Shown here: positions 1-64,000 of the stretch, piece after piece
Layout of the letters: each line of letters starts with the position of its first letter
Numbering within the stretch: position 1 is the stretch's first letter
Source: a virus
Length of the DNA: 64,000 nucleotides
Strand: one strand, 5' to 3'
Virus record (IMG/VR): IMGVR_UViG_3300031841_003468
Location: 62,001-126,000 of that record
The notes under the pieces: generated by a model
Told to the model about the DNA's origin: nothing
The model's input: only the letters and a program-made list of their open reading frames with translations
Database searches by the model: none
Made by a program: the position numbers and the translations under genes

Positions 1-166
1 CCTTAAATGTTCTCTTCCAAGTCCCTTTGCTCTTATCCCAGAACTGTTGGTACTTGAACTTGATTAGTCTCGTCTTATCATTGATCATAGCCCAGTGAGC
101 TCTCATCTCTGCTAACTCTTCTGGATTGTCTGCCTCTTTTACAAATCTCTTTTTAGGTGGTGACAT
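1..166 (-). CDS. Unknown protein, partial at window edge
   Basis: The first 55 codons of a minus-strand gene that runs off the left edge. It begins MSPPKKRF and is basic and rich in charged and aromatic residues (an RAHWAMIN segment, then QFWDKSKGTWKR). Its start overlaps the last 14 bases of the phosphomannomutase-like gene, as is usual in this compact array. No family is recognised; the function cannot be judged from this fragment. Confidence 0.6.
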   Translation of the reverse strand, partial: MSPPKKRFVKEADNPEELAEMRAHWAMINDKTRLIKFKYQQFWDKSKGTWKRTFK

Positions 167-884
167 TTAATAACTCCATTGTTCTTGCTGGACTATCTAC
201 TGCATAAACCATATCGTTTCTACTTGTCATATGTTTAGCTAAGCAATAGTCATTGCCTTTGTTAGATATACTATCTCCAAAGAAAATTAGTTTTCCTTCA
301 TTAAAGTAATCGTAGACCTGTCCCTTGTCCTTGCCTTGAGGATATATATCAATGGAAATATGTCCACCGATAGAGTAGTCTAAGTGAGGAAATTGCAGCA
401 TTAGCTCTTCTGCAATCACAATTCGTTCACTTGGTCGTCCGGCCAGCTTCTCTGCTTCTTCCCATTCGTGATAGCCTCGTCTCTGCCAGTGGGTTGCTGC
501 TCGACCGATAGTAGATATATTAACCATACCTTTTCGCTGCTCAATGTTTCCAATGGCTGTTCCCCACCAAGGGCTAGCCATCATTAGGCTCGTCGCCAGT
601 ATCTTAAAGTCTCCACTAACCTTCCAGTCTGATGAATATACTAACTCACCTTTCTGCCATAGCTCATTGCCACAGTTCTGCCACACATTGTCACAATCAT
701 TCCAGATCTCATGTCCTACCTGTTTGACTGTTTTATCTTTATCTGAACCTGTAATAATATTTACAGTATTGCCTTTCTTCTGCTCACCTTTCATCCAGCA
801 CATAAACAATCCCCAATGCTCTCTTAGCATAGGGCGACGATGTGGTGTGAGTGTACCATCTACATCAAATAAATAATTTTTCAT
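153..884 (-). CDS. Phosphomannomutase-like HAD hydrolase
   Basis: A 243-residue protein matching the eukaryote-type phosphomannomutase branch of the HAD superfamily, which interconverts mannose-6-phosphate and mannose-1-phosphate for GDP-mannose synthesis. Visible features are the nucleophile motif DVDGTLT at residues 7-13, an NISTIGR segment near 122, SIGGHISIDIYP near 171-182, and the metal-binding FFGD...GND at 201-212. Length is close to the family norm of about 245. It overlaps the downstream-transcribed partial gene and is overlapped at its start (ATGA) by the 69-residue gene at 881. A phosphomannose isomerase-like cupin lies 1.7 kb upstream in the same array, and GDP-mannose dehydratase is at 26342. 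The family assignment is fairly firm; the substrate is inferred. Confidence 0.82.
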   Translation of the reverse strand: MKNYLFDVDGTLTPHRRPMLREHWGLFMCWMKGEQKKGNTVNIITGSDKDKTVKQVGHEIWNDCDNVWQNCGNELWQKGELVYSSDWKVSGDFKILATSLMMASPWWGTAIGNIEQRKGMVNISTIGRAATHWQRRGYHEWEEAEKLAGRPSERIVIAEELMLQFPHLDYSIGGHISIDIYPQGKDKGQVYDYFNEGKLIFFGDSISNKGNDYCLAKHMTSRNDMVYAVDSPARTMELLNVTT

Positions 885-1090
885 AACCTAAGTAGTCCAT
901 TTAATACAATAAAAAAACACATGATTAACGACACAAATGCAAAGCACCACATTACTCCACGTACTGTAGCCTTTGCCGCCTCACGCTCTTTCTCGGTTTT
1001 CATCTTTTCGATTAAGAGCTTGAGATTTTCCATAGCCTCTGGATCATTAGAGGCCCTCCATTCTCTGTATGGTGGTTTATAATTGCTCAT
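881..1090 (-). CDS. Small membrane protein
   Basis: 69 residues: a charged N-terminal half predicted helical (EKMKTEKEREAAKATVR), followed by one hydrophobic segment from about residue 46 to the C-terminus (MWCFAFVSLIMCFFIVL). It shares ATGA with the following mutase gene, implying translational coupling. It is probably a single-pass inner-membrane protein with a cytoplasmic coil. No family recognised. Confidence 0.65.
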   Translation of the reverse strand: MSNYKPPYREWRASNDPEAMENLKLLIEKMKTEKEREAAKATVRGVMWCFAFVSLIMCFFIVLNGLLRL

Positions 1091-1232
1091 CCAACATTTT
1101 CATTTCCAGTTCATCTATGCAATAAGCATATAAAGCAGACTCAGCGTCTTCTTTTGTGTCCCAAAAGCCTTGACGTAATCCTGCCTCATCCCAGAAGAAC
1201 CATAGGTGCATGTGCGAGTCATATTCAATCAT
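1077..1232 (-). CDS. Small acidic protein of unknown function
   Basis: 51 residues beginning MIEYDSHMHLWFFWDEAGLR and ending MLDEQL. It is supported by position: its start overlaps the stop of the preceding gene (ATGA at 1229-1232) and its end overlaps the start of the 69-residue gene. The composition is acidic and tryptophan-rich, not typical of a chance frame. Function unknown. Confidence 0.6.
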   Translation of the reverse strand: MIEYDSHMHLWFFWDEAGLRQGFWDTKEDAESALYAYCIDELEMKMLDEQL

Positions 1233-1495
1233 AAATTTAGCTCTTTCAATAGTTGAACGGCAATCCTATGCCTAGACACAGATACCTTCGTGGTATCAAT
1301 AATAATTTCACCTGTATCGTCCCACTTAGCAATAATGCCATCTGGTATATTATATACGGCAATGCCCGACCTTTTGATCAGTAATTCTTCATAATATTCT
1401 GTAACTGTAATATCATGTCTTCCGCATTTGATACACCAGATAGGCTTATTGTCTACATCAAGCACCCGATGACAGCATGACATCTTCCAACTCAT
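1229..1495 (-). CDS. Possible zinc-binding small protein
   Basis: 88 residues from the start MSWKMSCC, which follows a purine-rich AAGGAAGAAGAG site. The open frame extends upstream to 1561, but that part lies inside the preceding gene. CC at residues 7-8 and CIKCG near residue 21 could bind a metal. The C-terminal half (IPDGIIAKWDDTGEIIID) looks like a beta-rich fold. Function unknown. Confidence 0.6.
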   Translation of the reverse strand: MSWKMSCCHRVLDVDNKPIWCIKCGRHDITVTEYYEELLIKRSGIAVYNIPDGIIAKWDDTGEIIIDTTKVSVSRHRIAVQLLKELNL

Positions 1496-1988
1496 TCTCT
1501 TCTTCCTTCCACCACCACTGTGGCTCTGCACGATGCGTCCATACACATTTGAACGCAGCACGTTTGTTTACATTGTAGAAATGTCGATACGCTGACACTC
1601 CACACTCTTCTTTGAACTCATCCGGCATACACTGTGGTATCTTGGTCATCTCTGCATCTGGGATGTCAGGGATGTTGTCTGCACACCACTCGATAAGAGA
1701 TTGGCTTGCATGTACTTTACCATAGCGTAATGTATATTCTTCACATAGTGCTAACGCATGAATGATCATCCACTCATAGTTAGCTGTCGTTGTACGAACC
1801 CAGATAGTCGAAGGGTGGTTAAGGTGAGCCTGCTTGTAGAACTTTTCTGGTCGCTCTGCATCGCTAGGACACGCATGGTGAGCAGTACATAACATTTGGG
1901 CTGATTCTAGGATCATTTTCACCACATGCTTGTTGCATTGTGCTCGTGCCGCTTCTACTGGATCGTGGTCTAAGTAAAATATATTCAT
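1458..1988 (-). CDS. Conserved phage protein with KHVVKMILE motif
   Basis: 176 residues starting MNIFYLDHDPVEAARAQC. The start at 1988 follows an ACAGGAGAC site; the frame is open further upstream but that part lies in the promoter. The NKHVVKMILESAQML block near residue 20 is characteristic of a family common in marine and environmental phages, whose role is not established; some annotations call it a pyrimidine dimer glycosylase, without support that I can see here. It is the first gene after the promoter at 2023-2051 and its end overlaps the zinc-binding candidate downstream. Confidence 0.75.
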   Translation of the reverse strand: MNIFYLDHDPVEAARAQCNKHVVKMILESAQMLCTAHHACPSDAERPEKFYKQAHLNHPSTIWVRTTTANYEWMIIHALALCEEYTLRYGKVHASQSLIEWCADNIPDIPDAEMTKIPQCMPDEFKEECGVSAYRHFYNVNKRAAFKCVWTHRAEPQWWWKEEENELEDVMLSSGA

Positions 1989-2022
1989 AGTTGTGTCTCC
2001 TGTGTTAATGTATCTCCACCAT

Positions 2023-2051
2023 ATTATATAGGAAACATCGACATATGTCAA
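2023..2051 (-). promoter_or_regulatory. Promoter, TTGACA-17-TATAAT
   Basis: Perfect consensus hexamers on the minus strand with a 17-base spacer containing GTCGAT. The -35 box overlaps the stop codon of the upstream gene. It should drive the genes from 1988 leftwards. Confidence 0.75.
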
Positions 2052-2248
2052 TCTTTTGTTGAAAGAAACTCTAGAATATCTTCTAATTTTATCTTAGATT
2101 TTGTACCGTCATTCCATCGGATCGCTATGTACTGATGGTCTTCCTCATTGAAGTGGTCATCCATATTGCTTACACACCTAAGATATTTAGTATGACCTGA
2201 ATCCTGAACTGACTCTATTGCTATTCTTGTCATCCATTTTTTAGACAT
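2048..2248 (-). CDS. Small protein of unknown function
   Basis: 66 residues, beginning MSKKWMTRIAIESV. The segment YIAIRWNDGTKSKIKLEDILEFL suggests a small beta-beta-alpha fold. It overlaps the preceding membrane protein gene by 8 bases. No family recognised. Confidence 0.6.
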   Translation of the reverse strand: MSKKWMTRIAIESVQDSGHTKYLRCVSNMDDHFNEEDHQYIAIRWNDGTKSKIKLEDILEFLSTKD

Positions 2249-2432
2249 TAGGGAATATATCCTTAAATATAATTGTTAGCCAGTGTACTAAAGGTGGACT
2301 GAATGCCGCCAATGTAACACATATAGTAGCGAAAAAGAAGTCAGCCCAATCTATGATAGGCTTAGTATATTTGATACCTCTATCCCACTTAGGTTTTGAA
2401 TCAGTCTTAGGTGGTTCGTATGGATTACTCAT
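2241..2432 (-). CDS. Small membrane protein
   Basis: 63 residues beginning MSNPYEPPKTDSK, with one hydrophobic stretch (FFFATICVTLAAFSPPLVHWL) near residues 34-54. I chose the ATG at 2432 because it shares ATGA with the stop of the upstream microprotein and follows AGAGAGGATGGG. A longer reading from a TTG at 2513 would overlap that microprotein completely. Confidence 0.6.
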   Translation of the reverse strand: MSNPYEPPKTDSKPKWDRGIKYTKPIIDWADFFFATICVTLAAFSPPLVHWLTIIFKDIFPNV

Positions 2433-2575
2433 CGTCCCATCCTCTCTAACAACCAGCCATTCATGGTCATCAGTATAATAACCAACATGGTCAGGGTGTT
2501 TGGGGTTATACAATATATAATACAGTTAGCGACTGCGAGTACTGCACAGAATCGAGATGTTCGCATCCATCTCAT
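2429..2575 (-). CDS. Membrane microprotein
   Basis: 48 residues beginning MRWMRTSRF, with two hydrophobic stretches (FCAVLAVANCIIYCI and LTMLVIILMTMNGWLL). Start and stop both abut or overlap neighbours: stop TGA shares ATGA with the next start, and its ATG directly follows the stop of the cupin gene. Function unknown. Confidence 0.5.
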   Translation of the reverse strand: MRWMRTSRFCAVLAVANCIIYCITPNTLTMLVIILMTMNGWLLERMGR

Positions 2576-2576
2576 A

Positions 2577-2936
2577 TTATCGACCGTACATGTCTTCTAT
2601 GCGTACAATGTCGTCTTCAGAAAAGATTCCACTTGGGGACAGTTGTACCTCAATAAAGATCATACCTTCTTCTCCACCAATAGCACGATGTGTAGCACCT
2701 AATGGGATGTGTCTGATGTCACCTGCCTTAACCTTACCTCTACTTGTACCGACTTGAACTTCTCCGCTACCACTGACAACAGTCCATACTTCGGATCTAT
2801 GGGTATGATACTGTAAGCTAAGTGCCGCACCGGGATTTACCCAGATTCTTTTCACCTTAGTATACTCAGTATCTAATAAGTTTTCAAACTTACCCCAAGG
2901 TCTTACCTCAGTATAGTTGCCACCAGTATTAGCCAT
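2577..2936 (-). CDS. Mannose-6-phosphate isomerase-like cupin
   Basis: 119 residues of a single cupin domain matching the type II phosphomannose isomerase domain usually fused to GDP-mannose pyrophosphorylase. Signature pieces are RPWGKFENL, the metal-binding block LSLQYHTHRSEVW near residues 38-50, the second cupin motif IPLGATHRAIGG, and the family's C-terminal EDDIVRIEDMYGR. It should interconvert fructose-6-phosphate and mannose-6-phosphate and so feed the phosphomannomutase-like enzyme. The pyrophosphorylase half is absent; the stand-alone cupin length suits a dedicated isomerase. Start chosen at the ATG after AGGGTGG; a GTG three codons upstream is possible. Confidence 0.8.
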   Translation of the reverse strand: MANTGGNYTEVRPWGKFENLLDTEYTKVKRIWVNPGAALSLQYHTHRSEVWTVVSGSGEVQVGTSRGKVKAGDIRHIPLGATHRAIGGEEGMIFIEVQLSPSGIFSEDDIVRIEDMYGR

Positions 2937-3123
2937 TATATCCACCCTTTTCTAGGTCAGTTAATAGTTCACAATAGTCTTTAAGTAAACGTTCGGCTGT
3001 AGGAGCATCCAGTTCACTATAGTCTCGTGCTTCCAGTCTGTATTTAATCTCGTTGATCTTATCTGTTACTGCCTGAATAAGCAGTTGATCAATCGGGATT
3101 GGTTCATATACTTCATCCATCAT
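2929..3123 (-). CDS. Small helical protein
   Basis: 64 residues, acidic, predicted almost fully alpha-helical (IQAVTDKINEIKYRLEARDYSE, LLKDYCELLTDLEKGG). It overlaps both neighbours by a few bases. No family recognised. Confidence 0.6.
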   Translation of the reverse strand: MMDEVYEPIPIDQLLIQAVTDKINEIKYRLEARDYSELDAPTAERLLKDYCELLTDLEKGGYNG

Positions 3124-3361
3124 CTTTCTCCGTTACAATGGTATCGTCAATCATATACATACCATCGAAGCATTCGCCACATATACTACTCAACATGATT
3201 TCTCGTTCATCTGGGGTAAGATAAGGAAATGCTTCTTGAATAGGTGCACCAGCTTCGTTCCAAGCGTAAAAGTCCAGTTCTTTAACATATAAAGTAACAA
3301 TCTTACTGCACATTGTACACTGGCAGTGTATTGCTTGACTATTTGTAGTATCCTTGCTCAT
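3113..3361 (-). CDS. Small zinc-ribbon-like phage protein
   Basis: 82 residues with CQCTMCSK near residue 14 and CGEC near residue 65, the spacing of a two-knuckle zinc site. PYLTPDEREIMLSSICGECFD resembles a small family seen in many phages with no assigned role. The ATG at 3361 was preferred to a GTG three codons upstream; the Shine-Dalgarno GGGAG fits both poorly. Confidence 0.65.
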   Translation of the reverse strand: MSKDTTNSQAIHCQCTMCSKIVTLYVKELDFYAWNEAGAPIQEAFPYLTPDEREIMLSSICGECFDGMYMIDDTIVTEKDDG

Positions 3362-3545
3362 CTTTATCACTATCTCCCGTCTTATTCTTATGAAACTTCT
3401 TCCATTGTTTATAAATAGACTTTACCTCATTGTAAGCCTCGTCAGATGTTATATGTCCACCTTGTTCAAGGTCACATATAATACCCATATGAATACTCAG
3501 ACCCTTAAAAGGATCACCGTAGCTACTAAAGTCCACTTTCCTCAT
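3339..3545 (-). CDS. Small protein of unknown function
   Basis: 68 residues, beginning MRKVDFSSYGDPF, with a basic helical C-terminal half (VKSIYKQWKKFHKNKTG). Its start lies inside the end of the preceding gene. No family recognised. Confidence 0.55.
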   Translation of the reverse strand: MRKVDFSSYGDPFKGLSIHMGIICDLEQGGHITSDEAYNEVKSIYKQWKKFHKNKTGDSDKDEQGYYK

Positions 3546-3729
3546 TATTAGATGTTCCTATGTGATTGGGGATTTCTAGATTCGCACTAAATTCTCTGCG
3601 AGCATGAATACATGCCTCTCTAGTATTATAGCCCTCAGACCTATATAGGACACGACTTTCTTCAGAAAAAGCCCAGAAACTCCATTGATGGTTGGTATTA
3701 ACCAATCCATAATTCTTAATTTTTATCAT
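3526..3729 (-). CDS. Small protein of unknown function
   Basis: 67 residues, beginning MIKIKNYGLVNTNHQWSFW, aromatic and basic in its first half. It is translationally coupled to the coiled-coil gene upstream by overlap. No family recognised. Confidence 0.55.
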   Translation of the reverse strand: MIKIKNYGLVNTNHQWSFWAFSEESRVLYRSEGYNTREACIHARREFSANLEIPNHIGTSNNEESGL

Positions 3730-3883
3730 TCTTCATCTCCCTAATAGTTTTTCTTAGTCGTTTAACAGTGTCTTCTAATTCTCGCTGTCTCTTAAGTAGG
3801 CGTTCATATCTGAACTCCCACTTAGCCTCTCGGCGTATACAGTCCTCACAATCAGGCTTTGGTATATTGTTATTCCACTCCAC
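3716..3883 (-). CDS. Short coiled-coil protein with CxxC
   Basis: 55 residues. After a CEDC pair at residues 12-15 the chain is a charged helix (AKWEFRYERLLKRQRELEDTV...) likely to form a coiled coil. No ATG is available; GTG at 3883 overlaps the end of the esterase gene. Function unknown; the start is uncertain. Confidence 0.5.
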   Translation of the reverse strand: MEWNNNIPKPDCEDCIRREAKWEFRYERLLKRQRELEDTVKRLRKTIREMKNDKN

Positions 3884-4754
3884 GATTCACCTCATTGATA
3901 ATAAATAGTGCATCAATCGGGGAAACAATGCCATCGCCAGTCACGTCAGGACTATTAGCAAAGTAAGAGTCGATAGGAGAATAGTCATCATTCAGCGTCT
4001 GCTCTGGAGTAACAGTGTTTGCTTCTGCTATAATATCTATAGCTTCTTCTGCAAATCTCTCGCCCAGAATCCTATATCCCTCGGAAGTATAGTGAAGATC
4101 ATTAGGACTATTAGAGAAGTCATTGAGATCATCAGTATCAACCCATCGGCCATTCATTTTATATTCTCGTAGTGCATTCCAAGTCGCAGCATCGTGTCTT
4201 GGCCCAGTAAAGTCAGATAGTCGTCCGTCAACTTTCTCAACCTCTACACCTGTCGCATCCGAGAGAACACTTAACATTCCAGTAAATGCTTCATCATATT
4301 CACTGATTGGTGTTCTTAGATACGAATCTCTTTCACCCTGCATCCACAGTAATGTTACTGAATCATACTCAGTATTCGGAATTTGAGATAAGATCTGATT
4401 CAGATAACCTACGGGACTGTCAGTATCCACATTATACCAGTCAGAAATCGGTCGGCCACCTTCATTAACCTTGATGTGATCTACGTTAACATTATTATCT
4501 TCAGCCCATGAGTTAGTATGCGTAGTAAAGTGTCCGAGATTCATCCCGGCCATATTAGACTGGCCTGATAATATAAATAGGTGATTAGAATCTTCTGGAA
4601 TCTCAACAATAGGTTCTGCATCGACACTATTGATAGCATTTATAACGATAAGTGCATCAATCGGACTCACATAGCCGTCATTGTTAATATCTAATTCTAA
4701 GTCTGCCGCTAATAACCGGCGATCTTCTAAACTCTCGAATCTTAATTTACGCAT
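3870..4754 (-). CDS. Secreted SASA-type esterase with dockerin repeats
   Basis: 294 residues. Order: planctomycete N-terminal motif RKLRFESLEDRRLLAAD (2-18); a dockerin-like calcium-binding repeat DINNDGYVSPIDALIVINAI (22-41); an SGNH/SASA carbohydrate acetylesterase domain with SGQSNM at 63-68 (Ser66 nucleophile), WMQGERD at 137-143 and the Asp219-x-His221 pair in NDLHYT; a second dockerin repeat DVTGDGIVSPIDALFIINEV (270-289). The family removes O-acetyl groups from sugars. The N-terminal motif is known from exported and surface proteins of Rhodopirellula-like bacteria, so the gene was probably acquired from the host lineage. Start after GAAGAAGGAG. Its own promoter lies inside the upstream microprotein gene. 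Confidence 0.85.
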   Translation of the reverse strand: MRKLRFESLEDRRLLAADLELDINNDGYVSPIDALIVINAINSVDAEPIVEIPEDSNHLFILSGQSNMAGMNLGHFTTHTNSWAEDNNVNVDHIKVNEGGRPISDWYNVDTDSPVGYLNQILSQIPNTEYDSVTLLWMQGERDSYLRTPISEYDEAFTGMLSVLSDATGVEVEKVDGRLSDFTGPRHDAATWNALREYKMNGRWVDTDDLNDFSNSPNDLHYTSEGYRILGERFAEEAIDIIAEANTVTPEQTLNDDYSPIDSYFANSPDVTGDGIVSPIDALFIINEVNRGVE

Positions 4755-4755
4755 T

Positions 4756-4902
4756 CTATTTTCTCCTTCTTCCCCTGTATGCATCTATTATAATCTTTAT
4801 AGACTTGCATGTCAAGTAAAAAGTGATAGACAAAAAGCAAATTGTGGATATTAATCCTATCGTAACACATATATTAGGTGGATAGTGTAGCCAATCTATC
4901 AT
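4756..4902 (-). CDS. Membrane microprotein 1 of a seven-gene cluster
   Basis: 48 residues beginning MIDWLHYPPN, one membrane span (VTIGLISTICFLSITFYL) and a strongly basic tail ending GRRRK. Its start shares ATGA with the upstream microprotein, and its stop is two bases before the esterase start. The esterase promoter lies within this frame, so the DNA is both coding and regulatory. Confidence 0.55.
   Translation of the reverse strand: MIDWLHYPPNICVTIGLISTICFLSITFYLTCKSIKIIIDAYRGRRRK
4787..4815 (-). promoter_or_regulatory. Promoter, TTGACA-17-TATAAT
   Basis: Consensus hexamers on the minus strand, -35 at 4810-4815 and -10 at 4787-4792. No GCCGAT word in the spacer. It gives the esterase gene a short leader. 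Confidence 0.75.
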
Positions 4903-5006
4903 TTAGACTGATGTCCTCTGTATATACAGTAAGCCATGAATCCTATCATGATTGTGGCTGCACAGCCCTTGAAAACAACATCCCAGAAATTAAGTAAGTC
5001 TTCCAT
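4899..5006 (-). CDS. Membrane microprotein 2
   Basis: 35 residues, MEDLLNFWDVVFKG followed by one span (CAATIMIGFMAYCIY) and a basic tail. Strong AAGGAG ribosome site. ATGA overlap with the next gene. Confidence 0.6.
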   Translation of the reverse strand: MEDLLNFWDVVFKGCAATIMIGFMAYCIYRGHQSK

Positions 5007-5007
5007 A

Positions 5008-5148
5008 TTAATTCTCCTTATCCCATCCGTGTGCGAGGCACCACACACTAAAAAGTAACCAAAACAAACACCAACATATTAAAAAACGTAGTAGGAAGTA
5101 ATTGAAACTAAAATCGTGCTCAAGGCCTCCGGCATCAGCAAATAACAT
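5008..5148 (-). CDS. Membrane microprotein 3
   Basis: 46 residues, MLFADAGGLEHDF then a hydrophobic aromatic-rich segment (FLLRFLICWCLFWLLFSVWCL). Site AGAAGGGAG before the start. One base separates its stop from the next ATG. Confidence 0.6.
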   Translation of the reverse strand: MLFADAGGLEHDFSFNYFLLRFLICWCLFWLLFSVWCLAHGWDKEN

Positions 5149-5149
5149 A

Positions 5150-5254
5150 TTAGCTCCCTTCTAATTCTTTAATAGTCCTATTTCTTACATGTATAAACCA
5201 AATAGTGGTATATACAGCGGCGAATATTACATATATATCGTATTCAGTACTCAT
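5150..5254 (-). CDS. Membrane microprotein 4
   Basis: 34 residues, MSTEYDIYVIFAAVYTTIWFI then a basic-acidic tail. One predicted span. Only one base separates it from the next start. Ribosome site weak; the TATATAAT just upstream could be an internal -10 box. Confidence 0.5.
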   Translation of the reverse strand: MSTEYDIYVIFAAVYTTIWFIHVRNRTIKELEGS

Positions 5255-5262
5255 ATTATATA

Positions 5263-5361
5263 CTATTCGTCCTTATTGTCAATATCTTTATAGTCGTAAT
5301 ATAAGAATATAAACCATATAGCTGTCAATATAGCCAGTATACCGCCCTCAAACATCTTCAT
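5263..5361 (-). CDS. Membrane microprotein 5
   Basis: 32 residues, MKMFEGGILAILTAIWFIF then YYDYKDIDNKDE. One span with an acidic tail. AAGGAG two bases upstream of the first ATG suits the second ATG (codon 3) better. Confidence 0.55.
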   Translation of the reverse strand: MKMFEGGILAILTAIWFIFLYYDYKDIDNKDE

Positions 5362-5428
5362 TACTCCTTGTTAATATATATATTAGTATGCCAGATATCA
5401 GTAATATAGCTATTGTGCCGTAATCCAT
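5348..5428 (-). CDS. Membrane microprotein 6
   Basis: 26 residues, MDYGTIAILLISGILIYILTRSNEDV: nearly all membrane span. AGAGG site seven bases before ATG. Ends within the start of microprotein 5. Confidence 0.5.
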   Translation of the reverse strand: MDYGTIAILLISGILIYILTRSNEDV

Positions 5429-5429
5429 G

Positions 5430-5528
5430 TTAATAACCTCTTTTGTATATATCATATAGACAGGCACCTAATAATATACCTGCCAGCATACCAAAGCTAA
5501 ACCCTACCATAAACATAATTACTTCCAT
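5430..5528 (-). CDS. Membrane microprotein 7
   Basis: 32 residues, MEVIMFMVGFSFGMLAGILLGACL then YDIYKRGY. A glycine-rich span. The start overlaps the end of the SET-domain gene by 10 bases. Confidence 0.5.
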   Translation of the reverse strand: MEVIMFMVGFSFGMLAGILLGACLYDIYKRGY

Positions 5529-5863
5529 TCTTTTTCCGGCATCTCTAAATCGTCAAATTCCATATAGTCCGCAGTAAGCTCTTCACCTTCTGCTATATCC
5601 TTGCGAGCATATAAAGCAACGAAAGGACTTGGATGTTTACGATCTACATAGCAATTCGGCTCCCATGAATGATTATATAGATTGTTAGGCTTGAAGTTAA
5701 CATATGTATTAAACACACTATTCCACATGTGGGTGATATGAATGAAGTCTCCGGCAGGAATATCGACCTTAGCGAATAAACCTACCCCATGAATATCAGA
5801 ATCTCTTAATTCGATCCTTTCGTCCATTACACCTTTAGAGTTGAATGAATCACTCAGTCTCAT
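5519..5863 (-). CDS. SET-domain protein (lysine methyltransferase)
   Basis: 114 residues forming a minimal SET domain, a fold that transfers methyl groups from S-adenosylmethionine to protein lysines. Motifs: DSDIHGVGLFA at 21-31, the cofactor-binding NHSWEPNC at 64-71, and GEELTADY at 93-100 with the catalytic Tyr100. It lacks pre- and post-SET zinc regions, as bacterial and viral versions often do. The ATG at 5863 follows GGAGACGAAA; two upstream ATGs exist in frame. The target is unknown: phage structural or host proteins are both possible. Confidence 0.8.
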   Translation of the reverse strand: MRLSDSFNSKGVMDERIELRDSDIHGVGLFAKVDIPAGDFIHITHMWNSVFNTYVNFKPNNLYNHSWEPNCYVDRKHPSPFVALYARKDIAEGEELTADYMEFDDLEMPEKEWK

Positions 5864-6005
5864 TTTCGTCTCCATGTTTCTCATAGTGCCAAATTGTGTT
5901 AGAGAGCCACTTCCGAGTGACTTTCTCGCCTTCCTCTACCTTTTGATTGATTTTAGCAGTAAGATAGAGCAGCATTTTATTGTCTACAGTGATTGATCTA
6001 AGCAT
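5850..6005 (-). CDS. Small protein of unknown function
   Basis: 51 residues from an ATG with a strong GGAGG site 8 bases upstream: MLRSITVDNKMLLYLTAKIN, basic, probably helical. The frame stays open another 62 codons upstream to 6191 and that part includes a hydrophobic segment, so a longer membrane protein is possible. It overlaps the SET gene by 14 bases. Confidence 0.5.
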   Translation of the reverse strand: MLRSITVDNKMLLYLTAKINQKVEEGEKVTRKWLSNTIWHYEKHGDENETE

Positions 6006-6136
6006 TTTTCGTGCCTCCAGTACATTATATCCACCTACAGGAGGTAAAACAAATAAATTCTTGTAAAATATCGGTTTCTTTTCGTTTTCTCTGAGTTTTC
6101 TCCAGATTGGGCAAAAAACCCACAGAATTAAACCCC

Positions 6137-6253
6137 CTAGAAGTGAATTGGGCCAGCTAGTTTTACTAGGAACCAGTAATAAGTAACCCATATAGAATTA
6201 AATATGCAGAATGCCTCAAAACGCTTAAATCTTAGGTATTTTTCATCTTTCAT
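6137..6253 (-). CDS. Possible membrane microprotein
   Basis: 38 residues, MKDEKYLRFKRFEAF then a span (CIFNSIWVTYYWFLVKLA). GGGAG lies 9 bases upstream. It competes with an overlapping frame from 6191, and only one is likely to be real. Confidence 0.35.
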   Translation of the reverse strand: MKDEKYLRFKRFEAFCIFNSIWVTYYWFLVKLAGPIHF

Positions 6254-6442
6254 GTATCTATCTCCCATAGAAGAACTATAAGTAAATAACCCTAAAGAAT
6301 AATAAGAAGAAACATGAGGATTTAGAAAAAACAGTGATTTGTATCTAGTACCAACACAACACACGCTACTATATAAAATAAGTACAAAATCCGGCCTAAA
6401 TTATATACTAAGTGATACAAAAACCCTCAGTTTCAGATTTAG

Positions 6443-6778
6443 TTATTCTCCTCCTAGTAGTTCTAGTATAATTTCTTTACCTTTATCAGGAATAATCTTA
6501 AGTTCAGTGTCAGTATGGCCAAAAAACCATGTTCCTTCACAATCTCCTTTAATTTCTGATGTCATTAGTCCCGATTTGGAACCATCCCCATTCAGGAGCA
6601 CCTTTTCGGTAAAGACAGACATTCTTCCCATCTGCCAGTCACCCAGCTTAAAGTCAGGACTCTTGTATCCAGCAGGCGAGCTGTACTCTTTGAAGATTTT
6701 TACTCTCTCTTTAACAATATTCTTAGGTTTGCCAAAGTGCTTGTAGATAGTTTTCTTGATTCGGTCTTCCATTTTCAT
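6443..6778 (-). CDS. Protein of unknown function
   Basis: 111 residues beginning MKMEDRIKKTIYKHFGKPK, basic, with a beta-rich second half (GTWFFGHTDTELKIIPDKGKEIILELLGG). Good AAAGGAG site and its own promoter at 6817. No family recognised. Confidence 0.65.
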   Translation of the reverse strand: MKMEDRIKKTIYKHFGKPKNIVKERVKIFKEYSSPAGYKSPDFKLGDWQMGRMSVFTEKVLLNGDGSKSGLMTSEIKGDCEGTWFFGHTDTELKIIPDKGKEIILELLGGE

Positions 6779-6816
6779 GCTAGTCTCCTTTTCTTTTAGC
6801 AGGTTAGTATGCCATC

Positions 6817-6844
6817 ATTATAACATACTTGCACAGGTTGTCAA
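6817..6844 (-). promoter_or_regulatory. Promoter, TTGACA-16-TATAAT
   Basis: Consensus hexamers on the minus strand for the gene at 6443-6778. No GCCGAT word. Confidence 0.75.
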
Positions 6845-6848
6845 TAGA

Positions 6849-6989
6849 TTATTTTAATTTATCTGAGATTATTATTACGGGTAACATTATAAGTAGAGAT
6901 ATATGTACTGGGAACTGCACGGTAAATAATATAGCTAGTGCTCCAGTAACAATTCTATTTCTGCTAGTTATTATAGTAGGCTGTTTCAT
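6849..6989 (-). CDS. Possible membrane microprotein
   Basis: 46 residues, MKQPTIITSRNRI then two hydrophobic segments (VTGALAILFTVQFPV and ISLLIMLPVIIIS). It lies directly downstream of a consensus promoter at 7040-7067, but the ribosome site is poor, so the start is uncertain. Confidence 0.45.
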   Translation of the reverse strand: MKQPTIITSRNRIVTGALAILFTVQFPVHISLLIMLPVIIISDKLK

Positions 6990-7039
6990 AAATTTCAAAA
7001 ACTCATTACAGTTTGATTCTTTAGTTTCTTTCTGCCCTT

Positions 7040-7067
7040 ATTATAGGTATATCGGCACATAAGTCAA
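7040..7067 (-). promoter_or_regulatory. Promoter, TTGACT-16-TATAAT
   Basis: Consensus minus-strand promoter with GCCGAT in the spacer. The only gene seen downstream is the 46-residue membrane frame. Confidence 0.7.
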
Positions 7068-7644
7068 CCATCTGTACTGACTTTTTCAAAAATATCCATA
7101 TTTATTCTGGAGGCTAATATATATACTAGGACGGAACAAATGTTTCGGGTGTATCCTTTTGATGACATATGCTCCAAACTGTTATCAATTTGAATACACT
7201 TTCGGAATACTATATATCTTTCGGGGGAATTATTGGCCGGAACAAAATAATTATGTGCAATTTGGCTCAAAACTAACTATAATAGAAACGTAAGGAGTTT
7301 CAATTAGTCAGTACTCTTATCTGTTACTAAATGTGGAACTTACCTAACGCTAAATCGAAAACTAACTACCCCACTTGGTTTATCGGTTTTTAGCAGAAGT
7401 AAATGAATAGATGAAGTAAGTTAATATATATTTCTAAGACAGTTGGTAGATCAAACATTTATTTTCCTTTTACTCTGCTACTCTTATTCGTGGACTAATA
7501 CTCGTTCTTTGTAGTATATATTCTTAAGTCCAACTCAACACACATTTTTTTTACGTTCCTATTTTCGCTGGCTATTAAGATATAGAGGGAGTCTTATACG
7601 GTTAGCTTGTACAATGGTGAATAATTCTTAATAAATATAGTTCT

Positions 7645-7660
7645 TTGTGTAATATATTAT
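7645..7660 (+). promoter_or_regulatory. Candidate late promoter motif
   Basis: TTGTGTAATATATTAT on the plus strand, matching the motif repeated before right-arm gene groups. It lies 219 bases before the metalloprotease gene. Confidence 0.5.
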
Positions 7661-7759
7661 GTGGACACGTAGCAAAACAAAATTTCCTCACTGTTTTGCC
7701 GGATTTTACGATAAACAACAATTATATCCGTGTGTGCAAGGCGACTTGTATACATAATT

Positions 7760-7773
7760 ATCGGATCTCCGAT
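7760..7773. promoter_or_regulatory. Palindromic operator candidate
   Basis: ATCGGATCTCCGAT is a perfect 14-base inverted repeat. Each arm contains CCGAT, the same word found in the spacers of many left-arm promoters, so it may bind the same regulator as a dimer. Confidence 0.4.
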
Positions 7774-7794
7774 TAGTGTCATCGCTGTCTCCTC

Positions 7795-7832
7795 GGCCCG
7801 TATGCGTTGTTTAGCGTTACGGGCCTTTTTTT
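7795..7832 (+). terminator. Intrinsic terminator upstream of protease gene
   Basis: Eight-pair stem GGCCCGTA/TACGGGCC followed by seven T. It sits 31 bases before the start codon of the metalloprotease gene, so it looks like an attenuator of the leader transcript or the end of a small RNA. Confidence 0.75.
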
Positions 7833-7863
7833 ATGTCGCAACAATGAGTTATGGGAGTATCAC

Positions 7864-8550
7864 ATGTTAAGAAGAGAATTTATCGGTGTCGCAGCCGCAA
7901 CTATAATAAGCAGACCGTCTCTGGTAGCAGCAAGGGATAACAAGCCTTGTCTTAAATGTCTAGAAGCCAAAAACAGACCAGAACAAAATAAGAAAGTATC
8001 TTGGGGTCAACGTACATTAGGTTACGCTATCTTTCATGGAGATGATGAAGACCTAGATATTGAAATCTGGCGTGGTGAAATAGCTGCTGCATTTGACTCT
8101 TGGGCTAAACACACTAATCTCTTCTTTCAGGAACTAACTAATCCTCGTGCGATGCCATATGCTCATATCGGATTCTCTGTTGGTAATAGCCCGGAAGAGA
8201 AATTCGGTGAGAAGAATGGTGTATTAGGCTGGGCCTATATGCCGACTGAGGAAAACTTTGTTGGTCAGTTACTATGTAAGTTCGATCTAGCCGAACAATG
8301 GGTATTGGAACCTGAGGAATTTGGAATCTGCTTAAGGACTGTAGCAGCACACGAGATAGGGCATCTATTGGGCCTATACCACTCTGAGAGTAAAGATGAT
8401 CTTATGTATCCTACTTATAATAAAAACTTTACAGAACCTCAGAGAGGCGACGTGAAGACCCTACAGAGCATTTATGGAAAACCTGCTCGTAATAAGGAAA
8501 GATGGCTGGAGAAGTACATTGAAGATCTAAAGAAACAAAGATCTAAATAG
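7864..8550 (+). CDS. Tat-exported metzincin (M10-like) protease
   Basis: 228 residues. The N-terminus MLRREFIGVAAATIIS is a twin-arginine signal; RREFIG is the form usual in planctomycete Tat substrates. A metzincin domain follows, with the zinc motif HEIGHLLGLYH at residues 163-173 (His163, Glu164, His167, His173) and the Met-turn DLMYP around Met181, as in matrixins. It should be a secreted zinc endopeptidase. The ATG at 7864 follows GGGAG and places the Tat motif at the N-terminus; the frame is open upstream through the terminator. It is a lone plus-strand gene among minus-strand ones, preceded by a late-type motif. Host takeover, lysis or entry functions are all conceivable. Confidence 0.85.
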   Translation: MLRREFIGVAAATIISRPSLVAARDNKPCLKCLEAKNRPEQNKKVSWGQRTLGYAIFHGDDEDLDIEIWRGEIAAAFDSWAKHTNLFFQELTNPRAMPYAHIGFSVGNSPEEKFGEKNGVLGWAYMPTEENFVGQLLCKFDLAEQWVLEPEEFGICLRTVAAHEIGHLLGLYHSESKDDLMYPTYNKNFTEPQRGDVKTLQSIYGKPARNKERWLEKYIEDLKKQRSK

Positions 8551-8582
8551 TATATTAGCCACCCTATAGTTCCTGATCAATG

Positions 8583-8615
8583 CCCCGTTAACTTTCACGA
8601 GTTGCGGGGTTTTTT
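8583..8615 (+). terminator. Intrinsic terminator
   Basis: Stem with outer pairs CCCCG/CGGGG and inner AACT/AGTT, followed by six T, 33 bases after the metalloprotease stop. Confidence 0.8.
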
Positions 8616-8777
8616 GCTGGGTATAAGAAATCAGAAGGGGTCTATATATATTAGCTGAGACAGCCGATTTTGGCTGGGTCTTTGAAAGCAGAGGTGTCGT
8701 CTGTATATTTTAGGAAGTACACAAATTTGGCTAGGTATGAGAAAGCAGAGGTGTAGTCTTACAGACTTAGCTAAGAC
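8616..8777. repeat. Three tandem degenerate 57-bp repeats
   Basis: Units start at 8616, 8673 and 8730 (the last truncated) and share GCTGGGTNTNNGAAANCAGAGG-like left halves. The period of 57 is a multiple of three, and on the minus strand a 34-codon open stretch without a start codon runs across two units, so this may be decayed coding DNA. Confidence 0.55.
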
Positions 8778-8782
8778 ACCCC

Positions 8783-9001
8783 CTATTCTGGGGGCATTCC
8801 GTGTAGTGGCAGCTCCTCGGCATACTCGATCTTACCTTCATGTATCAGGTAGTCAGTGTATGCAATGATCCAAGGCTGCTGTAGTGTGAATATACCCTCC
8901 AGCTTAGTGGTGCATAAACCTTCCCTATTCCATGTACCAGCACAACCTACATAATGAGATAGAGTCATAAGAGTATCAAATTGTAAATACATTCGTTTCA
9001 T
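8783..9001 (-). CDS. Small protein of unknown function
   Basis: 72 residues, beginning MKRMYLQFDTLMTLSHYVGC. Its start overlaps the stop of the upstream gene (TAATG). The last codons fall in a CCCCC/GGGGG hairpin at 8781-8796. No family recognised. Confidence 0.6.
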   Translation of the reverse strand: MKRMYLQFDTLMTLSHYVGCAGTWNREGLCTTKLEGIFTLQQPWIIAYTDYLIHEGKIEYAEELPLHGMPPE

Positions 9002-9189
9002 TAGAATTTACCTCCTAATATGTAACCAATAGCAAAAACAAGAAATGGAAGAAGTATGAAAAAACCAGTCCACTGAATAAACGGGATAGGACTCTGCATA
9101 AGCAAGCAACCTAAACCACCAACCATATATGGCCAATAAAGACTTACAAGGGATAAACCCATTCTCTTAACTATATCACCATCACTCAT
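9001..9189 (-). CDS. Two-span membrane protein
   Basis: 62 residues with two hydrophobic segments (LVSLYWPYMVGGLGCLLM and WTGFFILLPFLVFAIGYIL). Strong GGAGAGGAGA site; first gene after the promoter at 9218. Confidence 0.65.
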   Translation of the reverse strand: MSDGDIVKRMGLSLVSLYWPYMVGGLGCLLMQSPIPFIQWTGFFILLPFLVFAIGYILGGKF

Positions 9190-9217
9190 ATTAAATCTCC
9201 TCTCCCCTTTACACCCT

Positions 9218-9245
9218 ATTATATATATTCATCGGCATAAGTCAA
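9218..9245 (-). promoter_or_regulatory. Promoter, TTGACT-16-TATAAT
   Basis: Consensus minus-strand promoter; spacer contains TGCCGAT. It lies 27 bases from hairpin element 1. Confidence 0.8.
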
Positions 9246-9272
9246 TAGAAAACTTTAATAATTCCGTGACTA

Positions 9273-9330
9273 TTTTTACCCCCCTTTCGGGTGGCGGGGG
9301 TGCCGGGCCCCTTACCCCCCACTAAAGGGG
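9273..9330. repeat. Double-hairpin element, copy 1
   Basis: Plus strand: TTTTTA, then CCCCCC-loop-GGGTGG, a central GGGGT/ACCCC arm with TGCCGG, and a terminal CCCC/GGGG stem. The gene at 9322 ends inside it. Nine copies occur between 9.2 and 22.7 kb, all in this orientation. Confidence 0.75.
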
Positions 9331-9498
9331 TTCATAGGTATCACAATGCCCAACAGCTTCACCCACTATACCGAAGTCCTCAATAGTCTTTACCCGTGCC
9401 TTAAGTGCCGCCAGTATCACATCATCGGATAAGTCGAACGGCTCGCATTCGTCTGTCGTAACTTCAAAACATATATCTAAAACGTGTGTGTACTTCAT
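9322..9498 (-). CDS. Small acidic protein of unknown function
   Basis: 58 residues from MKYTHVLDICFEVTT; the ATG at 9498 shares ATGA with the upstream gene and follows GGGAG. The LSDDVILAALKARVKTIEDFG segment is likely helical. Stop lies in hairpin element 1. Confidence 0.6.
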   Translation of the reverse strand: MKYTHVLDICFEVTTDECEPFDLSDDVILAALKARVKTIEDFGIVGEAVGHCDTYEPL

Positions 9499-9614
9499 CG
9501 TGTCATCTCCCAGCTTAAACACTCATTTTCCATAAGCTCATTCAGGTAGTTGTATACTTCCACACTATCAACATCGTCATGGTCAAACTCTAATTCAATT
9601 ATTACTTTAGCCAT
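9495..9614 (-). CDS. Small acidic protein
   Basis: 39 residues, MAKVIIELEFDHDDVDS..., acidic. It overlaps genes on both sides and lacks a strong ribosome site of its own, so it is probably coupled. Confidence 0.5.
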   Translation of the reverse strand: MAKVIIELEFDHDDVDSVEVYNYLNELMENECLSWEMTR

Positions 9615-9834
9615 TTTGCAAATCCTTCAATGCTGGAATCGTAAACCTAGTTCTTAGTTGGTGCATAGCAGAAAGAATCTCCTGCTCAAGCTCAGCCGCC
9701 TCAGTTAGGCTATAGACATAATTAGCTACACCTAACTCAACAGTCTCATCAACTATCTGACAGCTAACATACTTACCGACGTAAACATCTTGGATGATGT
9801 TACCATCTACTTCTGTTGGTTCAATATATCTCAT
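9607..9834 (-). CDS. Small protein of unknown function
   Basis: 75 residues, beginning MRYIEPTEVDGNIIQDVYVG: a beta-rich first half and a helical second half (EAAELEQEILSAMHQL). It starts four bases after the preceding gene ends. Confidence 0.6.
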   Translation of the reverse strand: MRYIEPTEVDGNIIQDVYVGKYVSCQIVDETVELGVANYVYSLTEAAELEQEILSAMHQLRTRFTIPALKDLQNG

Positions 9835-9838
9835 TTCC

Positions 9839-10252
9839 TTACTCCATAAAACTTAAAACTTTTTTATTATCGTAATATTTTGGCAGGTCTTTTTTGGCAA
9901 ATGGTTTTGCTATAGTTGGTTGGGTACGATCTCTTTCAACATTACAGTGTTCAACATCTTCACCTTTTGGTACATCGTACCACTCAATGGTGACCTTTCC
10001 TTCATAGTCTAGTACCTGAGCGTGAAAGTCAACGTCTATAATACTAACAATCCATTGCTTACCTAGTAGCTTGCTTTGACCATCGAAGGCTATGATGTCA
10101 ATAAATTCACCTTCCATGTCTATGTCGGTTGCGTACTCATACCATTTACTGCCAGCCATACCACCGCCGCAGCTCATCGTTATTCTTTTGCCGCCTTTGA
10201 TAACGGGCGTTTCTACTCGGCGTTGGAACTTGCTCCATAATCCAATTCTCAT
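9839..10252 (-). CDS. Protein of unknown function
   Basis: 137 residues, beginning MRIGLWSKFQRRVETP, predicted mostly beta-strand with a lysine-rich tail. CTAGGAGA site; first gene of the unit driven from 10297. No family recognised. Confidence 0.65.
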   Translation of the reverse strand: MRIGLWSKFQRRVETPVIKGGKRITMSCGGGMAGSKWYEYATDIDMEGEFIDIIAFDGQSKLLGKQWIVSIIDVDFHAQVLDYEGKVTIEWYDVPKGEDVEHCNVERDRTQPTIAKPFAKKDLPKYYDNKKVLSFME

Positions 10253-10296
10253 TTCAATTCTCCTAGTGAACTTCTGTAGGTGTGAACAACACCCCT

Positions 10297-10325
10297 ATTA
10301 TACTCCAAATTACAATCCAAGTCAA
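10297..10325 (-). promoter_or_regulatory. Promoter, TTGACT-17-TATAAT
   Basis: Consensus minus-strand promoter for genes 10252 to 9322. No GCCGAT word in its spacer. Confidence 0.75.
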
Positions 10326-10326
10326 G

Positions 10327-10590
10327 CTACTCATTGTAAAACCTCAGGTCATCATGATTGCCCATGTATCTGTTACGGCACTCAACTTCAATGTACTGAA
10401 TTTCATACCAGTCATAGTCTTCGCAGTGGTTTTCTAGTAACTGCTTTTGTTTCATTGCTCTATCCAATGAGCAGTAAGCAATACCAACACGGCAACCGTG
10501 ACTGTCGCCTGCATCAAACCCTTCAATCTGGTAGTACCTGAATAGGTCTGGCTTTCTTCTTCTGCTAGTAAGAACGTCTTTAGACTGCAT
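10327..10590 (-). CDS. Small protein of unknown function
   Basis: 87 residues, beginning MQSKDVLTSRRRKPDLFRYY; acidic and tyrosine-rich C-terminal half (NHCEDYDWYEIQYIEVEC). AAGGAG site. It ends within two bases of the next promoter. Confidence 0.6.
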   Translation of the reverse strand: MQSKDVLTSRRRKPDLFRYYQIEGFDAGDSHGCRVGIAYCSLDRAMKQKQLLENHCEDYDWYEIQYIEVECRNRYMGNHDDLRFYNE

Positions 10591-10628
10591 CGCAATCTCC
10601 TTATAGAATGTGTGTTTGTTACTCTCTT

Positions 10629-10656
10629 ATTATATATTATCGGAGCATGAAGTCAA
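10629..10656 (-). promoter_or_regulatory. Promoter, TTGACT-16-TATAAT
   Basis: Consensus minus-strand promoter with TCCGAT in the spacer; TTAAAGTTC lies just upstream of the -35. It is 27 bases from element 2. Confidence 0.8.
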
Positions 10657-10683
10657 GAACTTTAAGGAATTTTTTGGGATTTA

Positions 10684-10742
10684 TTTTTTACCCCCCTGAT
10701 GGGTGGCAAGGGGGCCGGAGGCCTCACCCCCCAAGAGAGGGG
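10684..10742. repeat. Double-hairpin element, copy 2
   Basis: TTTTTTACCCCCC-loop-GGGTGGC, a central GGGGGCCGG arm with a possible GGCC/GGCC pairing, and a terminal CCCC/GGGG stem. Here it is followed on the right by an ordinary minus-strand terminator. Confidence 0.75.
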
Positions 10743-10758
10743 TATTCCCATTTGGCAT

Positions 10759-10796
10759 AAAAAAGCGGCGGCCACCGCATTAAGAGGGTGACCGCC
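10759..10796 (-). terminator. Intrinsic terminator, minus strand
   Basis: Ten-pair stem GGCGGTCACC/GGTGGCCGCC (one wobble), then GC and six T on the minus strand. It ends the unit containing the 404-residue gene and the MKSEWW microprotein. Confidence 0.8.
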
Positions 10797-10879
10797 TAAA
10801 CAACACACTTTGGTAGGGCGATGGGGATTGACCTCAAACTTAATTGGGTCGCTCCCTCATCTTCGGCGGTGTGTGCCTA

Positions 10880-10987
10880 CTAACCCCTGTTCGCATTATG
10901 CCTCCGGCAGATGGCTTGGGCTAGACGTTGAAGTATTTTCTCAGTCACCCAAATCCAAACCACCATCAGCCACCATTCTGACTTCAT
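10880..10987 (-). CDS. MKSEWW-family microprotein, copy A
   Basis: 35 residues, MKSEWWLMVVWIWVTEK followed by a basic amphipathic helix (ILQRLAQAICRR). It shares ATGA with the stop of the 404-residue gene. A paralogue at 14589 starts MKSEWWLMILWVWITEK. Conservation at the protein level with different codons (for example AAG TCA against AAA AGT) supports translation. Probably a membrane-associated amphipathic peptide. Confidence 0.7.
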   Translation of the reverse strand: MKSEWWLMVVWIWVTEKILQRLAQAICRRHNANRG

Positions 10988-12198
10988 ACTGCAAGCTCTC
11001 CCGCATAAATGGATTTCATATCTTTATCCGTGATCGTGTTCGACCGCTTAATAAGATTATCCCATCTACTGTCAGAAAAGTCAACCAGACTTCCACCAAT
11101 TTTGTCGAATCGGTTCCACTGGTCATTGCCCAGCGTTTGACCTGCACGAGTGATGGCGTTAACCAAACCGAATTGACTTCGGTGTGCTGACTCGAACTTA
11201 TTCCAAGCCTGTAGCGTTGCGGATGCTTGACGCTTGTCTAGCTTGAAATCCTTCGCAGCGGCGGCAACCACTTGATCCAGTCGAGCAGTACCGATTACAC
11301 GGCCACGTGTTTCCATCAATTTACGCATCCCTAGCGGAATGAGTGGCAACTGTGCTTCGATGTTCTCACGCAGTTTGATGGCCAACTCGTTGAGATCAAT
11401 TTCGCCGATGTGACGTTTCTTAATCTCTTTGCCTGCAACCTGTCCCCAGATGCAACCATTCAAGCAGATTGAACGGAATAGGCTAGGCTGTTGACCGATG
11501 CGGCGTTTGCCAATCTCACAGTTAGAGATTGAGACCATCCCACCGTAATCGCTGTCATCATCCTGACCGTAATCCATAACGGTATCAGGCAGTAGGACGT
11601 TACCGAAAATAGTATCCTCATCACCTCGCCAGTGAGACAGTCGCCCATTAGGTAGGTTTTTTTGTAACTGCTCAATGTACCAGCGATTGTCAATCGGTGC
11701 ATACTTATCAGTAACGAATGACCGCAAGGTAGAATCCGACTTATATGTACGCAGTAGGAATTCCTTGTCAGGGTCTACACGTCGCAGGCTATTAGCGGCC
11801 AAGTATTTCATCGCAACGGCATCCTGCTCATCACGCACGACACCCTTAGTGTCATTATTAAGTTTACCCAGCACTGTGCTAGATGGCACACCCGAACGGG
11901 TTGAGAACTGTTGTAAAGCCCAGTCGGTAGGACGATAGCATAAGCCATTGACCTCAAAGACAAACTTGCCATTGTCAACGGTTGGACGGATATCGCTAGC
12001 CTTAACCAGCAAGTCTTCACGATCCTCTACAGATCGTTGCATCAATTCCATGCCCTCATCATAGGACATTGTGGTACGCCACCAATCCTTGTGGACGTGT
12101 GTACCGTCAGCAAATCCAACTCCAGATTGGCCTTGCAGGTTCCGAACGAAAGAACCAGCGTTTTTGTCAGCAGTCATTTTGAGTGTTTGATATTCCAT
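10984..12198 (-). CDS. DUF932-like phage protein
   Basis: 404 residues. The central part (RSFVTDKYAPIDNRWYIEQL near 160, then GMVSISNCEIGKRRIG and FRSICLNGCIWG near 220-250) resembles the DUF932 phage and plasmid family, whose role is not established. The C-terminal third is helical. It has its own promoter and terminator; the MKSEWW microprotein is the second gene of the unit. The base composition is more GC-rich than its neighbours, which may reflect separate acquisition. Confidence 0.65.
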   Translation of the reverse strand: MEYQTLKMTADKNAGSFVRNLQGQSGVGFADGTHVHKDWWRTTMSYDEGMELMQRSVEDREDLLVKASDIRPTVDNGKFVFEVNGLCYRPTDWALQQFSTRSGVPSSTVLGKLNNDTKGVVRDEQDAVAMKYLAANSLRRVDPDKEFLLRTYKSDSTLRSFVTDKYAPIDNRWYIEQLQKNLPNGRLSHWRGDEDTIFGNVLLPDTVMDYGQDDDSDYGGMVSISNCEIGKRRIGQQPSLFRSICLNGCIWGQVAGKEIKKRHIGEIDLNELAIKLRENIEAQLPLIPLGMRKLMETRGRVIGTARLDQVVAAAAKDFKLDKRQASATLQAWNKFESAHRSQFGLVNAITRAGQTLGNDQWNRFDKIGGSLVDFSDSRWDNLIKRSNTITDKDMKSIYAGELAV

Positions 12199-12241
12199 CT
12201 TAGGAACTCCAATTAGAAAAAAGTGTTGTTTGTTGTACTCT

Positions 12242-12269
12242 ATTATATATTATCGACAGCCAAAGTCAA
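12242..12269 (-). promoter_or_regulatory. Promoter, TTGACT-16-TATAAT
   Basis: Consensus minus-strand promoter with GTCGAT in the spacer, for the DUF932-like gene. Confidence 0.8.
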
Positions 12270-12274
12270 GAACT

Positions 12275-12430
12275 TTAATGGAAAAATTCCATAATATGTT
12301 TTTTAGCTGCGGTTGCCCGTGTTCGCTCTCGCCGGTTGCGGCGGTCTTGGTGTACGCCTGCACCGCTACGGTGTTCGTTGTGACCCTTCTCGATCTTCCA
12401 CTGTGGTTTTACGTTGAGCTTGATTTTCAT
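12275..12430 (-). CDS. Small basic protein
   Basis: 51 residues, MKIKLNVKPQWKIEKGHNEH then arginine-rich QDRRNRRERTRATAAKK. GGAGAC site and its own promoter at 12474. Very basic, so nucleic acid binding is plausible but unproven. Confidence 0.6.
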   Translation of the reverse strand: MKIKLNVKPQWKIEKGHNEHRSGAGVHQDRRNRRERTRATAAKKHIMEFFH

Positions 12431-12473
12431 TGGATTGTCTCCGGTTAGAATAGTGTGTCCTTGTTACTCTTCT

Positions 12474-12501
12474 ATTATACGTATCGGACATAGCAAGTCA
12501 A
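12474..12501 (-). promoter_or_regulatory. Promoter, TTGACT-16-TATAAT
   Basis: Consensus minus-strand promoter with TCCGAT in the spacer; 27 bases from element 3. Confidence 0.8.
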
Positions 12502-12528
12502 GAACTTTAGCCTTTTTTTCGGGATTTA

Positions 12529-12586
12529 TTTTTACCCCCCTAACGGGTGGCAGGGGTGCCGGAGCCCTCACCCCCCTTCCGAGGGG
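12529..12586. repeat. Double-hairpin element, copy 3
   Basis: TTTTTACCCCCC-TAAC-GGGTGGC, central perfect stem GGGGTG/CACCCC with loop CCGGAGCCCT, then CCCC-loop-GGGG. The clearest example of the consensus. Confidence 0.8.
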
Positions 12587-12613
12587 ATCAGCTCTCAGCC
12601 TTCTTGGTTTGGG

Positions 12614-12784
12614 TTAAACATTTCCCCACTGTTGTTCCATGTTCTCGAATATGTCACTTGAATTATATATCACATCGACCAAATCCCATAGAACATAGTT
12701 TTTCAATTCTTCGAGACTATACGATTCCATTTCTTTCCTTGCGTATAGTTCGCATTTGCTTATGTGCTTTTCTTTCTCACTCAT
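12614..12784 (-). CDS. Small acidic protein
   Basis: 56 residues, MSEKEKHISKCELYARKEME..., helical and charged. ATAGGAGA site; overlaps the upstream gene by eight bases. Confidence 0.55.
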   Translation of the reverse strand: MSEKEKHISKCELYARKEMESYSLEELKNYVLWDLVDVIYNSSDIFENMEQQWGNV

Positions 12785-12956
12785 TTTCATCTCCTATCAC
12801 ATCGTCCCAGTCTGTTTCAAATGCTTCTCTGTCGTTCTTGTAATAATCGTATTGATTTTCATAGAAGTGTTGAACAATAGTATCTAAGTCGGCAGAGTCG
12901 GTAATTTCTTGAGCTAGTCTTTCAATGTTTTCTTCGCTATGTTTAACTTTAATCAT
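12777..12956 (-). CDS. Small acidic protein
   Basis: 59 residues, MIKVKHSEENIERLAQEITD..., acidic and tyrosine-rich (HFYENQYDYYKND). Shares ATGA with the upstream microgene. Confidence 0.55.
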   Translation of the reverse strand: MIKVKHSEENIERLAQEITDSADLDTIVQHFYENQYDYYKNDREAFETDWDDVIGDENE

Positions 12957-13045
12957 CTGAATATTCCTTTAATGAAATCAATTAGGTAATCGTGCAATGC
13001 GTCAAGGGTGTCTAAGTATTCCTGTTCCATAGTCTGCTTCCTCAT
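12953..13045 (-). CDS. Microprotein of unknown function
   Basis: 30 residues, MRKQTMEQEYLDTLDALHDY..., one amphipathic helix. Start and stop both overlap neighbours in ATGA form. An internal ATG at codon 6 is an alternative start. Confidence 0.45.
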   Translation of the reverse strand: MRKQTMEQEYLDTLDALHDYLIDFIKGIFR

Positions 13046-13455
13046 GATGATTGCCCCTCATCTTTATATTGAACCCCACTAGCATCAATGCCGCCTTTGA
13101 GTTGGATGGTCACGAACTTAGCGGACTTAACCCGTCGCTCTGTGTCACATGCAACAAACGAATCGTACTTGTAGGGATTATAGGTTACCTTGGTAGTGTC
13201 TAGTGTGTAGTTGCCATTCTCGTCACGGTGGTAGTCGTTTACCATCTCACCAGCTACACCGGCGTGAACATTCTTCTTCTTCTCTCGTAGTACCTTGGCA
13301 CGTCCTGCTTGGCCTACTCTGAATTCAGCATCAGCAAGATTGACGTTATGGTAATGGCCGATGACCTTGCCTGTCTTTCTGCTACGAACCGAGAAAAGTT
13401 TCTTGTGAAGATTGAAGTAAACAAAAACTGAATTGTCTGTTAATCGCTTTGCCAT
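13042..13455 (-). CDS. Conserved basic phage protein of unknown function
   Basis: 137 residues, beginning MAKRLTDNSVFVYFNLHKKLF. KLFSVRSRKTGKVIGHYHNV and AEFRVGQAGRAKVLREKKKNVHAG look like a protein seen in many environmental phages with no assigned function. Start at 13455 after AGAGGAGCC. First gene of its unit, with an untranslated leader of about 155 bases from the promoter at 13617. Confidence 0.7.
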   Translation of the reverse strand: MAKRLTDNSVFVYFNLHKKLFSVRSRKTGKVIGHYHNVNLADAEFRVGQAGRAKVLREKKKNVHAGVAGEMVNDYHRDENGNYTLDTTKVTYNPYKYDSFVACDTERRVKSAKFVTIQLKGGIDASGVQYKDEGQSS

Positions 13456-13616
13456 GATCGTGGCTCCTCTTGTGTGTGTGTTGTAAAAAGAAGATAGCTT
13501 ATCCAACTTACGTGAACACCTGTCGTGGCTAGGCCGATACTAGGCTGGTTGATTATGTCACTCGGTTATGGTTTTGGACTACACCGTCACTTGTAGCCTC
13601 GCTCTCTTACTCTTCT
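13456..13616 (-). other. Long untranslated leader
   Basis: Between the -10 box at 13617 and the start at 13455 there is no open frame. GC content is higher than in other leaders here and short inverted repeats are present. A structured regulatory leader is possible, but I recognise no riboswitch class. Confidence 0.35.
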
Positions 13617-13644
13617 ATTATACCATATCGGCATAAGATGTCAA
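13617..13644 (-). promoter_or_regulatory. Promoter, TTGACA-16-TATAAT
   Basis: Consensus minus-strand promoter with TGCCGAT in the spacer. Confidence 0.8.
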
Positions 13645-13650
13645 GCAACT

Positions 13651-13962
13651 TTAAGCAGATTCCGCAAAAAGTTCAGCTAATTCATCTGAGCCCATCTGTG
13701 CCTCTAAGCATCGGATGATTAGACATGCAACAATCTTCATGCCGGATGACATGGTAGCGTGCATTTCTGGATCGTCGTATTCTTCTGTGGCCTGCTGTAC
13801 ATAAGCAGGAACAAAGTCAACTAAGATTTCGTAAAGCTCTTTGTTACCGCCACTATGTAGCAACTGTAGAGTATCATAGACAAAAGCTCCGTGGCCTTTA
13901 ACTACAAGCTGGTCAACTAATGCGTCGCATACTTCTGGCGACACTGGTGGGATGTGTGACAT
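13651..13962 (-). CDS. Helical protein of unknown function
   Basis: 103 residues, beginning MSHIPPVSPEVCDALVDQLV, predicted all-alpha and acidic. CAGGAGAC site; sole gene between two promoters. Confidence 0.65.
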   Translation of the reverse strand: MSHIPPVSPEVCDALVDQLVVKGHGAFVYDTLQLLHSGGNKELYEILVDFVPAYVQQATEEYDDPEMHATMSSGMKIVACLIIRCLEAQMGSDELAELFAESA

Positions 13963-14000
13963 AACTGTCTCCTGTGAATGTGTTGTTTCTTACTCCCTCT

Positions 14001-14028
14001 ATTATATACATATCGGCTATCAGGTCAA
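14001..14028 (-). promoter_or_regulatory. Promoter, TTGACC-16-TATAAT
   Basis: Minus-strand promoter with AGCCGAT in the spacer; 37 bases from element 4. Confidence 0.75.
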
Positions 14029-14065
14029 CAAAAATCCAGTAAATCCGGTCAGAAAGCAGGAATTA

Positions 14066-14124
14066 TTTTTACCCCCCCAATGGGTGGCAAGGGGCCCGGC
14101 GACCTCACCCCCCCTTTCGGGGGG
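14066..14124. repeat. Double-hairpin element, copy 4
   Basis: TTTTTACCCCCCC-loop-GGGTGGC, central GGGG/CCCC arm, then a strong CCCCCC-TTTC-GGGGGG stem. It ends eight bases before the stop of the gene at 14132. Confidence 0.75.
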
Positions 14125-14131
14125 CATTGGC

Positions 14132-14380
14132 CTACAACACAATTTCACTAATCACTAGGTCGTTAGGGTTATAGCTAAAATACGCCTCGGTGTCATTCTT
14201 GACGTGTAGCGGCCATGCGTCCGTGGGCATTGAGCCATTCAAGAATTCTATAATATGATCCAATCGGCACTTCGCCATTCTTGCCGCCTCTTCTATACTA
14301 TCGGCTTTCACTTCGCCGTTAGTGTAGTTGCAATACAAGCCGCCGCTTGTCTTCAGGTGGTAACTATATAATCTCATCAT
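14132..14380 (-). CDS. Small protein of unknown function
   Basis: 82 residues, beginning MMRLYSYHLKTSGGLYCNYT, with an ADSIEEAARMAKCRLDHIIEF helix. It shares ATGA with the gene upstream. Confidence 0.6.
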   Translation of the reverse strand: MMRLYSYHLKTSGGLYCNYTNGEVKADSIEEAARMAKCRLDHIIEFLNGSMPTDAWPLHVKNDTEAYFSYNPNDLVISEIVL

Positions 14381-14601
14381 GCAACCTCCAAGTTCTGGAC
14401 ATATGCCTCGATTTCCAAACCATGATAACCGCCATGAAATTTACATGCCTCACTAGGATTTACTATCCTGCAAATATATTTGTTATCAGGTAATTCTTTC
14501 AGCATTACTAGGTCTTGGCCTTCTTCTAGTAATGCCATTCGGCTGCAATATGCTTGGTCATAAAATCCGTTATGCCCTGCTCTGATTTTTAGTTTCTGCA
14601 T
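14377..14601 (-). CDS. Small protein of unknown function
   Basis: 74 residues, MQKLKIRAGHNGFYDQAYCS.... The AAGGAG site for this start lies inside the overlapping MKSEWW microgene, so the two are physically interlocked. The segment LLEEGQDLVMLKELPDNKYICRIV looks like a small beta fold. Confidence 0.6.
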   Translation of the reverse strand: MQKLKIRAGHNGFYDQAYCSRMALLEEGQDLVMLKELPDNKYICRIVNPSEACKFHGGYHGLEIEAYVQNLEVA

Positions 14602-14693
14602 TGTAATCTCCTTGCGATTGCTTCGCCTAGTCTTCTAACTACTTTTTCAGTAATCCATACCCATAGAATCATTAGCCACCATTCACTTTTCAT
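14589..14693 (-). CDS. MKSEWW-family microprotein, copy B
   Basis: 34 residues, MKSEWWLMILWVWITEK then VVRRLGEAIARRLQ. Paralogue of the protein at 10880 and, like it, coupled by ATGA to the gene directly upstream (here the gp88-like gene). A hydrophobic tryptophan-rich head and basic amphipathic tail suggest membrane association. Confidence 0.7.
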   Translation of the reverse strand: MKSEWWLMILWVWITEKVVRRLGEAIARRLQCRN

Positions 14694-15484
14694 TTTGCAC
14701 CCGCTTTCAGGACTTGCAATGCTTTTGATGCGTCGCTTCCCTTAGGCTGTGTACCATGAATCAACAATGCGAATGATTGATTCCGTTTTGATGGTTCGGC
14801 GGCGTGAGTGTCATTGCTGTCAATCTCTAAGCCTTTTGCGTCGGCTTCTTCTTGGCTGAACACCACAACAGCTTCCCGCAAATTGTGAGTGTCGATTAGG
14901 TGGTCTTCTCGACCGCCACGGCTAGCAGTGAGTACAATGTTAGGAATACTATTTACCAACTCCATATTCTTTACCCAATATCGTAATGATTTGGTATAAG
15001 CATAGAACAGAACAGTGGGATTAGCTTGTGCTAACAATAGCCACGCCTTGAAGTATTCTTCATTGAACATATCACCGGCAACGTGAATGCGAACAATACC
15101 TACATTCTTAGGTAACTTGGATTGTAGTATACCTGCCATCTCTTCAGCAGTTTTCACTGATTGAATTGCGTCGGTGTTGGCTTTACGTCGATTGTATACC
15201 GTAGGCATTAATGCTTCTTGTGATGCACTGAAACAGCGGAACTTTGTATTGGCACCGTCTTTAACTTTGACTTTTGCATTGCCACTTTCAGACAGTCCAC
15301 CAATCTCAACTACCTTAGATGAACACTCGGAAGCAAAGGGACAAGTCCAACCACTCAATAGGTCGAGTGAATAAATCTTTCGCTTGTCCTGCAAGAAGTT
15401 ATCAACCAATTCACTACTCTCACGTAGCTTTTTAGTTTTAGCGTTTTCGTTACTGAATTTTAGGTCGAGATTAGAATAATCCAT
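14690..15484 (-). CDS. gp88-like phage protein
   Basis: 264 residues. It resembles the mycobacteriophage gene product 88 family: LDLLSGWTCPFASEC near residue 42 with a cysteine cluster, RCFSASQEA near 83, then RIHVAGDMFNEEYFKAW near 132 and FYAYTKSLRYW near 159. The family is widespread in phages without an established activity; the cysteines suggest a metal site. Sole large gene of its unit, with the MKSEWW microprotein coupled behind it. Confidence 0.65.
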   Translation of the reverse strand: MDYSNLDLKFSNENAKTKKLRESSELVDNFLQDKRKIYSLDLLSGWTCPFASECSSKVVEIGGLSESGNAKVKVKDGANTKFRCFSASQEALMPTVYNRRKANTDAIQSVKTAEEMAGILQSKLPKNVGIVRIHVAGDMFNEEYFKAWLLLAQANPTVLFYAYTKSLRYWVKNMELVNSIPNIVLTASRGGREDHLIDTHNLREAVVVFSQEEADAKGLEIDSNDTHAAEPSKRNQSFALLIHGTQPKGSDASKALQVLKAGAK

Positions 15485-15523
15485 GATAGGTTCCTTAAGA
15501 GGTGTGGTGTGTTGTATGTCTCT

Positions 15524-15551
15524 ATTATATATTATTATCGGCCAAAGTCAA
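15524..15551 (-). promoter_or_regulatory. Promoter, TTGACT-16-TATAAT
   Basis: Consensus minus-strand promoter with GGCCGAT in the spacer; it overlaps the stop codon of the next gene upstream. Confidence 0.8.
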
Positions 15552-15709
15552 GCGGAAACTTTAAGTTTTTTACCAAGTATTTTTAGGGGTACTACTTTGT
15601 GATGAGTCTGCTTCAGGGTACCAGCTTTAAGGCAACCAGTAAAAACATCGGCGTGCCGATTGAGGCTTGCATTGTGTCGGAATTGTGCTGCTTGTCGTTT
15701 AGTTATCAT
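15548..15709 (-). CDS. Small basic protein
   Basis: 53 residues, MITKRQAAQFRHNASLNRHA..., histidine- and lysine-rich. ACAGGAG site. Sole gene of its unit. Confidence 0.6.
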   Translation of the reverse strand: MITKRQAAQFRHNASLNRHADVFTGCLKAGTLKQTHHKVVPLKILGKKLKVSA

Positions 15710-15736
15710 TTTTGTCTCCTGTGTTGTTACCCTTAT

Positions 15737-15764
15737 ATTATATACTATCGGCATGTGGGGTCAA
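15737..15764 (-). promoter_or_regulatory. Promoter, TTGACC-16-TATAAT
   Basis: Minus-strand promoter with TGCCGAT in the spacer; 37 bases from element 5. Confidence 0.75.
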
Positions 15765-15801
15765 TAGAGTTTAGCAAAAAACAGAAGAAAATAGGGATTT
15801 A

Positions 15802-15861
15802 TTTTTACCCCCTCTTGTGGGGGGCGAGGGTGCCGGAGACCTTACCCCCCTTTCGAGGGGT
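15802..15861. repeat. Double-hairpin element, copy 5
   Basis: TTTTTACCCCCT-loop-GGGGGGC, GGGTGCCGG core, TTACCCCCC-TTTCGA-GGGG stem. It lies between the end of the 15874 gene and the promoter at 15737. Confidence 0.75.
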
Positions 15862-15873
15862 GTTGGCCACTCC

Positions 15874-16248
15874 TTACCACCAGCTATGATACACTACGTC
15901 ATAACCCTGCTTGATTGCTGCACGGGCATTGCGTATAAACTCACGGTCTTGCTCTGCGTAATGATCGTCAGAGTTTGAACCAAAGAAGAATCCTGATGTC
16001 TCCGGTAGTGCTGCTTCATCAAGACTTTTCTCCAGAGCGTCCAAGTCCTCTAGTGTTAATTCCAAGTCAACACAATTAAACTCATCCTCTCCACCCTTCT
16101 CATAGTAAAGGTTTGCCATCCACCCCTCAAGGTTAGGATGCTTTCGCCAGTAGGCTAGTTCCTTACTATCTTCATAGTAGACATAACCATCTTCGTCTCG
16201 TTTTGCTTCGCCTTGTCGTGCTGTTGCGTACTGATCGAGTCCGATAAT
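15874..16248 (-). CDS. Conserved phage protein, start altered by HNH insertion
   Basis: 124 residues matching a phage family of unknown function (sometimes mislabelled phosphoglycerate kinase) that normally starts MGLD: here the matching frame reads IIGLDQYATARQGE, with YWRKHPNLEGWMANLYYEKGG, LTLEDLDALEKSL and LPETSGFFFG following. No ATG, GTG or TTG in frame lies between the promoter at 16325 and IGLD. An AAAGGA site sits 8 bases before ATT at 16246-16248, so an AUU start is proposed; an ATG at 16335 in frame falls in the -10 box and would not be transcribed from that promoter. Confidence 0.65.
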   Translation of the reverse strand: MIGLDQYATARQGEAKRDEDGYVYYEDSKELAYWRKHPNLEGWMANLYYEKGGEDEFNCVDLELTLEDLDALEKSLDEAALPETSGFFFGSNSDDHYAEQDREFIRNARAAIKQGYDVVYHSWW

Positions 16249-16312
16249 ACCACCAGTCCTTTCTGCTAAATTGCAATAAAATGGGGTTAAAAAAATGGGA
16301 TTTGAACATCTT

Positions 16313-16329
16313 TTGTGTATATATATTAT
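16313..16329 (+). promoter_or_regulatory. Candidate late promoter motif for the HNH gene
   Basis: TTGTGTATATATATTAT on the plus strand. It also reads as TTGAAC-16-TATTAT (16302-16329), and it shares its -10 bases with the minus promoter at 16325. Confidence 0.5.
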
Positions 16330-16352
16330 AGACATATAGCAAAGGAAGTCAA
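16325..16352 (-). promoter_or_regulatory. Promoter, TTGACT-16-TATAAT
   Basis: Consensus minus-strand promoter for the 15874 gene. Its -35 box is also the end of the ribosome site region of the plus-strand HNH gene. Confidence 0.7.
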
Positions 16353-16868
16353 ATGAAAACTCATAAAAAATGTACTACTTGTAAAGAAACTCTAGAAATT
16401 ACTAACTTTTGGAAAGATAAGTCTAGAGGTGATGGTTATAATTGTAGATGCAAATCGTGTGCTAAGGCTAAAAATAAGATCTACATGAAAACATATGCTA
16501 AAAAATACTATCAGGATAATAAGGACAAGATTACTGAACAGCGTAAGGCTAGATATAATAATAACCCTGCTGTGCGTGTTGCCAACAGTATGCGTTGCCG
16601 TATATATAATACTATCGTTAAAGGTTATAAAAGTGCTACTACATTTGAATTGATTGGATGTGATGCTGATCAATTAGTTTCCCATATAGAGAAACAGTTT
16701 ACAGAGGGAATGAGTTGGGATAACTATGGGGAATGGCATATCGACCATATCAAGCCCATTTGTTCGTTTGACATACTAAACCCTACTGAACAGCTTAAAT
16801 GCTACCATTACACCAATCTACAGCCTCTATGGGCACATGACAACCTAAGTAAAGGCGGTAAGTATTAG
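16353..16868 (+). CDS. HNH homing endonuclease
   Basis: 171 residues on the strand opposite its neighbours. N-terminal zinc knuckle pairs CTTC (8-11) and CRCKSC (about 31-36), a basic linker, then an HNH core EWHIDHIKPIC near 127-137 ending in YTNLQPLWAHDNLSKG. The arrangement is that of free-standing phage HNH nucleases that cut DNA and spread by homing. AAAGGA lies before ATG. Its position between a gene's promoter region and its body suggests insertion. Confidence 0.85.
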   Translation: MKTHKKCTTCKETLEITNFWKDKSRGDGYNCRCKSCAKAKNKIYMKTYAKKYYQDNKDKITEQRKARYNNNPAVRVANSMRCRIYNTIVKGYKSATTFELIGCDADQLVSHIEKQFTEGMSWDNYGEWHIDHIKPICSFDILNPTEQLKCYHYTNLQPLWAHDNLSKGGKY

Positions 16869-16885
16869 TGTTGTTGAATACTTAT

Positions 16886-16913
16886 ATTATATAGATTTGC
16901 CGACTGTTGTCAA
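16886..16913 (-). promoter_or_regulatory. Promoter, TTGACA-16-TATAAT, antisense to HNH gene
   Basis: Consensus hexamers just downstream of the HNH stop, reading left through the HNH gene in antisense. The spacer carries GTCGGC, the complement of the usual word. It may be the original promoter of the 15874 gene, displaced by the insertion. Confidence 0.65.
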
Positions 16914-16974
16914 GCCCTTTTTGCCCGGTATCTAAGGCGTAGAAGTCGTCCCGCTGGATCAGCTTGGACATCCC

Positions 16975-17160
16975 CTATTTGTGAAGTGGGATGTATCCTG
17001 TGTTGTTCCAGTATGTGACCGCAAACTTCACGTATGCGGTGAGGTTGTCCCCTTTGTAACCGTACCTATTATACACACGGTCAAGCCATTGGTCAACAGC
17101 TTCATTTATTTCCCCGTCGTGGCCTAATGCTACAGATAGCTTTTCCAATAATTCTTTCAT
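16975..17160 (-). CDS. Small protein of unknown function
   Basis: 61 residues, beginning MKELLEKLSVALGHDGEINE, acidic helical first half and aromatic second half. AAGGAG follows the stop of the gene upstream. Confidence 0.6.
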   Translation of the reverse strand: MKELLEKLSVALGHDGEINEAVDQWLDRVYNRYGYKGDNLTAYVKFAVTYWNNTGYIPLHK

Positions 17161-17172
17161 CGTATTTTCTCC

Positions 17173-17388
17173 TTAGCCCCAATCGCCGCATTCAGCAACA
17201 TCGACCACGCCGACCCTATCCATCGTTTCCCGTGTGAACTCCCCACGATAATCAGGGTGCCACGGCACGAAGACGACGAGCCTATCGCCGTCAACCTCCA
17301 GAACCTTGATGGAGTCGTGTTCGGGATGAATCCCGTTGGCGTGAGCGGTGGCGTTGGCGGCGGTGTCGAAGAAGATTTCAAAGTGCAT
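17173..17388 (-). CDS. Small acidic protein
   Basis: 71 residues, beginning MHFEIFFDTAANATAHANGI. The AAGGA site and acidic composition favour this frame over a longer overlapping one. KVLEVDGDRLVVFVPWHPDY looks like a beta hairpin. GC-rich relative to neighbours. Confidence 0.6.
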   Translation of the reverse strand: MHFEIFFDTAANATAHANGIHPEHDSIKVLEVDGDRLVVFVPWHPDYRGEFTRETMDRVGVVDVAECGDWG

Positions 17389-17428
17389 CTGATTTTTCCT
17401 TAAAAGGTCTCTTGTGTGTTATGTCTCT

Positions 17429-17456
17429 ATTATACACTATCGGCGTAATATGTCAA
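17429..17456 (-). promoter_or_regulatory. Promoter, TTGACA-16-TATAAT
   Basis: Consensus minus-strand promoter with CGCCGAT in the spacer; 46 bases from element 6. Confidence 0.8.
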
Positions 17457-17502
17457 TAGTCTTTAGCCATAATTTCAGAAAAAGATGAGAAAGTTTTTAG
17501 AA

Positions 17503-17558
17503 ACCCCCTCTGTCGGGGGGTTGGCGGTCGGGCACCCTGACCCCCTATTGGTGGGGGG
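17503..17558. repeat. Double-hairpin element, copy 6
   Basis: A divergent copy: AACCCCC-loop-GGGGGTT, a re-paired centre GGTC/GACC, and CCCCC-loop-GGGGG. The changed but still complementary stems suggest that structure rather than sequence is conserved. Confidence 0.7.
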
Positions 17559-17581
17559 AAAATAATTGCATAAAAAATAGT

Positions 17582-17614
17582 AAAAAGGCCACCAGCCTAT
17601 TGACTGATGACCTT
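17582..17614 (-). terminator. Intrinsic terminator, minus strand
   Basis: Eleven-pair stem AAGGTCATCAG/CTGGTGGCCTT (two wobbles) and a run of five T on the minus strand, downstream of the 17719 gene. Confidence 0.75.
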
Positions 17615-17718
17615 CCACACAAAAGAAATTTCCAAGCACACAAGGCAGGGGTTAAGCCGTCACCCTTTTCATCCTTCATCAAGGAGGCTTTGACTGGACT
17701 GCCCGATGTGCAACCTTA

Positions 17719-18036
17719 CTAACTCTTGAACGCCGCCTTGATTCGGCCAAGCAATCCAACACCGGCATCTTTGACAGCCGCCATTCGGCCATCGTAGAAT
17801 GCTTTGGCGGTACCGTCTTCCAGTTCGACGGTGTACAGATATTGTGATCTGTCGCCCTTGATGTTGCCATATCGCAGAGTCTGGTTAGACACTGGATGAG
17901 TTGCCAAGTCACGAACTCCCGTGACAGTACCGACGTAAGTCTCGGCGTTGGCTACGTAATCACTTACCAAAGTACCGTTGATAAGTCCGACCTTTTTGTC
18001 TTTGAGATAGGTAAACTCGATCTTCTTTCCTAGCAT
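17719..18036 (-). CDS. Protein of unknown function
   Basis: 105 residues from MLGKKIEFTYLKDKKVG; GGAGG eight bases before the ATG at 18036. Mostly beta (LVSDYVANAETYVGTVTGV) with a basic helix at the C-terminus (LLGRIKAAFKS). Possibly an SH3- or OB-like small fold; no family recognised. Confidence 0.65.
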   Translation of the reverse strand: MLGKKIEFTYLKDKKVGLINGTLVSDYVANAETYVGTVTGVRDLATHPVSNQTLRYGNIKGDRSQYLYTVELEDGTAKAFYDGRMAAVKDAGVGLLGRIKAAFKS

Positions 18037-18037
18037 A

Positions 18038-18313
18038 TTAAATGCCTCCATTGAATGGTGATTCTTCTTTAGTGTGATTTTCGGGATTGCTGTAGAAAGA
18101 ACGCAACCATTCAATACGTTCTTCGCTACCTGCTTTCCCTAGTAGTCCGTCGTTGGACTCAGGTAATTCTCGCTTGCCAATATTCCTACCGGCAGAGCGT
18201 GGTTTGATTGCCCACAGATCGTTTCCGTTTTCGTCGATGGTGACGTTGAACGCTTCAAAGCATTGAATGTCTGTGAGTGCTACTTTTCCGTTTACTTCTG
18301 GGCAGATGCTCAT
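18038..18313 (-). CDS. Small protein of unknown function
   Basis: 91 residues from MSICPEVNGKVALTD (ATG at 18313 after AAGGAAA). Mixed composition, ends one base before the next ATG. No family recognised. Confidence 0.6.
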   Translation of the reverse strand: MSICPEVNGKVALTDIQCFEAFNVTIDENGNDLWAIKPRSAGRNIGKRELPESNDGLLGKAGSEERIEWLRSFYSNPENHTKEESPFNGGI

Positions 18314-18349
18314 TTTGATTTCCTTAGTGTTATCGTTTTGTATACTACT

Positions 18350-18377
18350 ATTATGCATATTTTGCATATGGTGTCAA
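18350..18377 (-). promoter_or_regulatory. Promoter, TTGACA-16-CATAAT
   Basis: Minus-strand promoter, one mismatch in the -10. No GCCGAT word. Confidence 0.65.
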
Positions 18378-18685
18378 GCAGAATAAACCTTTACTTTCCA
18401 GTTTTTTCCTGAATAGTCCATATAGTTATCGCCGTCACTATATACAGTAACTGAGCCGTCGTAACCATATGATGATGGCTGTGCTTGTGCGTCGTCATCT
18501 TGGACTGGATGCCAGCGGTCACCACAGCAACCACAGTCGATTCCATCGGCAACACCGTTAAAGTAGATGCCTTTATCTTGTGCTATGCTGTTAGCCTGAT
18601 CAGCGTTATCAGCTTGAATGAATACCAATGGAGTGCCAGCAAAAGCACCGCCTGAATTGTTTTGTCTGAATTTGAACCAGCTCAT
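18374..18685 (-). CDS. Conserved phage protein with CGCCGDRW motif
   Basis: 103 residues from MSWFKFRQNNSGGAF. DNADQANSIAQDKGIYFNGV followed by IDCGCCGDRWHPV belongs to a small phage family of unknown function; the cysteine cluster may bind metal. Shares ATGA with the gene upstream. Confidence 0.7.
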   Translation of the reverse strand: MSWFKFRQNNSGGAFAGTPLVFIQADNADQANSIAQDKGIYFNGVADGIDCGCCGDRWHPVQDDDAQAQPSSYGYDGSVTVYSDGDNYMDYSGKNWKVKVYSA

Positions 18686-18876
18686 AGTTCTACTCCGTTG
18701 TCGATTGCAAAATCTGTAAGGTGTCGTTTTTGATTCCAAAGTGATTCCAAGCCTTTGACAGCTTGCTTTTCTTCAACGCTCTTAGCGTTGGCAAGTCGGA
18801 CTAGCTTGTCCTCGATACGTAGGTTGATCTTGAATAGTTCCAGTTTGACATTTTGTTTTGTGATAGTTTTGACCAT
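18682..18876 (-). CDS. KLELFK-family small protein, copy A
   Basis: 64 residues, MVKTITKQNVKLELFKINLR..., a charged helical protein. It shares the pattern KLELFK-x-IE-K-V-AN-x-L-x-LW-x-K with the protein at 22357, so the two look like paralogues. Confidence 0.6.
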   Translation of the reverse strand: MVKTITKQNVKLELFKINLRIEDKLVRLANAKSVEEKQAVKGLESLWNQKRHLTDFAIDNGVEL

Positions 18877-18902
18877 TGTTTTTTCCTTTGTGTTACGCTC
18901 TT

Positions 18903-18931
18903 ATTATACCATACTTATCGGCAAATGTCAA
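18903..18931 (-). promoter_or_regulatory. Promoter, TTGACA-17-TATAAT
   Basis: Consensus minus-strand promoter with GCCGAT in the spacer. Confidence 0.8.
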
Positions 18932-18940
18932 TAGCAAAAT

Positions 18941-19051
18941 TCAATTATTTTCAAACTTTTTTATAAGCCAGCCGACTGGTAAACCTATAGCCGGAATGAT
19001 CACAAACATTACAAGAGCTTCGTTTTCGAGTGCCCACTGATAAAGATCCAT
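18941..19051 (-). CDS. Membrane microprotein
   Basis: 36 residues, MDLYQWALENEALVMFVIIP..., one span ending WLIKKFENN. Strong AAAGGAG site; sole gene between promoters at 19079 and 18903. Confidence 0.6.
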   Translation of the reverse strand: MDLYQWALENEALVMFVIIPAIGLPVGWLIKKFENN

Positions 19052-19078
19052 TTTTTTCTCCTTTGTTCTTACCTCTCT

Positions 19079-19106
19079 ATTATACATTATCGGCATGTGA
19101 AGTCAA
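19079..19106 (-). promoter_or_regulatory. Promoter, TTGACT-16-TATAAT
   Basis: Consensus minus-strand promoter with TGCCGAT in the spacer; 34 bases from element 7. Confidence 0.8.
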
Positions 19107-19140
19107 TAAACTTTAGGCAAAAAACCGGAAATAGGCAATC

Positions 19141-19190
19141 TTTTTTTTACCCCCCTCGTGGGGGGCGAGGGTGCCGGGGCCTTTTTTTCC
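19141..19190. repeat. Double-hairpin element, copy 7
   Basis: TTTTTTTTACCCCCC-loop-GGGGGGC and GGGTGCCGGGGCC; the second stem is degraded and replaced by a run of seven T. Confidence 0.65.
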
Positions 19191-19223
19191 TTAACTGGCC
19201 CAGTCTTGGCGTATCGGGTTAGA

Positions 19224-19556
19224 CTAATTCCTGAACAGCTTAACACGTCTGCCGGTCATGCCATTGTGCATCTTCCAAAATTCAGCACTGTGGTGGTCGG
19301 CGTTTCTTTTGGCTCGATCATATTCACTTATGCCGCCAGCGTTAACTAGTGAGTTTATAATTATAGCTCCGCAGGCTATGAAAAACAGAACTCCAGCAGC
19401 CACAGCCAAATTGCTTTTGACCCGTTCGGCGTTGTGATACTTCCAATCGGCAATGTAGTCTAGAGTATTGACGATTGCAGGCTTAACGCAAATGATGGCC
19501 CAAATTGCGTCGAGTGTTCTTTCTCCGATTCCTTTTGTGTATCGTGTAGGTCTCAT
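19224..19556 (-). CDS. Single-span membrane protein
   Basis: 110 residues, MRPTRYTKGIGERTLDA..., one clear span (SNLAVAAGVLFFIACGAIIIN) near residues 48-68 flanked by basic regions. TAATG overlap with the microprotein upstream. Confidence 0.65.
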   Translation of the reverse strand: MRPTRYTKGIGERTLDAIWAIICVKPAIVNTLDYIADWKYHNAERVKSNLAVAAGVLFFIACGAIIINSLVNAGGISEYDRAKRNADHHSAEFWKMHNGMTGRRVKLFRN

Positions 19557-19663
19557 TATTTTAATCCCTCGTAGATGAATGCCCCTGTTACAATTATAAA
19601 CCCGCCAATTAGCAAAGTCAAGAATATTCTGTCAATCAGTTTCTCTCGTCGTCGTCTGGTCAT
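19556..19663 (-). CDS. Membrane microprotein
   Basis: 35 residues, MTRRRREKLIDRIF then a span (LTLLIGGFIIVTGAFIY). Arginine-rich head predicts a cytoplasmic N-terminus. GGAG site. Confidence 0.6.
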   Translation of the reverse strand: MTRRRREKLIDRIFLTLLIGGFIIVTGAFIYEGLK

Positions 19664-19668
19664 TGTTT

Positions 19669-19926
19669 TTACTCCTCGTCTCGGATGACGATTTTGTTAA
19701 AGTCCTCTGAGTAGTTGACAACGGCAAAGCCTTTTGGCCCGATACAGATCGAGATCAGTTTGTCGCCATGTTTGTTTGAGTAGATGTCTATGCTTCTGGT
19801 TCCCTCTGCAGGTATGTCCTTGTGGCTCATGCTTGCTGCAGGCAGTTGCATTACATCGGAAAAGTCTGTATGAATTTCGCCTTGTCCGTAGTATTTGATC
19901 GCTGTGTTGATTCTGTCCTGATCCAT
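19669..19926 (-). CDS. Protein of unknown function
   Basis: 85 residues, beginning MDQDRINTAIKYYGQGEIHT; the second half (DKLISICIGPKGFAVVNYSE) is beta-rich. TAATG overlap with the gene upstream. Confidence 0.6.
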   Translation of the reverse strand: MDQDRINTAIKYYGQGEIHTDFSDVMQLPAASMSHKDIPAEGTRSIDIYSNKHGDKLISICIGPKGFAVVNYSEDFNKIVIRDEE

Positions 19927-20078
19927 TATTCAGTCTCCAGTTGGTTTTTGAGTTGGTCAATTTTGTCTAGTGCATCTTCGAGTAAGCATTTATCGTAGGC
20001 GTTGGTGCAATCTTCGATAATGTCCACTATTGTCGCTGCACAGTTTTCGTATGCTTCTAGTTTTTGTTCAGGTGTCAT
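19926..20078 (-). CDS. Small acidic helical protein
   Basis: 50 residues, MTPEQKLEAYENCAATIVDI..., acidic with three cysteines, ends in a coiled-coil-like IDQLKNQLETE. First gene after the promoter at 20099. Confidence 0.6.
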   Translation of the reverse strand: MTPEQKLEAYENCAATIVDIIEDCTNAYDKCLLEDALDKIDQLKNQLETE

Positions 20079-20098
20079 AGTTCTTTTCTCCTGCTAAT

Positions 20099-20126
20099 AT
20101 TATATACATCCAGCCGATTGGGTCAA
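20099..20126 (-). promoter_or_regulatory. Promoter, TTGACC-16-TATAAT
   Basis: Minus-strand promoter; the spacer has ATCGGC, the inverted form of the usual word. Confidence 0.7.
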
Positions 20127-20132
20127 GGGGTT

Positions 20133-20354
20133 TTATTCCCCTTTTGTACCGTACTTTTCAAAGTACCGTCGAGTGGCATCGACCTTAGATTGTGGAACTA
20201 GTTCCACGGCTACAACTTCCCAATGCACTTTAGAGTTGTACTTGTACATTGTTTCGCCGTGCTCATTCTGGATCAGGCGATCAGCACTGACCATTCTGAA
20301 ATTCCATTCTTGACCGTTTCGTGGGTGAACTGCTTTTACGTCGTATTGTTTCAT
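20133..20354 (-). CDS. Small protein of unknown function
   Basis: 73 residues, MKQYDVKAVHPRNGQEWNF..., probably a small beta fold with a helical end (KVDATRRYFEKY). Leader has the common ACAACACAAAAGGAAA sequence. Confidence 0.6.
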   Translation of the reverse strand: MKQYDVKAVHPRNGQEWNFRMVSADRLIQNEHGETMYKYNSKVHWEVVAVELVPQSKVDATRRYFEKYGTKGE

Positions 20355-20393
20355 CTTGATTTCCTTTTGTGTTGTGTTGTCTTGTATACCTAT

Positions 20394-20421
20394 ATTTTAA
20401 CATAGCTTCAGCCAATGTCAA
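20394..20421 (-). promoter_or_regulatory. Promoter, TTGACA-16-TAAAAT
   Basis: Minus-strand promoter with one mismatch in the -10. Confidence 0.65.
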
Positions 20422-20422
20422 A

Positions 20423-20659
20423 TTATTTTTTGCACTTTTCAGGATTTACTTTGACAACGTCTGACACTCTTGTCAAAACGTGTCGGCAAACTCCGCACAA
20501 GTAGCAGGTGTATTGAATCAATCCGCTTTTACCTACGGTTAGATCAGACACGTCAACCGAGCGGCTTACAATGACCCAGCCATCACCACGTGCTGCCCTG
20601 TGAGTTAGGCGAATCGTTTCTTGGCCTTCGATGGCTTGTTTGAATGCTTCTAGTTTCAT
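20423..20659 (-). CDS. Small protein with CxxCxxC-like cluster
   Basis: 78 residues, MKLEAFKQAIEGQETIRLTH..., with YTCYLCGVCRHVL near residue 50, a possible zinc site. GAGGAAA site. The promoter is unclear: TATAAT at about 20695 has no good -35. Confidence 0.6.
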   Translation of the reverse strand: MKLEAFKQAIEGQETIRLTHRAARGDGWVIVSRSVDVSDLTVGKSGLIQYTCYLCGVCRHVLTRVSDVVKVNPEKCKK

Positions 20660-20721
20660 CTTATTTCCTCTTGTGTTGTGTTGTTTTGTATGTCTATATT
20701 ATACCATAGGGGTGTGACACA

Positions 20722-20934
20722 TTAGGTCACTGGAACGTACTTTCCTACAATTTTTTTCCACTTTTTCATAACATAATCGTAGCTACCCTGAGCTTCGACG
20801 GTTCCCATAGATGAGCCGGTTGAGCCTACCCAAGTGGTTATGGCGTACTTACCCAAGCGATTGCATCGCACTAGGTGACGTGTTCCAGTTGGGGTTTCCT
20901 TAGTCATTCTGATTTCGTATGCGACGTATGCCAT
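20722..20934 (-). CDS. Small basic protein
   Basis: 70 residues, MAYVAYEIRMTKETPTGTRH..., beta-rich with a basic end (YVMKKWKKIVGKYVPVT). CACAAAGGAAA leader. Confidence 0.6.
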   Translation of the reverse strand: MAYVAYEIRMTKETPTGTRHLVRCNRLGKYAITTWVGSTGSSMGTVEAQGSYDYVMKKWKKIVGKYVPVT

Positions 20935-20971
20935 TTTGTTTTTCCTTTGTGTTGTTTCCTCTTATGTCTAT

Positions 20972-20999
20972 ATTATATACATCGGCATTCAAAAGTCAA
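20972..20999 (-). promoter_or_regulatory. Promoter, TTGACT-16-TATAAT
   Basis: Consensus minus-strand promoter with TGCCGAT in the spacer. Confidence 0.8.
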
Positions 21000-21116
21000 T
21001 AACTTTAATCGTTTTTTTATTTTTTCAGGGCCGGTTGAGCCTATAAAAATAGGGATTTGAGGGCAAAAGAAAGTTTTTTTTATTTTATAGTGGACACCTA
21101 GCATTTGCGTCATAGT

Positions 21117-21163
21117 ATTTTTCCCCCACCTCTGGGGGGTGAGGGTGCCGGGCCCTTTTAACC
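21117..21163. repeat. Double-hairpin element, copy 8
   Basis: TTTTTCCCCCACC-loop-GGGGGGTGAGGGTGCCGGGCCC. The last stem is missing. It lies farther from its promoter (117 bases) than other copies. Confidence 0.65.
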
Positions 21164-21233
21164 CATAAGTCAATAGATATATATAAAAACGGTCAGATTT
21201 CCGCTATTAATTTTTGAGAGGGTTTAGCCCGAT

Positions 21234-21446
21234 TCAGTCGGCTTGGACATGCCTAAGGTCTGAGAACATTCTAATCATGTCTACCCATTTGTTTCGGTCG
21301 TAGTCAGTTAGATTTATTTGATATGCTTCAGCACCTCTGTTGGCTGCTTTGTGAAAGCCTGCTTCTGTTGTGCATCCACGGCTATCACTCCAACGGATAG
21401 CATACTCCAAAGCCCAGTTCAATATTGTTTGTTCTCTACTTACCAT
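21234..21446 (-). CDS. Small helical protein
   Basis: 70 residues, MVSREQTILNWALEYAIRWS..., mixed helix with tryptophans. TAATG-type overlap with the gene upstream. No family recognised. Confidence 0.6.
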   Translation of the reverse strand: MVSREQTILNWALEYAIRWSDSRGCTTEAGFHKAANRGAEAYQINLTDYDRNKWVDMIRMFSDLRHVQAD

Positions 21447-21610
21447 TATACTAACTCCATGTTGTATTCGTGTTGTGCTGCTGCCAGTTCTTTAGTGTTG
21501 AATACTGGTATTCCATCAATGCATAGTTCATAATGTTCACAGTGGTTATTGCCTACCAACTCGATCAGTCGGCCTTCTACTTCTGCTGATTGAATAATAA
21601 AGAAATCCAT
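21446..21610 (-). CDS. Small protein of unknown function
   Basis: 54 residues from MDFFIIQSAEVEGRLIELVG; AAAGGGAAG before ATG at 21610. It ends in a helix (TKELAAAQHEYNMELV). Confidence 0.55.
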   Translation of the reverse strand: MDFFIIQSAEVEGRLIELVGNNHCEHYELCIDGIPVFNTKELAAAQHEYNMELV

Positions 21611-21612
21611 TC

Positions 21613-21762
21613 TTACTTCCCTTTGAATGTAGCTAATACGTTTGTTAACTCTGTACCTATGAATCGCCTTGCCCAACGTGCTTGCCTATAGTGTGCATAC
21701 CATTGACCCTGCTTAGTGTTTGGGTTTCGTCGTCGTCGTTTGTTTCCGTCTATCTGTCTCAT
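21613..21762 (-). CDS. Small very basic protein
   Basis: 49 residues, MRQIDGNKRRRRNPNTKQGQ then YAHYRQARWARRFIGTEL. AGGGAG site. Its arginine clusters suggest nucleic acid binding, without direct evidence. Confidence 0.6.
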   Translation of the reverse strand: MRQIDGNKRRRRNPNTKQGQWYAHYRQARWARRFIGTELTNVLATFKGK

Positions 21763-21772
21763 AGCTTACTCC

Positions 21773-22030
21773 CTAGCTGATTGACTGCCATTTACAGTTG
21801 CACTCGTTGCATACTGTTGTAGTTGTTCGGCTGTACTTGCCAACCTTAGTAACTACCGTGTCATACTTGCGACGTGTCTCTTGTCGTTCCTTGCGGATCA
21901 AGCCAATGCCGTTTGGGTTTGGCTCATTGTAGATAATGGTTGCTTGATACTCAGTTCCACAGTTGTTGATGTGGTTAGTGTATTCTGCTGGTTCAGTTGT
22001 CCATCCGTTCATTGTTCCGAGATTCTTCAT
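21773..22030 (-). CDS. Small protein with CNECNC motif
   Basis: 85 residues from MKNLGTMNGWTTEP (ATG at 22030, AAAGGAAA site). The CNECNC near the C-terminus together with a single upstream Cys might bind a metal. No family recognised. Confidence 0.6.
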   Translation of the reverse strand: MKNLGTMNGWTTEPAEYTNHINNCGTEYQATIIYNEPNPNGIGLIRKERQETRRKYDTVVTKVGKYSRTTTTVCNECNCKWQSIS

Positions 22031-22067
22031 TTTCTTTTCCTTTGTGTTGTTGTCTCTTGTTACTCTT

Positions 22068-22095
22068 ATTATAGACATGCCGACTGATAAGTCAA
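22068..22095 (-). promoter_or_regulatory. Promoter, TTGACT-16-TATAAT
   Basis: Consensus minus-strand promoter; the spacer has GTCGGC, the inverted word. Leader contains ACAACACAAAGGAAA. Confidence 0.8.
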
Positions 22096-22099
22096 GAGA

Positions 22100-22291
22100 T
22101 TATTTTACATTTTTTTTGATCCACTCGTTATCATGGTCAACTGATCTTTGATAGTGGTCAATCATCTCTTGCAACTTTTCAACAGTGTAGTAGTCATCGG
22201 TTTGCATGTTACTCAATCGCTTTTGGAAGTAGTCACGCTGGCTAAGGTTCTGTTGGTGTAAGACGTATAGTGCTGATTCTTGATATTTCAT
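22100..22291 (-). CDS. Small helical protein
   Basis: 63 residues, MKYQESALYVLHQQNLSQRD..., glutamine-rich helices likely to form a coiled coil. AAGGAAAAG site. No family recognised. Confidence 0.6.
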   Translation of the reverse strand: MKYQESALYVLHQQNLSQRDYFQKRLSNMQTDDYYTVEKLQEMIDHYQRSVDHDNEWIKKNVK

Positions 22292-22318
22292 TTTCTTTTC
22301 CTTTTCTCTTATGCCCTT

Positions 22319-22347
22319 ATTATATTATATATATCGGCCATTGTCAA
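22319..22347 (-). promoter_or_regulatory. Promoter, TTGACA-17-TATAAT
   Basis: Consensus minus-strand promoter with GGCCGAT in the spacer; a second TATAAT overlaps. Confidence 0.75.
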
Positions 22348-22356
22348 GAGAATTCT

Positions 22357-22527
22357 TTAACCATTTATGATTTTTTTTAGAATATCTTTTCTATCCCATA
22401 ACAACTGTAATTCGTTGTAGATACAGTTTTTATTCCACTGTCCTAATTCGTTAGCGTGTTCGACAATCTTCTTTTCGATTTGTCGGTCAGTCTTGAACAG
22501 TTCTAGTTTGGCTTCGTTCTTAGTCAT
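22357..22527 (-). CDS. KLELFK-family small protein, copy B
   Basis: 56 residues, MTKNEAKLELFKTDRQIEKK..., ending LQLLWDRKDILKKIING. Paralogue-like to the protein at 18682. GGAAG site. Function unknown. Confidence 0.6.
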   Translation of the reverse strand: MTKNEAKLELFKTDRQIEKKIVEHANELGQWNKNCIYNELQLLWDRKDILKKIING

Positions 22528-22563
22528 GTTGACTTCCTTTAATTCATTAATTGTTATACTCTA

Positions 22564-22592
22564 AGTATATACTATATATCGTCAAATGTCAA
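22564..22592 (-). promoter_or_regulatory. Promoter, TTGACA-17-TATACT
   Basis: Minus-strand promoter for the 22357 gene; the spacer has GACGAT. 37 bases from element 9. Confidence 0.65.
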
Positions 22593-22629
22593 TAGCTACA
22601 TGAGATAATTCTGAGAAAAAACCAAAGTA

Positions 22630-22680
22630 TTTTTTACCCCCCTAGTGGGTGGTGAGGCCGCCGGGCCCTTCTTTCCCTTT
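22630..22680. repeat. Double-hairpin element, copy 9
   Basis: TTTTTTACCCCCC-loop-GGGTGGTGAGG-CCGCCGGGCCC; third stem lost. Last full copy before the strand switch. A single related hairpin, CCCCC-TCTGTT-GGGGGG, lies at 22952-22970. Confidence 0.65.
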
Positions 22681-22695
22681 AGTTTAATTAAGTTA

Positions 22696-22723
22696 AATGA
22701 CCAATAATTGTTTAGAGGTCATT
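22696..22723 (-). terminator. Terminator-like hairpin
   Basis: Inverted repeat AATGACC/GGTCATT spanning the end of the 22-residue gene, followed on the minus strand by TTAACTT, a weak T stretch. Confidence 0.35.
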
Positions 22724-22787
22724 GGCACATTTCTGCACCAACTAAACCAATAATAACTGCACTAATGATAAGAGTAGTAATCAACAT
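22719..22787 (-). CDS. Possible membrane microprotein
   Basis: 22 residues, MLITTLIISAVIIGLVGAEM plus two. Strong AGGAGA site. Little more than one span; it could be a real micropeptide or chance. Confidence 0.4.
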   Translation of the reverse strand: MLITTLIISAVIIGLVGAEMCQ

Positions 22788-23031
22788 ATCTAATTCTCCT
22801 AAAGGTTAACTTGTCTCTGATATTATATATATCGACAAACTAGCAGATAGACATTAGATAATTCTTAGATTATTCTTAGATAGTTGTCACTAGTAGATGG
22901 ACACTTGAATATGTGCCTATAGGTGGGTGGGGTTTTTTGTTCATTTAGACAGCCCCCTCTGTTGGGGGGAAAGTGTAATGGGGTACATTCGCAATGAGCT
23001 CACACAATTCTATATGTATAAGCTAAACCTT
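22788..23031. other. Intergenic region with short direct repeats
   Basis: No gene seen. ATTCTTAGAT-like words repeat in tandem at 22856-22884, and a single G/C hairpin lies at 22952-22970. A weak minus-strand -10 (TATAAT at 22822-22827) lacks a good -35. Confidence 0.4.
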
Positions 23032-23502
23032 CTAGCCTCTGTATGGACTTCCCAGATACTCTAACTGGCGTGGCTCTGATAGTAACTCCATTCCTGCTTC
23101 TTCTGGAGTTCTGTTAGCCTTCTTCTGATTACACTTGAAACAGCTTGTCACTATGTTCTGCCATGTCCGTTCACCGCCCTTACTCTTAGGATGAACATGA
23201 TCCATGGTTAACTCACTGCTAACAAAGGTCTTTCCGCAATACTGACAGGTGTTATTGTCACGCTCTATTATATTCTTTCTAGACGGGGTGACTCTTGGGC
23301 GGTTCTTTACGAATGTTTTAAGACAGAGGACTTTAGGAACCTCATATTTATTGCCATTACCATCTCTGACAGTGATACCCTCATGATATTCGATAGGCAT
23401 AGCAGCTTCTTTCATTAAAAGCAACATTCCTTGCTTCCATGAAACCTTGGCCATGACTGTCCAATCGAGATTAAGTATAATGGTCTTCTTTTCTGCTATC
23501 AT
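23032..23502 (-). CDS. HNH endonuclease
   Basis: 156 residues. An N-terminal half of the type often paired with HNH domains (VPKVLCLKTFVKNRPRVTPSRKNI), then a zinc-stabilised HNH core: CQYCG near 87, MDHVHPKSKGG near 99-109, CFKCNQKKANRTPEEAG near 120-136. Likely a free-standing mobile nuclease. Shares ATGA with the glycosyltransferase upstream. Confidence 0.85.
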   Translation of the reverse strand: MIAEKKTIILNLDWTVMAKVSWKQGMLLLMKEAAMPIEYHEGITVRDGNGNKYEVPKVLCLKTFVKNRPRVTPSRKNIIERDNNTCQYCGKTFVSSELTMDHVHPKSKGGERTWQNIVTSCFKCNQKKANRTPEEAGMELLSEPRQLEYLGSPYRG

Positions 23503-24413
23503 TGATAGATCTGTCCAGTGTTAACGGTGTCAATTACCTCGGAAGGTATCCTCTCATTCATATTATTGTATCTGTAGTGTATTTTTGCATACATAAATTC
23601 TGCAACTGCTTTAGGACTAAGAACTTCATCGTATCTTGCAACTATATAGTCGCTTAGACCTTGTAATCTCTCAGGTGGTAGCTCCATGTATGCTTTTATA
23701 ATCCAAGGGAGTGCATACCATGATTTTAGAGTAACAAAACAGTCTGATAATGCTTGGTAGTACCATGTTTTAGGTAGGACAGGGGTAATAACTACTGAAC
23801 CAACACTCATTGACTCGAAAAACCTAAAAGTCTCCATAGACATTGCTCCACCGGGACATAGAGAGATCTTTGTATCTGCCATGAGCTCTGAATACTCATT
23901 TGCATTGAGACCCATACCGAATCCTTCAGTAAAATTAATGAATCCATTATAATCATCTAGGAACGGCCACTTCTCATCGCCAACCATGTTATTTACTATA
24001 TATCTGAAATAGTTCCTAGTGCCCGTATTCTCGTCACACTGCCCCGAGAAGGAATAATCGTACTTTCTCTCACTCATAGGCTTAACGTGCGTTAGGAACT
24101 CGCTGGTAGGCCCTAGAGGGAATGTTTCAACATTGGGAGACTCTAATATATATCCCCATCGGTCTAACATCATGTAATGTTGGAATATATACAGAATTTG
24201 AGGGTTCAATACCTCAGGAGGGACTGCATGACCTTCATCAGATAGATTTAAGAGTATAATCTTCTTACCGGGAACACTAGGTAATTGTTGAGCAGCATAC
24301 TTTACTACCAATACAATATCTCCATCAAGCATACGGGATAATTCCTCAGTAATGCTTTTCAGATAAACCCTTTCTTTTGCTATCTCATCAATGAGACTAA
24401 TAGTTTCGATCAT
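23499..24413 (-). CDS. Exostosin-like glycosyltransferase
   Basis: 304 residues. The C-terminal half has the donor-binding pattern of exostosin-like and related GT-B transferases: SELMADTKISLCPGGAMSMETFRFFESMSVGSVVITP near residues 170-205, where acidic residues contact the nucleotide sugar. The N-terminal half is an alpha/beta domain (GKKIILLNLSDEGH). With a GDP-mannose dehydratase 2 kb away on the other strand, a GDP-sugar donor is plausible. Acceptor unknown: fibre, capsid, or host surface glycan. Confidence 0.65.
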   Translation of the reverse strand: MIETISLIDEIAKERVYLKSITEELSRMLDGDIVLVVKYAAQQLPSVPGKKIILLNLSDEGHAVPPEVLNPQILYIFQHYMMLDRWGYILESPNVETFPLGPTSEFLTHVKPMSERKYDYSFSGQCDENTGTRNYFRYIVNNMVGDEKWPFLDDYNGFINFTEGFGMGLNANEYSELMADTKISLCPGGAMSMETFRFFESMSVGSVVITPVLPKTWYYQALSDCFVTLKSWYALPWIIKAYMELPPERLQGLSDYIVARYDEVLSPKAVAEFMYAKIHYRYNNMNERIPSEVIDTVNTGQIYQ

Positions 24414-24457
24414 TTCAATTTTGCTCCTGAAAAATATCTTAGTGTGTCCTACCTAAA

Positions 24458-24697
24458 CTATCTACGCTTCTTCTCTTTATGGCGTTTAGATGCTTTGTAG
24501 TCGATTGTATTGTCTGGTCTTTTAATAACACAGTTAGTTCTACGTAGTCGTCTGATCATAGCAGAAGTAACTTTCCTCTTATCGCCGTTCTCATATCTAA
24601 TCCTAGTCAATTCATCAGCAATGCGGCCATCAGTCCAGATTTCTGCCAATTCTAAGGCAAATTCTCTCTCACTTTCGCTCATACTAGGTTTCGGCAT
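24458..24697 (-). CDS. Small basic protein, possible DNA binder
   Basis: 79 residues, MPKPSMSESEREFALELAEIW..., with an HTH-like stretch (DGRIADELTRIRYENG, KVTSAMIRRLRRTN) and a lysine-rich tail (SKRHKEKKRR). AGGAAAA site. It is the first gene left of the strand switch, a position suited to a regulator. Confidence 0.55.
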   Translation of the reverse strand: MPKPSMSESEREFALELAEIWTDGRIADELTRIRYENGDKRKVTSAMIRRLRRTNCVIKRPDNTIDYKASKRHKEKKRR

Positions 24698-24745
24698 AAG
24701 TTTTTCCTAAAAAATGTAAAATTTATTGTGTTTTTTCTTTTCTCC

Positions 24746-24763
24746 CCGTGTATAATAATTATA
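24746..24763. promoter_or_regulatory. Palindromic divergent promoter region
   Basis: CCGTGTATAATAATTATAACGG (read in two parts, 24746-24767) is a near-perfect inverted repeat holding TATAAT on both strands. On the plus strand GTGTATAATAAT matches the candidate late promoter motif. It separates the minus-strand left arm from the plus-strand right arm. Confidence 0.5.
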
Positions 24764-24799
24764 ACGGCAACTTTTTTATTTAGCACAAAGTTTATCTTA

Positions 24800-25021
24800 A
24801 TGTCAGAAAATATTCGCAAAAATTTACTGGAATCCGAACTCGTGGCGAGGGGAACTGCAGAGTTAGAAGAAGACGTGCGTAAAGCTTTAGCAATGGAAGC
24901 TGGTTTATCACCAGAAGAAGTAGACGCACTATTTGAGTCCGGTATGCCTTTCGGTACAACAGCACACACGGTTTGCGACCCAGAAGAAAGCAAACCCACC
25001 AAGGATGAAATTACCGACTAA
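24800..25021 (+). CDS. Small acidic protein, first gene of the right arm
   Basis: 73 residues from MSENIRKNLLESELVARGTA. Acidic; AMEAGLSPEEVDALFESG resembles a UBA-like helix pair. No clear ribosome site at 24800. It overlaps the sigma factor gene by 17 bases. Function unknown. Confidence 0.6.
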   Translation: MSENIRKNLLESELVARGTAELEEDVRKALAMEAGLSPEEVDALFESGMPFGTTAHTVCDPEESKPTKDEITD

Positions 25022-25520
25022 CATGACTGAGGCAGAGGTCGTCCAAACGATTTTGGAAGTGACCAAGAGATTGTCCTCCAGTTTTACATTTGCATACTTC
25101 GACAAAGAAGATATAGAACAAGAAGCCTTCTTAATGGGAATGGAAGCTCTCGATAGATACGATGAAGCTCGCCCTCTTGAAAACTTTCTATTCATACACA
25201 TCAAGAATCGCCTTAAGAACTTTAAGCGTGATAAGTACTATCGCTACGATGAAGGCAAAGCTCAGAAAATACAACAAAACAAGAAGAACTTGTTAGACCC
25301 TCTCAATATTGACGTACTCCCTCTTTCTTATCGTGACAATAAAGACGAAGAGCGTGACATTGAAGAGATATACAATATAATAGATAGAAATTTACCCAAC
25401 ACCATGAGAAACGATTATCTTCGCATCAAATCCGGTGTTCAAGTTAACAAGAATAAAAGAATTGAAGTAATCGAAGAAATACAAAGAATACTGGAGGAGG
25501 TATTAAATGAAGAAGGGTAG
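25005..25520 (+). CDS. gp55-like late sigma factor
   Basis: 171 residues. Residues about 8-80 look like sigma70 region 2: ILEVTKRLSSSFTFAYFDK, DIEQEAFLMGMEALDRYDE, then ARPLENFLFIHIKNRLKNF with KRDKYYR, the helix pattern that binds the beta-prime coiled coil and the -10 element. There is no recognisable region 4, as in the short T4 gp55 class, which directs host polymerase to late promoters. The start is uncertain (MKLPTN or MTEAEV). A repeated TTGTGTA motif ahead of virion genes is its likely target. Confidence 0.7.
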   Translation: MKLPTNMTEAEVVQTILEVTKRLSSSFTFAYFDKEDIEQEAFLMGMEALDRYDEARPLENFLFIHIKNRLKNFKRDKYYRYDEGKAQKIQQNKKNLLDPLNIDVLPLSYRDNKDEERDIEEIYNIIDRNLPNTMRNDYLRIKSGVQVNKNKRIEVIEEIQRILEEVLNEEG

Positions 25521-26349
25521 GCTTTCCAAAGACGAACAAAGATTTATCTCTGAGAATTCAGAGTCTCTTTCTGTGGAGCAAATTGCATCTGAGCTCGATA
25601 GAGATCCTAAAAGCATCGCCAAGTGGATAATGGATCATATTGGAGTCAGTCAGGCTGACAAGGATGAATTAGAATCATTAACGGGTCTTCGTGATAAAGC
25701 ATATTATCGTGAGCTTAAAAAGCAATTTACAGAGAGCGAACTTGAAATGTTTGAGTTTCACTTCAAGAAAATGTGGTCACAGTTTAAGGACGACGTATTC
25801 CACACAGAAGAAATTCAAATCATCGACACGATTAAACTCGAAATCTTAATGAATAGAATTCTTGTTAGTCAAGCTGAGAATCAAAAAGCTATAGAAGGTA
25901 CAAGCATGTTGATTCAAGTCGAGAAACAAAAAGATAAAGAAGATAGAGACAGAGACTATATAATCAACCTCGAACGGCAACTAGCGGTTCTAAGAGGAGC
26001 TAATGAAACATTAAGTAAGGATTATAAGGATCTACAGACAAAGAAAACAGCGAATCTAAAGGAACTAAAAGGTACTCGTGAACAAAGAATCAAGTCGATT
26101 GAAGACTCGAAACAATCCTTTGCAGCATTCGTCAAAAAGCTCGTAAAAGATCCTGAGCACAGGAAGCATTTGGGTCTAGAAATGGAAAAGATGCGACTCG
26201 CTACCGAAAGAGAAAGAGATCGCTTAGGTGAGATTTTCAAATACGAAGACAAGGGCATAGATCGTCCATTCCTGACAGCCGATACTGTTAGCGGGACACC
26301 AAAAGAACGAGCAGAAGCCGAAAAAGAGGAAAAAGAAAACAATGAGTAA
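25507..26349 (+). CDS. HTH and coiled-coil protein, candidate small terminase subunit
   Basis: 280 residues. A helix-turn-helix at the N-terminus (SLSVEQIASELDRDPKSIAKWI, about 20-42), then long charged helices with coiled-coil character (DYIINLERQLAVLRGANETLS) and an acidic tail. HTH plus coiled-coil oligomerisation is the plan of small terminase subunits, and the large subunit is 2.5 kb downstream. GGAGG site. A different DNA-binding role cannot be excluded. Confidence 0.5.
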   Translation: MKKGRLSKDEQRFISENSESLSVEQIASELDRDPKSIAKWIMDHIGVSQADKDELESLTGLRDKAYYRELKKQFTESELEMFEFHFKKMWSQFKDDVFHTEEIQIIDTIKLEILMNRILVSQAENQKAIEGTSMLIQVEKQKDKEDRDRDYIINLERQLAVLRGANETLSKDYKDLQTKKTANLKELKGTREQRIKSIEDSKQSFAAFVKKLVKDPEHRKHLGLEMEKMRLATERERDRLGEIFKYEDKGIDRPFLTADTVSGTPKERAEAEKEEKENNE

Positions 26350-27397
26350 AAAAGCTTTAATAACTGGACTTAGTGGACAAGATGGATCTTACCTAGCAGA
26401 ATTACTATTAGCAAAAGGTTACGAAGTTGCTGGGGTTGTACGACGAGTAAGTGTACCCACAACTAATCGTGTTAACCATCTGCTAAAAGACTTACGCATT
26501 ATAGAGGGCGACGTTTGCGACCCGTTTTGCGTAAATGAGGCTATAAACGATTTTAAACCAGATGAAGTATATAACCTCGCTGCACAGTCACATGTTGGCA
26601 CAAGCTTTAAACAACCTACTGTAACTTGGAATATTGATGCTCAAGGAGTTTTAAATTTCTTAGAAGCCATCAGACTTTCAGGACGACCCGAAGAGATTAA
26701 ATTCTATCAGGCTAGTACGAGCGAAATGTTCGGCAGTAATATGGACGAAGACGAAGACGGTCATTATCAAGACGAGAACACTCTCTTTCATCCCGAATCT
26801 CCATACGCCATTGCAAAGGTCGCAGCACACCAAGCTGTAGGACTTTACCGCAGAGCTTATGGTATTCATGGGAGTTGTGGTATTTTATTTAATCACGAGT
26901 CTGAAAGACGTGGAGAAAATTTTGTAACTCGAAAGATTACTAAATGGATTGGAGAATACTGGAACTGGTTAACAACAGATATTGAACCCGGTATTCCTAT
27001 GGAATTTGATGTAGACAACATTATCGACCCAAATGGTAACAAGTTTCCAAAATTGCGACTAGGCAACCTAGATGCTTATCGTGATTGGGGACATGCAGAA
27101 GATTATGTAAAAGCCATGTGGTTGATGCTGCAACAAGACGAAGGTGACGACTATGTTGTCTCTACAGGTGAAACCCATAGCATAAGAGACTTCCTTGATA
27201 TCGCATTTCCTAAGATAGGAGTCGAAGATTGGAGTAACTATGTTGTGGTAGATCCTAAGTTCTTTAGACCCTCAGAAGTTCCTTATCTACGTGGAAAATC
27301 AGATAAAGCGAAACAAAAATTGAATTGGGAACCTGAAGTCAAATTTAGCGAACTAGTTCATAGAATGGTACATTCTGACAAAGAGAATTGTAAATAA
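26342..27397 (+). CDS. gmd: GDP-mannose 4,6-dehydratase
   Basis: 351 residues, an extended short-chain dehydrogenase. Motifs: nucleotide-binding TGLSGQDG at 8-15; NLAAQSHVGTSF near 78-89; catalytic S/TSE at 125-128 in QASTSEMFG; YAIAK with Tyr155 and Lys159; and LFNHESERRGENFVTRKIT near 182-200, diagnostic for GMD. It converts GDP-mannose to GDP-4-keto-6-deoxymannose, precursor of GDP-fucose, rhamnose or perosamine. It overlaps the preceding gene by 8 bases and sits among DNA-packaging genes. Isomerase and mutase partners are in the left arm; the guanylyltransferase is not in this window. Confidence 0.92.
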   Translation: MSKKALITGLSGQDGSYLAELLLAKGYEVAGVVRRVSVPTTNRVNHLLKDLRIIEGDVCDPFCVNEAINDFKPDEVYNLAAQSHVGTSFKQPTVTWNIDAQGVLNFLEAIRLSGRPEEIKFYQASTSEMFGSNMDEDEDGHYQDENTLFHPESPYAIAKVAAHQAVGLYRRAYGIHGSCGILFNHESERRGENFVTRKITKWIGEYWNWLTTDIEPGIPMEFDVDNIIDPNGNKFPKLRLGNLDAYRDWGHAEDYVKAMWLMLQQDEGDDYVVSTGETHSIRDFLDIAFPKIGVEDWSNYVVVDPKFFRPSEVPYLRGKSDKAKQKLNWEPEVKFSELVHRMVHSDKENCK

Positions 27398-27690
27398 TGG
27401 GCAGAAATTTCAATGATCCTGTGTATAAACAGTGGAGAAAAGACGTTTTAACAAGAGATTGTTATAAGTGTCAGATGCCTAATTGTAAAAGGAAGGGCAA
27501 AAGAATGCAAGTTCACCACATACAAAAGTGGAGTTCTGCTTCTTACCTAAGATATGATGTTGATAACGGAATAACATTATGTTGGGATTGCCACAACTAT
27601 GAAGTGAATCAGTATGAGGAAGCTTATGTTGGCTTATTCATGGATATAGTTGCGGAGAACAAGAAACAACAGGAGAAAAGGCGAAGATAA
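27397..27690 (+). CDS. HNH nuclease
   Basis: 97 residues. CYKCQMPNCKRKG near 23-35, MQVHHIQKWSS near 40, CWDCHNYEVNQYEE near 66: a compact HNH domain. It starts on the gmd stop (TAATG). HNH proteins beside terminase genes often assist packaging cleavage; this could equally be a mobile nuclease. Confidence 0.8.
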   Translation: MGRNFNDPVYKQWRKDVLTRDCYKCQMPNCKRKGKRMQVHHIQKWSSASYLRYDVDNGITLCWDCHNYEVNQYEEAYVGLFMDIVAENKKQQEKRRR

Positions 27691-27737
27691 CTTATTGGGG
27701 TTCCATTTGTATTCTTGCTATCAAGAAAGGTTTACAG

Positions 27738-28235
27738 ATGTCAAAAAATATCCCAAACTACACAGTAATAAAGGATACTAGAGAGAAAGACGGATGGTTT
27801 TTCAAACCTTATGATAAATGTCAAGGCATGGAAGTCATGGGGTTGAAAACTGGCGACTATACTCTCAAAGGATACGAAGACGTAATTTGTATTGAAAGAA
27901 AAGCAAGTGCTGCGGAAATTGCCGCAAACTTAGGAAAGAAGAAACGACCATTTCAAGCAGAGATGGAACGTATGACTGAATTCCAACACTCTTTTCTTAT
28001 ACTAGAATTTTCAATGGACGACTTATTAAAGTTCCCTGAAGGCTCTGGTATTCCAAAGTGGCAGCAGAAAAATGTGCGTGTCAGTGGAAAGTACTTACTA
28101 AAGTGTTTACTAGAATTTCAACTATGGTATGATACTAAGGTGCTTTTCTGCGGAAGCAAATACAACGCCTTCTTGGTTACTAATAGTTTATTTAAACGTT
28201 TAAACGAGATGTTGTATAATGATGAAGAACACTAG
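27738..28235 (+). CDS. ERCC4-type nuclease
   Basis: 165 residues with the XPF/ERCC4 core: KDTREKDGWFF near 12-22, LKTGDYTLKGYEDVICIERKAS near 36-57, which contains the GD...ERK catalytic signature, then FQAEMERMTEFQHSFLILEF. Such enzymes cut branched or flapped DNA, useful in replication or for resolving packaging substrates. No HhH2 domain is present, so it is the minimal form. Confidence 0.8.
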   Translation: MSKNIPNYTVIKDTREKDGWFFKPYDKCQGMEVMGLKTGDYTLKGYEDVICIERKASAAEIAANLGKKKRPFQAEMERMTEFQHSFLILEFSMDDLLKFPEGSGIPKWQQKNVRVSGKYLLKCLLEFQLWYDTKVLFCGSKYNAFLVTNSLFKRLNEMLYNDEEH

Positions 28236-28899
28236 GCAACAGAAGCATAGTCTTATATCAGAAATTAATAATTATGATATATTAATAGATACCCGTGAGA
28301 TTTTTCTACACGGTTCTCTAGACTTTTCTGAAGACACTGGTGTCGATCATATTATGGCAAATCAGTTTTTAAGAAACGTTAGGCTCTTAGAGTCTTTCAG
28401 TTGCAATACTATCATTGTGCACCAGCACAGTATAGGTGGAAACTGGGATGCAGGTATTATGATCTATGATATTATTAATCAAAGTCAATGTCCGTTCATT
28501 TTCATTTGTCATGGAATGGCCGCTAGCATGGGGAGCATTATTCCTCAGGCTGCTTACGATAAAGGCATGAGAATTTCAATGCCTAACTGTGATTGGCTTA
28601 TCCACGACGGTGTTGTGGGAACTGAAGGAACACTAAAACAATTCAGTTCTTACCATGAATATATTAAGAAGATAGAAGAAGTCACTATGAATATATATAC
28701 TAGTGTTTGTAGTGAAACTGGATCAAGATTTGAAGGAAAGACTTCTAGACAGGTTAATTCTACTATTAGAAAACAACTTAGACAGAAGGAAGACTGGTGG
28801 CTTACTCCTAGAGAAGCTGTCGAATATGGATTCGCTGACGCAGTGTTGGGGGATGAAGGATACGAAAACATTAAAGAGATAAAATCACTACTAGAATGA
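28219..28899 (+). CDS. ClpP-like serine protease
   Basis: 226 residues of the S14 ClpP/crotonase fold. The catalytic triad is visible: Ser103 in HGMAASMGSIIP, His129 in DWLIHDG, Asp192 in QKEDWWLTPREAVEYGFAD. Phage ClpP-like enzymes often process prohead proteins, but a separate candidate prohead protease is fused to the scaffold at 33141, so this one may do another job. It overlaps the ERCC4 gene by 17 bases and the terminase gene by 4. Confidence 0.85.
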   Translation: MMKNTRQQKHSLISEINNYDILIDTREIFLHGSLDFSEDTGVDHIMANQFLRNVRLLESFSCNTIIVHQHSIGGNWDAGIMIYDIINQSQCPFIFICHGMAASMGSIIPQAAYDKGMRISMPNCDWLIHDGVVGTEGTLKQFSSYHEYIKKIEEVTMNIYTSVCSETGSRFEGKTSRQVNSTIRKQLRQKEDWWLTPREAVEYGFADAVLGDEGYENIKEIKSLLE

Positions 28900-30899
28900 G
28901 TAAAATAATAAAACCAAATATGGAACAGATTATTCAGGATGCTTGGCTTGGAATTGAAGTCGATCCTGAAACATTGTTTAACCCACTTAATTATATATAT
29001 GATCAAGGTGGGATAGACGACTTTGCGGACAGACTAGCTTGGTTATTTATGCAGCCAGAGTATTTTTACTTTGCCTGTAAATACATTCTAGGAATTGAAA
29101 TTACTCCCTTTCAGTCATTACTGCTAAAGGAAATGTGGAATAGGAAGTTCCCAATGCTCATCGGTTCTCGTGGTATGGGTAAGTCATTTATTCTATCTGT
29201 GTACCCTATCTTACGAGCTTTATTTATTCCGGGAAGAAAAGTAACTATTGTTGGTGCTGCTTTCCGTCAATCTAAAGTTTTGTTTGAATATATGGATACC
29301 ATTTGGAGAAATGCTCCAATCCTAAGAGACCTGTGCGATAGTTCAAGTGGGCCAAAGCGTGAAGTTGACCGTTGTGTTATGAAAATTAACGGTTCTGTTA
29401 TCACTGCGTTGCCTCTTGGTGATGGTCAGAAGATTCGTGGTCAACGTGCGAACGATATCGTTGCCGACGAATTTGCAACCATTCCTAGAGATATTTTTGA
29501 AAACGTTGTTGCTGGTTTTGCCGCTGTTAGTGCCTCACCTATCGAAAATGTCAAATACTCTGCTGCGAAAAGAAAAGCTGAAGAGCTTGGAATTGAGCTA
29601 GAAAAGTCAGAAGTTAAGACACCTAAAGAATCCATTGCCAACCAGATCATTATCTCTGGTACGGCTTACTATGACTTCAATCATTTCGCTGACTACTGGA
29701 AGCGATATAAAAGAATTATTAATACAGAAGGCAAAAAGAAGAACCTTGAAGAAATGTTCGGAGGCCCTGTACCTAAAGACTTTAACTGGACTGATTATGC
29801 AATCATGAGAATTCCTTTTGAAATGCTTCCTGACGGATTTATGGATAAGGCTCAGGTAGCAAGATCTAAGGCTACAATTCACTCTGGTATTTATCAAATG
29901 GAATATGGTGCCTGTTTTACTACAGACAGTCAAGGGTTCTTTAGAAGATCTCTCATTGAGTCTTGTGTTGCCAATAAGCATGATCCAGTTAAACTTCCTA
30001 GCGGAGATGTCTGGTTCAATGCTGTAGTTAAGGGTAATCCTAACAAGAAATATGTTTATGGTATTGACCCTGCATCTGAAGTTGATAACTTTTCTATTGT
30101 TGTTATAGAGCTAGAAGCTGACCACAGAAGAATTGTGTATTGCTGGACTACCAATAGACAACGCCATAAGGAGCAGATTAAAAAGGGTCTGACTAACGAA
30201 GATGACTTCTACTCCTTCTGTGCAAGAAAAATTCGAGACCTAATGAAGATCTTCCCTTGCGAAGAAATCGCTCTCGATGCTCAGGGTGGTGGTATTGCTG
30301 TAATGGAAGCTTTGCACGATAAAGACAAGATTCGTGAAGGCGAAGTAGCAATTTGGCCAAAAATCGACGAAAAAAAATGGAAAGATACAGACGGGGAAGC
30401 TGGACTGCATATTGTCGAATTATGCCAGTTTGCAAGGGGTGATTGGCTCGCTGAGTGTAATCACGGACTCCGAAAAGATATGGAAGATAAAATATTATTG
30501 TTCCCTTATTTCGATTCTGCCAGTTTAGGGCTTGCATTAGAGGACGATAAGAGATATAATAGAGTATACGATACTCTTGAAGATTGTGTGATGGAAATCG
30601 AAGAGTTGAAGGATGAGCTAGCGATGATTGTCGTTACTGTAAGTGATTCCGGTCGAGAACGATGGGATACACCTCAAGTAAAGGCTGCTGGCTCAAAGAA
30701 AGGTAGATTAAGAAAAGACCGCTACTCTTCTTTGATTATTGCAAACATGTCAGCTAGACAGCTCATGAGAGCACCAGAGAAAGTAGATTACGATACAATC
30801 GGCGGTTTTGCCGGAGGATTAAGGTCTGATCAGGATAATCAGGGCCCAATGTATCATGGCCCATCTTGGTTTACTGAAAAAATAAGTAAATTATATTAA
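28896..30899 (+). CDS. terL: Terminase large subunit
   Basis: 667 residues. ATPase domain with Walker A GSRGMGKS (90-97) and Walker B IVADE (188-192), followed by an RNase H-like nuclease with acidic Asp391 in YGIDPASE and Asp461 in IALDAQGGG. It pumps DNA into proheads and cuts concatemers. Length is typical for large phages. Starts by ATGA overlap with the ClpP-like gene. Confidence 0.95.
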   Translation: MSKIIKPNMEQIIQDAWLGIEVDPETLFNPLNYIYDQGGIDDFADRLAWLFMQPEYFYFACKYILGIEITPFQSLLLKEMWNRKFPMLIGSRGMGKSFILSVYPILRALFIPGRKVTIVGAAFRQSKVLFEYMDTIWRNAPILRDLCDSSSGPKREVDRCVMKINGSVITALPLGDGQKIRGQRANDIVADEFATIPRDIFENVVAGFAAVSASPIENVKYSAAKRKAEELGIELEKSEVKTPKESIANQIIISGTAYYDFNHFADYWKRYKRIINTEGKKKNLEEMFGGPVPKDFNWTDYAIMRIPFEMLPDGFMDKAQVARSKATIHSGIYQMEYGACFTTDSQGFFRRSLIESCVANKHDPVKLPSGDVWFNAVVKGNPNKKYVYGIDPASEVDNFSIVVIELEADHRRIVYCWTTNRQRHKEQIKKGLTNEDDFYSFCARKIRDLMKIFPCEEIALDAQGGGIAVMEALHDKDKIREGEVAIWPKIDEKKWKDTDGEAGLHIVELCQFARGDWLAECNHGLRKDMEDKILLFPYFDSASLGLALEDDKRYNRVYDTLEDCVMEIEELKDELAMIVVTVSDSGRERWDTPQVKAAGSKKGRLRKDRYSSLIIANMSARQLMRAPEKVDYDTIGGFAGGLRSDQDNQGPMYHGPSWFTEKISKLY

Positions 30900-30901
30900 T
30901 C

Positions 30902-30914
30902 TTGTGTATTTTAT
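30902..30914 (+). promoter_or_regulatory. Candidate late promoter motif
   Basis: TTGTGTATTTTAT in the gap between terminase and portal, 46 bases before the portal start. Confidence 0.5.
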
Positions 30915-30959
30915 TTGGTAATCATATTATCAATTAGATTGATCTGGAGAGTGGACAAA

Positions 30960-33056
30960 ATGACTAACGATGGCTTTATAACTTGGGGCGACGACAAAGA
31001 CAGGTCGAGTGCCTTCCGCAAGGCAGCAGATAACATCGACCTATACGATGGTATCCAAAAAGCCTCTGCACACAGCAGAAACAACTATATGAACATTGAG
31101 CCGAATCGCTCTGTTCGTACTGGCTTTACCAAAAAAGACTACAATGGTTTCCGTCCCGGAGAAGCTGTTCCTAGTAAGCAAAAAGAAGCCATGAAGATGT
31201 GCATGGACGCTTATGATCGTGTCGGTATTATTCGCAATGTAATTGATTTGATGGGTGACTTCGCTACTCAGGGTATCACTATTACTCACCCAAACAAGAC
31301 CATCGAGAAGTTCTACAAAAACTGGTTCAATAAAGTCAACGGAACAGAAAGATCTGAACGCTTCCTTAACTTGCTATATCGCTCTGGAAACGTTGTAGTA
31401 AGAAGAAGAACAGCTAAAGTAAATAAAAAACAAGAAGTAGAACTAAAAAAGGCTGGTGCAGCAGACCTAGACATTGAAAAGTTTGAGTATGTAAAGAGAG
31501 AAATTCCTTGGCACTACGACTTTCTAAATCCTCTACATGTAGAAGTAAGAGACCAAGCTGGCAACTTCTACGGAGACAAGCAATACCTCTTAAGAGTCTC
31601 CAAGACCACAAAAAACCTTCTAAGCTCTAGTATGCACAACTATGAAACTTTACTAGACTCAATCCCAGAAGATCTAAAAAACAATATTAAAGATGGTATG
31701 GACTTCCTACCTCTAGAAAAAGGTAAGACTAAGTGCTTCCATTATAAAAAGGATGATTGGAAATCTTGGGCTAATCCTATGGTTTACTCCATCCTTGATG
31801 ACATTCTTATGCTAGAAAAGATGAAGCTAGCTGACCTCGCAGCACTAGATGGTGCTATCTCTCAAGTAAGGCTTTGGAAAATTGGTGACCTAGAACACAA
31901 GATTCTTCCAACCAAAGCAGCTATTAATAAGCTTCGTGACATCTTAGGCAGTAATGTTGGCGGTGGTACAATGGACTTAGTTTGGGGCCCTGAGCTTGAC
32001 TTCAAGGAATCTGCAACTCAAGTATACAGATTCTTGGGCTCTGAAAAGTACCAACCAGTTCTTACTAGTATTTATGCTGGACTAGGCATTCCTCCTACTT
32101 TAACTGGTGCCTCTGGCGGCGGTGGATACAGCAATAACTTTGTATCTTTAAAGACTTTAGTAGAAAGACTAGAGTATGGTCGTGACATCTTAAAGAGATT
32201 CTGGCAAGAAGAAATTAAAATCATTCAAAAGGCTATGGGCTTTAGACTTCCAGCCATCATTCATTTTGACTCTATCGTATTGTCTGACGAAGCTACTGAA
32301 AAGAACCTTCTAATTCAATTAGCAGATAGAGACATTATCTCTCACGAAACTCTTCTAGAAAGATTTAACGAGAACCACATGATTGAAAAGACTCGCTCTC
32401 GCAGAGAAGAAAAGTACCGCCAAAATGACAGGTACGCTGCCCAGAAAGCTAGCCCATACCATCACCCACAGCATCACGACGATTTAGTTAAGATTGCTCT
32501 TACTCAAGATAGGCTGGCAGATAAGTACCTTACAGACATGGGTATCCCAACTAAAAAGGCTCCAAAGCCTGAAGCTCCTAAACAAGGTGCTCCTCAGGAA
32601 GAAAAGCAGGAACCGACCGGAAGACCAGAAGATGGACGACCAAAGATGGCTAAAGACAGCCAAAAAAGAAAACAAAAACGAGTACTACCAAAGAGTGGCA
32701 CGGCATCTGTAACTACTACTTTATGGGCATTGAACGCTCAGAAAGAGATCTCAGATGTAATTATGCCAGCAGTACTTAATCACTATGGAAAGAAGGATAC
32801 TAGAGGACTAACTAAGGCTCAAGTACAAGAATGTGAAGACCTAAAGCTTGCCGTTCTCACTGCTACTAAGCCTAATTCCGAAATTACTCCTGAGGCTGTA
32901 AAGTCTGCTTTAGACTCCGGCTTGAGGCCATCATCCGACTTCCTATCTGTGGCATCTAACCTCAGTGAAGAGTTTGAAGCTCAAAATCTTCGTTCTCCAA
33001 ACACTGAAGAGATGAGATATATATACGCATCAGCTTACGCAAGTATCGCTGGGTAA
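30960..33056 (+). CDS. Portal protein
   Basis: 698 residues. Position directly after the large terminase and content support the portal: RVGIIRNVIDLMGDFATQG near 80, RFLNLLYRSGNVVVRR near 130, IYAGLGIPPTLTGASGGGGYSNN near 375, and an alpha-helical stem region, then a lysine- and proline-rich C-terminal domain. The dodecameric portal forms the DNA gateway at one capsid vertex. GGAGAG before ATG at 30960. Confidence 0.88.
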   Translation: MTNDGFITWGDDKDRSSAFRKAADNIDLYDGIQKASAHSRNNYMNIEPNRSVRTGFTKKDYNGFRPGEAVPSKQKEAMKMCMDAYDRVGIIRNVIDLMGDFATQGITITHPNKTIEKFYKNWFNKVNGTERSERFLNLLYRSGNVVVRRRTAKVNKKQEVELKKAGAADLDIEKFEYVKREIPWHYDFLNPLHVEVRDQAGNFYGDKQYLLRVSKTTKNLLSSSMHNYETLLDSIPEDLKNNIKDGMDFLPLEKGKTKCFHYKKDDWKSWANPMVYSILDDILMLEKMKLADLAALDGAISQVRLWKIGDLEHKILPTKAAINKLRDILGSNVGGGTMDLVWGPELDFKESATQVYRFLGSEKYQPVLTSIYAGLGIPPTLTGASGGGGYSNNFVSLKTLVERLEYGRDILKRFWQEEIKIIQKAMGFRLPAIIHFDSIVLSDEATEKNLLIQLADRDIISHETLLERFNENHMIEKTRSRREEKYRQNDRYAAQKASPYHHPQHHDDLVKIALTQDRLADKYLTDMGIPTKKAPKPEAPKQGAPQEEKQEPTGRPEDGRPKMAKDSQKRKQKRVLPKSGTASVTTTLWALNAQKEISDVIMPAVLNHYGKKDTRGLTKAQVQECEDLKLAVLTATKPNSEITPEAVKSALDSGLRPSSDFLSVASNLSEEFEAQNLRSPNTEEMRYIYASAYASIAG

Positions 33057-33088
33057 TTTTAGGAAAAAAAAGTTTTTCTCAAAAATTA

Positions 33089-33100
33089 TTGTGTATTATT
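33089..33100 (+). promoter_or_regulatory. Candidate late promoter motif
   Basis: TTGTGTATTATT between portal and protease-scaffold genes, 41 bases before the start. Confidence 0.5.
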
Positions 33101-33140
33101 CTACAGAGGTCACTATAAAATCTATAGGTTATAAATTATT

Positions 33141-34724
33141 ATGAAAATTTATGCACAAGAAATCAAAGATGGGCTAGAACAGTCTATCACTGAAAACAGC
33201 ACCTTGGCATACGCATCACCAGCAGCTTGTACTGCTGAACCGAATTTAGAAGATGTAGCAGTCGCTACCGAACTTCTAAAGACTGAAGCGGAAAACAAGG
33301 AGCAAATAGATTTATACTACTTAAGTGCTATCTTAGTTAGTACTGGGTGGAATAAGAACGACGACGTATTTGATCCAGCAGAAGTTTGGACTGCACGTAA
33401 CACGCCTGAAGACAAGCAGTTTAATTTTATGCATAATGAGGCTGATATTATTGGCCACATCACTGGTAACTACGCCGTTGACTTTGCGGGAAATAAAATT
33501 TCCGACGAGCTTCAGGAGTCACCTGAAGAGTTCAACATTGTAACATCAGCAGTTCTTTATACTAGCTGGAGTGATCCAGATCTTAGAGAACGTATGAATA
33601 AAATCATTGCTGAAATTGAAGATGGTGACAAATGGTTCGTTTCAATGGAATGTTTATTCTCAAACTTTGATTATGCCCTAACTAATATGGCATCAGGCGA
33701 AACTAAAATTGTAAATCGTAATGAGGCGAGTGCTTTTCTAACTAGACATTTGAGAGCCTATGGCGGCTCTGGATCATACGGTGATTACAAGGTTGGTCGT
33801 TTACTAAGAGATATATCCTTCTCTGGCAAAGGTTTGGTAAGTAAACCGGCTAATCCAAGATCCGTAATTTTGAAGGAAAGCAATATGGCTTTCAGCGAAG
33901 CATCGGCTCAAACAATAGAAGACATAAACCTTATAAAGGAGTCTAAAGACATGAATCTAGAAAATAAGATTGAAGAACTAGAAGCTGCTTTGGCTACTGC
34001 TAATGCAACTATCGAAACTCTTCAAACTCAACTAGAAGAGACTGCTGCTCAAGAAGAACAAGCTCAGGCTGAAGCTCTTGAAACAGCAATGACTGAAAAG
34101 GACGAAACCATCGCTGGTTTGTCTTCTCAGATCGAAGAAGCTACTGCAAAGGTTGCTGAACTTGAAGCAACTCTAGCAGAAATTACCGAAGCAAAAGAAA
34201 TTGCAGAAGCTGCTCTAGCTCAAATCGAACTAGAAAAGATTACTGCTGCTCGTCTTGCTTCACTAGTTGAAGCTGGCCTAACTGAAGAAGCTGCTGAAGA
34301 AGCAGTTGCTAAGTTTGAGTCACTTGACGAAGAAACTTTTGCTGGAATGGTATCTTTACTAGACACTGTTTCCGTTAAAGAAGAAACTGAAGCTGAAGTT
34401 GCTCCAGTTGCTCTAGAAACTGAAGAAGAAGCTGCTGAAGAAGTTGCTGAAATCGAAGTTGAAGAAGTAGCTGAAGAAGCTCCTGCCGAAGAACCTGCTG
34501 AAGAAGAAGAAATCATCGAAGAACCTGCTGCTGAACTAGAAGAAGAAGCAGACGATGCAGAAGCCGAAGCCTCTGAAGAAGTTTTGGAAGAAGCTGAAGA
34601 AGTTGCAGATGTAACACTAGCTGAAGCTGGCGAACTTGTAGATCCTGCAGAGGAACTACGCACTCAGGCATCTACTTGGATTGCCGAACACGTTTTAACT
34701 ACTACTAAAAATATTACTGAGTAA
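33141..34724 (+). CDS. Prohead protease fused to scaffold
   Basis: 527 residues. The N-terminal 250 residues resemble a prohead maturation protease: FMHNEADIIGHI with His98 and WFVSMECLF with Ser168, the spacing of S78-type His/Ser residues. From about 270 on, a long coiled coil (KIEELEAALATANATIETLQ...) is followed by a very acidic alanine- and glutamate-rich tail, as in scaffolding cores. Fusion of protease to scaffold places the enzyme inside the prohead, where it would remove the scaffold. No good ribosome site is seen, and the internal MAFSEAS and MNLENK methionines could give a scaffold-only product. Confidence 0.72.
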   Translation: MKIYAQEIKDGLEQSITENSTLAYASPAACTAEPNLEDVAVATELLKTEAENKEQIDLYYLSAILVSTGWNKNDDVFDPAEVWTARNTPEDKQFNFMHNEADIIGHITGNYAVDFAGNKISDELQESPEEFNIVTSAVLYTSWSDPDLRERMNKIIAEIEDGDKWFVSMECLFSNFDYALTNMASGETKIVNRNEASAFLTRHLRAYGGSGSYGDYKVGRLLRDISFSGKGLVSKPANPRSVILKESNMAFSEASAQTIEDINLIKESKDMNLENKIEELEAALATANATIETLQTQLEETAAQEEQAQAEALETAMTEKDETIAGLSSQIEEATAKVAELEATLAEITEAKEIAEAALAQIELEKITAARLASLVEAGLTEEAAEEAVAKFESLDEETFAGMVSLLDTVSVKEETEAEVAPVALETEEEAAEEVAEIEVEEVAEEAPAEEPAEEEEIIEEPAAELEEEADDAEAEASEEVLEEAEEVADVTLAEAGELVDPAEELRTQASTWIAEHVLTTTKNITE

Positions 34725-34751
34725 TTTAATAATACTAAGGAGTAAATTATA

Positions 34752-35219
34752 ATGGCTCTTAAAGCAGATCGTTATGAACTACAAACCGATATCAGCTTCT
34801 TCATGAATACTGCTGGTAATCGTGGTGGCGTTGTTAGCATGAGCACTGGTGGTACTGGTGCAGCTATGGATCAATCCGGTGCATTAGCTGTTTATGCAAG
34901 TGACCCATCTGGTAAGATGCCTCTAGGTATCCTACTTAACGATGTCGTAGACATCGACCTAACTCGTCAACACCTAAACGAGCACAAAGACGAAGTTATC
35001 AAGGGTGGAAAAATCACTATCTTGCGTAAAGGTTACGTTGTAACTAATATGATCAAGAGTGGTGTTGATCCAGTCGCTGGTGACCCAGTACACGTTGCTG
35101 CTAATGGTGAACTAGATAAAGAAGACGCAATCGGCGGTTGTGAACCAATCGGTAACTTCCTATCAGCTAAAGATGCTGACGGTTACTGCAAGGTTGAAAT
35201 CAACCTACCTCGTGCGTAA
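34752..35219 (+). CDS. Capsid decoration protein
   Basis: 155 residues between scaffold and major capsid genes. Beta-rich; GYVVTNMIKSGVDPVAGDPVHVAANGELDK followed by IGNFLSAKDADGYCKVEINLP is like head decoration and stabilisation proteins of large phages. AAGGAG site. Confidence 0.7.
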   Translation: MALKADRYELQTDISFFMNTAGNRGGVVSMSTGGTGAAMDQSGALAVYASDPSGKMPLGILLNDVVDIDLTRQHLNEHKDEVIKGGKITILRKGYVVTNMIKSGVDPVAGDPVHVAANGELDKEDAIGGCEPIGNFLSAKDADGYCKVEINLPRA

Positions 35220-35271
35220 GTTATAACTTAAACTCATAAACCTATCAAGAGATAGGATGGAGAAATATAAA

Positions 35272-36282
35272 ATGGCTAATTTAAGCAAACCTTCCCCAGA
35301 AATGCTAGAGTTGCTAAAGCAATCTGGTTCTTCTGACAAAGCTGTTGCTCTAGAAGCTCAGCGTGAAATCGCTAAAGCTCTAGAAGCTCCACTACGTAAG
35401 GGAGTTCTATTTGGTGACGTTGTAACTAATATCTTCCAAGCTATGCCTATGGAAGCTGGTGCAACTCCTGAATTCCCATTAGACCTACTAGCTCCGGGTT
35501 CAGAAACTGAACACGTTGCTTACACTAATCCGGGTCACGGTCGTATTCCAGAACGTCACGTTGAAGGTGATTACATCACTGTCAACACCTACGGCATCAC
35601 TAACAGCATCGACTTCCTAAGTCGTTATGCCCGTGAAGCTCGTTGGGACGTTGTACGTCGTGCTCTACAGGTTCTAGAAGCTGGATTCGTTAAGAAGATT
35701 AACGATGATGGTTGGCACACTCTACTAGCTGCTGCTGTTGATCGTAACGTTCTTGTTTACGATGCCGATGCTGCTGCTGGTCAGCTAACTAAGCGTCTAG
35801 TATCTCTAATGAAATCAGTTATGCGTCGTAACTCCGGTGGTAACAGCGTTACTGCTCCGGGTCGTCTAACTGACCTATACATGAGCCCTGAAGCTATCGA
35901 AGACATCCGCAACTGGGGTGTTGATCAGCTTGATGAAGTTTCACGTCGTGAAATCTACACTGCTGGCGATGGTGCTGCTCCTCTAACTCGTATCTTTGGT
36001 GTTAATCTACACGACCTATTTGAACTAGGTGAAGGTCAGGAATACCAGACTTTCTTCACTAGCGATCTATCTGGTGCTCTAGAAAGCACTGGTTCTGACG
36101 TTGAACTAGTCATCGGTCTAGACCTAAACAACAAAGACAGCTTTGTAATGCCTGTTAAGCAGGAAGTTGAAGTATTTGAAGATGACAGTCTTCACAGACA
36201 GCAACGTCAAGGCTACTACGGTTGGGCTGAAATGGGCTTTGGTGTCCTAGACAATCGTCGTGTTATCTGTGGTAGCTTCTAA
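35272..36282 (+). CDS. Major capsid protein
   Basis: 336 residues from MANLSKPSPEMLELLKQSG; GGAG before ATG at 35272. Placement after scaffold and decoration genes, an N-terminal helical arm, an E-loop region (ERHVEGDYITVNTYGITNSI) and a C-terminal strand YYGWAEMGFGVLDNRRVICGSF fit an HK97-fold capsid subunit. Codon use is more biased than in neighbours (CTA for Leu, CGT for Arg, GCT for Ala), as expected for a highly expressed gene. Confidence 0.87.
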   Translation: MANLSKPSPEMLELLKQSGSSDKAVALEAQREIAKALEAPLRKGVLFGDVVTNIFQAMPMEAGATPEFPLDLLAPGSETEHVAYTNPGHGRIPERHVEGDYITVNTYGITNSIDFLSRYAREARWDVVRRALQVLEAGFVKKINDDGWHTLLAAAVDRNVLVYDADAAAGQLTKRLVSLMKSVMRRNSGGNSVTAPGRLTDLYMSPEAIEDIRNWGVDQLDEVSRREIYTAGDGAAPLTRIFGVNLHDLFELGEGQEYQTFFTSDLSGALESTGSDVELVIGLDLNNKDSFVMPVKQEVEVFEDDSLHRQQRQGYYGWAEMGFGVLDNRRVICGSF

Positions 36283-36320
36283 TTTCTGAAGCTAATACGT
36301 AATACGTAACAATATAAAGA

Positions 36321-36356
36321 ATAGCCGTTGGAGTAAAATCTGGCGGCTATTTTTTT
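36321..36356 (+). terminator. Intrinsic terminator after capsid gene
   Basis: Stem ATAGCCG/CGGCTAT with a 16-base loop and a run of T. It is followed immediately by a late promoter motif. Confidence 0.8.
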
Positions 36357-36359
36357 ATT

Positions 36360-36372
36360 TTGTGTATAATAT
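36360..36372 (+). promoter_or_regulatory. Candidate late promoter motif
   Basis: TTGTGTATAATAT four bases past the capsid terminator: a clean terminator-promoter junction that best defines the motif. Confidence 0.6.
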
Positions 36373-36452
36373 GATAGAGGAATAGAAGAAACTCCTCTTA
36401 AAGTATACTTAAAAATAACTGATTAATCAACATATATAGGAGATATTTTACA

Positions 36453-36866
36453 ATGTCTGCAATGTCTAATTATTTGGAAGAAAAGCTAATCGACCACATC
36501 TTTCGTGGAACTTCCTACACTGCTCCAACTACTGTTAAGGTAGGCTTGGTAAAGAAATTTGTTGCCGCTGACCTAGAAGCTGGCACTCTAACTGAAGAAA
36601 TGTCTGGCAATACTTATGCTGCTCAAACTGTTGGGCCGGGTTCATCTGATTGGGATGCAATCGCTGGTGGTAATGGTGCTACAGCTAATACTGCTAGAAT
36701 TGAATTCCCTCAAGCAACTGCTGATTGGGGTCACATTTCTGGTGTTTACATTTGTGATGAGTCTAACAATGTTCTTCTTTACGGTCAATTAACAACTACT
36801 CGTTTTGTTCGTGACGGAGACCAGTTTGTTTTTGCTGCTGGCGACTTAGACATCACATTCGCCTAA
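36453..36866 (+). CDS. Virion structural protein
   Basis: 137 residues. LIDHIFRGTSYTAPTTVKVGLV, then EFPQATADWGHISGVYICDESNNVLLYGQLTT and FAAGDLDITF, match a widespread small phage structural family seen near tail-fibre genes (gp80-like). TAGGAG site. Confidence 0.7.
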   Translation: MSAMSNYLEEKLIDHIFRGTSYTAPTTVKVGLVKKFVAADLEAGTLTEEMSGNTYAAQTVGPGSSDWDAIAGGNGATANTARIEFPQATADWGHISGVYICDESNNVLLYGQLTTTRFVRDGDQFVFAAGDLDITFA

Positions 36867-36885
36867 TGATTAGGAGGGTATCACT

Positions 36886-37200
36886 ATGGCTATTCATGGC
36901 GTAGATATACCAGATGAAATTTTGGATCAAGTTGTTAATGCATTGGCATACAACTATGGATACCAAGAAAATATTGACAATCCTAATTTTAATAATGAAG
37001 AGCCAATCTCAGAAGAGAATCCAGTACAGGTTCCAAACCCTGAGACTATTGGTATGTTTGCTAATAGGTGTGTGAGAAACTTTCTAATTGATAATGTTAA
37101 AACTGCACAGGTTAGACAAGCTACTGAAGCTGCAAAATTAGCAGCGGAACAAGCTCTAGAAAGCTTAGAATTAGGTATAACCGATCCTGACCCTACTTAG
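36886..37200 (+). CDS. Small virion-module protein
   Basis: 104 residues, MAIHGVDIPDEILDQVVNAL..., with an alanine-rich helical C-terminus (VRQATEAAKLAAEQALESL). AGGAGGG site. Possibly a fibre-attachment or head completion protein; no family recognised. Confidence 0.55.
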   Translation: MAIHGVDIPDEILDQVVNALAYNYGYQENIDNPNFNNEEPISEENPVQVPNPETIGMFANRCVRNFLIDNVKTAQVRQATEAAKLAAEQALESLELGITDPDPT

Positions 37201-37217
37201 TATAGGAGCTTTACCTA

Positions 37218-40202
37218 ATGCTCGTCAAAGACAGAGTAAAGGAATCGGCCACAGGTACGTCCGGTAATCTGTCCCTTCAGGGGGCAGACACCGGCTATGT
37301 GGCTTTTTCTACTATTGGAAATAATGAATATACATACTACTGCGTTATAAGTGCAGATAGAACTCAATGGGAAGTTGGCTACGGTCAACTTAACTCTGAT
37401 TCTAGTGAGCTTATTAGACCAGCTACAGTTATATCTAACAGTGCAGGCAACACTTCAAGACTTACTCTTGGTAGTGGAACCCACACTGTTTTTTGCACGT
37501 CTCCCGCTAGCAAATCTGTCTACCTTGACAATTCTGGGGCAGCAAATGTAGCTGTTAGTGTATTTACTAATGATGCTGGCTATTTAACATCCTATACAGA
37601 AACAAATGATCTAAGCTCGGCAGTTACTTGGGCAAATGTTCCTGATGCCAACATTACAGAATCGTCGGTAACACAGCATCAAGCTGCTCTTTCTATAACA
37701 GAATCACAGATCAGTGACTTTGGAACTTACCTTACTTCTGAGACTTCACATGCAGATGTCGTTGTGGATGGAGACTTTGGTTCAGAAGGCTTGATGAAGC
37801 GTGGCGGTAGTGCTGGAACATATACTATAGTAACTGATAACTCATCTAATTGGAACACTGCCTTTGGATGGGGTAATCATGCATCCGCTGGCTACTTAAC
37901 TTCTATATCTGGAATAACAACATCTAGTTTTGATGCTGCAACATTAGTTACAGAAGCAGATGACATATCAGACAATGATAATGATACAACAATCCCGACT
38001 TCTGCAGCAGTAAAAGATTATGCTGATCATGCAGAAAGTATTCTTAAATGTGTAAATGCTAGCGGTGGAACCCTCAATGCTGGCGAAGCCGTTTATCTTT
38101 CTGGTCATACTGGAACACAGATACAGGTTGACAAAGCAGACAATACTGATGCGGCTAAGATGCCAGCCATAGGTATAGTTAAGACTTCTGCTAGTAATAA
38201 TGCCGCAGTAGATATTGTCACGCATGGTAAACTTATAGGGATTGATACTTCTACACCAGCCTACTCAGTAGGGGATGAATTATATATTAACGGCTCAGGT
38301 GCTTTAACAGATGTTGTTCCTACCGGTGAGTCATCACTAATACAAAAAATGGCAAAAGTTGTAAGGGTTCATGCCAGTAGCGGTGAAATATATATTATGG
38401 GTGCAGGAAGAAGTAATGCTGTACCTAATCTAAATTCAGCTAAAATATTTCTAGGTAATGCTAGCAATAAGGCTGTCGCCACCAGTATCACCGGAGATGT
38501 TACTATTACTAACGCTGGCGTTACTACCGTTGGCTCTGTTGGTGAGTCTATTGTAACAGCACACCAAGCTGCACTGTCTATAACTGAGTCACAAATAAGT
38601 GATTTAGGCTCTTACATCACTGCTAGTTCTATAGATACATTAACAAATAAGAGTGGTAATATTTCTCAGTGGACAAATGACTCAGGTTATTTAACTGCTG
38701 TTTCTGGATTAACTGTAAGTAATTTTGATGCTGCAACAATAGTTTTAGAATCTGAAGGAATTGGGTCTAACGATAATGACACAACTATTCCTACCTCTGC
38801 TGCAGTTGTAGACTATGTAGCCAATAATGCTGGTGGTGCTAGCGACCTAAATGACTTAGGGGACGTTTCTTATGGTGGAACAAATCTGAGTCATACCATA
38901 TTGATTAATAATAATCCCGGCTCTGCACCTAACCATGGAACTTTAGGGTCAGACAATACTAGAAATCTTGGGATTGGCTACTTTGCTTTATCTAGTATAA
39001 CAGACGCTTCCTACAATATTGCTTTAGGTAGTCTTTCCGGATGGCAGTTGACTACAGGGGACAAAAATGTATTTATAGGGCAAGATGCTGGATCACAAAT
39101 TACAGACGGGGACAGTAATATATGCATTGGCTATCAAACTCAGTATTACGGCAATGACGGAGATTACAACATAGCTATTGGTATTCATGCCTTAAGGGGA
39201 AACAGTAATGGTACTAGCACAACAAACAACTATAATAATATAGGTATTGGACAGCAAGCTTTATACAAAATTGAAGATGGAGATTCAAATGTAGCAGTCG
39301 GATATAAGGCTGCAAATGAAGTTAAAAACGGACAACAAAATGTTGCCGTTGGATATCAGGCACAACTATATGACGAAACTTGCGACCATAATGTTGCTAT
39401 TGGTAGAGACGCTTTAAAAGGAAGTGCTAGCTCTGATAATCAGCAATACAACACGGGCGTAGGAGCTACAGCCCTTTTTGCCATTACAACCGGAAGTTAT
39501 AATACCGGTGCTGGAGCATATACTGGAGCAGATCTTACGACAGGTGATAAAAATGTATATCTAGGGTACTCTGCTGGAACTGGAGCAACCGCAACAGAAA
39601 GCAACATGCTATACATTGGAAACGCTATTGTTTCTCTTGATGGAACAATTATCAAAGCAGATATGGCAGAAAAACATATTGCTTTCGGCATGGCCGACGA
39701 CCATTTTAGTAACACTACTGGCTCAGCTACTGTCCAGATATATCCTAAAGATGCAGCAGACAATGCTTTAGAAATTAAGATGACTGCAACTCCTTCCGCT
39801 GCTACTCGTGCACTAGAAGTCAAGAACAGTTCTGGTACTAGCCAATACTCGGTCACTGCAGACGGTGCAGTAAAAAGCAAAATGCACACCGAAACTTATG
39901 GAGCTACTACAACATTTGACTTAAACGAATCAAACTTTTTTACGGTTACATTAACTGGCGACAGTACTTTTGCACTTTCAAACTCTACTACAGGGCAAAG
40001 ATTTGTAATTAGGGTTGTACAAGACGGCACTGGTAGTCATGGTGTAACTTGGTGGAGTGGATTAAAGTGGGCTAATGCAACCGCACCAACTTTAACAACT
40101 GCCGCAAACTCAATCGACACATTTGGCTTCATTTGCACGGATTCTTCGACTCCTGTTTATGAAGGTTATATCATAGGACAGAATGTAGCGACACCATCAT
40201 AA
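37218..40202 (+). CDS. Tail fibre with repeated beta-roll segments
   Basis: 994 residues. Two copies of an SFDAATLV...DNDNDTTIPTSAAV unit near 240 and 510, then 580-800 a series of GDKNVFIGQDAG, GDSNICIGYQT, GDYNIAIGIHAL, GDSNVAVGYKA units resembling the YadA-head type trimeric beta-roll. The C-terminal 120 residues form a beta domain seen at fibre tips (TFALSNSTTGQRFVIRVVQ). A trimeric adhesin for host recognition is inferred. Confidence 0.75.
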   Translation: MLVKDRVKESATGTSGNLSLQGADTGYVAFSTIGNNEYTYYCVISADRTQWEVGYGQLNSDSSELIRPATVISNSAGNTSRLTLGSGTHTVFCTSPASKSVYLDNSGAANVAVSVFTNDAGYLTSYTETNDLSSAVTWANVPDANITESSVTQHQAALSITESQISDFGTYLTSETSHADVVVDGDFGSEGLMKRGGSAGTYTIVTDNSSNWNTAFGWGNHASAGYLTSISGITTSSFDAATLVTEADDISDNDNDTTIPTSAAVKDYADHAESILKCVNASGGTLNAGEAVYLSGHTGTQIQVDKADNTDAAKMPAIGIVKTSASNNAAVDIVTHGKLIGIDTSTPAYSVGDELYINGSGALTDVVPTGESSLIQKMAKVVRVHASSGEIYIMGAGRSNAVPNLNSAKIFLGNASNKAVATSITGDVTITNAGVTTVGSVGESIVTAHQAALSITESQISDLGSYITASSIDTLTNKSGNISQWTNDSGYLTAVSGLTVSNFDAATIVLESEGIGSNDNDTTIPTSAAVVDYVANNAGGASDLNDLGDVSYGGTNLSHTILINNNPGSAPNHGTLGSDNTRNLGIGYFALSSITDASYNIALGSLSGWQLTTGDKNVFIGQDAGSQITDGDSNICIGYQTQYYGNDGDYNIAIGIHALRGNSNGTSTTNNYNNIGIGQQALYKIEDGDSNVAVGYKAANEVKNGQQNVAVGYQAQLYDETCDHNVAIGRDALKGSASSDNQQYNTGVGATALFAITTGSYNTGAGAYTGADLTTGDKNVYLGYSAGTGATATESNMLYIGNAIVSLDGTIIKADMAEKHIAFGMADDHFSNTTGSATVQIYPKDAADNALEIKMTATPSAATRALEVKNSSGTSQYSVTADGAVKSKMHTETYGATTTFDLNESNFFTVTLTGDSTFALSNSTTGQRFVIRVVQDGTGSHGVTWWSGLKWANATAPTLTTAANSIDTFGFICTDSSTPVYEGYIIGQNVATPS

Positions 40203-41032
40203 TGGAAATATTAGTAAATATAAACCATAATACTGACATAGATCAGTACAGCGATGGAGATGTCATTAGATGTTTTCCTCCTGAAGAAATTTTAGTGACT
40301 AGAGCACAAACAATTTGCAACGCTGCAAACTTTGGCTTTAATTCACATGGATTAAGAGAACTAGGAACACTATTAGAAAAATACCAACAGAAGACTAGTA
40401 AGTTTAAGTTTATAAGACTGAACTCAAATAATGTTCTAAAAAGAAACTTGATTACTGGTGAAGAGATCGTCGTCTCTAATACTGCAAATGAAGAAGGTGA
40501 AAGAATTCATACTGAAGCATTTCTAAAGAGAAGACTTGCTAGACCAAAGCATAAAATATTTGGTAATAGTCAGGGCCGAGAGATATGGTATTCTAATAGT
40601 ATTTACTTGATTGATAGGATGGATTTAGTTGATGCCATATGGAATGACATTGAAACAGAAACTGGTATCTTAAAAGCAGATAATACTAGAAAGCATTTCA
40701 CTAGAACTGAAAAAAGAAACTTCTTAGTCTTAGACTGCACAGGATTTATTAATAATGAATACAAAGACATTTCTATGGGAACAGCCGTAGAAAGATCTAA
40801 TAGTGTCATTAATCCAATAGGTGATAGTGAAGACCAAGAATACGAAATTCTAGCAAAAAGAAGATGGAACATCCCATACTTTGATCTTGCTACTGAACTT
40901 GGTATTGACATTGATAAAGTTAGAGATCCAAGTAAACTAGTTGACCCTAGACAGGATATTCCTAGAGAACAAAAAAACAAGCTTGACGATATTATGATTG
41001 ATAAAGTCAACACTGGAGAAATTATTATATAA
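40202..41032 (+). CDS. Protein of unknown function within fibre module
   Basis: 276 residues, basic and not repetitive, beginning MEILVNINHNTDIDQYSDGD. Genes on both sides are fibres, joined by stop-start overlaps. It may be an assembly factor or connector; no family recognised. Confidence 0.55.
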   Translation: MEILVNINHNTDIDQYSDGDVIRCFPPEEILVTRAQTICNAANFGFNSHGLRELGTLLEKYQQKTSKFKFIRLNSNNVLKRNLITGEEIVVSNTANEEGERIHTEAFLKRRLARPKHKIFGNSQGREIWYSNSIYLIDRMDLVDAIWNDIETETGILKADNTRKHFTRTEKRNFLVLDCTGFINNEYKDISMGTAVERSNSVINPIGDSEDQEYEILAKRRWNIPYFDLATELGIDIDKVRDPSKLVDPRQDIPREQKNKLDDIMIDKVNTGEIII

Positions 41033-42402
41033 TGGCAACCATATACAAAAGCATAGGAGAAAGGGCAGATATTACCATAGTTGATGGTGATTCTAGCTTG
41101 CCTACTAGTTCAACGGGCTCAGGCACGTTTGCTAGCCCCTATTCAATGACCTACAGTTCCTCTCCGGGAAATGTTGGTATTGGTGATGTATTAGAGGTAA
41201 TAGACGGAACCTCTTTTGCCACATATTATTACTACGTAAAGTCTGTTTCAGGAAACACTGTCGAAGTTGTTTGGGTTTATGAAGATTCAGGTATGGGCTA
41301 TGGAACTTCATCTCCAACTGATTTGTTTGATATGTCTTTTCAGCAGGCTGGACATGATTACAGTCGTGGGTACAGTTCTATGACTGCTTGGGAAACTGGA
41401 CTAAGTAATTCAGACTGGTATAGCTCAGGCGATGATGTTGTTGGCTGGGTTCATGATGACAATGACTATTTTGAAGAAAATGTAATTTTTAATAACACTA
41501 CTAGCTTCAATAGCGTAAAGCTTACCGTGCCTGAATCAGATAGACATGATGGCACCGCAAACACTGGCGTTATTAACAAGCCAAACGCTGATCCCGGTGC
41601 AAATAATTCAACGTCTATTTTTAATATAGATATGAGTAACTTTACTCTTGAGTGGATAGAAATTGACATGTCTGGATCAACAAGTACTAATATTTGTATT
41701 CAGACCGGTACTAGCAACACTAATGCAGATACAGACATTACAATACAAAATATGATTATACACACTTGGGGTACTAATCAGACTACCGACCCTCAGCACG
41801 GAATACTTATGAGGGGTGCAAGCGGAGGGTACCACAAGATATACAATAACATATTTTATAACTTTGATGAATCGGATGATAGTAATGTATTTATTAACTG
41901 TAATCAATCCCGTGCTACTGTCTATGTTTATAATAACACTGGGTTTGATATTCAGACTGGATCTAGTGGCAAAGTAGCCTATGGTATTTTATTTAGCAGT
42001 GATAATCCTGCTGAAGTTAATATAGTAAATAATATAATGCTTGATGCCAACAATACAAATAGTGCTTCAAATCAATATGATTTTTATAGAGGAAGCTCAA
42101 ATAGAAGTGGAACTAGATCACATAATCTTTCCAGCGATTCTAGTGCTTCCACCTATGGCACTGATGCACAAACAGGACAAACTGCTTCCAATGTTTGTGT
42201 TTCAACTACTGGCTCGATAGATCTACATATACTTGATACGTCAGATGCAGTTGGTAATGGAACAGACTTAGGCACGGAAGCAAATATAGATATAAATGGT
42301 TTTGACAGAAACGGTACTGATGTTGATTGGGATATTGGTGCTCATCAAGTAACAACAGGTGGCACTACTGCAGGAGCCGCATTTTTATTATTCGTAGATT
42401 AA
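41032..42402 (+). CDS. Beta-helix tail spike or fibre
   Basis: 456 residues. Middle section has parallel beta-helix rungs typical of pectate-lyase-like spikes (LEWIEIDMSGSTS, ITIQNMIIHTWG, YHKIYNNIFYNF, VYVYNNTGFDI, VNIVNNIMLDA). Ends with a short GAAFLLFVD segment, possibly membrane- or partner-binding. Sugar binding or cleavage is inferred from fold only; no catalytic residues are identified. Confidence 0.65.
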   Translation: MATIYKSIGERADITIVDGDSSLPTSSTGSGTFASPYSMTYSSSPGNVGIGDVLEVIDGTSFATYYYYVKSVSGNTVEVVWVYEDSGMGYGTSSPTDLFDMSFQQAGHDYSRGYSSMTAWETGLSNSDWYSSGDDVVGWVHDDNDYFEENVIFNNTTSFNSVKLTVPESDRHDGTANTGVINKPNADPGANNSTSIFNIDMSNFTLEWIEIDMSGSTSTNICIQTGTSNTNADTDITIQNMIIHTWGTNQTTDPQHGILMRGASGGYHKIYNNIFYNFDESDDSNVFINCNQSRATVYVYNNTGFDIQTGSSGKVAYGILFSSDNPAEVNIVNNIMLDANNTNSASNQYDFYRGSSNRSGTRSHNLSSDSSASTYGTDAQTGQTASNVCVSTTGSIDLHILDTSDAVGNGTDLGTEANIDINGFDRNGTDVDWDIGAHQVTTGGTTAGAAFLLFVD

Positions 42403-42412
42403 GGTTTTAGTA

Positions 42413-43048
42413 ATGGCAAATAAACAAATTAAAGATCTTAATGTAAGGTCTGATGTACATAAAACAGATAAGTTGATTGTTCAGTCTGCGGATGATACTG
42501 TAAGTAACATTTCTGTAGATGCTTTGGCTGATGAAACAAGATTCCAAATAATGGGATGGGGATATAGGTCTGATAATGGCTTAGATACAACCCCGCTAAG
42601 TGTAGATGGAGACACATGGACTCAATTAACCAATGATGGTGCATCCTCATCCTCTGCTACTGGGTTTTTGGCAGATGGCATAACAAGAGTATTTGACACA
42701 TCAACAGGACAAGTCAAACTAGATCAATTATCATTAGCATCTACTGTTTTATTTAGGGTTGGTCTTGAAATGACACCTTCTGTAAACAACACGCTTGTTT
42801 CCGTTAGGTTAAACTATAATGCTAGAGACGAAAATAATGACATATTATATTCATTCCAGCAAGACTCTCAAACTTCAGAGTTAGCAGAATCTGGAGCTGG
42901 TACGGTATACAATAAAATTTTTATAATTCCAGTTTATGTCGGAGATGAAAATTCTCGCAGAGGAGAGGGATACTTTGAGGTTCATAGCTCTGCAGCTCTT
43001 TCTGTTAACGACGTTAAGATATTAAGCATCATTTCAGGAGGTGCATAA
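42413..43048 (+). CDS. Small fibre-associated structural protein
   Basis: 211 residues. It begins MANKQIKDLNVRSDVHKTDKLI with VSNISVDALADETRFQI, a short segment common at the start of phage fibre proteins, then a beta-sandwich-like region. It ends on the ATG of the 1622-residue protein. Confidence 0.6.
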   Translation: MANKQIKDLNVRSDVHKTDKLIVQSADDTVSNISVDALADETRFQIMGWGYRSDNGLDTTPLSVDGDTWTQLTNDGASSSSATGFLADGITRVFDTSTGQVKLDQLSLASTVLFRVGLEMTPSVNNTLVSVRLNYNARDENNDILYSFQQDSQTSELAESGAGTVYNKIFIIPVYVGDENSRRGEGYFEVHSSAALSVNDVKILSIISGGA

Positions 43049-46000
43049 TGGCCCAGTATTTACTCAAAAGATCAAAAAATGACCAGAGCATTGTTTTTCA
43101 AAGAGATGCTAAAAGAGTTGGCACACACCCTCTTGGTGTATTACTTGCCGTAGGTAATGGTGACGGAACTGTCTCTATCAAAAATGAAGGTAAGTCAATA
43201 GATGGCATAGATTTTTTTGAGCTATCTAATATTCCTTTTGCAGAATACAGAGTAAGAGATTTACAGGCTGGGGGTACGTATGCTGCCCAAAGACAGGTTG
43301 GTTCAGATGAAGCAGAAACTGTATCCGAACTAAATGAACTACTTGGTAATAATATTAGTAATAATCCTGACGAAACATTAGCTAGGCTTAGTGGTGACTT
43401 GATTGTAGATGCTGCTCGTGGTAGTGATACTACTGGTAATGGTACTGTATCTAAACCTTATGCAACTATTGGAGCTGCATACGCTGCGTCAGCTAGCGGT
43501 CAGACTATCGCTATTTGTGCCGGAACATACACTGAAACTATTATTGCAGACGGATCAAAATCCATAAGGTTCATTGGTATGGACAGAGAGCTTGTTATCT
43601 GGCAAGCAGCTGCATCTTTCTCGGATACCAATGATTCATGTTTTGAAACTACTGGAACATCATCGACTAATGAATTTCACTTTACTGGAATATCCTTTAA
43701 AAAAGGTTGTTTTGCAGTCAAAATCATGTCTGCTTCTAAAGTGCTAATAAATAATTGTGTGTTTTACCATAATGGATGGAGTGGATCAAGACTATCTTTA
43801 TCTGCGGCACAAACAGATACTTGGGCAAATGAGGGAACACTGGGTTATGACTCCTCTGCTTCAGACTTACAATCTTTCGCTGCCAGCTCTGAGGTTATGA
43901 GTACTGAGGGTGGTGCAATCTTCATTGAAAATTCAACTGAGGTTGAAATCACAGACAACGACATTCATCATTGCAGATCTGGAATTTATTTACTAGACTG
44001 TGGAGAAAATGGTTTTGGCAATATTTCAAGAAACCAAATACACACATGTATATTGAGTGCCATTCACTTAAATTCTTCTAGCCTAACTGCCACAGATGGA
44101 TGTTCAAACTTTAATATTTATAATAATTCTGCATCACTTACTGGGGACAATGGTATTTTTGTATGCGGTGGAATTGATAACATTGTTGCCTTAAACGTAA
44201 TTAAAAATAATTGGAATGCTGGATGCATGGCAGCAGATGCTTCCAATACTCGTTTTAGAGACATGGACTTATCTGATAATAATAGGGCTGCAACTAATGC
44301 AATGGGAGAAACTGGCCATGCAGAAGGATCTATTGTCATCAAGGGGTCTACACTAAGATCTGATGCAGATTTTATCTGTGAAATTTTAGACACTCAAATT
44401 TATAATACTGGGCTGGGCTCTAGTAGCGAAAAGGTTGGTATTTATATTGACGACGGTCTTGATGCAATTAACGACAGAAGTAGGGCATTAATCAACATTG
44501 ACGATGTTGGCTTTAAGAGTCAGGACTATGCCATCAAAGCAGAGTGTGATTTAGATGAAATAAAATTGACGCTTGGCGACTTAAGATTCATAGACACTGT
44601 AGAAAAAAATATAGTAGCAACTAATGGTAAATACTATGAGCTACCATTTTCAAATCACCACACTAATATTAATGTTATTGACTTTAAGCTAGATGACACT
44701 AATTCACAGATTCAGGTTAGAGAAGGTCATAATGGTAATGTAATTAATACTTACCCAATTAACTCTTTACAGGCTGTAGCTTTTGGCACTAAGATTAGAG
44801 TCATACTTAAGGGGTCAGACAAAATTCAATTTGACGACATCCCTGTTTCCGGCTGTAGTATTGGTGGTGTAGCCGTTAACTCTGTCCTTGCTACTGCAGT
44901 AAACACACTAAATGGTATATTTACCAACACATCTGGTTTTTCTACTACTGGAGTCACTGTTACTGGTGGTAGTGTAACTGGCAATGATCTTACTTTAAAT
45001 ATGTCTGATAGCAGTTCTATAACTATTGACGTTACATCTTTAGCAGTTGACACAGACAATGAAGTGTCCAGCGGTGCAGTTAGTGGGACTGATCTTGTTC
45101 TTACTATGAGTGATGCATCTACTGTTACTATTGATGTTGCAAACTTAGTTAATGGTGCGACTGTTAATCTTGCCAATCCAAACTGGTTCTACCTGAATGG
45201 CCCCGATGCCGGTGACGCTGTTCCAGATACTAGTAGTGCAGAACAATCCAAGGCACCATTTTACTTTGGTGAAGCTCTTTATCCGGGTGAAGAAATTGCT
45301 TGGACACCTAATTATGATAGCGATACACGATTTGGGATATGGCAAGGTGGAACTTTATACGGTTGGAGTAACATAAATAATACTCATTACTCAAAAAGCA
45401 TGTATTATGATGAGAGTCACAATAACTTACCGAGCGGCAAATCTTATGGCTGGGACTGGACTGAATCCCAAGGTAATTCATTTGCTAACGGGGATAGTAT
45501 AATTTTAAGATACGATACAGATAATTTTCTAAAATTATTTAAGGTTCACCGTTACACTGGACAGGAAGACCTACGAGCAGTAGGGTCTGTAGCAGAAGAT
45601 GGAACTGCAAGAACCATTGTTTGTCATATGGCAGATGATAATGCTGACTTACAGCTATTTACACACAGAGCAACAACCCCTAAACCTTTTTATGTTCGCA
45701 CTGGTATTATAAGTACTAGGGGCGATCAGCACTTAAATTCCACATTCCAGCTTAATGACTACCAACCTTTAGACTACGGGCCTTTATTGGAAAAGGGTCA
45801 AGAACTAGTCTGGCAACATAGTAGTTCACTCACGGCTAGTAATACTATGGCTGTTGGTGTTTATGGTACTGATCTTACTGAAGGAACTTCTAACGCCAGA
45901 AAAGCTCAGTACTGGGTAAGATCTGTAGCTATTGAGTCAGGTAGAGTTAGAGCGGATGGCGGTGCTACTTATGATGGTACTGGTTTCGACATCAATACTC

Positions 46001-47916
46001 GCTATGCTAGTGGGTACACCGTAACCTCTAATACCATATTTGCTCTTAGATATGCGTCTGACAATAAGCTTAAGTTATATGATATTACTGACGAAGGTCA
46101 AATCCTTATCACTGAGGCCAATGTTGCCGAAGATGGAAATCCAGTTCAAATTACATTTGCTGCTCACCATTCTGAAACAGTACCTTCAATAACAAAAAGA
46201 GAAGCTGAATGGGAAATTGTCCATGAAGATTCTACTGGGCATGAAGGTGATTGGTATGATGGCATTAAACCTAGAACAGTTATTAAAAGTAGATTAGAAA
46301 TAAATCCGGGAGAAAAATTAAGTTTCACTTGGGCTCCTCATACTAATACTTCTAATTTTGGTCTAGATTGGCTTGGCAATGCAACCGGTCATACTGGCGG
46401 TATCAATACTAAAACCCTGTGGGAAGCTGGATTACTAAAAACTTCTAGTAGCACAGACAATGAGTTTAGGTCAATTAATAATTCACAGCCTGACTGGAAT
46501 ATGAATACTAACAATCAGTATTATGATGATTCAAGCGGCACTATCCTTTGGAGCAAACCAAGGGCTACAATGAACTTGGAAATAAGATACTTTGCCAATT
46601 ACTCAGTTCAACTACTGGACGTAGATACTGGTGAAGTAATAGCCACAATCGCACAGTCTTTGACCGGAAGTCCATTTAGATTTTGCATAGGGTCTAATCA
46701 TGGTTTAGCAGCTAGTGAAATACCTACCAATTTGACAAAGGCTTCTTTAAGCTCAAGTCCATCTCCTTCACTACTGACACATGCACCCGATATTTCAAAT
46801 CAGACTTTAAATGCTGTTGAAAATTCAACCATTAACTTTACACCATCATTAGACACTAGTTCTAACAAGGTTACAATGTGGGCTTTTGAAAATCTTCCTA
46901 GCTGGCTAGTTGCCGATGAATCTACAGGTCAGATTACTGGAACTGCACCGGCTTACGCTGGAACAGCAGGTAGCGGAGTAAATGATGAGTATTATGTAAC
47001 TGTTAAAGTTGGTAATCCTTTTGGTATAGATACGTGTACCCTTACAGTCAGTATAGCAGAATTATTACTGAATACAACATATACTAAGTGTATAGATAAC
47101 GATAATACAAATGAGTGGCTACAGCAAGTCACCAATAGCCTATCACAAAACCCGTTGAGAAGAAATGCAAATGGTACTGGCTCTAGTGATGCTTGGACTG
47201 TTAGTATATTGCAAGAATTTACGGGCGACACTACTGGTGGCTATTTGTTTGCACAGGGTGATAGTGCAACTGGAGTAGGTGTAAGATTATTCACCAATGG
47301 CAATGGAAATCTATCTTTTAGATATGGTAACAGTACATATAAATTATGGCAAAGCTGGAATAATGGAACCCTATCTACAGGAAATGACGTTTTTCACCTT
47401 ATTACTATAACATATGATGGGGGAACAACTGGATCTGACTCCGCATATCTAAGTGACTACTTTGGTAGATTTAATTTTTATCTAACCGACTTAGATACTA
47501 AACAGACTTCCCAGATAACACCTGATTCTCAGAATCATAATAATGATGGTGTTAATCAAGCAATTTACGGTCGCCTTACAGTCGGCGGTAACTATAATAA
47601 TAACTACATTATGGGAGGTAAAGTTGCCGCTATGTCAATAACTAATTCTGCATTGACTTTATCTGAAATTCAAGGTGATAGCACAACTGGTGAAAATGGT
47701 TTTGCACTTGATCCGCTTGGATGGAAAACTGAGAATAGTATTACAGATCCTGATCAGCATAAAATCTGGTTAATGGGTGATGGTGTAGATGACAACGATA
47801 ATGGAGACCTTTACATCAGAAATCAGGTTGATACAACTGATAATGGATCAATGCTACAGATGAAGAATATGACATCAGATAGAATTGTAAATCACACACC
47901 TACAGGACTTCAATAA
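43048..47916 (+). CDS. Giant fibre: beta-helix, Ig-like and lectin domains
   Basis: 1622 residues. A pectin-lyase-like beta-helix near 125-500 (SKPYATIGAAYAASASGQTI, then VEITDNDIHHCRSGIYLLDC, ISRNQIHTCILSAIHL), three related lectin-like beta blocks in the middle (WFYLNG, FYVRTG and EWEIVHED starts), a cadherin/Ig-like module near 1250 (PSWLVADESTGQITGTAPA), and a concanavalin-like sandwich at the C-terminus. This looks like a main receptor-binding or polysaccharide-degrading fibre. Confidence 0.7.
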   Translation: MAQYLLKRSKNDQSIVFQRDAKRVGTHPLGVLLAVGNGDGTVSIKNEGKSIDGIDFFELSNIPFAEYRVRDLQAGGTYAAQRQVGSDEAETVSELNELLGNNISNNPDETLARLSGDLIVDAARGSDTTGNGTVSKPYATIGAAYAASASGQTIAICAGTYTETIIADGSKSIRFIGMDRELVIWQAAASFSDTNDSCFETTGTSSTNEFHFTGISFKKGCFAVKIMSASKVLINNCVFYHNGWSGSRLSLSAAQTDTWANEGTLGYDSSASDLQSFAASSEVMSTEGGAIFIENSTEVEITDNDIHHCRSGIYLLDCGENGFGNISRNQIHTCILSAIHLNSSSLTATDGCSNFNIYNNSASLTGDNGIFVCGGIDNIVALNVIKNNWNAGCMAADASNTRFRDMDLSDNNRAATNAMGETGHAEGSIVIKGSTLRSDADFICEILDTQIYNTGLGSSSEKVGIYIDDGLDAINDRSRALINIDDVGFKSQDYAIKAECDLDEIKLTLGDLRFIDTVEKNIVATNGKYYELPFSNHHTNINVIDFKLDDTNSQIQVREGHNGNVINTYPINSLQAVAFGTKIRVILKGSDKIQFDDIPVSGCSIGGVAVNSVLATAVNTLNGIFTNTSGFSTTGVTVTGGSVTGNDLTLNMSDSSSITIDVTSLAVDTDNEVSSGAVSGTDLVLTMSDASTVTIDVANLVNGATVNLANPNWFYLNGPDAGDAVPDTSSAEQSKAPFYFGEALYPGEEIAWTPNYDSDTRFGIWQGGTLYGWSNINNTHYSKSMYYDESHNNLPSGKSYGWDWTESQGNSFANGDSIILRYDTDNFLKLFKVHRYTGQEDLRAVGSVAEDGTARTIVCHMADDNADLQLFTHRATTPKPFYVRTGIISTRGDQHLNSTFQLNDYQPLDYGPLLEKGQELVWQHSSSLTASNTMAVGVYGTDLTEGTSNARKAQYWVRSVAIESGRVRADGGATYDGTGFDINTRYASGYTVTSNTIFALRYASDNKLKLYDITDEGQILITEANVAEDGNPVQITFAAHHSETVPSITKREAEWEIVHEDSTGHEGDWYDGIKPRTVIKSRLEINPGEKLSFTWAPHTNTSNFGLDWLGNATGHTGGINTKTLWEAGLLKTSSSTDNEFRSINNSQPDWNMNTNNQYYDDSSGTILWSKPRATMNLEIRYFANYSVQLLDVDTGEVIATIAQSLTGSPFRFCIGSNHGLAASEIPTNLTKASLSSSPSPSLLTHAPDISNQTLNAVENSTINFTPSLDTSSNKVTMWAFENLPSWLVADESTGQITGTAPAYAGTAGSGVNDEYYVTVKVGNPFGIDTCTLTVSIAELLLNTTYTKCIDNDNTNEWLQQVTNSLSQNPLRRNANGTGSSDAWTVSILQEFTGDTTGGYLFAQGDSATGVGVRLFTNGNGNLSFRYGNSTYKLWQSWNNGTLSTGNDVFHLITITYDGGTTGSDSAYLSDYFGRFNFYLTDLDTKQTSQITPDSQNHNNDGVNQAIYGRLTVGGNYNNNYIMGGKVAAMSITNSALTLSEIQGDSTTGENGFALDPLGWKTENSITDPDQHKIWLMGDGVDDNDNGDLYIRNQVDTTDNGSMLQMKNMTSDRIVNHTPTGLQ

Positions 47917-47938
47917 TTTTAACCCGGAGATTATCTAA

Positions 47939-50332
47939 ATGACATTTTCATTTGGAGCTTTTTCATCAGCACCCTATAGTGGGTTAGCTGTACAAGAGAT
48001 ATACGGTAGCTGTACTATATCAGCATCGGCATCTACTTCCTCCTCTGCTAAAACAGAGGTTTCGGGAGGATCTACAATCTCTGCCAGCGGTTCCGTTGTT
48101 TCTGTTAGTAAAATTGAAACTTCTGCACAGTCAGCAATTACTGTTAATGGTGCGATTGTAAGTGATGCGGTAACTACTCCACTTGGCGTATCACTGGCTT
48201 CCGGGATTAGTTTAACTTCTAGTGGCTCTGTTGTAGTATTAAATTCATCTTCTGTATCAGCCTCAACACTTGACTTGTCTAGTGACAGCAAAACAGAAAT
48301 ACCATCACGGGGGGCAACATCACTTTCGGCAAGCGTTGTTACTGAAGGCTTTACTAGAACATTAGGTTCTTCAATAGCTTCTTCTGTCTTATCTACGTCT
48401 ATTCAGGGTAAAACAGAAATACCATCACAGGGGACAACATCACTTTCGGCAAGCGTTGTTACTGAAGGCTTTACTAGAACACTAGGTTCTTCAATAGCTT
48501 CTTCTGTCTTGTCTACGTCTATTCAGAGTAAAACAGAAATACCATCACAGGGGGCAACATCACTTTCGGCAAGTGTTGTTACTGAAGGTTTTACTAGAAC
48601 ATTAGGTTCTTCAATAGCTTCTTCTGTCTTATCTACATCTATTCAGGGTAAAACAGAAATACCTTCTTCTGCATCTGGTATAACTATCGGATCTGTTGTT
48701 TCTATTGGTATACCTTTAACACTAGCGTCTTCAATAACTCCTGCTGTTGGTCTTGTGTCTTCAGGTTCTGTTATTTCACTAAATTCATCTTCATTGTCTG
48801 CATCTAGTGGTTCATTTGTGCCTGAAGGAAAAACTACAATACCTTCAACATCCACAACATCTGCATCAGGAAGTATTAGTAGTGAATCATTTATTAGGCT
48901 TAACTCACTTTCCAGCCTATCTGGTTCTGGTAGTACAAGTGCTAACTCTGTAATTACATCATTTGGAAACTCGAATGTTAGTGCGTTAGCATCATCAACT
49001 CCTGATAGTGCAATACAGCTACTTCAAGAAAGTAGTATACAGGGTAGCGGAACAACATCGTTTGCTGGAAAAATAACTCCTCTTGGTAGTTCTGATATTA
49101 ATGGTGGATTGAATGCTGTTCTTGGTACTGCAACTACACCCATTATTGTTATACCTACTCAGGGTACATCACTAGCAAGTGGCATAAATATTACCGCCAG
49201 TTTAATTAATGTATTTGGTGAAACCATAAAGGCTGGTGCCTTCCAGATTTCTTCAAATGGAACTATTGTTCTAAATCAAGAATCTTCAGTAAGCACATCT
49301 GGTTCTATTTTATCTAACGGGATTGTTCAGCCATTAGGATCTTCCAGTACTAATCTATCTGCAAGCACTAATGCACACGCTAGATTAGAAACATTTGCAA
49401 CTTCCGCACTAAACTCCTCAGGTATATCTGCATTTACTGGATTTATAACACCGCTTGGTTCATCCACACTAAATAATAGTGGTGTATTTACATCTGATAA
49501 TCATATAGAAATATCTTCGCTGTCAACTGTCCAATCTTTAGCCTCTACTTCTGCTAAGGGTGGGCTAATTATTCATCTTTCAGAAGAATATAGTGCTGCC
49601 TCATCATTTACATCTCAGGGTTTTTGTGTATTAAATAACAGCATAACTGGCGAATATATCTTATCAGATCAATTTGGAAACCCAATTACTGACCATCTAG
49701 GTAACTATATAGTTATGTCAGCCGATGGTGCAGTTTCAGATGCTCTTGTACAAAGCAGAATGATAGTTCAGCCTTTAGGTACTACAACTATGGGTGGAAC
49801 ATTAATTCAAACTAGCGAAGCAAAGACTATTATTCCTAGTATTGCATCTGGCAGCGTAAATGCTAGCATCTCCTCTCAGTCATTCATTGAAATGGCTAAT
49901 GACGCAACCTTGCCAACTTCACTATCTTTAGACATGCATACAATTATAGAAATGTTTGGTGAAGGATCTCAGAGTGCAAATGTAACAATAGTCCCACATG
50001 CAGCGACTGTAGTCAGAGGTTATTCTACTGCAGTTATTGAGGCTTTCTCAGCTTCAGTGGGCAAAATAACAATTCCTGTCACATCAACTCCTCAGGGTGT
50101 AGCACGATTCGTTAAGGCTAAGCTTTCTAGCCTGTACGAAAATCCTGATATTATAGATATAATTGTGTATATTAACTTAGAGGAAACTATGGATGTGAAC
50201 ATCAATAAGATTGAGGACGGTATTACTGCAAATATTACTAAAACCAACAGTATTACCAAGAATATAACAAAACAATCCGGCTTCACAGCCACAATCGAAC
50301 GTTCAAACTCACTAACAGCAACAAGAGGTTAA
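47939..50332 (+). CDS. Serine/threonine-rich repetitive fibre-like protein
   Basis: 797 residues, dominated by Ser, Thr, Ala and Gly in a beta pattern (GSSIASSVLSTSIQ). Residues about 118-240 are three nearly identical 40-residue repeats, TSLSASVVTEGFTRTLGSS and on. The last 80 residues differ (VRFV, DIIVYINLEETMDVNINKIE). Unlike other genes it has very low complexity. A fibre shaft or an O-glycosylated surface protein is possible; the nearby GDP-sugar genes make glycosylation worth testing. Confidence 0.55.
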   Translation: MTFSFGAFSSAPYSGLAVQEIYGSCTISASASTSSSAKTEVSGGSTISASGSVVSVSKIETSAQSAITVNGAIVSDAVTTPLGVSLASGISLTSSGSVVVLNSSSVSASTLDLSSDSKTEIPSRGATSLSASVVTEGFTRTLGSSIASSVLSTSIQGKTEIPSQGTTSLSASVVTEGFTRTLGSSIASSVLSTSIQSKTEIPSQGATSLSASVVTEGFTRTLGSSIASSVLSTSIQGKTEIPSSASGITIGSVVSIGIPLTLASSITPAVGLVSSGSVISLNSSSLSASSGSFVPEGKTTIPSTSTTSASGSISSESFIRLNSLSSLSGSGSTSANSVITSFGNSNVSALASSTPDSAIQLLQESSIQGSGTTSFAGKITPLGSSDINGGLNAVLGTATTPIIVIPTQGTSLASGINITASLINVFGETIKAGAFQISSNGTIVLNQESSVSTSGSILSNGIVQPLGSSSTNLSASTNAHARLETFATSALNSSGISAFTGFITPLGSSTLNNSGVFTSDNHIEISSLSTVQSLASTSAKGGLIIHLSEEYSAASSFTSQGFCVLNNSITGEYILSDQFGNPITDHLGNYIVMSADGAVSDALVQSRMIVQPLGTTTMGGTLIQTSEAKTIIPSIASGSVNASISSQSFIEMANDATLPTSLSLDMHTIIEMFGEGSQSANVTIVPHAATVVRGYSTAVIEAFSASVGKITIPVTSTPQGVARFVKAKLSSLYENPDIIDIIVYINLEETMDVNINKIEDGITANITKTNSITKNITKQSGFTATIERSNSLTATRG
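48292..48660 (+). repeat. Three 120-bp tandem repeats within a gene
   Basis: Units starting near 48292, 48412 and 48532 differ at only a few positions, mostly silent, and a partial fourth begins at 48652. The 120-base period keeps the reading frame, so copy number could change without breaking the gene. Confidence 0.85.
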
Positions 50333-50334
50333 TA

Positions 50335-50643
50335 ATGGCCATAAACGAAATTCATGTAAATGATATCGGTACAGTCTTCAAATTGACTGTAAAAGACGGC
50401 ACTAGTGTTGTCGATCTTTCTTCCAATACGGGCTTAACCGTTATTTTCAAGAAGCCTAGCAATGCAAAACTAGAGCAGACTGCAGTGCTTACTAATACTG
50501 GAACTGATGGCCTTATCGAATATACGATAGCTGAAGGCGACCTAGATGAATCTGGTACTTGGCAGATACAGGCTAAGGTTCAGATTAGTGATGGAACCTT
50601 TTATTCTGATATCCACACTTTCAAAGTACATAGAAACCTATAA
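50335..50643 (+). CDS. BppU-like baseplate or fibre protein
   Basis: 102 residues, one beta-sandwich: IGTVFKLTVKDGTSVVDLSS, LTVIFKKPSNAKLEQTAV, GTWQIQAKVQISDGTFYSD. The pattern resembles the N-terminal domain of baseplate upper proteins. Starts two bases after the repetitive gene. Confidence 0.6.
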   Translation: MAINEIHVNDIGTVFKLTVKDGTSVVDLSSNTGLTVIFKKPSNAKLEQTAVLTNTGTDGLIEYTIAEGDLDESGTWQIQAKVQISDGTFYSDIHTFKVHRNL

Positions 50644-50654
50644 GGAGAACTTTA

Positions 50655-51167
50655 ATGGCTTGGCAAAATGAAATGACATTGATCGTTCGTCACCTAGTTA
50701 ACGATCTAGATAGCTCTAGTTATACATTCCAAGATGACAGAATCCAAGAAGCAATCCTTGTTTCTGCTCAGCTAATGGTTAATGAACTAGACTTTGAAAA
50801 AGAATACACTATTGAGGTTGATGGTGCAAGTCTAAGCCCAGATCCAACTGAGGGTACTAAAGACGATCCATTTATCTCTCTTGTAGCTCTTAAATGTGCC
50901 TGCATCCTAACTGGCAGTGAGCTCAAAACTAAATCACTAAGTGCCATGTCTATCAAAGACGGCCCATCAGCCATTGATACTCGTGGTATTGTTCAAGGTC
51001 TTAATATTATTTATACAGACCTATGTAGCAAATATGAAACAGCTAAGCTACAATACTTAGCAACTAGAACTGTCAATGGAACAGCTATTCTTTCTCCATA
51101 CAGTTCACCAAATTACAGTTATCCAAGAAGTACTGGTGGAACTCACCGTTCTGGAGATTTTATTTAA
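50655..51167 (+). CDS. Head-tail adaptor-like protein
   Basis: 170 residues. MTLIVRHLVNDLDSSSYTFQ, then FISLVALKCACILTGSELKT, an alpha-helical profile like gp6/gp15 connector proteins, in the right position for one. AAGGAG site. Confidence 0.55.
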   Translation: MAWQNEMTLIVRHLVNDLDSSSYTFQDDRIQEAILVSAQLMVNELDFEKEYTIEVDGASLSPDPTEGTKDDPFISLVALKCACILTGSELKTKSLSAMSIKDGPSAIDTRGIVQGLNIIYTDLCSKYETAKLQYLATRTVNGTAILSPYSSPNYSYPRSTGGTHRSGDFI

Positions 51168-51192
51168 TTTTTAATCCTTAAGGAGATTTATT

Positions 51193-51405
51193 ATGGCAGA
51201 CGTAGCAATCAAAGCAAAAACTGCAGCCACTCAACCTAATGGTGGTCGTGCCGTTGTTTCAGTTCCTAAGGCAGGTATTGCCAATGGCCAAAACGTACTA
51301 GCTTCACCAATCGGTGCACTAGATGACACTGTGGCTAACATGGATACTAAGCTAGACAACAGATTTGATGATGTTAGATATTACTCAGGCGATCTAATTA
51401 CTTAA
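51193..51405 (+). CDS. Small virion-module protein
   Basis: 70 residues, MADVAIKAKTAATQPNGGRA..., alanine-rich start, acidic helical end (DDTVANMDTKLDNRFDDV). AAGGAG site. Unknown. Confidence 0.55.
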   Translation: MADVAIKAKTAATQPNGGRAVVSVPKAGIANGQNVLASPIGALDDTVANMDTKLDNRFDDVRYYSGDLIT

Positions 51406-51423
51406 TTTTAGAGGTGTAGTCAA

Positions 51424-51939
51424 ATGGCTATAGATATCCCAGCAGATGTATTTAACATCTATAATGAAGCAGTACAGCTATTTATCAGAAAGGCTAAATT
51501 AATCTACCCGGCTAAAAGGGAAGAATGTCCTAACTGCTACGTAGCTAACAATCACTATGGTGGAAGATCTACCTCCAAGTATAAAACTGGAGGGCCAGAT
51601 CCATTTTCCGCTGGAATGACCTGTCCTGTATGTCACGGTCGTGGATATAAAGAAGTAGAAGCATCAGAAGAAATTGATGTTAGAATTTATTGGGATAGAA
51701 GAAGCTGGACTGATGTAGGTATTGATAATCTTGACTTACCTAATGGTGCTATCCAGACTATTGGATATATGAGCGATTTAGGCAAGATAGAAAAAGCAAA
51801 ATACCTAGTTCCTCAAAACTATGGTAATATTTCAAATCATCATGAAATGAAATTCCAAAGAGTAGGGACATCATATCCACAAGGATTTAAGCAGAACCCA
51901 ACAAAATATGTTGTAACATTTTGGGAGATGGTTAAATAG
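51424..51939 (+). CDS. Neck protein with zinc knuckle
   Basis: 171 residues. ECPNCYVANNHYGG near 36 and MTCPVCHGRGYKEVE near 62-76 form two CxxC pairs like half of a DnaJ zinc module. A beta domain follows (IDVRIYWDRRSW). Genes of this type lie among head-completion genes in other phages. TAGAGG site. Confidence 0.6.
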   Translation: MAIDIPADVFNIYNEAVQLFIRKAKLIYPAKREECPNCYVANNHYGGRSTSKYKTGGPDPFSAGMTCPVCHGRGYKEVEASEEIDVRIYWDRRSWTDVGIDNLDLPNGAIQTIGYMSDLGKIEKAKYLVPQNYGNISNHHEMKFQRVGTSYPQGFKQNPTKYVVTFWEMVK

Positions 51940-51940
51940 G

Positions 51941-52573
51941 ATGGTCAAAAAAGGACTTACAATAGTAGAGACTAATGCTCAAATTGCATTAAAGATGAAC
52001 AAGGAAATAGCAGCCTATCTAAATAGAATGGCTAAGGCTAAGTATGGCTACATTGAAGGCAAACTTAAGCCTGTTGTTGCAAGTGCAATAGCGAGCTCTC
52101 CTGAAATATCATCACTACAAAGCGGTAAATTGAAGATGGACTTTGGATTAAATCATGACCCTACACAAGGAATTATTACCGCTATCACTGAAACAGTAGA
52201 AGTTAAACTTGGTACTGGCATAAGCCCTAGATCTCTAAAGGGAACATTAATCACCATTAACGTACAGCCAACAAGCTTAAGCAATTTATTAAATCAATCT
52301 TTTGCATTTCAGCAAACCGAAGAAGGATATTTGCTTCCTTGGTTTAGATGGTTAACTACAGCGGGTGATACTCCTGTAGTTATGGATTATGATGTTTCTT
52401 ATGGAAATTATAGGCAAAGTAGGGCAGGTGGAGCTATAATGAAGAAGGGTGGTGCATTTCGTGTAGACCCAACATATTCTGGTACAAGAGAAGAAAACTT
52501 TATCTCCAGAGCACTATCTAGTAATGCTCTACTTAGAGAAATAGATAATATACTTACAAAGGCATTTAAATAA
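51941..52573 (+). CDS. Tail completion-like protein
   Basis: 210 residues with a basic helical N-terminus (IALKMNKEIAAYLNRMAKAK), a beta middle and a helical end. By order (adaptor, stopper, completion, tube) it may be a neck or tail completion protein; no motif proves it. Confidence 0.5.
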   Translation: MVKKGLTIVETNAQIALKMNKEIAAYLNRMAKAKYGYIEGKLKPVVASAIASSPEISSLQSGKLKMDFGLNHDPTQGIITAITETVEVKLGTGISPRSLKGTLITINVQPTSLSNLLNQSFAFQQTEEGYLLPWFRWLTTAGDTPVVMDYDVSYGNYRQSRAGGAIMKKGGAFRVDPTYSGTREENFISRALSSNALLREIDNILTKAFK

Positions 52574-53532
52574 TGGCATATAACAATCAACTAAAAGGGA
52601 TCGTTAATACATCAGATGTTAATCTGACTACAATCCTCATGGAAAACATGATTGGTTTTTTAGATCATGGTTTAATTAACGCTGGTTCTTTCTTTAATGT
52701 AGAGCGTGGAGACATGGGTCTTTATAACGCATCGGAAGCCAAGCTAAGAATGGTGCAAGACCCTAGATATACAGACGGTCAGGTTTGGGAATCATATAGA
52801 TCTAACTGGGTATGGGAAACTGGATTAGACTCTTCAGATGATCCAATTTCTATTTCTGGCGTATGGGTTAATGGTAGTTATTATGAAAATGGCAATGTGA
52901 GCAAACCTTTCCATATTGATTATCCTAATGGTCACGTAGTATTTGATACTCCACTTGCTTCAACAGACCTAGTGGAAGTCAACCATAGTAATAAATGGGT
53001 TAAAGTTATGCCTCAGAGAGGTATGCCTTGGTTTAGAGAAATACAAACTGGTTCTTTTAGAAATGATAATCCTCACTTCCTTCAGTCTGGATCAGGCGAA
53101 TGGGCACAATTAGCAGAGACTAGAGTTCAGCTTCCTGCTATTGGGGTAGAGGTTGTCCCGAATAGATCGTTTAGACCATATCAGATTGGTGGTACTCAGT
53201 GGGCTATGACCGATGTTATTTTCCACATTGTTGCTGAAGAAGAGTGGGTAGCCGCCAATTTAACAGACATTATATCCTATCAAAACGATAGAACAATCGT
53301 ATTATTCGACAGTAATCAGGTAGCTGCTTCCGGGTCGTATCCTCTTGATGTAAACGGCTCAAAAACTACTAATGCCAATACAGAAGCACAATATCCTCAG
53401 TATGTAGATACTTATCCATACCAGAAGTGTTTTATTACTAACACTAGAGGACAGGGGATTACACAGATAGCCCCAGAGCTGTATATAGGCACTGTTCGTT
53501 GCACAACTGAAGTAGAAATGACAAATATTTAG
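52573..53532 (+). CDS. Virion structural protein near tail tube
   Basis: 319 residues, beta-rich and aromatic (YEWESYRSNWVWETGL-like region near 70-85, VEVNHSNKWVKVMPQRGMPW near 140). It immediately precedes the tube gene. Probably a tail terminator or neck component; unassigned. Confidence 0.55.
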   Translation: MAYNNQLKGIVNTSDVNLTTILMENMIGFLDHGLINAGSFFNVERGDMGLYNASEAKLRMVQDPRYTDGQVWESYRSNWVWETGLDSSDDPISISGVWVNGSYYENGNVSKPFHIDYPNGHVVFDTPLASTDLVEVNHSNKWVKVMPQRGMPWFREIQTGSFRNDNPHFLQSGSGEWAQLAETRVQLPAIGVEVVPNRSFRPYQIGGTQWAMTDVIFHIVAEEEWVAANLTDIISYQNDRTIVLFDSNQVAASGSYPLDVNGSKTTNANTEAQYPQYVDTYPYQKCFITNTRGQGITQIAPELYIGTVRCTTEVEMTNI

Positions 53533-53547
53533 TCAAAAAAACTCATA

Positions 53548-53560
53548 TTGTGTATTTTAT
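53548..53560 (+). promoter_or_regulatory. Candidate late promoter motif
   Basis: TTGTGTATTTTAT, 83 bases before the tail tube gene; the same 13 bases as the copy at 30902. Confidence 0.55.
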
Positions 53561-53642
53561 TGTATACCACTTTTGCCAAAAAGTACGAAGGATAGTTTTT
53601 TAATACGTATTACTATAACTAAACTTTTGGAGAATTTTTGTT

Positions 53643-54653
53643 ATGGCCAATAAAAGAATTTTTTATGCTTGCCAAGCCGTAGCTATCACAACCCAAGACG
53701 GTTCCGTTGGAGCTGGGAATGTGATGAAAGGTGTCCAGAGTGTTGGTATTAATACCAATATTTCTCTAGACCAAGTTTTCGAGCTAGGTCAAGCAGCCAT
53801 TTATGAAAATATAGAAGAAGTTGCCGAAGTTGAAGTAACCATTGAAAAGGTTCTTGACGGGCACAAACTTCTATATAACGCTGCTGCTCCATCTGGTGGC
53901 ACTGATATCGTTGCTGCTTCTGCGGAAGAATGTGACGTTTATCTAGCTATTTATGCTGATAGTGCCAACGCAATCGCTTCAACTAATAAAGTAAACGTCG
54001 TAGCCTGCCCTAAAATGGTAGTAGGTTCTGTTTCTTATAGTTGGACTGTTGACGGAACAGCAACTGAATCTGTTACCCTAGTCGGTAACGATAAGGTCTG
54101 GAATACCCAAGCTAGTGATCTAATGAGTGCCGATGCAGACACTAAGTATGCAGACGGTCTTGCCACTGGTATTGATGGAACTCACAGCCCTCTACACGCA
54201 GCCGCTGGCTCTGGTGTTGTTCGTAGAAGCAACGTTTATAGTCACGGTGATGGTGGTGCCGATTGGCCTGCCGCTGTTTTGACTAACGGTACTGCTGGTA
54301 GTCGTCGTGTTCAATCTATCAGCATGAGTGCTGACTTTGGACGTGAGAACATTCTAGAACTTGGCTCTTTCGGGCCTTATTGCAAGTACGCTAGTTTCCC
54401 ATTTGAAGTTTCAGCCGAATTTGAAGTTGTTTCTTCTGGTGGTGACTTAGTTAACGTTTCTGGTACTGGTAAAAACCTAGGTACTGGTGAGACTATCACC
54501 GTTACTGACCAAGCTGGAACTGTTGTCTCAGGTGACAACTTCAAGCTAACTGGAGTTTCATACTCTGGTGGAGATACTGGTGGCGGTAACGCTAGTGTTA
54601 CTTTTAGCTACTCTACTTTCAATAGCTTCACAGCTACTAACCCATCTGCCTAA
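53643..54653 (+). CDS. Major tail tube protein
   Basis: 336 residues. MANKRIFYACQAVAI, GVQSVGINTNISLDQVFELGQAAIYENIE and a beta-sandwich core fit tail tube subunits of large phages. It is preceded by its own late motif and has the high-expression codon bias seen in the capsid gene. The last 80 residues (FKLTGVSYSGGDTGGGNASVTF) may be a surface Ig-like extension. Confidence 0.72.
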   Translation: MANKRIFYACQAVAITTQDGSVGAGNVMKGVQSVGINTNISLDQVFELGQAAIYENIEEVAEVEVTIEKVLDGHKLLYNAAAPSGGTDIVAASAEECDVYLAIYADSANAIASTNKVNVVACPKMVVGSVSYSWTVDGTATESVTLVGNDKVWNTQASDLMSADADTKYADGLATGIDGTHSPLHAAAGSGVVRRSNVYSHGDGGADWPAAVLTNGTAGSRRVQSISMSADFGRENILELGSFGPYCKYASFPFEVSAEFEVVSSGGDLVNVSGTGKNLGTGETITVTDQAGTVVSGDNFKLTGVSYSGGDTGGGNASVTFSYSTFNSFTATNPSA

Positions 54654-54790
54654 TAGCGGATAAGTAGAATAGCAATAAAGACTTTTTATAGCGATAGCTA
54701 GATTTACAGATAAATATATAGGATAGAATTTGTCTAGCAAGTAATATTAAGTCATGATTAGGGATAATAGGAAGGAACTTTTTTTTAGCT
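54654..54790 (+). other. Intergenic gap before chaperone-like gene
   Basis: 137 bases without a gene. A small hairpin TAGC/GCTA lies at 54688-54701 and eight T lie at 54779-54786 just before the next start. No late motif is seen, so the next gene may rely on read-through. Confidence 0.4.
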
Positions 54791-55840
54791 ATGGAACAAG
54801 AGCAAAAAGAAGCTATAACTTACAGGATAATTTCTGGCGAATTTAGATTTCGTTACGGTGACATGCGTCTCAAGGTGATTGAGCCAGACAGTTCATTGAT
54901 GTATGAAGCCAGCGAAATATATAAAGAAGCATTTGAAGATGCTTATCTACAGGGTCTCTATACCGAGCAAGAAAGACTTGATCTTCTGCTAAAGAACAAT
55001 CTATGGTCTCCTCTTGACGATAAACATGCAGAATCTCTCTCTAAAGAAATTGATGATCTTAAGGTAGAATGTTTTAAGAACTTTTGGAACAAAAGAGAGC
55101 TTAGAGGATTTAAAAACTCTCTTAGAAGAAAAGAAAAAGAGTGGCAGGAAGCCCTTATGAAAAAACATCAGTTTTCCGATGTTAGTATTTCTGGCTACGC
55201 ATCTGCCGCCAAATGGACTTATATAATTAGTAATTCAACATATCATATGAATGATGAAAAGTGTTTGTTTGAAAACGTAACACTTCCAAAAGTAGTTCAA
55301 ACATATCAGTCCAATAAAATAAAAGACTCCGAAATAAGAGAGTGTGCAAGATCTACTCCTTGGAGCGGAATGTGGGGTGCGGCTAACCGAGAAGGCTCTT
55401 TGTTCGGAAAACCCACAGCTACCCTAACAAGAGAGCAGCTACTTATATGTCAGTATTCTAGAATGTATGATGGAATATATGAAAACCCGGATGCTCCTGA
55501 TGATAAAATAATTGAAGACGATGACGCATTAGACGGATGGATGATATCCGAAAGAAAGAAACGAAAAGAAGAAAAAGCCAAAAGCGAAGCAGAGCAAATG
55601 ATTGGAAATAGTAAAATTTCCGGTGCCGGAGAAGTCTTTGTAATGGCAGACTCAATAGAAGAAAGAGAAAAGATTATGTCTCTTAATTCAGCTGAGTCTA
55701 AAAATATCATTGCCGAAAGGAATGCAAGATTAGAACAGGAAGGATCTCTGGTTGATGCCCAACTTCCAGATGTCCAGCGGGATTTGCTGGTTCAGCAAAA
55801 CGAAGCATTTATATCAAATATGGGCGGTAACAAAACTTAA
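54791..55840 (+). CDS. Tail assembly chaperone-like protein A
   Basis: 349 residues between tube and tape measure. EIYKEAFEDAYLQGLYTEQERLD then LLKNNLWSPLDDKHAESLSKEI, a helical layout shared with the 290-residue protein at 56216. Charged, lysine- and glutamate-rich helices at the end. No slippery frameshift overlap with a second frame was found. Role inferred from position. Confidence 0.5.
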   Translation: MEQEQKEAITYRIISGEFRFRYGDMRLKVIEPDSSLMYEASEIYKEAFEDAYLQGLYTEQERLDLLLKNNLWSPLDDKHAESLSKEIDDLKVECFKNFWNKRELRGFKNSLRRKEKEWQEALMKKHQFSDVSISGYASAAKWTYIISNSTYHMNDEKCLFENVTLPKVVQTYQSNKIKDSEIRECARSTPWSGMWGAANREGSLFGKPTATLTREQLLICQYSRMYDGIYENPDAPDDKIIEDDDALDGWMISERKKRKEEKAKSEAEQMIGNSKISGAGEVFVMADSIEEREKIMSLNSAESKNIIAERNARLEQEGSLVDAQLPDVQRDLLVQQNEAFISNMGGNKT

Positions 55841-55856
55841 TTTTAAGGAAAATTAG

Positions 55857-56213
55857 ATGGACAATTTTAATGATCTATTAAAGCAGTCTCTCGACTACAA
55901 GCAGAAGAGAGATAGCAGGTATAAGGAGGTCTCTAAAGATCGCCTTTGTAAGATCGCTAAAAAGAAAGTTCAAACAACTATGATTGGCTCTCTTTCTAGC
56001 ATCGAAAAACATTTAGGATTTTTATGGGGTCACGGCGAAGCCGTTGAGGACTTAACCCCAGAACAGGCTGCAGTCAGGGCACTATTTGAAGAAGCACGAG
56101 CAGAAATTCTTGATCGTGGTAATACTCAAATCAGAAATCTAGAAACTGAGCTTGTTAACTACGATATAACTTGGAATAAACAAACTACTAATCTAAGAAT
56201 GAAGGACAACTAA
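55857..56213 (+). CDS. Small tail-module protein
   Basis: 118 residues, MDNFNDLLKQSLDYKQKRDS..., helical and highly charged. AAGGAAA site. It lies between the two chaperone-like genes; unknown. Confidence 0.55.
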   Translation: MDNFNDLLKQSLDYKQKRDSRYKEVSKDRLCKIAKKKVQTTMIGSLSSIEKHLGFLWGHGEAVEDLTPEQAAVRALFEEARAEILDRGNTQIRNLETELVNYDITWNKQTTNLRMKDN

Positions 56214-56215
56214 AA

Positions 56216-57088
56216 ATGGAACGTATTATAAAAAGTGTAAGCCTAGAAGGAAATGAAGTATCTGTCAAGGTTATCTCCCCCAATGCTAAAGCAGTTAGAG
56301 ATGGACAGGCAGCATACAATAAAGTATTTAGAGAGTCTCTAGAAAACGGTTCTTTATTGCGTCAAAAGCTTGGCGAATACATGGAAGAGCAGGGACTATG
56401 GGACGAAGCCAAAGAACTGAAATACGCTGAAATTATGCAAGCTATTGCTCAAGATGAAGAGACACTACAGTCTGGTGGTATTCCTTTGTCCGAAGCTAAA
56501 GAAATTGCATTTGGACTTAAAGCAAAAAGAGCACAGTTCACCGAACTTATTTCTGAAAGAAATCAGCTAGACGCTATGACCGCAGAAGGAACAGCAGACA
56601 ATGCTCGTTTTAACTCTTTGGTTGTTTCTTGTGTGCTAAATCTTTCTGGTGGTCAAATTTGGAATAGTATTGAAGATTATGACTTAGAAGCAAATGAGCC
56701 TTGGGCTGTCGAAGCTGCAAGTGCTTTAGCTAACATGATTTATGGTATTGATGAAAATTATGACCAGACTAGAGTTGAGCATAAATTTTTAGTTGAATAT
56801 AAATTCACCGACGAAAAAGGTAGACGCATTAATGAAGAAGGCCATCTTGTAGACAATGAGGGTCGTCTAATTAATGAAGAAAACCATTATATTAAATATG
56901 ATGATGAAGGTAATGAAATTAGAATTACCAAAGACGGTGAAGAAATGGACGAAAATGGAAATGTAGTCACAAAATTTTCTCCATTTTTAGATGATTCTGG
57001 AAAACCAGTTACTCCTCCTTCTGAAGAAGAAAAGGAAGAGCCAAAAAAACCTGCCAGAAGAACACGAAAATCTACGGCAAAAAGCTAA
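56216..57088 (+). CDS. Tail assembly chaperone-like protein B
   Basis: 290 residues. N-terminal SPNAKAVRDGQAAYNKVFRESLENGSLLRQKLGEYMEEQGLWD parallels protein A at 54791. Near residues 198-255 a run of NEEGHLVDNEGRLINEENHY and YDDEGNEIRITKDGEEMDENG units forms a short acidic repeat. The tail is basic (PARRTRKSTAKS). Likely a tape-measure chaperone by position. Confidence 0.5.
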   Translation: MERIIKSVSLEGNEVSVKVISPNAKAVRDGQAAYNKVFRESLENGSLLRQKLGEYMEEQGLWDEAKELKYAEIMQAIAQDEETLQSGGIPLSEAKEIAFGLKAKRAQFTELISERNQLDAMTAEGTADNARFNSLVVSCVLNLSGGQIWNSIEDYDLEANEPWAVEAASALANMIYGIDENYDQTRVEHKFLVEYKFTDEKGRRINEEGHLVDNEGRLINEENHYIKYDDEGNEIRITKDGEEMDENGNVVTKFSPFLDDSGKPVTPPSEEEKEEPKKPARRTRKSTAKS

Positions 57089-57091
57089 TTT

Positions 57092-57105
57092 TTGTGTAAT
57101 TATAG
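57092..57105 (+). promoter_or_regulatory. Candidate late promoter motif
   Basis: TTGTGTAATTATAG at the end of chaperone-like gene B, 127 bases before the tape measure start. Confidence 0.45.
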
Positions 57106-57134
57106 GTAGGGTAAGCTCTACAAACGGTTAGTGC

Positions 57135-57196
57135 AAGGTATGCGGATAGTGTTTAAGATAACAATGTATTACTCACTATTCGTATACCTTTTTTTT
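57135..57196 (+). terminator. Intrinsic terminator before tape measure gene
   Basis: A 17-pair stem, AAGGTATGCGGATAGTG against CACTATTCGTATACCTT (two G-U pairs), with a 22-base loop and eight T. It separates the late motif at 57092 from the tape measure start at 57219, so tape measure expression from there requires read-through or antitermination. Confidence 0.8.
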
Positions 57197-57218
57197 GAAA
57201 AAATGGACTTAGGAAAGT

Positions 57219-60200
57219 ATGTCGTTTAACCTAACCGCACACCTACAGGTTCAGGCTCCTAATCTTAGACCTGTCATTACTCAAATGCGTCAGCAGCTAG
57301 CTAATGCAGGTAATGTACAAATTAATCCAGTTTCTCCTCAAACTGCAGCCAACGTCGCTCAGGTTGGTAAGCAAGCACAAGCCGCAGGAAAGCACCTAAA
57401 AAATGCTGCTCATGCAGGCAGGGGCTTTGCCGGATCTTTAATGGAAAGTGTCAAGCGTGCTGCTGGTCTTAGTATTGCACTGGGTACAATTATTGCGTTG
57501 CAAAGAGCCATTACAGACGGTTTTGCTGCAGCATTTAAGTTTGAAAGAGAACTAGCTAGATTACAACAGGTTACTGGCAAAACAAAGGCTCAGTTAGGTG
57601 GGTTAACCGAGGAAGTTCGTAGGCTAGCAAAAACCTTTGGTACATCTTCTGAAGAGTTACTAACGGTATCTAGAACATTAGCACAAGCAGGCTTCTCCGC
57701 TGAAACAACTAAAAGATTGCTAGACACATTAGCAAAGACTGATGTTGCAGCTACATTTGATAGCATTGAAGACTCTGCCGAAGGTATGATCGCATTACTA
57801 AATCAGTTTGGTAGAGATATTGTTGGTGCTGCACAAAAAGCAGATTTTGCAAGAAGTGTATTTGAAAAGATTAATGTTGTATCTAAAAGTTTTGCTGTTG
57901 AATCTGCCGACTTAATTACAGTTATTAGACGTGCTGGTTCTGTATTCAAAGAAGCTGGTGGTAGTGTTGACGAACTATTAGCAGCCTTTACTTCTGTTCG
58001 TTCTGCTACCCGTGAATCTGCAGAAAGTATTGCAGTTGGTTTTAGAACCATTTTTACTCGTATCCAAAGAGTTGAAACTATTGATCAGCTTAGATCTCTT
58101 GGTATTGCCCTGCAGGATGCTGAAGGTAAGTTTATTGGGCCACTTCAGGCTGTTGAGAAACTTGCTCGTGCATTAGATACTCTTGACCCTAGAGACGCTA
58201 GATTTTCAGCTATTGTTGAAGAGCTTGGTGGTTTCCGTCAGGTTTCTAAGGTTATTCCATTAATTAAAAACTATGCTGTTACACAAGAAGCATTAAACCT
58301 TCAGAAAAAAGCTGATGCTAGTTTGACTAAAGATGCAGCTTATGCGACTGCAACATATGCACAAAGAATGCAACAGTTAAAAGAGACCTTTCTAGATCTC
58401 ATAAACAATATGGTGGGAAGCAAGGGCTTTAAAGATATAGCAGATGACGTTTTAACGCTAGCTAAATCATTAGCATCAGTCATTGAAAGAATGGGTAAAT
58501 TCTTGCCAATGCTTGCAGCATTAGGTACTGTTGGTGGTTTTAAATTATTAGGGGGTATGATTAAGGGCGGTAGAGGTTATGCCACTGGCGGTAAAGTACA
58601 TGCTTTCAATAGTGGCGGTTTTGTGCCGGGCACTGGAAACACAGATAGTGTCAATGCTGTTTTGACTCCGGGCGAATATGTTCTTAGAAAAAGTGCTGTT
58701 AAAAACTTACAGGCCAACGGTGTTGACCTTAATTCTATGAATAGATACTCTGGTGGTGGTAGAGTAGGCTATGCTGTATTAGGTAAAAAAAATAAGGCAA
58801 CATCATCTTCATATAGTTTGGGAAATCAGCTTCCAACTGAAAGCGGAGCAAGAAAAAACATAGCCTCAGCCGCAGCTAAGAAAAAGGTTTCTGAGGCACA
58901 AGCAAATAAAGCTTGGCAAAGAGCTGTCCCTAAAACCATGAAAAACTTTAGTATTACCTTTGCTGGCCCCAAGGGTAGTCCTACTATGTCGGAAGATTTT
59001 ACCGAAGCGGTAGAAAGTTCTTATCTTAATGCTATTAGTGCAGCGTCAAAGTCAGTTGGTGAACCATTTGGCTTAAAGGGCACAGATATTACAAAAGGCA
59101 ATAGAGCAAGAGTACTAAAAGGTCTTAACGATGCTACTATTGGTAACTTGTTTGAACAGACTTTAACAAATCTTAGTGGTAATAGATATGATAAGAACCC
59201 TAATCCTCGTGCAGCTTATGACCTACCAAAAGGTCTTGGAAATGCAGGTAAATTATTCCCAGAGCTAAAAGCATTTACACCTGTTGAAGCTAAAGCTACA
59301 ATGCAGGCTGCAGGTAAAAAGAATGACAGAATTAAAAAATGGGCCAACTATCTTGGTGAAAAAGTCTCTGCAAGAAAGATCGAAAGAGAAATTGACAGAG
59401 GAGCCAAGAAGAAATCGCAACAGGGCACACAGGTCGCAGCAGGTCGTAGTAAATTTACTACACATCAGGCTGGCACCTTTAAGATGCCGAAGATTACAAC
59501 ATCCTCAAGGGGCGGTCTGATCAGCAGGTTCTCTAGAGGTGGTCAAAACACAGATAGTGTACCCGCTAAAGTAATGCCGGGTGAGTTTATCATCAATAAG
59601 AAGTCTGCTTCTGCGATTGGCATGGCCAACCTAGAAAAGATGAACCAGTCTGGAAAACCTTTACACTTTGCTAAGGGTGGTGCGGTTCCGGGTGCTCAGA
59701 TTAAGAGATATTCCGGCGGTGGCGGCGTTGCAGGTAATTTCGGCACGTTAGCTCTTTTGGGGCTTCCTATAGCTATGTCGAGCATGACAAAAGCACTAGA
59801 AAAAGCAACTGAGGAAACCAAGGCATTTGTCAATGAGTTTATGGCATGGATTCCTATAATCGGTCTTGCTGCCTATATAACAAACAATCTTGTTGCCTCA
59901 TTCACCGCACTAGATGCTGCTGCTAAAAAACGTGCCGCTGAGGAAGCTGGCGGCGGGATGATCGCCGGAGGTGCCATTGGAGGGGCTATTACGGGTGCTG
60001 TAACAGGTGGCTTTATTGCTGCTGCACACGAAGCTGCTCGTGCTGCCGAAAGATTTACCAAACTTAATAATGCTGCTGATGCGGCCTCTAAAGGTGTTAA
60101 GGCATTTACTGAAGCACTAAGAACTGGTTCAGAAAGAGCACCAAATAGAGAAAGATATATAAATCAGGTTCAAAGAGCCGCAGCAGCCAGAGCTAAAACA

Positions 60201-63200
60201 ACAAGACAAGAGTATGTTGATGATAGAAGTTTTGGGGATATGGCATACCAAGTCGGTGGGGCCATTGTTGGTGCTATTGGTGGTGGTATTCAGGGTGCGG
60301 CAATGACTTCAGGTACTGGTGTTGGTGCTATTGGTGGTGCCACTGTTGGTGCTGGACTTGGTGCATATGGTGGATACACCGCTGCGAGTGCTGACATCCA
60401 AGAAGACAGAGCAAGTTATATTGATAGCATTGCTGGAGTAGATGGGCTAAGGTCTGATCTAGATTCAGCCGAAGCAGTTATAGCTAACAATATACGTCTT
60501 GCTGCTGCGGCAGAAGCATTCGGTGCAGCATTGTTTGACACAACAAAAGCACTTCAAAAATATGATGAAGTCCAAGAAAATAGAACAAGACAAGAAAAAG
60601 AGCTTGGCGGCACAGGGTTCACTAATGAACAAAAACTAAGTCAAGCCCAGTCAGACTTTGATAGCCTACAGCAAGCAAGACAAGGTAATAAAGCTGAAGT
60701 TGCTAGAGCACAACAAAGACTAGAACAAACACGTCTAGAAATGTATAGGCAAGCTGACTTACTAGATGAAGATGGAAATCTCGCTGCTAATGCTAGTGAT
60801 AAAGATCTAGATGAAGGAGCACAGGCTCAATTAAAAGAGCAGCAACAACTTCTGGATGACCTAAATTCCAACTACGATGCTTTAGATAAAAAACTTGCTG
60901 AAGCTAATATGAGAACACTTGAGTTTACTCAAGGGTTAGTGACAGAAGGTGTTAAGGCTGGTAAAGGCTTTAAAGAAATCTTCGATAGTAGCGACTATGA
61001 AGATGCACTAAAGAGATATGCACAACAGCTAAGAGACAGAGGCTTTGAAGAATCAGAAGTTCAGGCTTCCCTGCAAAGAGTAAGAAAAGGCCACCAAGAA
61101 CAATACAAAGAGTCTGTTAAGCTAAGAAATGAATCACTAAAACGCATAGCTATAGAGAAAAAATTTAGAGCCACAGTAGATAGTTCTATTAGAGCACTAA
61201 CTGGAATAGCTCAGGTTAATGTTATATTCAAAGAAATGGCCAACGCTGCAAAAGGTCTAGTTGGAGCACTTTCTGGAACTGGGTCGCTAATATCTGGAGG
61301 TGGTTTCTCAAAGGTATTATTAGATCAGTTTGGCAAATCTATTCAGACTGCTAATGTAGGCCAAATGTTACAAAACCTTCTCGGAAGAAGCTTCGGAGAA
61401 GGCGGTGCTTACTACATGGCTGGTGAGTTTAATAAGATCAATACTGCGATGGCTAGATTGCCTCAGGCACTAGAAAGACTTAAGGTTGCAGCTAAAGGTA
61501 TTACTGCAGAAGAATTTAAGGGCATGAAACCTCAAGAGATTGTTGATAAAATCTTGGGTGAAAGCGGTCTTACATCGGGTTCTATTGGTAAAGTATTATT
61601 TGATAGAATTAGAGAAACTATTAGTCAGGCTTATGTTGCTGGTGCCGATAGTCCAGACTTCTCAGCAGTACAAAATATGATTAAAGAGCTTGGTGAAAAT
61701 GCCAAGAAGTTTATTAGTGAAGTTGTTAATCTTCAGCAGGGCTACACTCAAGCTCACGGTGCTGTTGTTCAAGCTATTTATAAGGCTGGCGATGCAGTCC
61801 GCAACGCAACAGCTCAGGTTTTCTCTAATATAATTAAGAATAGAGATAGATTAGATGCTGCAAGAGGAACTGATCGTGGTCTTGGCAATAGAGTAAGAGA
61901 AAGAAGCCAAGCCTTTGCAGGAACTTATGGTACTACTAACATTAATTCTATCGTTGCTCGTGGTGCTGCGGCTAGACGTGGTTTAGCAAGCAATTATGCT
62001 CAGGGTGTTGGTGCAGGTGCAACCTTTGACTTTGATACAATTAGAAAGCTAAATACAGAAAACGCTGCATATCAAGCTGAAATAAGAAAAACAAAACAAG
62101 CACTTAAAGATTACAGCTCAGTATTAGATCAAAATGCAAACGATATTGTAAAATCTGTAGAAAAAGAAAAGGCTGCTAGAGCATCAATTCAATCTGCAAT
62201 TAAAGACTTTACTTTTGCAGACAATGAAGGTAGAAAACAAATCGCTCAGTCTTACACTGCATTAAATCAAGCATTAAGTGCTGGTAGCATTGAGGCTATT
62301 CCAGATTCAATGCGTGGTGCAGTTGGTTCGTTATTAGATCAGTTCAAAGATGTACAGATCGCTGGCGGCTTAACTGGAGATCAAATTTCCAAAGGCTTCC
62401 AAGTTCAAACCCTAGATAGACTAATTAAGTCTCAGGGTGGAGCAGGTGTAACACACGATCAGATTAAACAGATCTACGAATCTACTACTAAAGAAGATCA
62501 GCTAATTAAGGGTCTTGAAAACCTCGCTAAAGAACAGCAGCGAGTTGACATGCTGAACCTAGAGTTTGAAAGACAGAATATTGATATTCTAAAGCAGACT
62601 CTAACTCAGCTAAATACTCAGTTCTTAGGAAGCTTAAATGCTATATTTAATAACTACTTTGGTGACAACGCTGGTGTAGCTGGCGGTGGCCCACAGTTTA
62701 ACAATGCTGGTGGCAAGATCTTCTCCAGTATATTCCAGTCTCGTGGCAGTGACACTGTTCCTGCTATGTTGACTCCGGGCGAGTTTGTTATGAATACAAG
62801 GGCTGTAAAGAACATCGGCCTTGGTACACTACAAGCCATGAATAATGGTACTCAGTACTTTAATGAAGGTGGTGCTGTTCAGGTTGCTGACGGTAAAGGT
62901 TCTGCACTTAGCATGGCACGTTACATTGGTAACAATCCTAAGTTAATGCGTAGGTTTGGATATAAAGGTAAAGATGACCTGAAGACTCTAAAGGAATCTA
63001 ATAATGTTCTTGACATTCTACGTGCTGCAGATGATCCTATAAATGGCCCAATCGGAACATTATACAGATCATTAAACATCATGAAAAAGTTTAGTGACGC
63101 TGGACTATTTAAGACACTAAACGGTCGTGCTGTACAGTTTGACACAACATCTCCTAAATCATTATATAACAACTTCCTTAAGGAATGGGGAACAGTTGGT

Positions 63201-63809
63201 GGAAACTATAATGCAATCGGCATTATTGGAAGCATATTACCACAGGCTTTATTAGCATTTGATGCTGTCTCTGGTGCTGTACAAGACTTTATGGCTGGTG
63301 GGCCGGGTGGCTATAATATGCGTCATGGCGATGAAAAATACATGAAAAAACTTAAGGCTCAATACAGAAATCGTGGTGGTATGATTAATCGTGCTGACAC
63401 AGTTCCTGCGATGCTGTCTAAGGGCGAATTTGTAATGAGCAAAAGTGCTGTTAACAAGCATGGTGGAAACTTCTTAAATGCCTTAAACAATGGCAAGGTT
63501 TCTGGCTTTTATGACGGTGGAAACGTTGGTAGTGTTGCAAGAAGTGGCACTGGTGGATATAATAGTGGTGGAGGACTAGATGCATCTGGCTTAGCTAGAG
63601 AATTTGATAATTTAGGCCAAAAACTACAGGGTGTAGCGGATGCACTTGATGGACTAACTATTAAGCACACTGTGACAATGGATGGTTCAATGACTATTGG
63701 TGGATTTGACAGCAAGACTATTGCCAAGGCAGTAAAGAATGAAGTTGAAGACCTAGTAGTTAAAGAAGTAAAAGAACGAATGGGCAAACGAGGCTTTAGG
63801 GCTGGGTAA
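57219..63809 (+). CDS. Tail tape measure protein
   Basis: 2196 residues. An N-terminal helical core with LQRAITDGFAAAFKFERELARLQQVTGKTKAQLGGLTEEV typical of tape measures, glycine-alanine-rich membrane-like segments near 910-950 and 1015-1055, long coiled coils, and four units with the pattern GG...DTVPAMLTPGEFVM...AV (near 470, 770, 1845, 2055). Between 520 and 720 a different domain is inserted. At about 0.15 nm per residue it predicts a tail near 330 nm. AGGAAAG site. Confidence 0.93.
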   Translation: MSFNLTAHLQVQAPNLRPVITQMRQQLANAGNVQINPVSPQTAANVAQVGKQAQAAGKHLKNAAHAGRGFAGSLMESVKRAAGLSIALGTIIALQRAITDGFAAAFKFERELARLQQVTGKTKAQLGGLTEEVRRLAKTFGTSSEELLTVSRTLAQAGFSAETTKRLLDTLAKTDVAATFDSIEDSAEGMIALLNQFGRDIVGAAQKADFARSVFEKINVVSKSFAVESADLITVIRRAGSVFKEAGGSVDELLAAFTSVRSATRESAESIAVGFRTIFTRIQRVETIDQLRSLGIALQDAEGKFIGPLQAVEKLARALDTLDPRDARFSAIVEELGGFRQVSKVIPLIKNYAVTQEALNLQKKADASLTKDAAYATATYAQRMQQLKETFLDLINNMVGSKGFKDIADDVLTLAKSLASVIERMGKFLPMLAALGTVGGFKLLGGMIKGGRGYATGGKVHAFNSGGFVPGTGNTDSVNAVLTPGEYVLRKSAVKNLQANGVDLNSMNRYSGGGRVGYAVLGKKNKATSSSYSLGNQLPTESGARKNIASAAAKKKVSEAQANKAWQRAVPKTMKNFSITFAGPKGSPTMSEDFTEAVESSYLNAISAASKSVGEPFGLKGTDITKGNRARVLKGLNDATIGNLFEQTLTNLSGNRYDKNPNPRAAYDLPKGLGNAGKLFPELKAFTPVEAKATMQAAGKKNDRIKKWANYLGEKVSARKIEREIDRGAKKKSQQGTQVAAGRSKFTTHQAGTFKMPKITTSSRGGLISRFSRGGQNTDSVPAKVMPGEFIINKKSASAIGMANLEKMNQSGKPLHFAKGGAVPGAQIKRYSGGGGVAGNFGTLALLGLPIAMSSMTKALEKATEETKAFVNEFMAWIPIIGLAAYITNNLVASFTALDAAAKKRAAEEAGGGMIAGGAIGGAITGAVTGGFIAAAHEAARAAERFTKLNNAADAASKGVKAFTEALRTGSERAPNRERYINQVQRAAAARAKTTRQEYVDDRSFGDMAYQVGGAIVGAIGGGIQGAAMTSGTGVGAIGGATVGAGLGAYGGYTAASADIQEDRASYIDSIAGVDGLRSDLDSAEAVIANNIRLAAAAEAFGAALFDTTKALQKYDEVQENRTRQEKELGGTGFTNEQKLSQAQSDFDSLQQARQGNKAEVARAQQRLEQTRLEMYRQADLLDEDGNLAANASDKDLDEGAQAQLKEQQQLLDDLNSNYDALDKKLAEANMRTLEFTQGLVTEGVKAGKGFKEIFDSSDYEDALKRYAQQLRDRGFEESEVQASLQRVRKGHQEQYKESVKLRNESLKRIAIEKKFRATVDSSIRALTGIAQVNVIFKEMANAAKGLVGALSGTGSLISGGGFSKVLLDQFGKSIQTANVGQMLQNLLGRSFGEGGAYYMAGEFNKINTAMARLPQALERLKVAAKGITAEEFKGMKPQEIVDKILGESGLTSGSIGKVLFDRIRETISQAYVAGADSPDFSAVQNMIKELGENAKKFISEVVNLQQGYTQAHGAVVQAIYKAGDAVRNATAQVFSNIIKNRDRLDAARGTDRGLGNRVRERSQAFAGTYGTTNINSIVARGAAARRGLASNYAQGVGAGATFDFDTIRKLNTENAAYQAEIRKTKQALKDYSSVLDQNANDIVKSVEKEKAARASIQSAIKDFTFADNEGRKQIAQSYTALNQALSAGSIEAIPDSMRGAVGSLLDQFKDVQIAGGLTGDQISKGFQVQTLDRLIKSQGGAGVTHDQIKQIYESTTKEDQLIKGLENLAKEQQRVDMLNLEFERQNIDILKQTLTQLNTQFLGSLNAIFNNYFGDNAGVAGGGPQFNNAGGKIFSSIFQSRGSDTVPAMLTPGEFVMNTRAVKNIGLGTLQAMNNGTQYFNEGGAVQVADGKGSALSMARYIGNNPKLMRRFGYKGKDDLKTLKESNNVLDILRAADDPINGPIGTLYRSLNIMKKFSDAGLFKTLNGRAVQFDTTSPKSLYNNFLKEWGTVGGNYNAIGIIGSILPQALLAFDAVSGAVQDFMAGGPGGYNMRHGDEKYMKKLKAQYRNRGGMINRADTVPAMLSKGEFVMSKSAVNKHGGNFLNALNNGKVSGFYDGGNVGSVARSGTGGYNSGGGLDASGLAREFDNLGQKLQGVADALDGLTIKHTVTMDGSMTIGGFDSKTIAKAVKNEVEDLVVKEVKERMGKRGFRAG

Positions 63810-63840
63810 GAGAGTAAAAGAGTTTTTGGACTAAGGAAAT

Positions 63841-64000
63841 ATGGCAAACTCAAACGAAAATTTAACTTTGACAATCGGTGACTTAATCACTGATTCTAAC
63901 CTTAATCTTGGCTTAAAAGCACAAGACGTTGGTATTTCGCATTTTACGAACTTCAACAAAATGCTTTCTGGTAAGCACGAGAATAAGCTTAGTGACTATC
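63841..64000 (+). CDS. Tail protein, partial at window edge
   Basis: The first 53 codons of a gene continuing past the window: MANSNENLTLTIGDLITDSN..., then LKAQDVGISHFTNFNKMLSG. AAGGAAAT precedes ATG. By position after the tape measure it is probably a distal tail or baseplate component. Confidence 0.6.
   Translation, partial: MANSNENLTLTIGDLITDSNLNLGLKAQDVGISHFTNFNKMLSGKHENKLSDY

Follow-up and report, generated by a model that had tools for sequence, protein, structure and literature searches.

Stem-loop/early-promoter cassettes as putative transcription-unit borders in a large environmental phage and its relatives

Introduction

What is the role of a GC-rich, hairpin-forming repeat that stands in front of one promoter after another in a phage genome? 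The question is raised by a window of 64,000 nucleotides, positions 62001-126000 of a 153.7-kb IMG/VR virus record, in which nine such elements had been predicted from the letters alone. We have followed these elements through the whole record and through related environmental contigs. Judging from the sequence comparison, each of them is probably, though far from certainly, the stem-loop half of a stem-loop/early-promoter cassette, which would end one small early transcription unit and start the next.

Results

Nine composite elements in a block of putatively early genes

The original prediction of nine copies in a single orientation was confirmed at every site (Table 1). The core pattern gave 13 matches in the 153.7-kb record against 0 for the reversed control, and a covariance model, whose training set of 22 copies included six of the nine, recovered nine distinct copies with E-values of 8e-12 to 1e-4, all within 9273-22686 of the window. 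The rest of the record yielded no further copy. The elements are rich in GC (0.64 versus 0.40 for the record) and are situated within a block of putatively early genes encoded on the minus strand. The copies had originally been written on the plus strand; the copies themselves were right, but all the coupled promoters and nearly all the genes of the block are on the minus strand, so that in RNA terms the element comes after a gene and ahead of the next promoter. The order along the minus strand is the last gene of a block, hairpin 1 (hp1, CCCC-loop-GGGGGG), a centre of about 20 nt with CCGG (a GC palindrome in many copies), hairpin 3 (hp3, CCACCC/CCCCCC-loop-GGGGGG), an A/T-rich stretch, and the promoter.

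The predicted double-hairpin anatomy needs extending: there are up to three hairpins, or one nested palindrome, rather than two only. Hairpin 3 is constant across the copies, while hairpin 1 and the central palindrome are optional; the CCCC-loop-GGGG arm, once attributed to every copy, is missing from copies 7-9. The different letters of copy 6 were found as described. Element 9 adjoins the structural genes, and at this border a reduced copy is present in relatives too. The even spacing holds within the record (mean 1670 nt, CV 0.10) but not in the sister phages, where the intervals range from 323 to 2105 nt (CV 0.3-0.4), and evenness is therefore not a conserved property.

Table 1. Positions within the window of the elements, the promoters assigned to them and the adjoining intrinsic terminators
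Feature	Position	Strand	Remark
Element 1	9273..9333	-	hp1 + centre + hp3; 5' side overlaps end of ORF 9498-9322
Element 2	10685..10745	-	
Element 3	12529..12589	-	
Element 4	14066..14126	-	
Element 5	15803..15863	-	
Element 6	17499..17559	-	divergent letters; hp3 then TTTCT
Element 7	19144..19193	-	without hp1
Element 8	21118..21172	-	without hp1; promoter 117 nt off
Element 9	22631..22686	-	without hp1; at border to structural genes
Putative early promoter, coupled to element 1	9218..9245	-	TTGAC...CCGAT...TATAAT
Putative early promoter, coupled to element 2	10629..10656	-	
Putative early promoter, coupled to element 3	12474..12501	-	
Putative early promoter, coupled to element 4	14001..14028	-	
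Putative early promoter, coupled to element 5	15737..15764	-	
Putative early promoter, coupled to element 6	17429..17456	-	
Putative early promoter, coupled to element 7	19079..19106	-	
Putative early promoter, nearest element 8	20972..20999	-	
Putative early promoter, coupled to element 9	22564..22592	-	TTGAC...ACGAT...TATACT
Canonical intrinsic terminator	10759..10779	-	GCGGTGGCCGCCGCTTTTTT; directly upstream of element 2
Canonical intrinsic terminator	17581..17612	-	GGTCATC...GGTGGCCTTTTT; directly upstream of element 6

Coupling of the elements to promoters

At 27-46 nt downstream of eight of the nine copies we recognized the sequence TTGAC-N16/18-TATAAT with CCGAT in the spacer, a sigma70-like and putatively early promoter. 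The predicted distance between element and promoter, 27-46 nt for eight copies and 117 nt for copy 8, proved to be correct. A promoter on the same strand follows nearly all copies in 12 records, at 27-45 nt for most of them, with TTGCA or TTGAA instead of TTGAC in some relatives. The reverse does not hold, because only 25 of 65 promoters with CCGAT are accompanied by an element and 40 are not. The distance from the preceding stop codon to the promoter has a median of 18 nt without an element (often about 10 nt) versus 126 nt with one; since the element-less promoters lie so close after stop codons, the elements appear to mark the borders of units and not every promoter, and the promoters that lack one would lie in the interior of units.

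Relatives carrying the composite element

Comparison of the terminase large subunit found no close relative among named phages. The 40 records matched were Bacillus siphovirus-type and other phages, Bacillus phage Staley among them, the best identity being about 26%, and no T4-type phage was among the matches tallied or listed. Relatives were instead reached with a DNA pattern tied to the promoter and with a neighbouring protein of 404 aa, which led to environmental contigs. The covariance-model search that had been proposed as a check detected the composite in 12 of the first 50 records and in 2 more from a second set of 50 (a third match there being a record already counted), giving 14 in total. 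Two sister phages, G001 and G030, carry eight copies apiece, G028 carries 5, and short contigs carry fewer. By the same model the element was absent from some records that are more distantly related by their portal-region and 404-aa proteins.

Outside this group, the window gave 0 Rfam matches above the gathering score, the strict core pattern had only three unrelated matches in viral contigs, and a search of bacterial genomes yielded two contigs from metagenome bins, probably mis-binned phage DNA, of which one has an element. In a phylogenetic profile for a partner gene, three larger records with elements were seen to encode a protein of 178 aa (16779-17315 of the IMG/VR record) that four records without elements lack; it is only a lead, because one contig without a detected element has it too. 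Both a dockerin and a planctomycete extracellular motif score above cut-off in the gene at 3870-4784, and a planctomycete host is plausible.

Terminators beside and within the elements

The true terminators predicted next to two copies were found at elements 2 and 6 (Table 1), and the early region of this phage has no other strong terminator on its minus strand. Among 40 copies from the record and its relatives, a canonical terminator lies just upstream of seven and inside two; the latter are the copies at 12834 of G001 and at 11464 of G028, each a proper hairpin followed by T6. Upstream stop codons commonly adjoin the element within a few nt or fall inside it. Past the last G-run there are on average 2.45 T in 8 nt, the tail being often TAAAAA. 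The statement that these are not ordinary terminators is thus upheld, as most copies are devoid of a U-tract and should not be efficient intrinsic terminators.

The same lack of a U-tract weighs against a boundary role, as does the retention of the seven copies behind a canonical terminator, where little upstream transcription is expected. One might suppose that the elements are ordinary intrinsic terminators that have drifted, considering the two copies with T6 and a TTTC or TTTT tail in a dozen more. This is very unlikely, however: most copies have TAAAAA or AGAAA past the hairpin, these tails are conserved between orthologues (identity 0.84), which indicates that the absence of the U-tract is kept and not a result of decay, and canonical terminators have been added beside seven copies.

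Folding potential and the strand on which it acts

The composite is conserved in the relatives, and its structure is kept while the letters change. The MFE z-score was below -2 in 26 of 28 full copies (mean -3.7), and in G028 hairpin 1 is replaced by a perfect hairpin of other letters, CTGCCAAAATGGCAG, both in good agreement with the predicted selection at the level of structure. Covariation scored 0.113, compared with 0.083 in shuffles (2/500), a modest excess owing to stems that are runs of C and G. Counts of base pairs fit three local hairpins and one nested long hairpin about equally well; we favour the local hairpins because reduced copies exist and because hairpin 1 has been replaced in G028. 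The modest covariation and the two alternative folds count against the boundary model.

As to the molecule that folds, in-stem mispairs on the promoter-sense strand were G-U (G-T) in 53 cases versus A-C in 27 (p=0.005, for related copies and uncorrected for kinship), and the sense fold was more stable than the antisense fold in 26 of 32 copies. Both observations favour an RNA of the promoter-sense strand, read from upstream. Copies behind a canonical terminator tend to have weaker structure, as a trend only (p=0.09). The G-runs on the sense strand had also suggested G-quadruplexes, but each G-run is accompanied by complementary C-runs, and of 40 copies just 2 have the canonical four-run motif on the sense strand, and none has it on the other; this suggestion was discarded, and such a role is scarcely credible.

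A centre that follows the genome

G001 and G030 provide eight pairs of elements, treated as orthologous on the basis of order and in some cases with flanks 93-97% identical. Between orthologues the identity is 0.83 for hairpin 1, 0.85 for hairpin 3 and 0.84 for the tail, but 0.45 for the centre, a value partly owed to the G030 centres being 2-4 nt longer. The centres read GTGTGCCGGCACAC or GCGGGCCGCCCCGC in G030 and are GGCCCCCGGCGGCC-like in G001, and their identity within a genome (0.74 and 0.56) exceeds that between orthologues (exact paired-swap test, 1/128), while hairpin 1, hairpin 3 and the tail are without such a genome effect. For this one pair of sister phages the comparison shows, at the level of letters, that the centre follows the genome whereas the hairpins follow the locus. 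Gene conversion would be expected to drag the adjoining hairpins along, and co-evolution with a genome-specific factor is hence the more natural reading. The pattern suggests a putative phage-specific factor that reads the centre, the least certain part of our proposal. A simple terminator needs no genome-specific centre, and this again is a difficulty for the boundary model.

It is possible, though not probable, that a putative phage-specific dimeric protein binds the central palindrome as DNA and, as a regulator or road-block, affects the adjacent promoter or the incoming polymerase, the flanking hairpins being secondary. In many copies the centre is palindromic around CCGG, with letters following the genome and not the locus, and it is kept even where the upstream terminator should prevent its transcription. 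On the other hand, the distance from centre to promoter varies, the centre has been lost from several boundary copies, the stems of the centre alone barely beat shuffled letters (104 versus 95 +/- 4.7), and the excess of G-U on the sense strand speaks for RNA over a DNA site.

Shuffled gene blocks, with some breaks at the elements

Gene families and blocks are shuffled among G000, G001, G030 and G028, and exchange at the elements happens. A clean break is seen between the elements at 15510 of G001 and 578 of G033, with 92% identity downstream and unlike genes upstream, and likewise between those at 19945 of G030 and 1112 of G031. The element at 16562 of G028 has the upstream flank of the G001 element at 12834 and the downstream flank of the G001 element at 11048. 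The proposal that the elements are recombination points or module boundaries thus holds in so far as the modules differ and some breaks fall exactly at elements; the excess of breaks at elements is not significant, adjacency being broken at 31 of 67 element junctions versus 21 of 65 others (p=0.11, non-independent data). On these counts a special recombinogenicity of the elements, or a specialised role in recombination, would be conjecture. That the elements serve primarily as sites for a recombinase or a general recombination system, transcription being incidental, would agree with the shuffled blocks and the clean breaks, but it is unlikely in view of the non-significant excess, of orthologous elements that stay put in G001 and G030, and of the failure to notice an integrase or attC-like boxes beside the elements; it also leaves the constant coupling to a promoter unexplained.

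Discussion

According to the boundary model, the transcript of an upstream block would be read into the stem-loops, which would form its 3' end by slowing or ending transcription, by blocking exonucleases, or both, with help at some copies from a canonical terminator just upstream; the promoter would then restart transcription for the next block. The presence of the same GC-rich stretch at many block borders would at the same time offer short homology for the swapping of blocks. As an extension, speculative and not probable, the elements could be coded operon borders, in which the centre, largely common to the copies within a phage and altered in concert between the sister phages, is a tag for a putative phage-encoded RNA- or DNA-binding factor deciding whether the polymerase stops or runs on. 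A model for the reading of such tags is given by the N proteins and their cognate boxB hairpins, which differ among the lambdoid phages.

The promoter(early) stem-loops (PeSLs) of T4-type phages are small composites in which a stem-loop is joined to a strong early promoter of the sigma70 type. They recur between small early genes in a variable region, where modules are exchanged at the cassettes or close to them. The present elements have the same order, a stem-loop adjoining a strong sigma70-like promoter, and the class of function is probably alike, so that the cassettes may work as those of T4-type phages do. In RB49 we found, at two places, a stem-loop with a U-tract of 7/8 T, which the early promoter TTGAC..TATAAT follows at 16-32 nt. 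The RB49 stem-loops are thus U-tract terminators, whereas the present elements mostly are not; these have, in addition, up to three tandem hairpins, a genome-specific palindromic centre and CCGAT in the promoter spacer, and the terminase of the phage is matched by Bacillus siphovirus-type phages (about 26% identity) and, among the matches tallied or listed, by no T4-type phage. As two features of PeSLs, the U-tract terminator as judged by sequence and the T4-type phage, were not found, we do not count the elements as members of this group. The enterobacterial REP/BIME palindromes are likewise intergenic and GC-rich, are located at the 3' ends of transcripts and can protect RNA, but each copy of the present element is tied to a promoter, always in the same orientation, and is kept at orthologous places.

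The papers on PeSLs by Arbiol (2010, doi 10.1093/gbe/evq006) and Comeau (2014, doi 10.1093/gbe/evu129) are cited in PMC4503421, PMC4177764 and PMC5348500. In one part of the genome of the haloarchaeal tailed virus HGTV-1, most ORFs are preceded by a TATA-box-like promoter motif together with an inverted repeat, a combination that its authors likened to PeSLs (PMC3950731). The promoter there is archaeal. PeSLs and, by its description, the HGTV-1 motif nevertheless share the form of the present elements, against the original view that no phage element of this form had been described. The ESAS of Cluster K mycobacteriophages are inverted repeats that all point the same way within the non-structural half and whose consensus varies from subcluster to subcluster (PMC3203893). 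They are a precedent for genome-specific letters, but are associated with translation start sites and a 13-bp SAS and not with gene ends or promoters.

Compared with these systems, the lack of a U-tract in most copies and a centre whose letters track the genome while the hairpins track the locus look unusual. Between the sister genomes, the eight orthologous cassettes are in place and the core of nearly every one has changed, a setting that allows one to ask about co-evolution of the cores with a trans-acting factor and about the cassettes as drivers of gene-block exchange. Border cassettes of promoter and stem-loop are thereby extended from the T4-type phages, and the likeness in one haloarchaeal virus, to an unrelated clade of large environmental phages.

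Genes and motifs accompanying the hairpin element

The 178-aa protein, of which the motif, judged by eye, reads like those of PD-(D/E)XK nucleases, was found in three larger records with the repeated hairpin element and was absent from four records without it; it was also present on an 8-kb contig where no element was detected. DNA polymerase III alpha, encoded nearby, appears to be split between two genes. An element was found, together with the 404-aa gene marking relatives, on a contig of a 'Rhodospirillales' MAG (L264), which is probably mis-binned phage DNA. As to the host, the host-like secreted SASA esterase and the matrixin metalloprotease suggest a planctomycete. The lone GC hairpins beside the array, one at each end, resemble hp3, the constant hairpin nearest the promoter, and are perhaps relics of elements.

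Positions of the features discussed (window, or L089, the virus record itself)
Feature	Position	Strand	Remark
SASA esterase	window 3870-4784		dockerin, planctomycete-extracellular motif
Matrixin metalloprotease	window 7807-8550
Lone hairpin	window 8776-8794		GCCCCCAGAATAGGGGGTGTCT
Single gene within a module	window 16353-16868	+
Lone hairpin	window 22950-22971		CCCCCCAACAGAGGGGGCTGTCT
DNA polymerase III alpha	L089:12015-13574; L089:14798-16696
178-aa protein	L089:16779-17315		adjoins DNA polymerase III genes

The single plus-strand gene has a cysteine-rich start similar to that of record 896-1357, and its family was found again, at different positions, in the related records G030 and G028; it resembles a mobile endonuclease-type gene, though the Pfam search gave no match. 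Inside the spacer of 65 promoters (record 70.7-84.8 kb, corresponding to window 8.7-22.8 kb, and relatives) lies a CCGAT-like motif, of which the distance to both hexamers varies, and in this variable placing the motif would resemble an operator.
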